The notes beneath the pieces were generated by a model. It had not been told where the DNA came from and ran no database searches. It saw nothing but the letters and a program-made list of their open reading frames with translations. DNA of 33,867 bases from contig JAATGT010000331.1 of the NCBI GenBank assembly GCA_015654525.1, forward strand, positions 1 through 33,867. Reading direction: 5' to 3'. Position 1 is the stretch's first letter, and each line of letters opens with the position of its first letter. The stretch comes from Bacteroidales bacterium (lineage in GTDB: Bacteria > Bacteroidota > Bacteroidia > Bacteroidales > Paludibacteraceae). A program made the position numbers and the translations under genes. Positions 1-33,867 of the stretch are shown in pieces.

Positions 1-141
1 ACGGTTGTAATTTCAAGTCCCCTTCAGGGGATTTAGGGGCGGTATTAAAGTCTATTTTTCGCCCCAAGCCCCTAAAGGGGATGTTAAATAGTATCGTCTT
101 TGAAAAATTAAAATGGTACATTATATTCATTCCATTACTTA
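1..141. repeat. Interspersed repeat R1, copy 1 (possibly cut by the window edge)
   Basis: This stretch matches 14084-14252 almost base for base and in the same orientation. The match runs from acggttgtaatttcaagt to ttccattactta. The second copy differs mainly by carrying 28 extra bases after the ccccttcagggg palindrome. The element contains two G/C palindromes (ccccttcagggg and cccctaaagggg) that can form hairpins and lies just past the flippase stop codon, so it may also stop transcription of the sugar operon. It may extend left of the window. Confidence 0.85.
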
Positions 142-195
142 GTACGCTTGTCCCCTATCTAATTTCAAACTAAAATATCAATAACAGAATAATAT

Positions 196-1566
196 TTATT
201 GTTTTTTATTTAATTGGAATAAAAGCCTAAATTCTTTTAATGTAATGTTTTGAAAGATATTTTTCATAAAATCCGAAAATGAGTCATTTGTCAATTCTAG
301 TGATCTTGCAAACACAAATGGAATTAAAACAATATCAGCAATTAATGTGGATAATGCAGCACCTTTAATTCCCCAAAAATATGATAAACCAACGCATCCT
401 ATTATTGATAGTAAATTTGCAACAAGGTAGAATGTAGCTAACTTTTCATGTTGGTTGCATGCCACATGCACAACCCCACTAGTATTCCACAGAGCATTAA
501 AAGGAATTGGAATTAGGAATAGAATTAGTAGAACTGTATCTAATTTTAGTGCATTGCCTGTCCACTTGGAATACAACGTTTGCCCAAATAAAACAAGAAA
601 AATAGTGCCAGCAATAGCTAAAAAAAATGAAGCTGAAACTCCGAAGCGATGAAGTTTACGTGCTTTTTCAAAATCTTTAACACCTAATATATAACTTAAT
701 TCAGGCCATATAGCTTGATTAATTAATTCCATCATTTGATTAACAGAGCGAACCAGTGTACGAGCTGTACCAAAAAGAGCAACAGCAGATGAACCTATTA
801 TAGTTTGAATTACAATAAGACTACCCTGATATAATACTGCATTACCCAGTGGAAATGCTTGAAATGCAAACCCTTTACTAAAAAGGAATTTTAAGTACTC
901 CTTACGTGTATTCGTAAATTTAAAGCGCATTGAGCTATAAACACTTCGACTTAAAAATATTGTAATGACAAGAAACAATACTGCTGAAACTAAAGAAGCC
1001 AAGGCTAAGTAATGAAATTTAACATTTAAACTAACCACTATTACAATTCCGAATAAATCAATCCATGGCCGGGCACTTGAAAGAAGCATAGATTGATATA
1101 CTTTCTGTGCAGCCCTGAATCTGCTGCTAAAAACTTCTGAAGAAAAAGAAATAAATACAGATAATGACAATAATAAGATAGTGCTAACAAACTCAGTGTT
1201 ACTTTGAGACGAGTCTGAAAAAAATGATTTCCAATTGATGAATGGCACAATTAAACTTACTATAATGGTCCCAATGCAAGCAATAATAGCTACAAGCATC
1301 AAAGTTGTTGAATAAATTTCATTGGCTTTTTTATTGTTACCTGCTGCAACAAGCATCGTGATTTCGTTAGCTGCAACACTCCCAAATCCTAAATTTGCCA
1401 TTGTAAGCCAAGCCGGCAAAGAAGAAAGGACAAGCCAAACACCATAGTCTTTTACTCCCAAAGCTGAAATTAGTATTGGTACCTGAATTAATCGGATAAT
1501 AACAGTTGAAAATTTTCCTAATCCACCGGAAAACAGGTTTTTTATTAATGCAATCTTAACGCTCAT
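196..1566 (-). CDS. Wzx-like polysaccharide flippase (oligosaccharide flippase family)
   Basis: A 456-residue, very hydrophobic protein with about a dozen predicted membrane helices and short charged loops. The N-terminus (MSVKIALIKNLFSGGLGKFS) matches the usual start of Wzx/MATE-like polysaccharide export proteins, and the length fits the family (about 420-500). The expected role is to flip undecaprenyl-diphosphate-linked oligosaccharide across the inner membrane. It is the last gene of the minus-strand sugar operon, 14 bp after the GT2 stop, which supports a role in exporting the glycan containing the sugar made upstream. Substrate specificity cannot be read from the sequence. Such proteins diverge quickly, so the call rests on topology and context more than on motifs. 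Confidence 0.85.
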   Translation of the reverse strand: MSVKIALIKNLFSGGLGKFSTVIIRLIQVPILISALGVKDYGVWLVLSSLPAWLTMANLGFGSVAANEITMLVAAGNNKKANEIYSTTLMLVAIIACIGTIIVSLIVPFINWKSFFSDSSQSNTEFVSTILLLSLSVFISFSSEVFSSRFRAAQKVYQSMLLSSARPWIDLFGIVIVVSLNVKFHYLALASLVSAVLFLVITIFLSRSVYSSMRFKFTNTRKEYLKFLFSKGFAFQAFPLGNAVLYQGSLIVIQTIIGSSAVALFGTARTLVRSVNQMMELINQAIWPELSYILGVKDFEKARKLHRFGVSASFFLAIAGTIFLVLFGQTLYSKWTGNALKLDTVLLILFLIPIPFNALWNTSGVVHVACNQHEKLATFYLVANLLSIIGCVGLSYFWGIKGAALSTLIADIVLIPFVFARSLELTNDSFSDFMKNIFQNITLKEFRLLFQLNKKQ

Positions 1567-1580
1567 TATCTCAACTCTTA

Positions 1581-2552
1581 TTAATTATTATGGAAAAAAT
1601 TATACATAGCCCTTATTTTTTTTAAGATAAAAGACTTTGTCCGATTATTAGTAGTTGGTAATATATCCTGATTTAGCCATTTGTCGTATAAATTAATCGA
1701 TTCTAATTTAATTGCTATCTCTTTTAATTTTGATATATCCTGATTTTTAAGTTCAAAATTTTGCTTTGATATATAGCAAAGCAATCCTTTAAAAACAATA
1801 CCACCAGATTTTATAATATAATTTGGTTTTACACCAACTTTTTTTGCCTCCCATAACTTATTTGTGAGATAATTAATTTGATCTTCAATGTAAAGTCGAA
1901 TTCTAGTTTTTTCAATTAATGGCCTATGATCTATTGTATACTCAGCAATGATCTCATTCAGCTTAATAAAAACTCCTCTAGTCAAAGAAAAGTCATATTG
2001 TAACATCCAATCATGATTCAGATTACACCTTTCATCATACCCTCCTACCTGCTCAAAAGTTTTTTTGTTGAAACAAAATGCAGCAAAAGAAGCTTTAGGA
2101 CCTGCAAGTAGCATTTTTGTTGTTTTTGGAGGATGAGTCACTTGCCCCATAGACAGAAGGTAATGAGGTTTAAGAGTTTTATTTACTTTATTATGAACAT
2201 TCCATCCACCCATTATAAAGACACTATCTTTATGCTTAAGAATTCCATTTATCATAGCCTTCGTATAATTCGGATACAACAGATCATCTCCTGAAATAAG
2301 TCCGACCCAATTACCGGCACACTGATTTACGCAGAAATTCCAGTGAGCAGCAATGGACAAATGCACAGGAGGTTTAACAATACGAATTAAGTCTTTGTAT
2401 TCTGCGATTATTTCCGATGTTCCATCATTACAATGATTATCGGAAATAACAATTTCATAAGGTTTTACATTTTGAGATAAAACAGATTCAATTGTTTCTC
2501 GAATTGTGGTAACCTGGTTATATACTGGTATTCCTATTGATAAGTTTATCAT
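1581..2552 (-). CDS. Glycosyltransferase family 2
   Basis: A 323-residue GT-A fold glycosyltransferase. The N-terminus has the standard GT2 opening (LSIGIPVYNQ, then about 30 residues later IVISDNHCNDGT, the nucleotide-binding Asp). The metal-binding DxD-type motif appears as SGDDLLYP near residue 89. It would transfer a sugar from an activated donor to a lipid-linked acceptor at the inner face of the cytoplasmic membrane. No membrane segments are evident. It sits between the thiamine-diphosphate enzyme and the flippase, so it may transfer the deoxysugar made by this operon, but donor and linkage cannot be told from sequence. The C-terminal 100 residues are Lys/Ile-rich and less conserved. 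Confidence 0.9.
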   Translation of the reverse strand: MINLSIGIPVYNQVTTIRETIESVLSQNVKPYEIVISDNHCNDGTSEIIAEYKDLIRIVKPPVHLSIAAHWNFCVNQCAGNWVGLISGDDLLYPNYTKAMINGILKHKDSVFIMGGWNVHNKVNKTLKPHYLLSMGQVTHPPKTTKMLLAGPKASFAAFCFNKKTFEQVGGYDERCNLNHDWMLQYDFSLTRGVFIKLNEIIAEYTIDHRPLIEKTRIRLYIEDQINYLTNKLWEAKKVGVKPNYIIKSGGIVFKGLLCYISKQNFELKNQDISKLKEIAIKLESINLYDKWLNQDILPTTNNRTKSFILKKIRAMYNFFHNN

Positions 2553-2635
2553 AATAAATTATTAGTGTTATACAAGAAAAAAATATTCAGGGTGAGGTAT
2601 TTCATTTTTTATAAACAGATTCAAAGACCTTATTT

Positions 2636-4330
2636 CTATTCCCCCTCCAACTCTGTCAATGGCTTTCCAAATAGCATCTTAGGAAAAACATTGGTATGAA
2701 TATCAAGGTTTATATTTAGCAAATAGGGTTCATCAGGATTATTCCAACATTGTTTAAGTGCATTTTCAATTTCGTCCTCATTGCTTACACTTATAGCTTT
2801 TATACCATAGGCAGTTGCTACAGCTACAAAATCGGGTGCTACATATCCCCACACTGTAGATTGGTAAGCACTATCAAAATAGCTATCCTGAAATTGACGA
2901 ATCATACCCAGACAATGATTATTCAGGATAATAATTTTTATTGGCAAATTGTTACGTTTAATGGTTTCCAATTCCTGAATATTAATTTGAAAACCTCCAT
3001 CTCCGCTTATTGATACAACCGGTTGTTTATTGGATGCAAAAGAGGCTCCAATGGCTGCCGGTAATGAATAACCCATGGCTCCCATCCCACCAGAACTAAG
3101 CAATCGCTGTCCTTCGTTTAATTCTATAGATTGTGCTACCCACATTTGGTTGCTCCCCACATCTGTGCTAAAAGCTATTGCTAGTTTCGAATATGTTGAC
3201 AGACTATGAATAAACCGGTTGGGGTTAATTCCATTTATTTTAGTGAGTTCAGCAATATCAGGGCGTTCGTTTCTTTTATCTGCTATTTCTGTATTCCATT
3301 CAGAAAAGTTTCGCCCTACGATATTTAAAGGAAATAGTTGTTGAAAAAAACTTTGTAGATCAGTATGTAATACCTCACAACCTGTAATACGGTTATTTAA
3401 TTCAGGTGCTTCTATATCAACATGAAAAATCTGCTTGTCGGCTTTAAAACGATCTGTATCCGCTCCGGTTTGTCTGTTGTCTAACCGACTACCCAATACT
3501 AATAATAAATCGGCTGTTCCCAAAGCATAATTTGCCCAACGATTTCCATAAGACCCTATCAAACCGATACGGTTGGAGTGCTCATATGGTATACAGTCCA
3601 AGCCATTGAGTGAAGTGACGACAGGTATATGAAGTTGCTCTGCCAGTTGTAACATACTGTCAATGCAATCAGCAGTCCGGATTCCTCTTCCCACTAAAAT
3701 AAGCGGTTTATTACAAACAGAATAAGCAGTACTAAATGCGGATATAAACGTTGAAATTTCAGCATTACCGGCATAACTCATTTTTTGTTCGGCAATAAAA
3801 AGCTCGCCTGTACATTCGGCAATTTGCAGATTCATAGGAATATCGATAAGCACCGGCCCTTGTCTTCCTTCCATGCTGATGCGGTAAGCTTCATTCAAAA
3901 TGGCAGGTAGTTCATCTGCACTTTTTATCGCATAAGCAGCTTTGGTAATTGGTCTTACAATAGGAACTATATCAGTTTCCTGAAATCCCAGTTGTCGTAT
4001 GGCCTTATCTCCTTTTTGTTCGTTTAAATTTACCTGCCCGGTAATAAAAATAGCCGGTACGGAGTCAAAGTAACAATTGCCGATACCTGTTATCAGATTG
4101 GTGGCACCGGGTCCACTGGTTGCCAGAGCCACTCCCGGCTTATTTTTTATCCGCGCATAGGCATCAGCCGCAAAAGCAGCAGCTTGCTCGTGGTGCATGC
4201 TCACTATTTCGAAACTACCGTCGCGATAAAGTTCATCGATAATGCGGGTAATCATGCCTCCCTGTAGTTCAAATACAGTTTGAATGCCCTTCGATTTTAA
4301 AAAACTGGCTATATAGCTTACTACTTTCAT
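2636..4330 (-). CDS. Thiamine-diphosphate carboligase, YerE-like (acetolactate-synthase fold)
   Basis: A 564-residue enzyme with the full three-domain ThDP layout. The N-terminal Pyr domain has the catalytic Glu at about residue 48 in MHHEQAAAFAADAYAR. A central domain follows. The C-terminal PP domain has the ThDP/Mg motif starting GDGGFQ at about 443 and ending in an Asn pair (ILNNHCLGM). It resembles acetolactate synthase large subunits, but no small regulatory subunit or other branched-chain amino-acid gene is nearby. It sits 9 bp after an epimerase-fold gene in a CDP-3,6-dideoxysugar operon. In Yersinia pseudotuberculosis the homologous YerE adds an acetyl unit from pyruvate to C4 of CDP-3,6-dideoxy-4-keto-glucose. 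The fold is certain; the YerE role is inferred from context. Confidence 0.8.
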   Translation of the reverse strand: MKVVSYIASFLKSKGIQTVFELQGGMITRIIDELYRDGSFEIVSMHHEQAAAFAADAYARIKNKPGVALATSGPGATNLITGIGNCYFDSVPAIFITGQVNLNEQKGDKAIRQLGFQETDIVPIVRPITKAAYAIKSADELPAILNEAYRISMEGRQGPVLIDIPMNLQIAECTGELFIAEQKMSYAGNAEISTFISAFSTAYSVCNKPLILVGRGIRTADCIDSMLQLAEQLHIPVVTSLNGLDCIPYEHSNRIGLIGSYGNRWANYALGTADLLLVLGSRLDNRQTGADTDRFKADKQIFHVDIEAPELNNRITGCEVLHTDLQSFFQQLFPLNIVGRNFSEWNTEIADKRNERPDIAELTKINGINPNRFIHSLSTYSKLAIAFSTDVGSNQMWVAQSIELNEGQRLLSSGGMGAMGYSLPAAIGASFASNKQPVVSISGDGGFQINIQELETIKRNNLPIKIIILNNHCLGMIRQFQDSYFDSAYQSTVWGYVAPDFVAVATAYGIKAISVSNEDEIENALKQCWNNPDEPYLLNINLDIHTNVFPKMLFGKPLTELEGE

Positions 4331-4339
4331 TTTGTCGAT

Positions 4340-5233
4340 TTAAATTGATTTTTCAATCATATTTTTGATGGTCAAGGTATCACATTGACCAAATGCAGCA
4401 TCAAACTTAGCTGAATCTCCTATCATAAACATCGTTTGATTCGGTCTATAGGGCAATGCTCCAAATTTTAAAAGCGATAATGGCTTATCTACTTTATTCG
4501 CTACTGCAATCAAGAGCTCTTTGATTTTAGTGGGCCGACCGGTACATACATTATAAATTCCCGAATTATTTTCAGATGAACGAATAACTTTAAGCAATCG
4601 ATCGCAAAAATCATTTACATACATATAATCGTAACATTGATCGCCTGAAGTCAAATCGATTGTTTCATTGTTATTCAATTTTGTAATTACACTGGGGATT
4701 AACCAACCAGGATTATCGTTTTTGCCTAATACAGAAAAGATCCTTAACCAATACCATTGAATGGAATAATCATTGCAGAATGATTTTAAATATTCCAAAC
4801 AGGCTAATTTTACAAAACCATAAGAACTTACAGGATTTACGCTATACTCTTCAGTCACTTTTTCATTAAACTGGCCGTATTCAGCCTGACTTCCTAAAGA
4901 GATAATCTTTTTCACATTTGACTCCTTCGCTATCTTAAGGAGTTGATATAAAAAATCAATGTTGGATAATTGTACCTTCCAATCGTCTCTTTTGCTATTT
5001 TCCACTCCATTCCAGGCTGCATGAATAATAAGATCCGGGTTAAACTCAATTGCTTGATTTATCCAATTATCATCATCGGTATATATCCACTTTACTGCTT
5101 CGGCAAAAGAATTACATTTATCTAAAACAGATGTTTTTCTACGTGTAAGTAATAATTCAAAACCACTTGCATAGAGAAAATCAGCAATATGCGAACCCAA
5201 AAATCCTGTTGCACCGGTAAGTAAAATTTTCAT
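4340..5233 (-). CDS. NAD(P)-dependent epimerase/reductase, candidate YerF-like
   Basis: A 297-residue extended short-chain dehydrogenase. It starts MKILLTGATGFLGSH, the Rossmann GxxGxxG motif, and has the catalytic YxxxK as YGFVKLACLEY near residue 145, with an upstream Ser region (SLGSQAEYG). Its length is typical of sugar-nucleotide ketoreductases. Its relatives include CDP-abequose and CDP-paratose synthases, which reduce a 4-keto group. Here it directly precedes the YerE-like gene with a 9-bp gap, so reduction of the ketone on a newly added two-carbon branch (the YerF step) is the better contextual guess. It follows rfbG by 9 bp, so all three are surely co-transcribed. The substrate is inferred, not seen. 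Confidence 0.75.
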   Translation of the reverse strand: MKILLTGATGFLGSHIADFLYASGFELLLTRRKTSVLDKCNSFAEAVKWIYTDDDNWINQAIEFNPDLIIHAAWNGVENSKRDDWKVQLSNIDFLYQLLKIAKESNVKKIISLGSQAEYGQFNEKVTEEYSVNPVSSYGFVKLACLEYLKSFCNDYSIQWYWLRIFSVLGKNDNPGWLIPSVITKLNNNETIDLTSGDQCYDYMYVNDFCDRLLKVIRSSENNSGIYNVCTGRPTKIKELLIAVANKVDKPLSLLKFGALPYRPNQTMFMIGDSAKFDAAFGQCDTLTIKNMIEKSI

Positions 5234-5242
5234 AGCTCTTAT

Positions 5243-6457
5243 TTATTTCGCTGTGTAATTATGTATTTGTTCTAAACACAATCCATACACCTCCTCAGTG
5301 GTATAGCGTTTATACCAATCAATGGTCATCTTCACGGTTTCGCTTATATTCATTTTGGGTTGCCAACCAAGCTCATAGCGTGCTTTAGCAATATCGAGCA
5401 TTAACAGTTTAGCCTCGTGCAGAGCGTTAGGATCGGATAAATCCTTTAAGTAGTGGGTAGTGGGCAGTGGGTAATTGACAATATTATCTTCTGCTGGTTG
5501 TGCATTCAAAAGTCCTTGTTCTTTGCTCTTTACTCTTTGCTCTGAGAAATAATTCTCCACCACTTTCGTGGCTACTTCCCATACAGTGACGATAGATTCC
5601 GGATTGGGTCCAAAGTTCCAGCCTTCACAATAGTTGGTTGGTTCGTTCCACATCTTTGTGGCCAGTAACAAATACCCGCCTAATGGTTCCAACACATGTT
5701 GCCAGGGACGAATTGCTTTCGGACTACGAATTTCGATGGCTTTGTCGGACTCCAGAGCGCGTATACAGTCCGGAATAATACGATCCAATGCCCAGTCGCC
5801 CCCTCCTATCACATTGCCTGCCCGTACGCTGGCTATCGATTTTCCATGTTTATCATATAAAGCAGGATTGAAAAATGAACGTCTCCACGAAGCAATAGCT
5901 ATTTCGGCAGCACCTTTGGAGGATGAATAGGGATCGTAACCACCCATAGCTTCATTTTCGCGGTAACCCCAGATTTGTTCCTTGTTATCGTAACATTTAT
6001 CGGTAGTAATCATAACGGCTACTTTGACACTTTCCGTCACCCGTATGGCTTCCATCACATTGATAGTACCCATCACGTTTACTTCGTAAGTCTCCACCGG
6101 AATATCATAGGATAGGCGAACCAGCGGTTGTGCTGCTAAATGGAATACAATTTCAGGTTGGTATTGAGTAAAAACATCTTTAAGCAATTGTCCATTCCGG
6201 ATATCTCCGCGTAAATCAGCTTTCATTTTAGTCCCGATACCGGATAAAACAAAATTGTCCCTTTCTGTAACCGGATCAAGAGCAATGCCTACGACCTCAG
6301 CTCCCATAGAGTGTAACCAGATAGTCAACCACGATCCCTTAAAACCGGTATGACCAGTGATTAAAACCCGCTTCCCGCGATAAAACTGAGCAAAAACCCC
6401 TAACCCCTGAAGGGGAACTAAGTTAGTATCGTCTTGTATATTTTCTTGTATATCCAT
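5243..6457 (-). CDS. rfbG: CDP-glucose 4,6-dehydratase with two repeat-derived insertions
   Basis: This enzyme converts CDP-glucose to CDP-4-keto-6-deoxyglucose. The NAD-binding motif GHTGFKGSW is at residues 35-43, MITTDKCYDN lies near 149-158, and the catalytic Tyr/Lys pair (Y177, K181) is in YDPYSSSKG. At 404 residues it is about 45 longer than the usual 355-360. The excess sits in two places. The first about 22 residues precede the normal family start (near FYRGKRVLITG), and about 34 residues at roughly 305-338 split the tail before LSDPNALHEAKLLMLD. Both are encoded by DNA resembling intergenic repeats. No ATG lies between residue 1 and the NAD motif, so the extension is needed unless a non-ATG start is used. 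Confidence 0.93.
   Translation of the reverse strand: MDIQENIQDDTNLVPLQGLGVFAQFYRGKRVLITGHTGFKGSWLTIWLHSMGAEVVGIALDPVTERDNFVLSGIGTKMKADLRGDIRNGQLLKDVFTQYQPEIVFHLAAQPLVRLSYDIPVETYEVNVMGTINVMEAIRVTESVKVAVMITTDKCYDNKEQIWGYRENEAMGGYDPYSSSKGAAEIAIASWRRSFFNPALYDKHGKSIASVRAGNVIGGGDWALDRIIPDCIRALESDKAIEIRSPKAIRPWQHVLEPLGGYLLLATKMWNEPTNYCEGWNFGPNPESIVTVWEVATKVVENYFSEQRVKSKEQGLLNAQPAEDNIVNYPLPTTHYLKDLSDPNALHEAKLLMLDIAKARYELGWQPKMNISETVKMTIDWYKRYTTEEVYGLCLEQIHNYTAK
5444..5545. repeat. Low-complexity repeat DNA inserted in frame inside rfbG
   Basis: Inside the rfbG reading frame the plus strand reads as two simple-repeat tracts: gtagtgggtagtgggcagtg near 5451-5472 and ttctttgctctttactcttt near 5519-5540. 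Such tracts are typical of Bacteroidota intergenic DNA and unlike the rest of the gene. In protein they give EQRVKSKEQ and NYPLPTTHYLK, absent from the family as I know it. The reading frame is kept. The borders are estimated from where family-like sequence stops and resumes. Confidence 0.6.
6396..6445. repeat. R1-like repeat forming the 5' end of rfbG
   Basis: The plus strand carries acccctaacccctgaagggg followed by aactaagttagtatcgtctt. R1 at position 70 onwards reads cccctaaagggg followed by atgttaaatagtatcgtctt. The palindrome plus the shared tagtatcgtctt tail at the same spacing suggests that a diverged R1 copy supplies rfbG codons 5 to about 21 (NLVPLQGLGV). The gene has no other ATG before its NAD-binding motif. 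Confidence 0.6.
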
Positions 6458-6540
6458 AATTCAAATATTAAAAATATCCCTTTAGTAAAATTGGCTCTTT
6501 AAACCCTGTAATTTATCCCGATATTGGAGCTTGGGGTTCT

Positions 6541-6573
6541 CCTTTTCTTACTCTCCTTTAGGGGTTGAGGGCG
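6541..6573. repeat. Short ctcctttaggggttgagggc repeat at the rfbF 3' end
   Basis: A C-rich/G-rich palindromic tract (tctcctttaggggttgaggg) sits directly against the rfbF stop codon and resembles the cores of R1 and of the element at 7605-7787. It may form a weak hairpin in the rfbF-rfbG spacer. The 118-bp spacer otherwise shows no feature I recognise. Confidence 0.5.
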
Positions 6574-6575
6574 TT

Positions 6576-7349
6576 TTACCACACTTTCCAAGGCGCATTG
6601 CCTTTATCCCACATCTCATTCAATTCTATATTGTCCCGCATCGTATCCATGGGCTTCCAAAAGCCGGCATGCTTAAAGGCATTCATTTTGCCTTCTTTGG
6701 CAATGTTTTCCAATGGAAATCGTTCGAATATTGAACTGTCACCCTCGGTGATATAGTCAAATACTTCCGGTTGACAGATAAAATAACCGGCATTAATCCA
6801 GTTGCCATCACCAGCAGGTTTCTCCATAAAGGAATTTACTATACCCTCATCGTCTATATCCAACGCTCCAAATTTTCCGCTTGGTTTATAAGCTGTAACG
6901 GTAAGCAACTTATCTGATGCCTGGTGTAAATCTATTGTTTCCCGAATATTTATATCGGCAACACCATCACCGTAGGTAAGCAGAAAAGGTTCATTTTCAA
7001 CATATTTTTGTATCCGCTTAATACGCCCGCCGGTCATAGTATTCAGTCCGGTATCTATCATGGTTATTTTCCATCTTTCACAATGATTATCATGTATTTG
7101 GATATCATTATTTGATAGGTCAACCGTCATATCACTGTTATGCCGGAAGTAGTTGGAAAAATACTCTTTAATGACATACCCTTTATAACCGCAACAAATA
7201 ATAAATTCGTTGATACCATAGTGGCTATAGGTTTTCATGATGTGCCACAGAATAGGTTTACCGCCTATTTCAACCATGGGCTTTGGAATAAGATTGGTGG
7301 CTTCACTGAGTCGTGTGCCCAAACCACCTGCTAAGATTACTGCTTTCAT
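6576..7349 (-). CDS. rfbF: Glucose-1-phosphate cytidylyltransferase
   Basis: This enzyme makes CDP-glucose from glucose-1-phosphate and CTP, the entry step of the CDP-deoxysugar pathway. The N-terminal signature MKAVILAGGLGTRLSEATN and the following IPKPMVEIGGKPILWHIMK are the nucleotide-binding loop and substrate Lys region of this nucleotidyltransferase family. YGDGVADI carries the metal-binding Asp near residue 129. At 257 residues the length is exactly typical. It lies upstream of rfbG in transcription direction, as expected for a pathway-ordered operon, but about 500 bp of repeat DNA separates it from the rfbI-like gene before it. It may therefore have its own promoter. Confidence 0.96.
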   Translation of the reverse strand: MKAVILAGGLGTRLSEATNLIPKPMVEIGGKPILWHIMKTYSHYGINEFIICCGYKGYVIKEYFSNYFRHNSDMTVDLSNNDIQIHDNHCERWKITMIDTGLNTMTGGRIKRIQKYVENEPFLLTYGDGVADINIRETIDLHQASDKLLTVTAYKPSGKFGALDIDDEGIVNSFMEKPAGDGNWINAGYFICQPEVFDYITEGDSSIFERFPLENIAKEGKMNAFKHAGFWKPMDTMRDNIELNEMWDKGNAPWKVW

Positions 7350-7410
7350 AATTTTTTAAGTGTCACTGTGTAAACTCAGTATTTTTAATATTTTACTTCT
7401 TACTTCTTGA

Positions 7411-7560
7411 TTAGTCTGTTAGAACTTGAATATCAATAGAAAATATGTATTATTTCAACTAATTTTCTGTAGGGGATTTCTATATTTATCCCCTAACGGG
7501 GAATTTAATCCCTGAAATAATATATTCTATGGATATAAATTTCCTACGGAAATGTTGATA
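7411..7560. repeat. Degenerate copy of miniature element R2
   Basis: This part of the rfbF-rfbI spacer contains aatatcaatagaaaatatg, tttatcccctaacggggaat and tttcctacggaaat. The better copies at 9903-10302 and 21337-21550 contain the same string types: the atatcaatagaaaat motif, cccctacggggaat and the tacgga words. It lacks clear terminal inverted repeats, so it looks like an old, decayed copy. Next to it, 7384-7410 is a simple acttcttacttcttg tract. Confidence 0.4.
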
Positions 7561-7604
7561 GACGTAATTCAATCGGATATATAAATTCTTAAGTACGTGA
7601 CATG

Positions 7605-7787
7605 AATTAGTTTATATTAAAAAATGCTCTCTTAACTGCCCCCAAACCCCCTAAAGGGGGCTGCCGAAGTGCGACATGTGCGAAAAGAATCAAAATTTTC
7701 ACACGGAAAAGGTCCCCTTTAGGGGAACCAACGGTCAGCGACCGAAGGGAGATAATTAGGGGCGGATCAAAATAATATAAACTAATT
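7605..7787. repeat. TIR-bounded miniature element with nested C/G palindromes
   Basis: Perfect 15-bp inverted repeats, aattagtttatatta at 7605-7619 and its complement at 7773-7787, flank a 183-bp unit. The inside contains the palindrome cccctaaaggggg, then cccctttagggg, and a 45-bp module at 7721-7765 identical to 14109-14153 in the second R1 copy. The module includes the small hairpin cggtcagcgaccg. An open frame through it on the minus strand is a by-product of the repeat. No transposase is present, so it would be non-autonomous if mobile. Confidence 0.6.
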
Positions 7788-7853
7788 TCAATCATACACT
7801 TATCTCAAATTATATTTATTTACTTACTTCTTACTCCAAACTACCGGCCAACT

Positions 7854-8549
7854 TCACCATTCGTCGGTATATACATTCTCGGCCTGAACACTTTTCAGAT
7901 TTCCGACAAAGTATTTCGTGAATTCCTCTCCTCCACAAATGTAGAAATGGGCAGTTTGAAAATCAAATCCGGAATTTGCGATGTCTGTCCACACTATTCT
8001 GCGATTGGGAATACCTTGAATCTCTTCGCGGGTACAAAACTGATGCAGGTTCGGCTCGGGTACAATCGCTTTCAAAATGTCCAGACCCGGTTGTTCTTCT
8101 TTATTTTTGAAAGAATAGAAAACCTGTAAGCGGTTTTGCTGACCTTGTTTATGTAATTGTTCGGCAAAGCTTAAAATAGGAGCAATACCCGTTCCGCCTG
8201 CTATGCAGCAAATATCCCCGGATTTATCAAAAAAGGGAAGCAGAAAATCCCCAAAAGCATATTTAAGAACACAGCTTGCACCCGGGATCAGTTCCTGAAA
8301 TATTTTTTCGGTATACGCACCTACTTTACGAATGATCAGACGTATCGTCCCATTCTCGCTATATGCCGAAGCAATACTGAAATTTCGGGAATCAGGCCAG
8401 CGGGTATAATCGTCTTTTTGTTCCAGCGTAAGTAATAAAAAAGAACCTGCTTCGAAATAATAGTTTTTTTCGGGTTGTAAGTTATATTCCCGTATTTCCG
8501 GTCCATGTTCTTCGACTGAAAGAACAGTGGCTTTACTTATAGTTGCCAT
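7854..8549 (-). CDS. CDP-6-deoxy-glucoseen reductase-like flavoprotein without a ferredoxin domain
   Basis: A 231-residue ferredoxin-NADP+ reductase-type protein. The FAD-binding motif RNFSIAS is at 55-61, the NAD(P) phosphate loop GGTGIAPI at 118-125, and the CGGEE motif near 205. It overlaps rfbH by one base (TAATG), the usual partner arrangement. In AscD/RfbI the same two domains follow an N-terminal plant-type [2Fe-2S] ferredoxin domain, giving about 330 residues. Here that domain is absent at both ends, and the start is fixed by the overlap with rfbH. Electrons from NAD(P)H would have to reach RfbH from FAD directly or through a separate ferredoxin. The role as reductase partner of RfbH is inferred from the operon position. 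Confidence 0.85.
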   Translation of the reverse strand: MATISKATVLSVEEHGPEIREYNLQPEKNYYFEAGSFLLLTLEQKDDYTRWPDSRNFSIASAYSENGTIRLIIRKVGAYTEKIFQELIPGASCVLKYAFGDFLLPFFDKSGDICCIAGGTGIAPILSFAEQLHKQGQQNRLQVFYSFKNKEEQPGLDILKAIVPEPNLHQFCTREEIQGIPNRRIVWTDIANSGFDFQTAHFYICGGEEFTKYFVGNLKSVQAENVYTDEW

Positions 8550-9850
8550 TAATGTATCGTATTAAAAAATTGATCAAAAACAGATAATATATAACTCATT
8601 CGTTCGTCATCTATACCCGGATATACCCCGATAAAAATCGTATTATGCATAATATAATCGGTATTTTCGAGCGAACCCGCTACCCGATAGTTCACACCTT
8701 TAAAAGCCGGCTGACGCGTCATATTACCGGCAAAAAGTTGGCGGGTAAGTATTTTTTTGCTTTCCAGAAATTCGGCCAATTGTGTGCGGGTAAATTTTCC
8801 GTTTTCACGAACATTAAAAGGAAACCCAAACCACGAAGGATCCGATTTAGGAGTTGCTTCGGGCAGAATCAGGTATTCTTCGTACTTTTTTAAACCTGCA
8901 TATAATTTTTTAAAATTAGCCTTGCGCATCTCCACAAAAAGCGGCAGTTTTTTAAGTTGTGCAACTCCTACTGCCGCTTGCATATCAGTCACTTTCAGGT
9001 TATACCCAATATGACTATATACATATTTATGATCGTATCCCTGTGGTAAATCACCGTATTGCCCTTTAAAACGACGACCGCAGGTATTATCACAACCCGG
9101 ATCACAATAACAATCGCGTCCCCAGTCGCGCATAGAAGTTGCAATTCTTTTCAGTAATGGATTGCTGGTAAGTACCGAACCACCTTCGCCCATGGTAATG
9201 TGATGAGCCGGATAAAAACTGGTAGTAGCCAAATCGCCAAAGGTTCCAACCATTTTGCCATCGTAAGTAGAACCCACAGCATCGCAGCAATCTTCAATCA
9301 GGAACAAGCCGTGTTTATCGGCAATGGCTTTCACCGCATCCAGATCAAACGGATTCCCCAGCGTATGGGCCAACATAATTGCTTTGGTTTTGTCGGACAA
9401 GGCATTTTCAATTGCACTTACCTTTATATTGAAAGTATCCAATTCAACATCTACAAATACAGGTACCAGACCATTTTGAATAACAGGGTTCACTGTAGTT
9501 GGAAAACCCGCCGCCACTCCCAGTATTTCATCACCCGGTTTCAATCGTTTCGACTTTAATAAGGGAGATGTAAGGGTTGAAAGAGCTATCAGATTTGCAG
9601 AAGAGCCTGAGTTTACAAGCATACAACTACGTTGCCGCATATATTGAGCAAACTTAGCTTCAAATTCTTCCGCATAACGTCCTGTCGTTAACCAAAAATC
9701 CAGGGATGCATCTACTAAAGTGACCAGTTCATCCTCGTCGAAGATACGTCCCGCAAAGGGAATCATGGTTTTACCGGGTTCAAATGCCTTTTGTGCAAAC
9801 TGCTCGGCATAGTATTGTTTTACCAATTCAAGTATTTCTTCTCTTTTCAT
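8549..9850 (-). CDS. rfbH: CDP-4-dehydro-6-deoxyglucose 3-dehydrase (E1)
   Basis: A PMP- and iron-sulfur-dependent enzyme that removes the C3 hydroxyl of CDP-4-keto-6-deoxyglucose. The aminotransferase-fold Lys is replaced by His, as in true E1 enzymes ([14 protein letters not shown]216/H217). The [2Fe-2S] ligands fit the family pattern exactly: C189, then C247, C249 and C257 (C-x57-C-x-C-x7-C). At 433 residues the length is typical. It is the first gene of the operon in transcription direction. With the reductase encoded next to it, it makes the CDP-3,6-dideoxy-4-keto sugar that abequose, paratose, tyvelose, ascarylose or yersiniose branches draw on. Confidence 0.97.
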
Positions 9851-9902
9851 TCAAAATCTATATTTTATACATTATATAAACTAATTCTATAACCGGGTAT
9901 TT

Positions 9903-10086
9903 ATGCAAATCAGTAGTTGAAAAATAGTCCGTAGGACTTACATATTCATAGAATAAAGAGCTATGTCTGTTTATTGTCCGTAGGATATTCATATTTTTTC
10001 TGATTTATCCCCTACGGGGAATAGGTTATATCTTTTTTCATCTTCTATTGATATGTATTCCCTACGGGAAATAACTCATTATAAAT
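9903..10086. repeat. Miniature element R2, copy a
   Basis: It begins atgcaaatcagtagttgaaa and contains atagtccgtaggactta, then cccctacggggaat and tattccctacgggaaataac. The following copy b repeats the whole order with about 80-90% identity by eye. Short GTAGG/CCTAC words recur through the element and can pair with each other. It lies upstream of rfbH, between that gene and the 21-bp array. Confidence 0.75.
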
Positions 10087-10302
10087 AATGTGAATCAGGA
10101 GTTGAAAAATAGTCCGTAGGACTTATATATCCATAGAATAAGCAGATATGTCAGCTTATTGCCCGTAGGGCATTCATATTTTTCTATGTTTATCTTCGGG
10201 GAATAGGCTATATCTGTTTCCATTTTCTATTGATATGTATTCCTTACAGGAAATAACTCATTATAAATAGAATGTGTACGTATGCAACTCCTGATTCGCA
10301 TT
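10087..10302. repeat. Miniature element R2, copy b, with terminal inverted repeats
   Basis: The left end aatgtgaatcaggagttg (10087-10104) and the right end caactcctgattcgcatt (10285-10302) are inverted repeats with one mismatch in 18. The inside follows the same order as copy a, so the two stand in tandem. The element is too short to encode a protein. With copies at 11269-11366 and, inverted, 21337-21550, it behaves like a non-autonomous mobile element (MITE). Confidence 0.75.
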
Positions 10303-10318
10303 ATTTATTGAATAAACC

Positions 10319-10490
10319 CTTCTACAGAGTATCCCTAGCTTTCGACAAGGTTCCCTAAGTCTTCTACAGAGTTTCCCGAGTCATCTACAGAATATCCCAA
10401 ATCTTCGATAGAGTTCCCCAAGTCTTCTACAAACTTCCCCAAGTCTTCTATAGAGTTCCCCAAGTCTTCTACAGAGTTCCCCAAATCCTA
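10319..10490. repeat. 21-bp tandem array A (about 8 units)
   Basis: The unit tcttctacagagttccccaa plus one base recurs from 10319 to the stop codon of the neighbouring gene. Starts of the tctacag core fall at 10363, 10384, 10405, 10426, 10447 and 10468, exactly 21 bp apart. The two leftmost units are more diverged. On the minus strand one frame reads the heptad DLGNSVE seven times with mostly third-base or conservative changes. That frame has a stop just before it and no ATG, and is out of frame with the adjacent gene. Confidence 0.85.
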
Positions 10491-10492
10491 TT

Positions 10493-11239
10493 TTAAGATT
10501 CTGTTTTAGTAGTAGTCGTAGTGCTGTCTGTTTTGGTTGAATCGTTTTTTTTAGTTGAGCGCGACTGTCCTACCTGTGATTTCAACGCACTAAAAGTAAA
10601 CTCTTTCAATTTTGCAGGATTGTCTTTAAATAGTGTTTTTCCTACCAACAGAATGTCTGCCAGTTTATCGTAAAAACTATTTAGTTGACCAATATTTTCC
10701 TGAACGATAAGTGCCCGATTCGATCTGATATCCTGTTGTTGTGTCTTCAAATCGGTCAGCAAGCTGACTTTAGTCTTTAGCGAACTAACTTTTTCATCCG
10801 TTAAACCTGCTTCCTTCAGTTGAGATAAATGATTGGTAATATTTGTATTTACCACTTTAAGCTTATCAATAACCGCAGTAATATCTCCATTATTACAAGC
10901 TGCCCTTAATGCTATAATGCCAAATGAAGCCGGTGTAAGTTGAGATTTTGTGAGATCAACATAGGCTTTCAGCGGGTCTGCCATAGAGTCTACCAGCTCT
11001 ATTTCAGTATAAATCTGTTCAGTTATCTTTTTTATCAACAGTGTTTCCGATTCGGGAGATACCAATTCATTTACACTGGCTAACTCCGTTTTTAGATTTG
11101 CTTCTAAAGGATCGGCAAATCGATTGGAAAAAGTAATAAAGAGTGTTTTTTCACGACTAAAACTTTGAAGAATCAATGCTCCGATAATGGGCAGATCTTC
11201 ATCTTTGCAGCTGTAACTTCGTTGGTTACTTTCTGACAT
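10493..11239 (-). CDS. Hypothetical protein, cytoplasmic, helical, with Ser/Thr/Lys tail
   Basis: I do not recognise this 248-residue protein. It has no signal peptide or membrane segment. The body looks mostly alpha-helical: residues about 60-220 are rich in Leu, Lys, Asp and Glu with coiled-coil-like spacing. It contains two Cys (CKDEDLP near residue 11 and ACNNGD near 114). The last 25 residues are low-complexity (repeated K, T, S, ending TTTTTKTES). The gene stands alone. Miniature element R2 lies on both sides, and a 21-bp tandem array begins 3 bp past the stop codon. The start is the ATG at 11239, with AT-rich leader and no Shine-Dalgarno. A link between protein and array is possible but unproven. 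Confidence 0.7.
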   Translation of the reverse strand: MSESNQRSYSCKDEDLPIIGALILQSFSREKTLFITFSNRFADPLEANLKTELASVNELVSPESETLLIKKITEQIYTEIELVDSMADPLKAYVDLTKSQLTPASFGIIALRAACNNGDITAVIDKLKVVNTNITNHLSQLKEAGLTDEKVSSLKTKVSLLTDLKTQQQDIRSNRALIVQENIGQLNSFYDKLADILLVGKTLFKDNPAKLKEFTFSALKSQVGQSRSTKKNDSTKTDSTTTTTKTES

Positions 11240-11268
11240 AATAATGATTTTTAAAAGATTAGTTATTT

Positions 11269-11366
11269 ATGTGAATCATTCGTTGAAAATAGTCCATAGT
11301 ATATTCTCTATGGGAAATAACTTTTAGAAACAAGATATACTTGTTTTCAACTTCTGATTTACACTA
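11269..11366. repeat. Miniature element R2, internally deleted copy c
   Basis: This 98-bp copy keeps both ends, atgtgaatcattcgttgaaa at the left and ttttcaacttctgatttaca at the right, as inverted repeats. It retains only fragments of the middle (atagtccatag, ctatgggaaataac). It lies upstream of the unknown gene and could overlap its promoter region. Confidence 0.65.
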
Positions 11367-11485
11367 TTTAATTTATTTTATAACCGCAATAAGTATAAGA
11401 GATTCGCTTTTATAATTTCGCAAAAACATATTTTTACAGCGAACTTATAAATAGTTACTGGATTGTTTATTTGAATTTAGCTCTC

Positions 11486-11549
11486 AACCACAAATTGCAC
11501 TAATTTTCACGAATACTAATTTTAGTGTGAATTTGTGTTATTAGTGGTT
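11486..11549. repeat. Imperfect palindrome of the accacaaattgcactaattt type
   Basis: The left arm aaccacaaattgcactaatt and the right arm, ending gtgttattagtggtt, form a 64-bp imperfect inverted repeat. Repeats of this wording (cacaaatt...cacgaat) are familiar in intergenic DNA of Bacteroidota, from general knowledge rather than a search. It lies in the 630-bp gene-free stretch between the unknown gene and the OmpA-family gene. Confidence 0.55.
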
Positions 11550-11672
11550 TATAATCTGTATTTCAATTTGTTTTGTTTATATGCTATTGAGAAATTAACT
11601 ACCTTGATCTTCCATTCCGATGATTCGAAATTGCAATGTTTTGTGTTAATCAGGTAAATCTGTTTTTAAAAT

Positions 11673-11769
11673 AAGAAAGAGCTGGAAATAAGGTTTGACT
11701 GTTGCGGCAGCAGCAACCGATATTTTAGCTATAACAAGGTTTTAAAAACCTTATTTCCATCTCTTTCTT
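11673..11769. terminator. Long hairpin downstream of the OmpA-family gene
   Basis: The arms aagaaagagctggaaataag plus gttt (11673-11696) and 11746-11769 are complementary over 24 bp with one mismatch. They enclose a 49-base loop that holds a smaller hairpin (gttgc...gcaac). It lies about 100 bp past the stop of the minus-strand OmpA gene and could end its transcript. The loop is long for a classic terminator, so a structured small RNA or mobile-element remnant is also possible. Confidence 0.4.
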
Positions 11770-11870
11770 TTCAAGTGTGTTTTTGCATATATTAGTTCAA
11801 GGATTTATAAAAAAACTCTATAATCTGGGAGAACATTCTATCTCGAGAGCATTTGAATCCGGTTATAAAT

Positions 11871-13019
11871 TTATTGGGCTGACACCAATTTCAGTTTAAC
11901 AAGCCTATTCGAAGATGCCTGACTGTAAGGTTGAACTTTATCACCATGCCATTCTGTAATAACGCGATCGGCACTTATGGAATATTCATCAATTAACAAT
12001 CTGGCTACTTCCTGAGCGCGCTTTGTTGATAGCCGTTTATTTACAGCCGCCGTACCGGTACTATTATCGGCATATCCGCTAATCAATATTCTGGCATCCG
12101 GATATGTATGCAAATAATCAACCGCCTTAGCTAAAGCTGCTTGTTGTTTCGGTGTTTTTATTTTGGTTTTGCCAATTGTATAAAACACCTCTGTTTCCAG
12201 GTCTGGAATTTGTGGTTTAACAACAGTTGCTTCTTTGGTTTCAACCACCGGTTTTGGCTCTTCAACTACAACCGGTTGAGGCGGAGTTACAGGTTCGGGA
12301 GCTGTTGGTTTTTCAACAATTTCCGGTTTCGACACTTCTGCAACTTTTTTTGATCTTTCGCGGAGATGATAAGTAATACCTACTGTAAGAGCGGGATAAG
12401 CATCAAGCTTAACACCGGTATTATCATTATTGTATTTATCTCCTACGATATTTGCTTCAGCAATCAGATTTAAATCAAGTTGTTTTGTAAGATGAAAATC
12501 ACCCTGAAGACCACCACGACCAACTGCACCAAACCAATCATCAGAAAAATCGGCTTTATTGCGGTGTGCAAGCCCTGCTCCTCCAAAAACACTAAGATCA
12601 AACACACGGTTCGGATTAAATCCTTCCATCCAACTACTCAGATTTACCGTTAGATCGGCTGTCAGGTTTTGTGAACCGAATGAATACCCATCGTAAGATC
12701 CATTTGCCTTTTTCTTCAGACGGACATCCGGCCAGTTATGATCCGCATATCCAAGCATAGCTCTTAATCCTATAACGTGGGTAAAATCGTATCCCACTAC
12801 AGCCCGTCCAATAAATCCTATATTACCGCGAAGCGAAAAAATATTATCGTGCTTTAACGAAAAAATATTATCCCCTTCACCCATAAACCAGTTTACACCT
12901 GCATTCGCACCAAGATACCATCCAGGTTGAAAAGTCCCGGAATTAATCTTTTCAGTTTCTTGAGAGTAAGTAACGAATACAAATCCCAAACACAAAATAG
13001 TAGCAATTACTTTTTTCAT
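11871..13019 (-). CDS. Outer-membrane protein with beta-barrel and OmpA peptidoglycan-binding domain
   Basis: A 382-residue exported protein. The signal peptide is MKKVIATILCLGFVFVTYSQ. Residues about 28-215 form an outer-membrane beta-barrel of the OmpA/OmpX type, with alternating aromatic/polar strands ending TVGITYHLRE. A Pro/Val/Glu-rich linker follows at about 225-265. The C-terminal OmpA-like domain (about 270-382) includes ISGYADNSTGTAAVNKRLST and RAQEVARLL, the peptidoglycan-binding signature. It should anchor the outer membrane to the cell wall. Its barrel is paralogous to the protein encoded at 13339-13992. The -10 to -40 region upstream is AT-rich with no clear box. Confidence 0.93.
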   Translation of the reverse strand: MKKVIATILCLGFVFVTYSQETEKINSGTFQPGWYLGANAGVNWFMGEGDNIFSLKHDNIFSLRGNIGFIGRAVVGYDFTHVIGLRAMLGYADHNWPDVRLKKKANGSYDGYSFGSQNLTADLTVNLSSWMEGFNPNRVFDLSVFGGAGLAHRNKADFSDDWFGAVGRGGLQGDFHLTKQLDLNLIAEANIVGDKYNNDNTGVKLDAYPALTVGITYHLRERSKKVAEVSKPEIVEKPTAPEPVTPPQPVVVEEPKPVVETKEATVVKPQIPDLETEVFYTIGKTKIKTPKQQAALAKAVDYLHTYPDARILISGYADNSTGTAAVNKRLSTKRAQEVARLLIDEYSISADRVITEWHGDKVQPYSQASSNRLVKLKLVSAQ

Positions 13020-13161
13020 ACTAGATAATTTTAAACATTAATTTTTTATTTTTAAAATCCATAATTGTGAAAATATAAACATGTTTTGCGATAGAATGTC
13101 AAGAGAGTTTTTTTAGAAAGAAAACAGTTTAAGTTCTTCACACTTAGACTGTATAACATGT

Positions 13162-13318
13162 GGCTGTATCAAAGGCACGCAAATAACGCAAACAACACAA
13201 ATTTTCGCAAATAAAATTTGTGAAGTAGAATGTTATTTGTTGAATTCCAATTTGATAAGATTGTGTTAATTTGCGTATTTTGCGTTATTTGCGTGCTAAA
13301 AAGACTTTTGAGACAGCC
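13162..13318. repeat. TIR-bounded miniature element ending in ggctgt-tcaaa
   Basis: The ends ggctgtatcaaa (13162-13173) and tttgagacagcc (13307-13318) are inverted repeats with one mismatch. Just inside, gcacgcaaataacgca (13175-13190) and tgcgttatttgcgtgc (13281-13296) are perfect 16-bp inverted repeats. Further pairing (acaaattttcgcaaataaaa against inner bases) gives a long hairpin. It lies between the stop of the 13339 gene and the OmpA-family gene, so it could terminate transcription. The ggctgtctcaaaag end resembles some insertion-sequence termini. Confidence 0.65.
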
Positions 13319-13338
13319 TTATAGTTTCTCAGCAGGCC

Positions 13339-13992
13339 CTACTTGGAAAAAAGGGTACCAGTACTACGAAAGTGATAACTCAGCCCTACTGTGAACGCGG
13401 TATAAACATCGAAAGGTAAAAAACCTGATTTATAATTATTATAGCTATCTCCCGTAAAATTAGTCTCGGCAATAAGATTCAGATCAACAAACGATGATAA
13501 ATGAAAATCGCCTTGTAAACCACCACGTCCGATATAACTAAACAAATCGTTACTGAAAGTAGCTTTATCGCGATGGGTTATGCCGGTTCCCGCAAATACA
13601 GAAAAATCAACTATCCGGTTGCGGTTGTAATAGGAAAACCAGTTACTCAAATTTACAGTCAGATCAACCGTCAACATCTGAGCATCAAATGAAATTGTCT
13701 TTAATGAACCATCGGAATTTTTAAACCTGGAATCGGGCCAATTATGGCTAGCATATCCCAGAAAACTTCGGATCCCCATAACGGGTGAAAGATTGTAGCC
13801 AGCAGTAACACGACCAATAAATCCTGTGCTTTGGGTTTTTGAATAGGTGGAATATCCTTCAGCCAGAAAAGTATTCAGACCCACATTTGTACCGATATAG
13901 GCATCCGGTTTGAAAATAAATCCTGAAATTTTTTGTGCACCAACCGCAATTGTAGACACCAAAAACAGCAACACTATAACTATATTTTTCAT
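13339..13992 (-). CDS. Outer-membrane beta-barrel protein, OmpA barrel paralogue without the OmpA domain
   Basis: A 217-residue exported barrel. The signal peptide is MKNIVIVLLFLVSTIAVGAQ. It shares landmarks with the barrel half of the 11871-13019 protein: GYNLSPVMGIRSFLGYASHNWPD against GYDFTHVIGLRAMLGYADHNWPD, and IGRGGLQGDFHL against VGRGGLQGDFHL. It ends at SYHFRSTGTLFSK, just where the larger protein begins its Pro-rich linker, so the periplasmic domain is missing. The two genes are in tandem with a miniature element between them. Either an ancestral duplication lost the OmpA domain here, or the single-domain form is older. Function is likely structural; no enzyme motif is visible. Confidence 0.9.
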   Translation of the reverse strand: MKNIVIVLLFLVSTIAVGAQKISGFIFKPDAYIGTNVGLNTFLAEGYSTYSKTQSTGFIGRVTAGYNLSPVMGIRSFLGYASHNWPDSRFKNSDGSLKTISFDAQMLTVDLTVNLSNWFSYYNRNRIVDFSVFAGTGITHRDKATFSNDLFSYIGRGGLQGDFHLSSFVDLNLIAETNFTGDSYNNYKSGFLPFDVYTAFTVGLSYHFRSTGTLFSK

Positions 13993-14083
13993 GTAGACGC
14001 AAAGACATTTTTTATTCCAACACCTGATAAGTAAGTAATAGGAATTAAATAATGTCCTATTTTTCAGAAAATCGTTAGACGAT

Positions 14084-14252
14084 ACGGTTGTAATTTCAAG
14101 TCCCCTTCAGGGGAACCAACGGTCAGCGACCGAAGGGAGATAATTAGGGGCGGTATTAAAGTCTACTTTCCGCCCCAAGCCCCTAAAGAGGATGTTAAAT
14201 AGTATCGTCTTTGAAAAATTAAAATGGTACATTATATTCATTCCATTACTTA
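14084..14252. repeat. Interspersed repeat R1, copy 2 (with 28-bp insertion)
   Basis: It matches positions 1-141 in the same orientation, apart from a few substitutions and 28 extra bases beginning aaccaacggtcagcgaccga. Those bases, with flanks, are identical to 7721-7765. The same submodule in two different repeat contexts suggests modular assembly or gene conversion. It lies upstream of the minus-strand barrel gene. Confidence 0.85.
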
Positions 14253-14370
14253 TATATTGTCTCTCTATTTTTCCTCTATAAATATAAATCTTTATTGTTA
14301 TAACAAGCGCTGTTGCTTTGTTGTTTATTTAACTTTAGCAATAAGAGTATTTATTCCCAATTTCATAATT

Positions 14371-14740
14371 ATGAAATTCAATTTCACACCCATTATATTT
14401 GATTTACCAACTATGAAATTCGATTTACCAACTATGAAATTCAATTTCACAACTGTTATATTCGATTTATAATACTATAAATTGATTTTATAATATGATA
14501 TTTTCGATTTATAATATGACAAATCGATTTTATAAACTATTATTTTCAATTTACAATATGATAAATTGATTTTATCAACTATTATTTTAGATTTACAATA
14601 TGATAAATCGATTTTATAAACTATTATTTTCGATTTACAATATGATAAATTGATTTTATCAACTATTATTTTCAATTTACAATATGATAAATCGATTTTA
14701 GAAACTATTATTTTCGATTTATTATATGATAAATTGCATT
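14371..14740. repeat. 21/42-bp tandem array B
   Basis: The right part repeats a 42-bp unit five to six times, with aaatcgattttataaactat and attttcgatttacaatatga as its two related 21-bp halves. The left part (14371-14472) is built from 21-bp units such as atgaaattcgatttaccaac. Plus-strand translation of 14371-14472 is a 33-residue open frame of heptads MKFDLPT / MKFNFTT / IIFDLPT. On the minus strand the right part stays open as KIIVDKI / NLSYCKS heptads. Neither frame looks like a normal gene. The DNA is almost pure A/T with A/T-tracts in phase with the helix. Confidence 0.85.
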
Positions 14741-14950
14741 TGGAGAATGTAAACAGCCATTAAACTCTTATATAAAAGTTTTTCTACGATGTCGTAAATA
14801 ACTCAATATAAACAAAGAAAACCATTTTTACGATTTAAGGTGTATTGAGTGACAATAATTTAAGAATACGGACAAGTGCCAATACCGGTAAAATGCATTT
14901 TTTCAGTCCTTTTTTTCTTATTTCAAATGCTCGTTAATTGTATTTTTTCA

Positions 14951-14958
14951 TACCTTTG
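14951..14958 (+). promoter_or_regulatory. Bacteroidota-type -7 promoter box for the YciI operon
   Basis: tacctttg fits the TAnnTTTG consensus and lies 28 bp before the YciI-like start codon, after the end of array B. A clear -33 TTTG partner at the usual spacing is not obvious. Confidence 0.55.
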
Positions 14959-14985
14959 TTACTCACTTATTAAATAAACACAGTT

Positions 14986-15270
14986 ATGTATATCATTCTT
15001 CTCAACTATACCCACGGTCTGGAAAAAATAGAAAAACATTTGGCTGAGCACCGCATTTTTCTGGACAAATATTATGCCCTTAATACGTTTATTTGTTCGG
15101 GGGCTCAAAATCCACGTACGGGTGGAGTTATTCTGTGTAAAGCCGACAGCAAAGCCGAAGTGGAACGTATAGTGTCGGAAGACCCGTTTAATATTCACGG
15201 TGCAGCCAGTTACAATATTATTGAGTTCTGCACAAGTAAGTTTGCACCGGCTTTCGAACCGTTTGTATAA
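14986..15270 (+). CDS. YciI-like (YCII-related domain) protein
   Basis: A 94-residue single-domain protein with the ferredoxin-like YciI fold. It begins MYIILLNYTHGLEKIEKHL, has the conserved HR pair in LAEHRIFLDKYY, a Gly-Gly strand (RTGGVILCKA), and the diagnostic SEDPF followed by an aromatic strand (ASYNIIEF). Family members are small cytoplasmic proteins, some with weak dehalogenase-like or isomerase-like chemistry on small molecules, mostly of unknown role. It is the first gene of a tight small-gene run with an AhpD-like and a TfoX-C protein. A promoter box precedes it. Confidence 0.85.
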   Translation: MYIILLNYTHGLEKIEKHLAEHRIFLDKYYALNTFICSGAQNPRTGGVILCKADSKAEVERIVSEDPFNIHGAASYNIIEFCTSKFAPAFEPFV

Positions 15271-15343
15271 CAGCAGATTTTAAACATAAAGTCAGCATAT
15301 CATAAAAAGACGCACGAATCACTTCTATAAAAACAAATAAGGT

Positions 15344-15649
15344 ATGAAAACTACACTGGACACATTTCAACACGAAGCCCCCGAAGTAGCGAAAGCTTTC
15401 GATGGACTTATCGATGCATTAAAATCGACTACCGGACTGGATGGCAAAACTAAACAGCTGGTATATATTGGCATCAAAGCATCGACAGGCGATAGCACAG
15501 CAGTATTTTTCCATGTAAAAATGGCTAAGAAACTGGGAGCTACGCGCGATGAGATTAAAGATACGATTTTGATAACACTCACTGTGTGCGGGCTAAAAGG
15601 TGTATCCACCTGCCTGCAAACGGCACTGGATGCTTACGATAACGATTAA
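15344..15649 (+). CDS. Carboxymuconolactone decarboxylase / AhpD-like protein lacking the redox Cys pair
   Basis: A 101-residue all-helical protein of the CMD family. The segment LVYIGIKASTGDSTAVFFHVKMAKKLGATRDEI carries the family His (FFHVKMA), and residues in the final helices (TLTVCGLKGVSTCLQTAL) fit as well. In AhpD-type alkylhydroperoxidases the pattern is CxxCxxxH. Here the two Cys positions before the His are Asp and Ala, so a disulfide-based peroxidase cycle is not possible at that site. Cys residues do occur near the C-terminus (residues about 83 and 91). It lies 73 bp after the YciI gene and 18 bp before the TfoX-C gene, so co-transcription is likely. Substrate unknown. Confidence 0.85.
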   Translation: MKTTLDTFQHEAPEVAKAFDGLIDALKSTTGLDGKTKQLVYIGIKASTGDSTAVFFHVKMAKKLGATRDEIKDTILITLTVCGLKGVSTCLQTALDAYDND

Positions 15650-15667
15650 TAAAAATTTAAAGATACG

Positions 15668-15934
15668 ATGATGGAAACCGATCTTTATAATCAACCCAAT
15701 ATAGGAAAAGATACTGCCACCAAACTGATACAGGTGGGCATTAATAACTATGCCGAACTGAAAGCTGCAGGTACTGAACAGGCTTTTCTGCGCCTGCAAA
15801 CACTCGATCCCGGTGCATGCATCCATTTATTACAGGCACTGGAAGGTGCCATTGAAGGTATTCCCAAAACGCAACTGTCGGCAGAGAAAAAACAGGAATT
15901 ACGCGAGTTTCATCGATTGGCAAGCCGGAAGTAA
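15668..15934 (+). CDS. TfoX C-terminal domain protein
   Basis: An 88-residue protein matching the C-terminal domain of TfoX/Sxy competence regulators: NIGKDTATKLIQVGINNYAE, then AFLRLQ and LDPGACIHLLQALEGAIEGI, the family's hallmark Cys-containing helix. The N-terminal TfoX domain is absent, as in many stand-alone family members. The domain has a helix-hairpin-helix-like N-terminal part and is assumed to bind DNA or protein; a competence role here is not supported by other genes. The second Met (15671) is an equally possible start. It is likely co-transcribed with the YciI and CMD genes. Confidence 0.88.
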   Translation: MMETDLYNQPNIGKDTATKLIQVGINNYAELKAAGTEQAFLRLQTLDPGACIHLLQALEGAIEGIPKTQLSAEKKQELREFHRLASRK

Positions 15935-15949
15935 ACCTCTGACAAAATC

Positions 15950-16012
15950 ATGAAAAAGTTCAACTATAAAAAAATAGATGCGTTTGTAACCGCCAACTCC
16001 GATGAATTGCAT
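15950..16012 (+). pseudogene. Possible PhzF-family N-terminal remnant
   Basis: A short frame from the ATG at 15950 reads MKKFNYKKIDAFVTANSD, very like the start of PhzF-type isomerases (xKKIDAFxxxxSxGNPA). It then breaks off where GNPA would follow. The frame continues only as unrelated residues overlapping the HXXEE gene. If right, this is a scar of a deleted PhzF gene whose start was left behind. The match is short, so it may be chance. Confidence 0.3.
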
Positions 16013-16043
16013 CAGATTAACCCCCACATTAAAAAATCATATT

Positions 16044-16550
16044 ATGTCAGAACCGGATTACAACAAACAGTTACTTATTGCTGGTACTCTTTTCACACTT
16101 CATAATACAGAAGAAGCCATCGGATTTTCACATTTTATTTTTCCTGCCATCATCCCCTTGCCTATTCGTCCTCATAATGCCGATGCTATGATTTGGTCGG
16201 TAGGATTAATTACCATTATTGCATGGATGCTTATTTTATGGGCAAATACTCAAACAAAAAGATCAAACCGCAAAAACCTGCTGCTCATTTTTGTATCGGT
16301 TTTTGTTGCCAATGCTTTTTTCCCACACATACTGGGGACTATTGTCCTGCAACGTTATTTTCCGGCCGTAATAACATCAGTCATACTATATCTTCCTTAT
16401 TCCTTTTGGATTCTTCCCAAACTATATCGGTCGTACACAGATCGCCATCAGTTTTTTATCATTATAATAGGTGGATTAAGCCTGGCTATTTGCCTGGGAA
16501 TTGTGCTCCATTTTTTCATCAATATCATTTCAAGATTTTTAGTAAACTAA
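16044..16550 (+). CDS. HXXEE-domain membrane protein
   Basis: A small integral membrane protein, 168 residues from the ATG at 16044. The first helix contains LFTLHNTEEAIGFSHFIFP, which includes the HxxEE motif that names the family. A second conserved His segment appears as NAFFPHILGTIV. About five hydrophobic helices follow, with Arg/Lys-rich loops (TKRSNRKN). An upstream ATG at 16002 would add 14 residues (MNCIRLTPTLKNHI) that are not family-like, so the internal start is preferred. The conserved His/Glu residues within helices suggest a membrane metalloenzyme or transporter, but the function is unknown. The GNAT gene starts 6 bp downstream. Confidence 0.82.
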   Translation: MSEPDYNKQLLIAGTLFTLHNTEEAIGFSHFIFPAIIPLPIRPHNADAMIWSVGLITIIAWMLILWANTQTKRSNRKNLLLIFVSVFVANAFFPHILGTIVLQRYFPAVITSVILYLPYSFWILPKLYRSYTDRHQFFIIIIGGLSLAICLGIVLHFFINIISRFLVN

Positions 16551-16556
16551 AAATTA

Positions 16557-17036
16557 ATGAACGAGCTTAACTACAAAAGATTGACTACTGCTGAACTTAC
16601 AGTCATAAAAACTCTGTGGGAAGAACTAAATCAGATTCATTTAGCCGATTCGGTTTATTTCAAAGAGCATTATGTTTCTTTTTCGTTTGCAGAACGAAGT
16701 GCCGACTGGTTCAAACTACCTGAGGAGAACTTTCATTTGTTAGTTGCAGAAACAAAAGATTCGGTTCCGGTTGGATACTGTATTTCAACCATTGATGCAG
16801 ACCGGAAGAAGGGAGAAATCGATTCATTATTTGTTTCAAAGGAATACCGGCGAAAAGGAATCGGTGAATTATTGATCAAAAAAAGTATGAAATGGTTAAA
16901 CGACAAACAATGTATTTCTATTCGGTTATCAGTTAGTTATGGTCATGAAAAAGTGCTGGGTTTTTATCAGAAACTGGGTTTTTATCCACGTTCAACCACG
17001 TTGGAATTAAAGAATAATCACACTCACAAGTGCTAA
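16557..17036 (+). CDS. GNAT-family N-acetyltransferase
   Basis: A 159-residue single-domain acetyltransferase. Motif A, the acetyl-CoA pyrophosphate loop, is YRRKGIGELLIKKSMKWL, with the R-x-x-G-x-G pattern, preceded by the strand GEIDSLFVS. A C-terminal Y-x-K-L-GF segment (VLGFYQKLGFYPRS) is typical. The acyl acceptor cannot be predicted. It starts 6 bp after the HXXEE gene stop, so the two are probably translated from one message. A 330-bp gap follows with no gene but with a palindrome and promoter box for the next unit. Confidence 0.9.
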   Translation: MNELNYKRLTTAELTVIKTLWEELNQIHLADSVYFKEHYVSFSFAERSADWFKLPEENFHLLVAETKDSVPVGYCISTIDADRKKGEIDSLFVSKEYRRKGIGELLIKKSMKWLNDKQCISIRLSVSYGHEKVLGFYQKLGFYPRSTTLELKNNHTHKC

Positions 17037-17228
17037 GAATAAAGATGATATTTGCTTAACAATAACTTAAAACAAATAAATGAAGTAACGAATAAGGTTC
17101 AATCAAATACACAAACAATTAGCATCCAGCAGAATCAGCCACAAGGTCAGAATTAGTCCGATAACTGAGTATATAAAATCAATTTAATCAAACAGCATCA
17201 CTTTTATTAAAAATTAATTAACCGGCAC

Positions 17229-17307
17229 ATTGAAATTAAATTTCAATAATTTGTCTGTTTTAATCAATATCGACTATTTCATAAATGCTCAAATTTAAGT
17301 ACATTTG
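17229..17307 (+). promoter_or_regulatory. Palindrome plus -7 box upstream of the MaoC-like gene
   Basis: attgaaattaaatttcaat at 17229-17247 is a perfect palindrome with 9-bp arms around one base. About 53 bp downstream, tacatttg (17300-17307) fits the TAnnTTTG -7 consensus, 62 bp before the start codon of the hydratase gene. The palindrome would lie near -80, a suitable place for an activator site. The rest of the 17037-17368 gap shows nothing I recognise. Confidence 0.45.
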
Positions 17308-17368
17308 CACATAAAAAAAATGAAATGTGCAGTTCATTTGCCTGCATTAATCCTTTCTGAAATAAATA

Positions 17369-17836
17369 ATGAATAGAATTAGAGTCGACAGTTTTGAAGA
17401 ATTTGAACAATACATAGGTAAAGAATTAGGCGTATCGGACTACATCACCATCACGCAGGAACAGATTAATTTGTTTGCCGACGCCACCCTGGATCATCAA
17501 TGGATTCATGTTGATCCCGAAAAAGCGAAACAAGAAAGTCCCTACAAAACAACTATTGCTCACGGATATTTAAACCTGTCTATATTACCTTACTTATGGA
17601 ATCAGGTAGTAGAGGTGCATAATTCCAGGCTAACAGTGAACTACGGCATTGAAAATTTACGATTCAATCAACCTGTTTTGGTAAACAGTCAGGTTCGCCT
17701 TCGTGCCAAACTAAAATCATTAAAAAATTTGCGTGGAGTTTCCAAAGCTGAGATTGAAGCTACATTAGAAATAAATGGCAACAGAAAAGCAGCAATGGAG
17801 GCCACTTTCATCTTTTTATATCACTTTATTAATTAA
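17369..17836 (+). CDS. MaoC-like (R)-specific enoyl-CoA hydratase
   Basis: A 155-residue hot-dog-fold hydratase. The active-site pair lies in FADATLDHQWIHVDPEKA (catalytic Asp and His) and is followed by the conserved IAHGYLNLSI loop. The family adds water to trans-2-enoyl-CoA to give (R)-3-hydroxyacyl-CoA. The size matches stand-alone MaoC-domain proteins such as NodN-like enzymes. No polyhydroxyalkanoate or beta-oxidation genes are adjacent, so the pathway is open. It is a single-gene unit with its own promoter box and a strong terminator. Confidence 0.92.
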   Translation: MNRIRVDSFEEFEQYIGKELGVSDYITITQEQINLFADATLDHQWIHVDPEKAKQESPYKTTIAHGYLNLSILPYLWNQVVEVHNSRLTVNYGIENLRFNQPVLVNSQVRLRAKLKSLKNLRGVSKAEIEATLEINGNRKAAMEATFIFLYHFIN

Positions 17837-17880
17837 ACCAAGTAAGTCGGTCAGACTATTATCTACATTCAAAATCAACT

Positions 17881-17941
17881 AGCAGCATATAACATAAAAA
17901 AAATTCAACGATTTTTTTTATGTTATATGCTGCTTTTTTTG
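17881..17941 (+). terminator. Perfect 24-bp-stem hairpin with T tract
   Basis: The left arm, beginning agcagcatataacataaaaa (17881-17904), and the right arm (17911-17934) are perfectly complementary around the loop tcaacg, and seven T's follow. It sits 45 bp past the MaoC stop. It is a convincing intrinsic terminator, but the stem is about twice the usual length and AT-rich. The A/T pairs at both ends allow it to act on either strand. Confidence 0.85.
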
Positions 17942-18042
17942 TCTAAATCCAGCTATTCTCTATTTAGCGTCATACAAGATCTCAACAAACACAACCGGTC
18001 GAAAAAGCAAGATTAGTCAACTCTCGTCATACAAAAATTGAT

Positions 18043-18050
18043 TATGTTTG
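18043..18050 (+). promoter_or_regulatory. -7 box for the AraC-family regulator
   Basis: tatgtttg fits TAnnTTTG exactly and lies 22 bp before the AraC-family ATG. No clear -33 element is visible at the standard spacing. Confidence 0.5.
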
Positions 18051-18072
18051 TGGCTTATTTAAAACCCGAACT

Positions 18073-19020
18073 ATGACAACACAAGAATTGAGTAAAGCCG
18101 AATACATCTCCCGAATTAACCGTGTAATGGAATATATCGAAAAACATATTGAGGAATCGATAAGTTTAGAAGAAATGGCGGAAGTAGCTCATTTTTCCGT
18201 TTTCCATTTTCACCGGATATTTACCGTATTGATTGGCGAAACACCGGCTGGTTTTTGTCAACGCATACGGATTGAAAAAACCGCCCAACAACTCAAGGAT
18301 ATCCCAGACAAAAGTATTTCCGACATTGCTTACGATTGCGGTTACAGCAGTACCTCCCTATTCAGTCGCACATTCCGAAAATATTTTGGTATGAGTGCCA
18401 AAGAATTCCGTTCGGGCGAGAAACCTCTGTTCGTTAAAGATGGAGTTTATTATAGCAAGAAAGGTCAAGCACTAAGCAAGAAAAGTAAACTCTCTTACAC
18501 CTCAAATGAAGAACTTTGTACCGTAAATTTAAAACAACTTATTATTATGGAAACAAAAGTTACGGTAAAAAAAATGCCCGAAGTGCAGGTTATTTATTGT
18601 CGCCACACAGGTGCATTCAATGAAATTGGTAAAGCCTATGGCAAACTTATGCAATTTGCAGGTCCACGTGGATTACTCAATTCACCCGATGCAAAAACAA
18701 TGACTGTTTATCACGATGATCCATCGGTAACAGAGATTGGAAAAGTGAGACAAAGCGCCTGCCTGATTGTAAACAGAGAAGTAAAAGTAGAGGGTGAAAT
18801 TGGCAAAATGAATATCCCGGCCGGTAAATATGCCGTAGGAAATTTCGAGATTTCTATAATCGAATTTGAACAAGCCTGGAACACCATGTGCGTATGGCTT
18901 ACCGAAAGTGGTTACGAACCGGGTGATGGTTATTCGTACGAACTGTATCACAATGATCATAGCAAGCATCCCGAACAAAAATTCATTTTCGACATCTGTA
19001 TTCCGGTGAAATCACTCTAA
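18073..19020 (+). CDS. AraC-family regulator with GyrI-like effector domain
   Basis: A 315-residue transcription factor. The N-terminal AraC/XylS DNA-binding domain has two helix-turn-helix units (residues about 15-115): SLEEMAEVAHFSVFHFHRIF and SISDIAYDCGYSSTSLFSRT, then the family ending FRKYFGMSAKEFR. After a Lys/Ser linker, residues about 155-315 form a GyrI-like small-molecule-binding domain (VTVKKMPEVQVIYCRHTGAF, and IPAGKYAVGNFE near the end). This N-HTH/C-GyrI order is that of Rob- and SoxS-related multidrug-response regulators. The ligand is likely a hydrophobic or cationic small molecule. It stands alone between two terminators, so its targets may lie elsewhere. Confidence 0.93.
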   Translation: MTTQELSKAEYISRINRVMEYIEKHIEESISLEEMAEVAHFSVFHFHRIFTVLIGETPAGFCQRIRIEKTAQQLKDIPDKSISDIAYDCGYSSTSLFSRTFRKYFGMSAKEFRSGEKPLFVKDGVYYSKKGQALSKKSKLSYTSNEELCTVNLKQLIIMETKVTVKKMPEVQVIYCRHTGAFNEIGKAYGKLMQFAGPRGLLNSPDAKTMTVYHDDPSVTEIGKVRQSACLIVNREVKVEGEIGKMNIPAGKYAVGNFEISIIEFEQAWNTMCVWLTESGYEPGDGYSYELYHNDHSKHPEQKFIFDICIPVKSL

Positions 19021-19100
19021 TTTTATTACCCTTGAAATCGGAGATAATCAAAAAGAATGATTAAAATTGCATCCCCGATCCGGAATAACGAAGAATACAA

Positions 19101-19138
19101 AAAAATGCCTTGTAAACTAAAGTTTGCAAGGCATTTTT
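19101..19138 (+). terminator. Intrinsic terminator after the AraC-family gene
   Basis: aatgccttgtaaac and gtttgcaaggcatt pair with one G-T position around a taaa-type loop, with A's before and T's after. It is about 80 bp past the stop. The symmetry of A and T tracts would let it work from both sides. The gap up to 19330 also holds the inverted repeat caactat...atagttg (19238-19269), which may be an operator for tatA. Confidence 0.8.
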
Positions 19139-19329
19139 ATACAAAAAACAGACAAAGCTTTGTTTTCATAAGTAGAATAAACTTAGCACCTAATTATGAA
19201 TTAAATATCATTAACGAATTCAATTAGAATTATTGCACAACTATGTTTTTCTGTATAAAAATATAGTTGTATTTTTACAGCTTAATATTAAGTTTAATTT
19301 ACATAGAACCATATAAAAACAGCACTATC

Positions 19330-19539
19330 ATGAACCACTTATTATTTTTAAATTTAGGAGCAGGCGAAGTCATTGTTATAGCCTTAATTGTTTTGTTATT
19401 ATTTGGTGGAAAAAAAATACCCGAATTAATGAAAGGACTTGGCAAAGGTGTCAAAAGTTTCAAAGAAGGCCTTAATGATATCGAAACGGAAATAAAAAAA
19501 GACGTTACTTCAGACGAGAAAAAAGATACCGTTAAGTAA
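19330..19539 (+). CDS. tatA: Twin-arginine translocase subunit TatA
   Basis: A 69-residue single-helix protein, started at the ATG 19330. It has one N-terminal membrane helix (GAGEVIVIALIVLLLFGGKK), a hinge, then the amphipathic helix IPELMKGLGKGVKSFKEGL and a charged tail. This is the standard TatA layout, and the FGGKKIPELMKGLGKG stretch is diagnostic. A longer frame from 19267 would add 21 hydrophobic residues not seen in the family, so it is rejected. TatA oligomers form the folded-protein channel with TatC, whose gene starts 6 bp downstream. No separate TatB is seen; in such minimal systems TatA serves both roles. Confidence 0.95.
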   Translation: MNHLLFLNLGAGEVIVIALIVLLLFGGKKIPELMKGLGKGVKSFKEGLNDIETEIKKDVTSDEKKDTVK

Positions 19540-19545
19540 AAACGC

Positions 19546-20361
19546 ATGAGCAAATTAGATGACAGTGAAATGACATTTTGGGATCATCTTGATGATTTAC
19601 GAAAGACATTATTTCGAATTGCAGCTTTTGTAGGCGTTGCTTCGCTGGTGTTCTTTCTTTACATGCCCCAAATTTTCGATTCGGTCATTCTGGCACCAAC
19701 ACGAAACAATTTCTTTTTATACCAATGGTTTAACGAAGCCAGCAAACACATAGCATTGTTCCCTGATTTTGTTCTGGGATCTTTTCAGGTGAAAGTGATT
19801 AATATTAATCTTTCATCGCAGTTTTTCATTCACATGTCAACATCGTTTTGGTTTGCTCTGGTATTAAGTTTTCCGTTTGTTATTTATCAGCTTTTTCTGT
19901 TTGTCAAACCGGCGCTCTACAAACACGAACGAAAAAATGCAGGGTGGGCATTTCTGTTTGGAAATATTCTTTTTTTTATAGGTGTGTCAATAGGCTACCT
20001 GATTGTTTTTCCGCTCACATTACGCTTTTTAGCCGGATACCAGCTTAGTAAATTTATAGAGCAAAGCGTTTCGTTGGACTCGTACATGGATAGCTTTTTA
20101 ATGCTGTGTTTTATGATGGGACTGGTTTTCGAGTTGCCTTTACTTTCGTGGTTTTTATCACAACTGGGCATTTTGAACCGCGGGTTCTTCAACCGGTTTC
20201 GTAAACATGCCATCGTGGTATTGCTGATCATTGCCGCTGTGGTTACCCCTACCGGCGATCCGTTTACCTTAATGGTGGTTTTCCTCCCTATCTATATGTT
20301 GTGGGAAATAAGTGCCATGGTGGTGAAACGAAAACCCGTCGAGGCAGAAGATGAGATTTAA
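19546..20361 (+). CDS. tatC: Twin-arginine translocase subunit TatC
   Basis: A 271-residue polytopic membrane protein with the TatC start MTFWDHLDDLRKTLFR, whose acidic residue contributes to twin-arginine signal recognition, and six predicted membrane helices. The segment FVKPALYKHERKNAGW is the conserved first cytoplasmic loop (F-x-x-P-x-L-x-x-x-E). A further conserved region is FGLPLLSWFL-like (VFELPLLSWFLSQLGI), and the ending is AAVVTPTGDPFTLMVVFLPI. It receives signal peptides and recruits TatA. It is co-transcribed with tatA and followed 35 bp later by a gene whose product begins with a twin-arginine signal. Confidence 0.96.
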   Translation: MSKLDDSEMTFWDHLDDLRKTLFRIAAFVGVASLVFFLYMPQIFDSVILAPTRNNFFLYQWFNEASKHIALFPDFVLGSFQVKVININLSSQFFIHMSTSFWFALVLSFPFVIYQLFLFVKPALYKHERKNAGWAFLFGNILFFIGVSIGYLIVFPLTLRFLAGYQLSKFIEQSVSLDSYMDSFLMLCFMMGLVFELPLLSWFLSQLGILNRGFFNRFRKHAIVVLLIIAAVVTPTGDPFTLMVVFLPIYMLWEISAMVVKRKPVEAEDEI

Positions 20362-20396
20362 AAATTATATGATTTTAATCGATTATTTAAAATAGT

Positions 20397-21329
20397 ATGA
20401 AAAGAAGAGATTTTTTTAAATCAGCAGCCATAGTAGGCATAGCCTCTATCTTTAAAACAAATGCACTTGCATCTGCAGTAGCTGATAAAAAGCTGGCTGT
20501 GCACTCCGAACCAGATTTAGTAGCTGTTATGGGCGGTCAGCCAGCCGTTATGCTGAATCGGGCATTAAAAGAGCTGGGTGGAATAAGCCACTATGTAAAG
20601 AAAGGTCAGCGCGTTGTTATTAAACCAAATATTGGTTGGGATAAAACACCCGAACTGGCAGCAAATACAAATCCTGAATTAATTGGCACCTTAGTAAAGC
20701 TATGCAAAAGTGCAGGTGCCAGCGAAGTGATTGTATTTGATCACACCTGTCAGGACTGGAAGAAATGTTATACTAACAGCGGTATCGAAAAAGCGGTAAT
20801 AGCAGCAGGCGGAAAAATGGTTCCGGCAAATGACGAATCTTATTATCGGGAAGTAGAACTGCCACATGCCGTCAGTCTGAAGAAGGCCAAAATTCATCAG
20901 GCATTACTCGACTGCGATGTATGGTTTAATGTTCCGGTACTGAAACATCATGGTGGAGCAAAAAACTCTATTTCGATGAAAAATCTGATGGGCATTGTTT
21001 GGGACAGAGGTTATTTTCACAACCATGATTTGCACCAATGTATTGCCGATGCTGCCACCTTCCACAAAAGACCTGCCCTGAATATTGTTGATGCATACCG
21101 TATTATGAAATCAAACGGACCTCAGGGGAAATCCACTTCCGATGTTGTGATGCTAAAGTCATTGATCGTATCGCCTGATTTTGTAGCTGCCGACACTGCT
21201 TCCATGAAATTATTCTCGCAGGTGCAACCTACGGACATTAAAGATGTTCGTCATATCAGCCTGGCCGAAAAACTGAAGGTCGGCACACAAAACCTGGAAA
21301 AACTGAAGGTAAAACGAATTAAACTTTAA
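20397..21329 (+). CDS. DUF362-domain protein with twin-arginine signal peptide
   Basis: A 310-residue exported protein. It starts MKRRDFFKSAAIVGIASIF, a textbook twin-arginine signal (RRDFFK), and has an Ala-x-Ala-like cleavage region (NALASA). The mature part is a DUF362 domain with conserved segments VVIKPNIGWD, VIVFDHTCQDW, VPVLKHHGGAKNSISMKNLMG and a His-rich stretch (FHNHDLHQC). DUF362 proteins often go with iron-sulfur proteins and may bind a metal or cluster through Cys/His residues; the function is unknown. Coming right after tatC, it is very likely a cargo of this translocase. A repeat element separates it from the polyferredoxin gene that probably works with it. Confidence 0.92.
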   Translation: MKRRDFFKSAAIVGIASIFKTNALASAVADKKLAVHSEPDLVAVMGGQPAVMLNRALKELGGISHYVKKGQRVVIKPNIGWDKTPELAANTNPELIGTLVKLCKSAGASEVIVFDHTCQDWKKCYTNSGIEKAVIAAGGKMVPANDESYYREVELPHAVSLKKAKIHQALLDCDVWFNVPVLKHHGGAKNSISMKNLMGIVWDRGYFHNHDLHQCIADAATFHKRPALNIVDAYRIMKSNGPQGKSTSDVVMLKSLIVSPDFVAADTASMKLFSQVQPTDIKDVRHISLAEKLKVGTQNLEKLKVKRIKL

Positions 21330-21336
21330 TTAGTTC

Positions 21337-21550
21337 TGCAAAGCTGAGGTTGAAAATATGTATATTTTGCTTCTAATAAGTTATTTCCCGCAAGGAATAC
21401 ATATCAATAGAAAATGAAAACAATTACAACCAATTCCCCGTAGGAACAGAGAAAAACGAGAATATCCTTACGGACAATAAGCACACATGTCTGTTTATCG
21501 TATGGATATGTAAGTCCTACGGACTATTTTTCAACTCCTGATTCGTATTA
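21337..21550. repeat. Miniature element R2, inverted copy d
   Basis: Read on the minus strand this copies the order of 10087-10302. The right end caactcctgattcgtatt is the clearest terminal repeat, followed inward by agtcctacggactatttttc, tccttacggacaataa, accaattccccgtagg and acatatcaatagaaaat. The left end is more decayed (tgcaaagctgaggttgaaaa). It separates the DUF362 and polyferredoxin genes without a terminator-like T tract. Confidence 0.7.
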
Positions 21551-21594
21551 GTTACAGATAACCTGAGTCAGTAATTATCTTATACACCCATTCC

Positions 21595-23124
21595 ATGAAA
21601 TTTCTAAAAAGCGTTCGTGTCGTATTATCTTTGCTATTTTTTCTTCCAATAGTTTTATTCTTTATTGATTTTACAGGAAAACTACCGACACATCTACATC
21701 AGTTACTCTCCATTCAGTGGATTCCGGCTTTATTGTCGTTGAATTTCATTGTAGTCCTTGTTTTATTTGTTTTAAGTCTATTATTCGGACGGATTTATTG
21801 TTCCAGCATTTGTCCGTTGGGGGTGTTTCAGGATATTTCATCCCGAAAAGGCGGATTTTTCAAGAAGAAAAATAAGAAGTCGCGGTTCAATTATGCCAAA
21901 CCTAAAAATATACTTCGCTATAGTATTTTAGCTGTAACTGTAATCGCTTTTATTGCGGGTAGCTCATCTTTAGTGCTACTTCTCGATCCATACAGCACTT
22001 TTGGACGAATTACATCACAACTATTCAGACCACTGGCTATCTGGATTAATAATGGCCTGGCTTACGTACTGAGTGGAATGGGAAATTATACGCTTTATAA
22101 GGTTGAACAAGTTAGTTTTGTTCCGCTTGCGTTTAGTGTGTCGTTTTTGTTTTTTATTATAGTTGCAGTCATGTCATGGTCAAAAGGCAGATTATATTGC
22201 AACACGATTTGTCCGGTGGGAACATCACTGGGACTTCTTTCTAAGATATCTGTTTTTCATATATCTATGGACGATTCAGCCTGTAATAGTTGTGGAGCAT
22301 GCGCTAAACAATGTAAATCGCAATGCATTGACAGTAAGAATAAAAAAATAGATGATTCGCGTTGCGTAGATTGCTTTAATTGCCTCTCATCATGTAAAAA
22401 AGACGCTATCAAGTTTGAATATCGTTATAAAAAACAAAACTCAGCTATTCAAGAAGATATAAATAACACCAGAAGGACTTTCCTCCTGGCATCAGGAGCT
22501 GTACTAACTACCGTTGCGCTGGCAAACACTAAAAAACTTATTAGCAGCAATGACTCTATGCTTACCCGCAAGCCGATAATGCCTCCGGGAGCAAGCAATC
22601 TGGAACATTTTAATTCTCATTGCACCGGTTGTCAGCTTTGTGTAACTAAATGTCCGATGCAAGTACTTAAACCCGCAGCACTTCAATATGGCATCACTGG
22701 AATAACCCAACCTCATCTGGCTTTTTCGACTCATATATTCTGTAGTTACGATTGTAATATATGTTCCAGTGTTTGCCCGACAGGCGCTTTACAACGTCTA
22801 CCACTCGAAGAGAAAAAAGTAACACAGATTGGCGTTGCTCATTTCCGGAAACAAAAATGTGTAGTATTCACCAACGAAAGAGATTGTGGTGCCTGTTCAG
22901 AACATTGTCCAACACAAGCCGTACACATGATTCCATACAAAAACGGGCTTACTATTCCTGAGGTTACGGAAGATATATGTATCGGTTGCGGAGCTTGTGA
23001 ATCCATCTGTCCGGCTCGTCCATATCAGGCTATTTACGTGGAAGGTAACGAAACGCAGGTCAAAGCTAAAAAACCTACAGAAGCTAAAAAATTTAATAAA
23101 AAAATTGACAACTTTGGTTTTTGA
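21595..23124 (+). CDS. NapH-NapG-like membrane polyferredoxin fusion with internal twin-arginine signal
   Basis: A 509-residue fusion. Residues 1-215 form a NapH/CcoG-like membrane part with four or five helices and two C-x3-CP motifs (C69/C73 in YCSSICPLG, C202/C206 in YCNTICPVG). Two [4Fe-4S] clusters follow near 230-240 and 257-267. A second exported module starts at RRTFLLASGAVLTTVALA (R293/R294), a twin-arginine-like signal inside the chain. It carries further Cys motifs near 343, 383, 431 and 462, the last two having C-x2-C-x3-CP patterns. The layout is that of NapH and NapG joined into one chain. It probably passes electrons from the membrane to a periplasmic acceptor, and the DUF362 protein is a likely partner. 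The acceptor is not visible here. Confidence 0.88.
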   Translation: MKFLKSVRVVLSLLFFLPIVLFFIDFTGKLPTHLHQLLSIQWIPALLSLNFIVVLVLFVLSLLFGRIYCSSICPLGVFQDISSRKGGFFKKKNKKSRFNYAKPKNILRYSILAVTVIAFIAGSSSLVLLLDPYSTFGRITSQLFRPLAIWINNGLAYVLSGMGNYTLYKVEQVSFVPLAFSVSFLFFIIVAVMSWSKGRLYCNTICPVGTSLGLLSKISVFHISMDDSACNSCGACAKQCKSQCIDSKNKKIDDSRCVDCFNCLSSCKKDAIKFEYRYKKQNSAIQEDINNTRRTFLLASGAVLTTVALANTKKLISSNDSMLTRKPIMPPGASNLEHFNSHCTGCQLCVTKCPMQVLKPAALQYGITGITQPHLAFSTHIFCSYDCNICSSVCPTGALQRLPLEEKKVTQIGVAHFRKQKCVVFTNERDCGACSEHCPTQAVHMIPYKNGLTIPEVTEDICIGCGACESICPARPYQAIYVEGNETQVKAKKPTEAKKFNKKIDNFGF

Positions 23125-23203
23125 TTCTTTCATTGCCAACTGAATACAGCATGAAGATTGCAAAACAATAGTATTTTAGTGCTTCAAAATCACCAAAAAA
23201 ACC

Positions 23204-23211
23204 TATCTTTG
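23204..23211 (+). promoter_or_regulatory. -7 box for the LysE-family gene
   Basis: tatctttg matches TAnnTTTG and lies 24 bp before the start codon, following the end of the polyferredoxin gene by about 80 bp. No convincing -33 element is seen. Confidence 0.5.
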
Positions 23212-23235
23212 TATTGCAATGAATAAACGCAGCAG

Positions 23236-23859
23236 ATGATTGAAATTATTATAAAGGGAATTTTAATTGGATTATGTATCTCGGTACCATTGGGTCCAAT
23301 TGGAATGCTTACCATACAACGAACTCTTAACAGAGGTCAAAAATATGGTATTGCAACCGGACTTGGAGCTACTACTTCTGATTTAATATATACCATTATT
23401 ACCCTATTTTTTTTAAGCTTTGTTTTAGATTTTATTGAAGAACATCGCTTCATTATACAACTAGCCGGAAGTTTGGTTGTTGCTATCTTTGGGTTGTATA
23501 TCTTTAGGAGTAATCCGGCCACACAACCAAAACCAAATGAGACTTTCAAGCATAGCCTTTTCAGAGATTTTATGACTTCATTCGGATTAACTCTTTCAAA
23601 TCCATTGGTTTTATTTGTATTGATTGCTTTGTTTGCCCGTTTCGAATTTATAGGAAATAAAACTACACTTCTGGTATCTGTTATCGGAATATCATCTATT
23701 CTCGGAGGGGCCATCTTATGGTGGAGCTTACTAACCTTTCTGGTGAGTAAGTTTAAAAACAAACTCAACATGAGAGAGCTCAAAATCATCAATCAAATTA
23801 TCGGACTGGTTATTATCGGAATCGGTTTTGTAGGATTTATTCTTAGCCTTCAAAAGTAA
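23236..23859 (+). CDS. LysE/RhtB-family amino-acid exporter
   Basis: A 207-residue membrane protein with six predicted helices. The N-terminal consensus VPLGPIGMLTIQRTLNRGQKYGIATGLGATTSD is the LysE/RhtB signature (PxGPxxxxxxxxxLxxGxxxGxxxxxGxxxxD). A second conserved point is LSNPLVLFVLIALF in the middle helices. Family members export amino acids or related small molecules using the proton gradient. The substrate cannot be read from sequence. It is a single-gene unit with its own promoter box and a shared terminator with the convergent DUF4252 gene. Confidence 0.93.
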   Translation: MIEIIIKGILIGLCISVPLGPIGMLTIQRTLNRGQKYGIATGLGATTSDLIYTIITLFFLSFVLDFIEEHRFIIQLAGSLVVAIFGLYIFRSNPATQPKPNETFKHSLFRDFMTSFGLTLSNPLVLFVLIALFARFEFIGNKTTLLVSVIGISSILGGAILWWSLLTFLVSKFKNKLNMRELKIINQIIGLVIIGIGFVGFILSLQK

Positions 23860-23860
23860 A

Positions 23861-23893
23861 AAAACCAACGAGTTTCGCAACGAGTTGGTTTTA
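23861..23893 (+). terminator. Bidirectional terminator between LysE and DUF4252 genes
   Basis: aaaaccaac and gttggtttt pair as a 9-bp stem over a loop of about 15 bases, with A's before and T's after. It lies directly after the LysE stop and about 60 bp past the end of the convergent minus-strand gene, so one hairpin can serve both. Confidence 0.7.
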
Positions 23894-23949
23894 CTATTAA
23901 TCCCTGAAGATTAATAAACAAAATGTATCTTTTAATTTGTGTGTTAGCT

Positions 23950-24459
23950 TCAGGATTTTTCCGTATCACCAGCGTCATCGTCATCTGTATTCAATGAAAC
24001 TCCCGGCATTACTTCACCTTTACTTAGTTTTCCACTATTCCAGATCAGACTTAGCTCTGTTTTTGTTTTAGCAACGATAAGCTGATCAGCACTGTCTTTT
24101 CCTAAACTACGATAATACATATGAGTACTATCCCCTTTGCTTCGGGTCTCAAGTGTTGTCTCAAACTTACCGGCTTCCAGTACCGCATTGAGATCCTTTT
24201 CAAATGCTTTCATTATCTGAGAATCGCTTCCGGCTTTCAATGTAAGAATCTTGGTTGATTTTGTTTTAGAACCTGAGTTAGGATTTTTTGTTTTTGCTAC
24301 ATTACCCTTTGACGAGGCTATCATCATTCCATTTCCTCCTACAGAGACATACTCGAAATGTTCATCTTCACTATATTTGTCAAATAGACTTTGAAGCGTT
24401 TGTGCCTGACTTGCCGCAGCAATAAATAGTACGGCAATTAATAAAATTGTCTTTTTCAT
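23950..24459 (-). CDS. DUF4252-domain exported protein
   Basis: A 169-residue exported protein. The signal peptide is MKKTILLIAVLFIAAASQAQ. The rest fits DUF4252: an acidic helix (LQSLFDKYSEDEHFEYVSV), a STKILTL strand and a C-terminal domain with an acidic tail (NTDDDDAGDTEKS). Family members are small secreted or periplasmic proteins of unknown function, common in Bacteroidota beside ECF sigma factors. It is the last gene of a three-gene operon after a sigma factor and a membrane protein, with a 4-bp gap, so it is probably part of the sigma regulon. Its ending is unusually acidic for an envelope protein. Confidence 0.88.
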   Translation of the reverse strand: MKKTILLIAVLFIAAASQAQTLQSLFDKYSEDEHFEYVSVGGNGMMIASSKGNVAKTKNPNSGSKTKSTKILTLKAGSDSQIMKAFEKDLNAVLEAGKFETTLETRSKGDSTHMYYRSLGKDSADQLIVAKTKTELSLIWNSGKLSKGEVMPGVSLNTDDDDAGDTEKS

Positions 24460-24463
24460 CTTT

Positions 24464-24982
24464 TTAATTATTAATGTTACGATTTTTATCTGATTCTGTT
24501 ATTTCTGTCTTTACACTCCCATTCTTACGGCCATTGCGGAGATTTTCTTTCAAGGCCTCCATATCTCTCAACGGTTTCAACCCATTTTGGAGCATTTCAT
24601 TCACATCATTCAGTTTTTTTTCTGCATATCTTTGGGCATATTCCGGATCATCAATCCGTCGACCATGCATAATAGCATAATCCTTTTCCTGCTGAGGACG
24701 TTGAATCCACAAAGCCAATACCAGAGCTGCTGCAATACCCGAATAAGAGAATGCCCGAATCCAAAAACGTTTTACTTTATGCTGTTGCTGCAATCCTTTC
24801 GGAAGTGAGACATCAGGGGTTTCTTGCTGTTCCTGATCAAAAGCTACAAACAGGGCTCTATAAGCTTCGTGTCCGGCACTTACATTTTCATTGGAAACAA
24901 AATAATGCCTCAATTCAGCTTCTTCTGTAAGCGACGTTTCGCCCCTAAAGTATTTTTCCAATAAATCATTCATCCTTTCCAT
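24464..24982 (-). CDS. Single-pass membrane protein, probable anti-sigma factor
   Basis: A 172-residue protein with one transmembrane helix (SYSGIAAALVLALWIQ, residues about 80-95). The cytoplasmic N-terminus begins MERMNDLLEKYFRGETSLTEEAEL, which resembles the start of many Bacteroidota anti-sigma proteins (xxxLLxKYxxGxTSxxEExxL). The C-terminal part is outside the membrane and rich in charged residues. It overlaps the ECF sigma gene by 13 bases, which strongly implies translational coupling. It probably binds and restrains that sigma factor, but this is inferred from position and the N-terminal motif; I see no zinc-binding anti-sigma motif. Confidence 0.72.
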   Translation of the reverse strand: MERMNDLLEKYFRGETSLTEEAELRHYFVSNENVSAGHEAYRALFVAFDQEQQETPDVSLPKGLQQQHKVKRFWIRAFSYSGIAAALVLALWIQRPQQEKDYAIMHGRRIDDPEYAQRYAEKKLNDVNEMLQNGLKPLRDMEALKENLRNGRKNGSVKTEITESDKNRNINN

Positions 24983-25488
24983 ACGATTTCCTCCACACGT
25001 TTTTGTTCATATATTATTTTCTGTCGGATCTTTTGTCGGGCCCTCGACAAATTGACACTTACTGCATTTTCAGTGAGCGAAGTGACATACGCAATTTCCG
25101 ATAACTCCATTCCTTCTACATCACGCATCCGGATAATGGTTCGTTGCAATTCAGGTAAATCATCTATCATACCACGAATTCGGATTACCAAATCTTTTTG
25201 CTCCACTTGCTGGTGCGGATTTGGTTCTGTGAATTCTAATTCAACAGGTAATTCATCTTCTTCCCGCTTCTGCCGGATGTTATCCAGACATAAATTACGC
25301 ATTGACCGCAGCATAAATGCCGGTACATTTTCGACTTCTTCGAGTGCACTTCGCTTTTCCCATAATTTCATATTCAAATCCTGAACAGCATCCTGCGCAG
25401 CTTCGGTATTCCGTAGAATCGACTTTGCTAATCGAAAAAGTCTATCGGACAGTGAAAGAATTTGAGTATTAAATTGCTTGGGATCCAT
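24970..25488 (-). CDS. ECF-type RNA polymerase sigma factor
   Basis: A 172-residue two-domain sigma factor. Region 2 spans about residues 10-75 (LFRLAKSILRNTEAAQDAVQD, then FMLRSMRNLCLDNIRQKRE). Region 4 spans about 110-160 (LPELQRTIIRMRDVEGMELS, then TENAVSVNLSRARQKIRQ, the -35-binding helix-turn-helix). It lacks extra domains. It is the first gene of a minus-strand operon with a putative membrane anti-sigma and a DUF4252 protein. Such trios respond to envelope signals. I see no clear autoregulatory promoter in 25489-25656. The next gene upstream is read the same way, but a gap of 168 bp separates them. Confidence 0.95.
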   Translation of the reverse strand: MDPKQFNTQILSLSDRLFRLAKSILRNTEAAQDAVQDLNMKLWEKRSALEEVENVPAFMLRSMRNLCLDNIRQKREEDELPVELEFTEPNPHQQVEQKDLVIRIRGMIDDLPELQRTIIRMRDVEGMELSEIAYVTSLTENAVSVNLSRARQKIRQKIIYEQKRVEEIVWKG

Positions 25489-25656
25489 ACATTTTCCAAT
25501 TGAAAGTTTTCTGTCGACAATTGATAACTTAATGAGTACTCGAAACGGGATAAAAAATTTGATTGCTTAATCATTACCCCGTTTAATAGTAAGACGTAAA
25601 TGGAAGAAAATTCTTACACGGAAGGAGAAAAAATATTGTAATTATTGAATCGTACC

Positions 25657-26433
25657 TTAAAGGATACGCTTTATTACCCGGAGTTTGTGAGTATACTCCC
25701 CAGTTTGAGCAGAAATGACACCTTGTGAGTCAATGGATTCAATCTTCACCCAACCCGAAGCATGAATAAGCTGATGAGAATTGAGTAAAATGCCTACATG
25801 AGTGATTTTTCCATCCGCATTTTCGAAAAAAGCCAGATCACCAGCTTTAGCTTCAGATAAAAAACCGATAAGTTGACCACAACTAACCTGTTGTGAAGCA
25901 TCACGCGGTAACTGAATGCCACACATCGAAAAAACAACTTGCACAAAACCTGAACAATCAATGCCTAAAAGCGATTTTCCACCCCACAGATAGGGAGCAT
26001 TGAGATATTGCCGGGCCAGCGAGATGAGACGTTCACCACTTTTTTCTGTACCCTGATGTAATAGGATCGGATCAAAAAGAAAGTTATTGTTATCAATTTT
26101 GAGTTCTATACCATTCATTCCAACCAGTTTGCTACCCCCGGGTAAAGTCAGCTTGTCGCCGGAACTAAGATCCTCGCCCTCCAGCAACGGAATGCAAACG
26201 CAGGATGGGTTGGAACCAATGAGCTGCAATGCATCGGCATCGGTCAGAACACGAATCATCTTGCGATCAGCCCAGCCAATGTAATTATCAGCCAGATTTC
26301 GCAACAAAATCCATCGCTCACGTGTTTCAAGTATCTCTACAAGTTCGCCAAAAAGAAGTTGTGAAGTCATTTCGCTGCGTTCGCTATCGCTTTCGCGAAG
26401 TGGAACAAGAGGGAGAATTACGATTCCGGTCAT
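25657..26433 (-). CDS. NlpC/P60 (C40) cell-wall peptidase with SH3-like N-terminus
   Basis: A cysteine peptidase that cleaves peptidoglycan stem peptides. Counting from the ATG at 26454, the catalytic residues are C167 in LLGIDCSGFVQ, H219 in KITHVGIL and H231 in LIHASG. The N-terminal 130 residues are SH3b-like (LFGELVEILETRERWILLRN, YIGWADRKMI). There is no signal peptide or lipobox, as in many Bacteroidota members whose export is unclear. The upstream ATG at 26454 would add 7 residues (MLLNPVS) outside the family's usual start, so 26433 is preferred, but both are possible. The HD-phosphohydrolase gene is divergent, 137 bp from the 26454 ATG. Confidence 0.93.
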   Translation of the reverse strand: MTGIVILPLVPLRESDSERSEMTSQLLFGELVEILETRERWILLRNLADNYIGWADRKMIRVLTDADALQLIGSNPSCVCIPLLEGEDLSSGDKLTLPGGSKLVGMNGIELKIDNNNFLFDPILLHQGTEKSGERLISLARQYLNAPYLWGGKSLLGIDCSGFVQVVFSMCGIQLPRDASQQVSCGQLIGFLSEAKAGDLAFFENADGKITHVGILLNSHQLIHASGWVKIESIDSQGVISAQTGEYTHKLRVIKRIL

Positions 26434-26591
26434 AGATACGGGGTTTAAAAGCAAAATTTCCTGCTATTGCAAGTGTTTTTCCATACAAAAATAAGGAAAG
26501 TTTAATGATAATGTTTCCATTAGGATTTTTTTTAGTAATTTTCCGCGATTTTTGATTTTAGCGATCTCATTCTTATTTCAACAGTTCCTAT

Positions 26592-28631
26592 ATGAGCATA
26601 AAAATTACTCAACCCCAACTCAAACATGCCGAAAAAGCAGGACTATTTGCAATTTTAGTTGTGCTTATCGTACTTTTGTATCCATCCGGCGATAAATTCA
26701 AGTATCAATTTGAAATTGGGAAACCCTGGTCATATGGATTGATTACAGCCTCATTTGATTTTCCTATTTATAAAAACGATCAGCAAATAGGAAAAGAGAA
26801 AGAAGAGATTCTGCAAGACTACACTCCGTTTTATAAGTTAGATACGGCAGTAATGAATCACCAACTCAAAAAGCTTTACAGCGACTTACAAAAAAAAGGA
26901 GAAGGTTCATCCCGTATTCCGAACTATATTAAGAATAAATTTAAATCGATTTATTCTGTGGGTATCATTTCGGTAGATGAATATAACAAGTTAATCAACG
27001 ACAAACGTGGCAATATTTCGTGCATACTGCCCAATCGTGTTACACATGCCATGCCTTTGGCTAATGTGTATACAGCGCGAACTGCTTACGAAGAAATAAT
27101 AAACGATGCACCTGCCACACTCAAATCCTATGACATTAATTTATACCTTTCGGAAAATTTAAAATATGATAGCATCACGTCAGAAATGGCGAAAAACGAT
27201 TTATTGAAAAATCTTTCACTCACGTCGGGCATGATTCAATCGGGCGAACGAATTATCGATCGCGGTGAGATTGTGACTCCGGGTATTTATCAGGTGTTAC
27301 ATTCGCTTAAAATAGAATCCGAGAAGCGTAATTCGTCTCTGCAACAGTCATCCATTGTAGTGATTGGTGAAATAGTGATGATATTAGGTTTAATAACGCT
27401 ACTTTTCTTATACCTCTACCTGTTTCGGCCGCGAATTTATGAAAGTATCAGTAATCTAATTTTTATCCTGCTACTTATCTTTATGATCGTAGGGCTTACG
27501 TCTGTTACTATCAATTTTACGACATTGAACTATTACATGGTTCCATTCGCATTATTGCCTATAATTATCCGTGTTTTCTTTGACTCCAGAACGGCTCTGT
27601 TTGCACATATCATCACGGTGCTTATTATTTCGTTTATGGTGGATAATGCTTTTCAATTTATTGTTATACAAATTGCCATTGGTATGGCAGCCGTTTCCAG
27701 CCTGAAAGACATGTCACAACGCTCACAGTTGGCACAAACGGCGTTATATATATTCATGAGTTACTTTGTAATGTATCTGGCCTTCGAATGTATTTCCGAG
27801 GGAGATGTATTACGCATTAACTGGCAGCATATTTTTTACTTTGGCGTTAGTAGTGCTTTCCTGTTGTTTGCCTATGTACTGATTTATCTTTTCGAAAAGA
27901 TATTCAATCTGGTTTCGAGTGTTACCCTGGTAGAACTGACCAATATCAATAGTGATTTAATGATGGAATTTTCTGAGCGGGCACCCGGTACTTTTCAACA
28001 CTCATTGCAAGTATCGAACCTAGCCACCGAAGCTGCCAAAAAGATCAATGCAAACAGCTTGCTGGTACGTACGGGAGCACTATACCATGACATTGGTAAG
28101 ATGAGACATCCCGAATATTTTATAGAAAACCAGATGGGTGGAAAAAACCCACTGACGGAATGCGACTTTGAAGAAGCTTCGAAAATTGTGATAAACCACG
28201 TTACTGACGGGGTCGAAATAGCTAAGAAGAGCCACCTGCCGGAACAGATCATCAACTTTATAGGCACACATCACGGATTTGGGAAAACTAAATATTTCTA
28301 CAATTCCTACATCAATGCCAACCCGGATAAAAAGCCGGATGAAGCCGTGTTTACCTATCCAGGTCCGCTGCCGAACAATAAGGAAACCGCCATATTAATG
28401 ATGGCCGATGCTGTGGAAGCCCGATCGAGAAGCCTGACTGAATACACCGACGAGAGTATAGACGAAATGGTGGAAAGCATGATAGACGGACAAATAGCTG
28501 AAGGAGCGTTTAAAGAAGCCCCCATTTCATTCCGCGATGTGGAAACGGTAAAATCAGTGTTCAAAGAAAAGATCAAAAACATTTACCACAACAGAATAAA
28601 ATATCCCGAGATAAACAAAAAGAAATGCTAA
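26592..28631 (+). CDS. 7TM-HD phosphohydrolase, PgpH-like c-di-AMP phosphodiesterase
   Basis: A 679-residue protein with the order expected of PgpH. An N-terminal helix is followed by an extracytoplasmic 7TMR-HDED domain (about 50-250), then seven membrane helices (about 255-440) and a cytoplasmic HD domain (about 460-660). The HD motif is in ALYHDIGKMRHPEYF (H499, D500), preceded by the metal-site His of FQHSLQVSNLA. The family degrades the second messenger cyclic di-AMP to pApA and so tunes osmotic and wall homeostasis. The length matches the family. The activity is inferred from architecture. The gene is alone, divergent from the NlpC/P60 gene, and ends in a bidirectional terminator. Confidence 0.94.
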   Translation: MSIKITQPQLKHAEKAGLFAILVVLIVLLYPSGDKFKYQFEIGKPWSYGLITASFDFPIYKNDQQIGKEKEEILQDYTPFYKLDTAVMNHQLKKLYSDLQKKGEGSSRIPNYIKNKFKSIYSVGIISVDEYNKLINDKRGNISCILPNRVTHAMPLANVYTARTAYEEIINDAPATLKSYDINLYLSENLKYDSITSEMAKNDLLKNLSLTSGMIQSGERIIDRGEIVTPGIYQVLHSLKIESEKRNSSLQQSSIVVIGEIVMILGLITLLFLYLYLFRPRIYESISNLIFILLLIFMIVGLTSVTINFTTLNYYMVPFALLPIIIRVFFDSRTALFAHIITVLIISFMVDNAFQFIVIQIAIGMAAVSSLKDMSQRSQLAQTALYIFMSYFVMYLAFECISEGDVLRINWQHIFYFGVSSAFLLFAYVLIYLFEKIFNLVSSVTLVELTNINSDLMMEFSERAPGTFQHSLQVSNLATEAAKKINANSLLVRTGALYHDIGKMRHPEYFIENQMGGKNPLTECDFEEASKIVINHVTDGVEIAKKSHLPEQIINFIGTHHGFGKTKYFYNSYINANPDKKPDEAVFTYPGPLPNNKETAILMMADAVEARSRSLTEYTDESIDEMVESMIDGQIAEGAFKEAPISFRDVETVKSVFKEKIKNIYHNRIKYPEINKKKC

Positions 28632-28635
28632 ACTG

Positions 28636-28675
28636 CAACGTCCAACCCTGTGAATAGAGTTGGACGTTGTTATTT
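28636..28675 (+). terminator. Bidirectional terminator between HD and TonB-receptor genes
   Basis: caacgtccaac (28636-28646) and gttggacgttg (28659-28669) are perfectly complementary around a 12-base loop, with t-rich sequence after. It lies 4 bp after the HD-gene stop and 25 bp past the end of the convergent TonB-receptor gene, so it can end both. Confidence 0.8.
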
Positions 28676-28699
28676 GACTCCACAATACATTGTTCTGAT

Positions 28700-31105
28700 T
28701 TACATCTTTATAATAATACCAATAGTAGGTAAGACAGTTCCGCTCAAATTATCGATAGTGCGCAACAAGTACTTGCCGGAATTATTGGGATCGGTTTGAG
28801 GTGTATATACTTTATTACCCGAAGCATCGACTGTACCGGTATCAAGATTGGTATAAACAGGTGCTCCGCGGGTTTTGAAATTATAAGCATTCTGAATGTC
28901 GGTGTAAAGATTGAGCACCCATTTTTTGAAATAAAACTCCTTATCGATACGGAGATCTAGTTGATGGGTGTCGGGTTTGCGCAAAGAATTGAAGCGGGAG
29001 TAATCCAAAACAGGTTTGTGATTGATATCCCAAACAGATTTAACTGCCGAAAGAGGATCGATAGGCGTATAAGGAGCACCGCCTACAAAACGCCAACGCA
29101 TGGCGACATTCCAGTTACGAGGGAGTTTATAACGACCTATAAGGTTGAACAAATGCCGGGTATCCCAGGCAGAAGGCAGATATACACCAGCAACATTAGT
29201 AAATTCACTCCGAAAATAAGTATAAGTAGCCGTCACGTTCAGTCTTTTCATTTCCATGATTTTATAAAGCACTTCCAGTCCATAAGCACGTCCATTGCCT
29301 GTGGAAACTATCTGTTCGTCACCCACCTCCCCGTAATCGGTTCCTTTACTGGCAATACTTATCCCATCAGTTACCGAGAGCGGATAATCATTATAGCCTT
29401 TGTAAAATGCCTCTACACTCAAGCGCATATTTTCCATAGGCCGGTATTCCAGCCCGGCAATGGCCTGGTTGGAGATGATGTAACGTAAATCTTCCGTTTT
29501 ATTCACCAAAATGCCGAGTGCATCGCGGTAGCCGAGTGTGGTGTAAGCCGGTTGCTGAGCGTAACGCCCTATGTTGGCATTCAGATCCAAATCAGGCGAA
29601 AGGGCGTAAGACACCGAGAAGCGTGGCGAAAACTGATTAAGCGGATTGGTCATATTCCGGTTATAATCGAGACCGGCCATATTGATGCCCAACGATAGTT
29701 TCAGACGTTCGTCCAACAGCTCTTTGGAAGCCTGCGCAAAAGCCTGATAGCCGAACACATTAATGTTGGTACTGTAAAGCAAATCAGTGGCTGTATTATT
29801 TAAAAGAATCTGTCGGTTGGTGTAATTACTATAGTGCGCATACTTCATGCCGCCACCAAAAGACAGTTTCACCGGCAGATCGGGATAGTTACGTTCAAAG
29901 CGGACTTTGTTTTCGGCTTCATCAGAACTATAATCGGACCTTTTAAGGCTGTCGGTATTATTATCCTTGTATTTAAAATTACTATTGTGTAGCATATTGC
30001 GGCTCAACACCCAAGTATCGTAATGATTATCTGCAAAATGTTTGTAGACTATTCCCAAAGCATAATCCCACTGTTTGTATGATGGCAGATAGGACAAAAT
30101 ATAAGCCTGATTCTCGGTCGGGTTTTTGATTCCGGTGTTCAGTTTACTGTTGTCAATAGCACCGATTCCGATAAAACTGATCTCATTTCGGTTATCAATG
30201 CGGGTTTTAAGTTTAAACTGAAAGTCATTATAGGTCGGCAAAAAGGGTAAACCCAGCGCCGAAAACAGCAGCTGAAGATAAGATTGCCTGGCTGATACAA
30301 TAAACGTGGAACTTTTCCCAATAGGTCCATCAAGCGTCAGAGCAGCATCAGAAGCACCTACGGAAAGCTTGCTGTGGATGCGGTCTTTGCTACTGTCTTT
30401 CTGGCGGATATCCATCACCGAACTGAGCGCATTGCCTTTGTCGGCCGGAAAGGCACCGGTATAGAAATTAATTTCGCGTACAAAGTCGGGATTGATAATG
30501 CCCACCACACCACCCGAAGCACCTTGTGTGGTAAAGTGATTGATAAGTGGAATTTCAATGTCATCAAGATAAAACACATTCTCCGACGGGCCGCCTCCAC
30601 GTACAATCAGGTCGTTGCGATTGGGATCGGTGGCTCCTACGCCGGGCAAGGTCTGTATTACCTTGGAAACATCGCGGTTAGCACCGGCAGCTTTCTCAAT
30701 ATCCTGTACTCCGATGGATAATGCAGAGAGCGGACTTTCAATCTTTCTGACATTAAAGTTCTGATGGACGGTAACCTCACCCAACTGCACGGCAGATTCT
30801 TCTACCGCCACATCGATAAAGGTAGTTTGATTGCCCTGGACCTGAAACTCGGACGAAACAGTGCTATGATAACCGATAAGGCTAACGACTAATCGGTTAA
30901 AACCGGGATCGACTGCCGTAAAGTTGTAATTACCTTCGGCATCGGATGTAGAGCCCACATCGGTACCCTGGATAAGAATAGAAGCATACGGAATAGACTG
31001 ATTCGTTTTAGCGTCATAAATGCGTCCTTTGATATTGCCTTTTTGAGCAAAAGCTTGTGCCGAAAGCATGAGAATAAAAAGCAAAAGAGTATAGCTATAC
31101 CTCAT
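28700..31105 (-). CDS. TonB-dependent outer-membrane receptor with carboxypeptidase-like domain
   Basis: An 801-residue receptor. The signal peptide is MRYSYTLLLFILMLSAQAFA. Residues about 22-110 form a CarboxypepD_reg-like domain (GNIKGRIYDAKTNQSIPYAS, LVVSLIGYHSTVSSEF). The plug domain spans about 120-245 (VIQTLPGVGATDPNRNDLIVRGGGPSENVF, a typical LPGVxxxDxxxxDLIVRGGxPxEN). The remainder is a 22-strand-type barrel ending in IGIIIKM. It takes up a substrate across the outer membrane using TonB energy. It is not next to a SusD gene, so it may be a siderophore- or cofactor-type receptor rather than a SusC, but the ligand is unknown. No Fur or riboswitch site was recognised upstream. Confidence 0.95.
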   Translation of the reverse strand: MRYSYTLLLFILMLSAQAFAQKGNIKGRIYDAKTNQSIPYASILIQGTDVGSTSDAEGNYNFTAVDPGFNRLVVSLIGYHSTVSSEFQVQGNQTTFIDVAVEESAVQLGEVTVHQNFNVRKIESPLSALSIGVQDIEKAAGANRDVSKVIQTLPGVGATDPNRNDLIVRGGGPSENVFYLDDIEIPLINHFTTQGASGGVVGIINPDFVREINFYTGAFPADKGNALSSVMDIRQKDSSKDRIHSKLSVGASDAALTLDGPIGKSSTFIVSARQSYLQLLFSALGLPFLPTYNDFQFKLKTRIDNRNEISFIGIGAIDNSKLNTGIKNPTENQAYILSYLPSYKQWDYALGIVYKHFADNHYDTWVLSRNMLHNSNFKYKDNNTDSLKRSDYSSDEAENKVRFERNYPDLPVKLSFGGGMKYAHYSNYTNRQILLNNTATDLLYSTNINVFGYQAFAQASKELLDERLKLSLGINMAGLDYNRNMTNPLNQFSPRFSVSYALSPDLDLNANIGRYAQQPAYTTLGYRDALGILVNKTEDLRYIISNQAIAGLEYRPMENMRLSVEAFYKGYNDYPLSVTDGISIASKGTDYGEVGDEQIVSTGNGRAYGLEVLYKIMEMKRLNVTATYTYFRSEFTNVAGVYLPSAWDTRHLFNLIGRYKLPRNWNVAMRWRFVGGAPYTPIDPLSAVKSVWDINHKPVLDYSRFNSLRKPDTHQLDLRIDKEFYFKKWVLNLYTDIQNAYNFKTRGAPVYTNLDTGTVDASGNKVYTPQTDPNNSGKYLLRTIDNLSGTVLPTIGIIIKM

Positions 31106-31216
31106 AGTACATTGGGGTTAGTATTTTGATTCTATCTAATAACGGCAATGGAATACGAAATGTTTATTTTGCTGTCTGCAGCTAGTAGTAGAAGAGGATC
31201 AGTGATAGCCGTTCAC

Positions 31217-31287
31217 AAAAAAAGTATCCCGTAGATGTAGCCGGTTGTCGTAGTAATGTTCTACGCCAATCAGCCTTTACCTGCGGG
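31217..31287 (-). terminator. Nested hairpin with T tract, candidate terminator of the 31426 gene
   Basis: Plus-strand cccgtag (31228-31234) pairs with ctgcggg (31281-31287), ggttg (31243-31247) with caatc (31267-31271), and cgtag (31249-31253) with ctacg (31261-31265), a three-tier stem. Read on the minus strand it is followed by seven T's (31217-31223), as in an intrinsic terminator for the unknown gene. The G-T pairs favour plus-strand folding, so the direction is unsure. The rest of the 31106-31425 gap is a simple gattagttgttagttacgag tract and nothing else I can name. Confidence 0.4.
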
Positions 31288-31425
31288 AGATTAGTTGTTA
31301 GTTACGAGTTAGACAAGTAGCTATCAGAAAATTTATTTGTTGAAAAGATTTACACTGCAAAGTAAAGCTTTATTTGTTACAAAAAGATGTCAATGAGATT
31401 ACAAATTTGTAAACGAAATTAGTGA

Positions 31426-31977
31426 TTAACGATTAGTTGGAGTGCTTGCTATTTTATTCACGGCATCGTACACAGGCACGAGATAACCATTTTCGAAGCG
31501 ACACAGTACACAAATATTACCCACCGGTTTGGCACTTACCCACTCCAACGATAGTTCGGTACCATCATATAACACTTTCGACAGAAAAGAGTTTCCGACT
31601 TTAAACAGCTGATCATAGTCCTGTGTCTCGAAGCGTAGTTTTGCTTTGTCAAAGTTCCCGGTTTGAAACGTACAGCGATATATTGCCTGCTCGGCACATT
31701 CGGTACGCAAATACAGGGCATGTTGTTGCAAAGCCGGTGCTGTGCTCTTTTGCGGAAAGATATGAGTAGGCGATAACTGCCCACTGAATACCACCACATC
31801 ATCCTGTTTGATTTCCATAACCGAAATATGATCGGTAAGTAGCTGCGAAACATGGATCAGATTGTTATAATGAAAAAACTCTTCCCAGTTATTGAAGATG
31901 GTGGCATCTTTAGGCATATAGCTGCCAAGTACCAGCTCGGCGGCTACGCCTGTAAATTGTATGGTAATGTCGGACAT
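31426..31977 (-). CDS. Hypothetical protein, cytoplasmic, beta-rich
   Basis: I do not recognise this 183-residue protein. It has no signal peptide or membrane helix. Beta-type segments alternate through it (ITIQFTGVAAELVLGSY, HISVMEIKQDDVVVFSG, YRCTFQTGNFDKAKLRFETQ). It has three Cys. The C-terminus ends KIASTPTNR, encoded next to a tract of gattaacgattag-like repeats. The start ATG at 31977 follows 110 bp of ordinary AT-rich sequence, beyond which array C begins. Codon use looks ordinary and the frame is long, so it is likely a real gene, but no function can be assigned. A terminator-like hairpin lies about 140 bp downstream. Confidence 0.6.
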   Translation of the reverse strand: MSDITIQFTGVAAELVLGSYMPKDATIFNNWEEFFHYNNLIHVSQLLTDHISVMEIKQDDVVVFSGQLSPTHIFPQKSTAPALQQHALYLRTECAEQAIYRCTFQTGNFDKAKLRFETQDYDQLFKVGNSFLSKVLYDGTELSLEWVSAKPVGNICVLCRFENGYLVPVYDAVNKIASTPTNR

Positions 31978-32091
31978 CGGAGATAATTGATTAAATGGAG
32001 TGCAAATTTACGCAAAATATATGCACACTACCGAGATTTAGCCCCACAATCGAAAATGAGTAGAAACGGATAGCACATATATGCAAACAGA

Positions 32092-32520
32092 TCTTAAAGA
32101 AATCGCATCGGACTATTAAGGAGAATGGTTGGACTGTTAAGGGATCGTATCGGATATGTTAGAAAAAGGGTAGGACGATAAAGAAATAGGGTAGGAATCG
32201 TTAATTATGAGGTAGGACAACAAAGAAATGGCAGACGACTGTTAAGGAAAACGGTTGGACTGTTAAGGGGAATGGGCGGACAGCAAAGAAATCAGGTTGG
32301 ACATGGAAGAAATAGGATCAGACAAGGAAGAAGTAGCACCGGATAGGGAAGAAATAGAAGTGAACAGGAAAGAAATAGCATCGGACAGACAAGAAATAGA
32401 GGTCGACTCGAAAGAAATAGCATTGGACAAGCAAGAGAAAGAGCTGAACAGATAAGAAGTAGCTCCGAACGGTAAAGAAAAAGCATCGAATGCATAAGAA
32501 ACAGGGGTGAACGGAAAGAG
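32092..32520. repeat. 21-bp tandem array C (about 20 units)
   Basis: A purine-rich plus strand repeats a 21-bp unit of the type cagataagaaatagcatcgg plus one base about 20 times, with every unit differing at several positions. The most constant words are aagaaatag and a final gga or gaa. Units early in the array carry ctgttaagg instead. One plus-strand frame reads heptads such as KEIASDR, QEIEVDS, KEIALDK and EEIGSDK, interrupted by stop codons. Two minus-strand frames stay open for 67-76 codons with a hydrophobic heptad, a by-product of the 21-bp period. No gene is called here. Confidence 0.9.
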
Positions 32521-32752
32521 AGAAAAAACAGTAAAATGTTGCTACCACAAAAAAAGCTTAACTAACTTTGGAGGGCGAAAAATGGGAACGTCTTTGTCTG
32601 GAACTTATAAAGTAGAAAAATCAAGTTGCACTCTGTTTTCTATTGATATTTACGTTTTGCCGGACTAACAATTTACACGAAAATTGTGTTACAATAAAAA
32701 TCTCATTGCAAACGCGAGGAATAATAAATTTTTAAACCAAACACCATATCCA

Positions 32753-33169
32753 ATGCCATTTGTAAGAATAAGTTTAGCCGAGGAATTATCGGCAATCACA
32801 AAGCAGAACATATCTAAAGCTATTCACCGTTCTCTGATTCAGGAATTCAACATTCCGGAAAATGATTATTTCCATGTCATAGAAGAACTAAAACCTGCTC
32901 AGTTGCTTTATCCCGAGAACTATTTGGACATCAATCATACAAACAGGATGGTTTATATTCAAATTATTGCCGGTGCAGGAAGAACGCTTGAGCAGAAAAA
33001 GAACTTATATGCACAGATAGCCGGCAATATTTCGTCGACTACCGAAGTACTGGCAGATGATATAATCATTGTGTTGATAGAAAATAACGGTTCGGAAAAC
33101 TGGTCGTTCGGAAAAGGAGAGATTCAGGAAGTAAAACACTTGAAACAGATGCCTGACAAGAGTGAGTAA
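32753..33169 (+). CDS. Tautomerase-family (4-oxalocrotonate tautomerase-like) protein
   Basis: A 138-residue protein started at the ATG 32753 so that Pro is residue 2 (MPFVRISLAEELSA), becoming the N-terminal catalytic Pro after Met removal. This is required for the family. A longer frame from 32684 would add 23 residues and bury the Pro, so it is rejected. Two tautomerase beta-alpha-beta halves are visible: PFVRISL...NISKAIHRSL and MVYIQIIAGAGRTLEQKKNLYAQIA. The second half shows the IQII-x-GRTxEQK pattern. The length fits the two-domain tautomerases. The substrate is unknown; family members move double bonds or remove halogens. It is followed by a GNAT gene 57 bp downstream. Confidence 0.9.
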   Translation: MPFVRISLAEELSAITKQNISKAIHRSLIQEFNIPENDYFHVIEELKPAQLLYPENYLDINHTNRMVYIQIIAGAGRTLEQKKNLYAQIAGNISSTTEVLADDIIIVLIENNGSENWSFGKGEIQEVKHLKQMPDKSE

Positions 33170-33226
33170 CCCGCTGCCAATGATTAGAAATAAACACTGA
33201 AAATAACACACAAAACAGTTGAACAA

Positions 33227-33649
33227 ATGAATTTACGAATACAACGCGACACGAAAAACATTAATTGGGACGAGGTAGTTGATACACTTCGGCAAGTTGG
33301 GATGGGGTATCATAGCAGCGAGATGCACCAACGCGCGTTTGAAAATAGTTATACCGTTGTGTTTATCTTTGACGACGATAAGCTGGTTGGTTTTGGTCGG
33401 GCTATCTCCGACGGTGAATATCAATCTGCCATATACGACGTGGCTGTTTCGCCCCTCTATCAGGGCAAAGGCATTGGCAAAATGATCATTCAGGCTATAG
33501 TGGAAAATACGGCTAATTGCAATTTCATCTTATACGCTCCGCCCGGCAAAGAACTGTTTTACGAAAAAGAAAGTTTCAGGCGGATGAAAACCGGAATGGC
33601 TTTGTTTGTCAACAGCCAGAAAATGCAGGAAATGGGTTTTACGGACTAA
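33227..33649 (+). CDS. GNAT-family N-acetyltransferase
   Basis: A 140-residue single-domain acetyltransferase. Motif A is SPLYQGKGIGKMIIQAIVEN, with Q-G-K-G-I-G as the acetyl-CoA loop. It follows the strand YDVAV, and an earlier region, FIFDDDKLVGFGRAISDGEY, is typical of the family. The C-terminal LYAPPGKELFYEKESFRRMK segment matches the Y-x-K-x-G-F-like end. The acceptor is unknown. It is likely co-transcribed with the tautomerase gene (57-bp gap). After its stop, bases 33650-33867 show no gene, no hairpin and only AT-rich sequence. Confidence 0.9.
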   Translation: MNLRIQRDTKNINWDEVVDTLRQVGMGYHSSEMHQRAFENSYTVVFIFDDDKLVGFGRAISDGEYQSAIYDVAVSPLYQGKGIGKMIIQAIVENTANCNFILYAPPGKELFYEKESFRRMKTGMALFVNSQKMQEMGFTD

Positions 33650-33867
33650 GTAGAGAGCCATCAATTAAGTAGTTACAGGTAAATAATTACGAGCTAAGAG
33701 GTAGTTTATCTGCATTTTATAAAAAAAAACAGATTGTGAAATATTATTTATCACTTATAACCCCGATTTTAGCTCTTAAATCTGATAGGAATACAATTAG
33801 TGCAGTGTTTATAATCATCGACAACAACGGGTGGTCTAAATAATAAATATAAAAGGAAAAGGAAAAC

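Follow-up and report, generated by a model that had tools for sequence, protein, structure and literature searches.

Features of the window

The window, i.e. the whole stretch of 33,867 bp analysed here (contig JAATGT010000331.1 of assembly GCA_015654525.1, a Bacteroidales bacterium of the Paludibacteraceae), holds three tandem arrays, A, B and C (Table 1). Tandem Repeats Finder reported array A at 10319-10484 (period 21, 7.9 copies), array B at 14358-14741 (periods 21, 42, 63, 84 and 126) and array C at 32237-32463 (periods 21 and 42). A lag scan widened array C to 32096-32517, and stacking placed its units in a single register over the full extent given in Table 1. The three procedures together confirm the claim of the first-pass annotation that three arrays with unrelated units keep a 21-bp register. 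Across the whole window and all lags from 8 to 119, at least 70 matches per 126 positions were reached only at lags 21, 42, 63, 84 and 105.

Table 1. Tandem arrays of the window and two genes next to them.
Feature	Coordinates	Strand	Description
Array A	10319..10490	.	8 units of 21 bp, consensus CTTCTACAGAGTTCCCCAAGT, no significant dyad
248-aa protein gene	10493..11239	-	read as helical, K/S/T-rich tail
Array B	14358..14744	.	A/T-rich, 9 double units of 42 bp, marginal dyad
183-aa protein gene	31426..31977	-	no Pfam match; 5' end 119 bp from the start of array C
Array C	32092..32520	.	about 20 units of 21 bp, purine-rich

Self-identity at lags 21 and 42 was 0.74 and 0.78 for array A, 0.58 and 0.80 for array B, and 0.57 and 0.59 for array C. 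Base composition differs between the arrays as first described (A, 44% GC; B, 18% GC; C, 72% purine). The earlier wording of an exact 21-bp period holds for the register, but the halves of the double unit of array B read as about 20 and about 22 bp, and the periods found genome-wide are 21/42 and 41/82 bp. In array C the patches AAGAAAt and GGA are kept in every unit and the bases between them vary more. The dyad test gave P 0.27 for array A and P 0.035 for array B, and was not significant for array C.

The arrays lie between genes, as had been stated: in the gene calls of this analysis no ORF of at least 100 aa overlaps any of them, and a single 82-aa ORF (14224-14472) overlaps array B. Array A adjoins the 3' end of the 248-aa protein gene, about 5 bp past its stop codon; the region upstream of that gene has no standout lag of the 21 class. 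Array C is flanked by the 183-aa protein gene and a tautomerase gene. At the orthologue of the 183-aa gene in the close relative G016 another gene lies 44 bp upstream, and no array is found there.

Period spectrum and classification

The sample of the own genome comprised 942 kb, about 23% of the genome. Among its arrays of period 15-100 bp, 25 of 31 lay near 21, 42, 63 or 84 bp; without the window and the stretch of contig C58 (locus L003), which were chosen for their arrays, the latter for its copy of array C, the proportion was 21 of 27. The corresponding count was 12 of 14 in G016 and 0 of 6 in 396 kb of cyanobacterial loci. One dinucleotide shuffle of 737 kb yielded no arrays, versus 29 in the real sequence. 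Two pairs of records covering the same locus (L234 = L046 and L002 = L003) were each counted once. BLAST among the arrays found just five pairs alike, and 9-base words gave few matches between arrays. The proposal of one period kept with free sequence thus extends to both genomes, and the broad spread of periods lacking an excess at 21, named beforehand as the outcome that would speak against it, did not occur in the part of the genome sampled.

Regarding their setting, 17 of the 37 arrays of the 21 class lie between tandem genes, 7 between divergent and 3 between convergent genes, 9 are at edges and 1 is inside a gene. A terminator role was considered and dropped, since the gaps holding arrays are divergent at roughly the rate seen in background gaps of 150 bp or more (325 tandem, 111 divergent, 45 convergent).

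The first-pass annotation knew of no named class of this kind; one has been described, namely non-coding tandem repeats in bacteria that keep a constant size (20-21 nt) while their sequence varies (Subirana and Messeguer 2021, PMC8161180, which cites an earlier paper by the same authors, J Bacteriol 2020). According to that article, single species from many bacterial groups have repeats of 20-23 nt, a genome carries several unrelated, species-specific families, the correspondence to two helical turns is remarked upon, a nucleoid protein or a small RNA is put forward as role, and for some Bacillus the repeats of one species have a short characteristic sequence in common. Arrays A, B and C belong to this class: A and C have 21-bp units and B has units of 42 = 2 x 21 bp, and both genomes carry many unrelated arrays of the same size (the 25 of 31 and 12 of 14 above). 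Relative to the published class, the present arrays additionally show a 41/82-bp class, frequent dyads, copies of whole arrays and a recurring neighbour gene family; the main text of PMC8161180 contains no word beginning with Bacteroid, Paludibacter, palindrom or hairpin.

Genes behind the arrays

The new observation is that arrays of the 21 class (41, 42, 82 or 83 bp) recur in front of genes for DUF6261 (PF19775) proteins. In all 14 such genes one of these four values was the strongest repeat lag of the upstream region, versus 26 of 361 control genes and 0 of 27 in a second control set. The 14 genes, from Paludibacter-type genomes, Parabacteroides distasonis, Prevotella nigrescens and two faecal contigs, are every member in the fetched sequence, one of them (L141) cut by a contig end. 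The rule was framed on strong loci and six genes (L178, L242-L246) joined later; four of the 14 signals are weak (scores 17-28), including a 41-bp lag at L178 (score 17) that came from a more sensitive scan. In Prevotella nigrescens the array contains the annotated start, and the in-frame ATG at residue 47 was taken instead; the starts at L066, L245 and L246 were likewise chosen in this analysis. Palindrome centres upstream of the 14 genes were 41±1 bp apart 30 times (1.5 in shuffles) and 20.5±1 bp apart 6 times (1.5 in shuffles), and the palindromes differ even between two DUF6261 proteins that are 44% identical.

DUF6261, a name that also appears in work on Streptococcus, had 21 matches in the own genome and 11 in G016. 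A single-protein query found none in viral contigs. When the DUF6261 profile was searched against solved structures it matched 319 sequences; the 60 matches listed were mostly cytochrome b562 and its fusions, the strongest among them being a Tet4 variant obtained by design (three stretches, E 1.9e-14). These matches were read as helical composition and rejected as a clue to function.

Two further families, H1 (genes with a CarboxypepD_reg C-terminus) and H3, were discovered by looking beside arrays, with loci L003, L233 and L239 fetched for array similarity, and their counts come from this biased sample: the top upstream lags were 21, 43, 62, 63 and 21 in five of five H1 genes and 42, 84 and 42 in three of three H3 genes. 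On iteration the H1 profile began to collect TonB receptors, presumably because of the common CarboxypepD_reg domain, and it was abandoned for a narrow H1 set. Profile comparison gave no sign of homology between DUF6261 and H1 (probability 2.8%) or between H1 and H3 (0.6%). One H3 and one H1 protein searched against plasmids had no match. No DUF6261, H1 or H3 gene lies downstream of 25 of the 37 arrays of the 21 class, 8 of these 25 being at edges of fetched sequence.

None of the three window arrays stands upstream of a DUF6261, H1 or H3 gene. Six window proteins were scanned and none is a DUF6261 member, nor does any of the 21 own-genome matches lie on the window contig (C157); the 248-aa neighbour of array A has no detectable relation to DUF6261 (profile probability 0.35%) or H1 (1.1%), and neither neighbour of array C is an H1 gene. 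Array A has one other match in its own genome (C228:4582-4721, minus strand, 74% over 140 bp). Array B has another copy there (C342:14696-14928, 81% over 233 bp) and a weak, A/T-rich match to an H3 locus. Array C has a colinear paralogue (C58:22113-22509, 74%) that sits 357 bp upstream of an H1 gene, and it is 70% identical over 131 bp to part of the array upstream of the H1 gene of genome G052. Judged by these alignments, array C is a copy of an array that stands before an H1 gene.

Conservation of spacing

The period stays close to an even number of helical turns (21, 42, 41 and 82 bp), with the sequence differing between arrays. Array C and its C58 paralogue differ by 86 mismatches, which cluster in certain columns of the unit, and by BLAST gaps (2, 2, 19 and 2) whose net effect is a shift by one 21-bp unit; the array pair L138/L148 has 48 mismatches and no gap, and L050/L179 are 75% identical with no gap over the 168 bp compared, the arrays themselves measuring 219 and 244 bp. 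In these three pairs, in which 16-25% of bases differ (about 176 substitutions), the net phase is unchanged apart from a single complete 21-bp unit, whereas in 9546 background intergenic columns 304 indels accompanied 2119 substitutions, a ratio of roughly one to seven. The constraint on spacing proposed earlier is supported, because diverged pairs keep phase while the intergenic background gains indels. Conservation within the repeat unit is column-specific.

A neutral process (slippage, template switching or a nuclease) might instead duplicate DNA by two helical turns at a time, leaving arrays without function. Such a process would suit arrays of free sequence that turn over: each of the three window arrays is matched once elsewhere in the same genome, array C is missing at the orthologous place in G016, and two array families are found again in G016 beside other genes. 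The earlier suggestion of a copying process acting on period fared unevenly. Counted per lag, short two-copy duplications located away from arrays are more frequent at 20-22 bp (7 of 60 over three lags) than at 23-39 bp (12 over 17 lags), but there is no enrichment at 40-43 bp (2 of 60), and most of these duplications have other periods. Neutral copying also conflicts with the phase held by diverged arrays and leaves the 41/42-bp lag at all 14 DUF6261 genes unexplained; it is considered rather unlikely.

Symmetry and RNA folding

Dyad-symmetric units (P<0.05) occur in 18 of 39 arrays tested, above all in 41-bp arrays; the dyad was not significant in the other 21, A and C included. A promoter-like TAnnTTTG box precedes the array in 6 of 14 DUF6261 loci (0.97 in shuffles) and follows it, ahead of the gene, in 4 of 14 (1.00 in shuffles), so the relation of array and promoter is not fixed. 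An arrangement with the array always between promoter and gene had been seen in 8 loci and failed with 14. A count of compensatory changes was set aside because array palindromes were mixed with others.

The arrays might act as RNA, as 5' leaders or separate transcripts whose rows of hairpins regulate translation or bind a protein, a reading that corresponds to the small-RNA proposal of Subirana and Messeguer. On both strands, 6 of 8 DUF6261 arrays out-fold shuffles (z -3.1 to -8.7), array B does so on the minus strand over a 150-base piece (z -3.1), and in six loci the box lies ahead of the array. Against this, pieces of arrays A and C fold no better than shuffles, the box stands between array and gene in four loci, no Rfam family exceeds its cut-off in the window, and dyad mispairs in the sense of the gene do not favour G-U over A-C (10 vs 17 in DUF6261 loci, 44 vs 80 in all 16 loci). 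A role as RNA is rated improbable.

Iteron, CRISPR and coding readings

Iterons and ParR-type centromere arrays bind protein and, like the present arrays, are direct repeats spaced near two helical turns, but they have one sequence per replicon and lie beside a replication or partition gene. Here dozens of arrays of unrelated sequence are spread over one genome, and no replication or partition protein is among the scanned neighbours of the window arrays. A reading as iterons of plasmid type, or as centromere repeats bound by a Rep or ParR-like protein, is rated very unlikely. CRISPR arrays likewise consist of regular repeats, each a few tens of bp long, but the units here are contiguous, with no unique spacers.

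Heptad-repeat peptides, suggested earlier because 21 bp is seven codons, are hardly credible: although mechanical ORFs of 100 aa or more span at least half of 10 of the 37 arrays of the 21 class, most of these ORFs sit mainly inside the array, 1 of 37 arrays is inside a larger called gene and no window array lies within an ORF of that length, and the reading is unsupported because paralogue mismatches are even over codon positions (27/32/27 for C/C58, 15/15/18 for L138/L148) and 41-bp arrays are not multiples of three, the frame shifting with each unit in 41- and 43-bp arrays, while two frames are open simultaneously in L148.

Proposed function and significance

The reading preferred here, held at close to even confidence, is that the arrays are phased protein-binding platforms. 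Each unit would be the site for a protein, most simply a dimer; with the helical spacing fixed, copies would be able to line up next to each other along the same face of the DNA, and the bound copies could form a nucleoprotein block controlling the neighbouring gene where one exists. The first candidate for the binder would be the product of the neighbouring gene itself, but the differing palindromes of two DUF6261 proteins that are 44% identical fit poorly with such recognition. Array C may be an H1-type array copy parted from its gene, and arrays A and B may likewise be free-standing or decayed copies.

More speculatively, and with somewhat less than even confidence, a two-part system of Bacteroidales can be proposed, in which a multicopy, probably helical protein (DUF6261 and its analogues) has a row of dyads in front of its gene. 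The sequence would be free and the 41-bp (four-turn) spacing held, each copy would carry a private palindrome read by shape and phase, not by sequence, and free arrays such as those of the window would be copies parted from their genes.

As described in PMC8161180, the class comes with no partner gene and no experimental handle. The recurring DUF6261 neighbour in culturable Bacteroidales makes it directly testable what might require a two-turn repeat without fixed sequence, and offers a clue to a Pfam family whose function is unknown.

Repeat arrays and their periods

All three arrays of the window (33.9 kb, 38% GC) were detected by TRF and are real, and the only lags of the window above 70/126 were 21, 42, 63, 84 and 105, all arising from arrays. 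Array C holds about 20 units in one register, yet adjacent units share only 57% base identity. The source genome (4.16 Mb in 361 contigs) lies near Paludibacter, its HD-domain protein showing 81-82% identity with three Paludibacter sp. records. Coordinates are listed in the table.

Coordinates of arrays and other features (L numbers, fetched sequence stretches)
Feature	Sequence	Coordinates
Array A	window	10319-10490
Array B	window	14358-14744
Array C	window	32092-32520
Direct repeat beside array A	window	9908-10269
Paralogous genes directly left of array B	window	11871-13992
Transposase region (transposase, 13313-13774)	L003	12950-14210
120-bp array	L243	2012-2407
7-/8-bp arrays	L048	4063-4339, 9675-9883
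7-/8-bp arrays	L050	17110-17462, 14824-14902

A lag scan was applied to 942 kb of the genome (one contig in four between C3 and C311, limited to the first 20 kb of each; C1, C2 and the window; two further C87 stretches; and part of C58, picked for its copy of array C) and found 48 arrays; the first 737 kb gave 29, and one dinucleotide shuffle of the same 737 kb none. Among the arrays with periods of 15-100 bp, 25 of 31 fell in 20-22, 41-43, 62-64 or 82-85 bp (the 21-class; binomial P = 9e-16 if periods are taken to be evenly distributed, a rough guide only), and 21 of 27 did so after removal of the window and C58. For G016, a single-contig relative of 3,685,504 bp, the share was 12/14 in 800 kb; the densities of 21-class arrays were 26.5 per Mb in the source genome and 15.0 per Mb in G016. 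None occurred in three further genomes of the genus (104, 81 and 124 kb) or in 396 kb of cyanobacterial loci, and two short 22-bp arrays were present in 200 kb from Prevotella nigrescens and Parabacteroides distasonis. The excess at 21 bp thus extends genome-wide; the broad spread of periods that the first-pass annotation had named as counter-evidence was not found. That annotation knew of no named class of this kind, a statement that does not hold: a class of bacterial tandem repeats that share one unit size (20-21 nt) and vary in sequence is in print (Subirana and Messeguer 2021, PMC8161180), and the window-type arrays fit it in unit size, in their number per genome, in having unrelated sequences and in lying outside coding regions.

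Tandem arrays of 7 and 8 bp, often within a few bp of both flanking genes, look like a class apart; among 12 of at least 60 bp in two genomes, 10 lay between same-direction genes, one was intragenic and one was at an edge.

Genes downstream of the arrays

When array-adjacent proteins were compared, one family, DUF6261 (PF19775), recurred downstream of several 41-bp arrays; among 1380 sampled genes, 33 had a 21-class array no more than 400 bp upstream. The DUF6261 set comprised the 14 genes present in the retrieved sequence: nine Paludibacter-type (six from the source genome, two from G016, one from JADGPS010000001.1), two from P. distasonis (records of one strain), one from P. nigrescens and two from faecal contigs deposited as unverified phage. 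The top lag in the 500 bp upstream was 41, 42, 82 or 83 in 14/14, weakly so in L178, L244, L245 and L246 (scores 17-28); control genes had such a top lag in 26/361 cases in two Paludibacter-type genomes and in 0/27 in Prevotella and Parabacteroides stretches. TRF reported a 42-bp repeat (4.0 copies) ahead of one P. distasonis gene and a 41-bp repeat (3.6 copies) ahead of the P. nigrescens gene, where it overlaps the annotated start. It reported no repeat in contig L245 or before the second P. distasonis gene, and in L246 nothing but a 23-bp repeat. Directly upstream of the P. nigrescens 41-bp array lies a 120-bp x 3.3 tandem array (98% matching).

DUF6261 copy number tracks array density across five sampled genomes, with 21 matches in the source genome, 11 in G016, and 0, 2 and 1 in G005, G023 and G001. 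The family was present in 18/40 relatives and in 2/61 genomes drawn across the phylum, the source genome being one of the two. No published account of the pairing of arrays with DUF6261-type genes was found in a search with poor coverage of subscription journals, and a poor literature search for 41-/42-bp repeats together with three genera gave none with repeat terms among the papers listed.

Some 21-, 43- and 62-bp arrays precede genes of family H1 (CarboxypepD_reg at the C-terminus). Upstream lags were 21-class in 5/5 H1 loci (L003, L048, L135, L185, L233) and in 3/3 loci of family H3 (L179, L175, L239; fn3 match in one of three members), which is weaker evidence since both families were found beside arrays, the L185 array falls short of the standard threshold, and L003, L233 and L239 had been selected because their arrays resemble others. 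PDB matches of the DUF6261 profile are helical bundles, and from their sequences we read the DUF6261, H1 and H3 proteins as probably helical.

No DUF6261, H1 or H3 gene lies downstream of arrays A, B or C. The C58 copy of array C precedes an H1 gene by 357 bp, and a G052 relative (70% over 131 bp) also lies upstream of an H1 gene; array C itself adjoins none. Array A adjoins the 3' end of a gene for a 248-aa protein matching neither DUF6261 nor H1, and array B matches an H3-associated array weakly (71% over 90 bp). Next to array A lies a direct repeat of about 185 bp in two copies, bearing CCGTAGGAC / CCTACGGG palindromes. Immediately left of array B stand two tandem paralogous beta-barrel genes (47% identity), one of which carries an additional OmpA domain. 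The C58 stretch holds an IS200-like Y1 transposase with REP-like repeats on either side, which contain short TCCCTACGGGA-type palindromes.

Spacing under divergence

Elsewhere in the source genome, every window array matches a single further place (C in C58, B in C342, A in C228). Array C and its C58 copy are colinear with 86 mismatches, BLAST gaps of 2, 2, 19 and 2 amounting to a net one 21-bp unit, and unrelated flanks beyond the array. The L138 and L148 arrays differ by 48 mismatches and 0 gaps; those of L050 (source genome) and L179 (G016) align ungapped at 75% over 168 bp. Background intergenic sequence (9546 columns, source genome versus G016) showed 2119 substitutions and 304 indels, a rate that predicts about 25 indels for the compared pairs. 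This contrast is to be read knowing that BLAST local alignment is biased toward alignments without gaps, that C/C58 took four gap openings, and that gene conversion is a possible alternative source of the agreement. Short duplications outside arrays were broad in period, with some excess at 20-22 bp (7/60) and none at 40-43 bp (2/60). A copying step of about 21 bp, the other proposal of the first-pass annotation, may generate arrays, as the former count suggests, although the breadth of periods and the latter count speak against it. Diverged pairs and duplication periods together favor a limit on spacing. Sequence within an array is not free, since C/C58 mismatches differ in number from column to column of the unit: columns of the AAGAAA and GGA patches have 1-3 in 18-19 comparisons (one column has 5), and the three columns that vary most have 8-10 in 19.

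Dyad symmetry and possible function

Dyad symmetry was significant (P<0.05, column-permuted controls) in 18/39 arrays, with about 2 expected; it was marginal in array B (P 0.035) and not significant in arrays A (P 0.27) and C (P 0.20). Upstream of DUF6261 genes, palindrome centers were 41+-1 bp apart 30 times and 20.5+-1 bp apart six times, versus 1.5 each in shuffles; four of five off-phase distances were near chance, and 92.25 had 4 versus 0.8. Pairing over 52 palindromes, whose centers had been chosen for pairing, was 0.69 at position 1, 0.90-0.96 at positions 2-5 and at most 0.50 from position 8 outward.

Action of the arrays solely as leader RNA is disfavored because the position of the TAnnTTTG box varies (before the array in 6/14 DUF6261 loci versus 0.97 in shuffles, after it in 4/14 versus 1.00); folding supports structure in 6/8 DUF6261 arrays but not in arrays A and C, and the G-U test lends no support. 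Function is inferred here from pattern: whole-turn spacing together with dyads suggests that proteins may sit on one face of the DNA.
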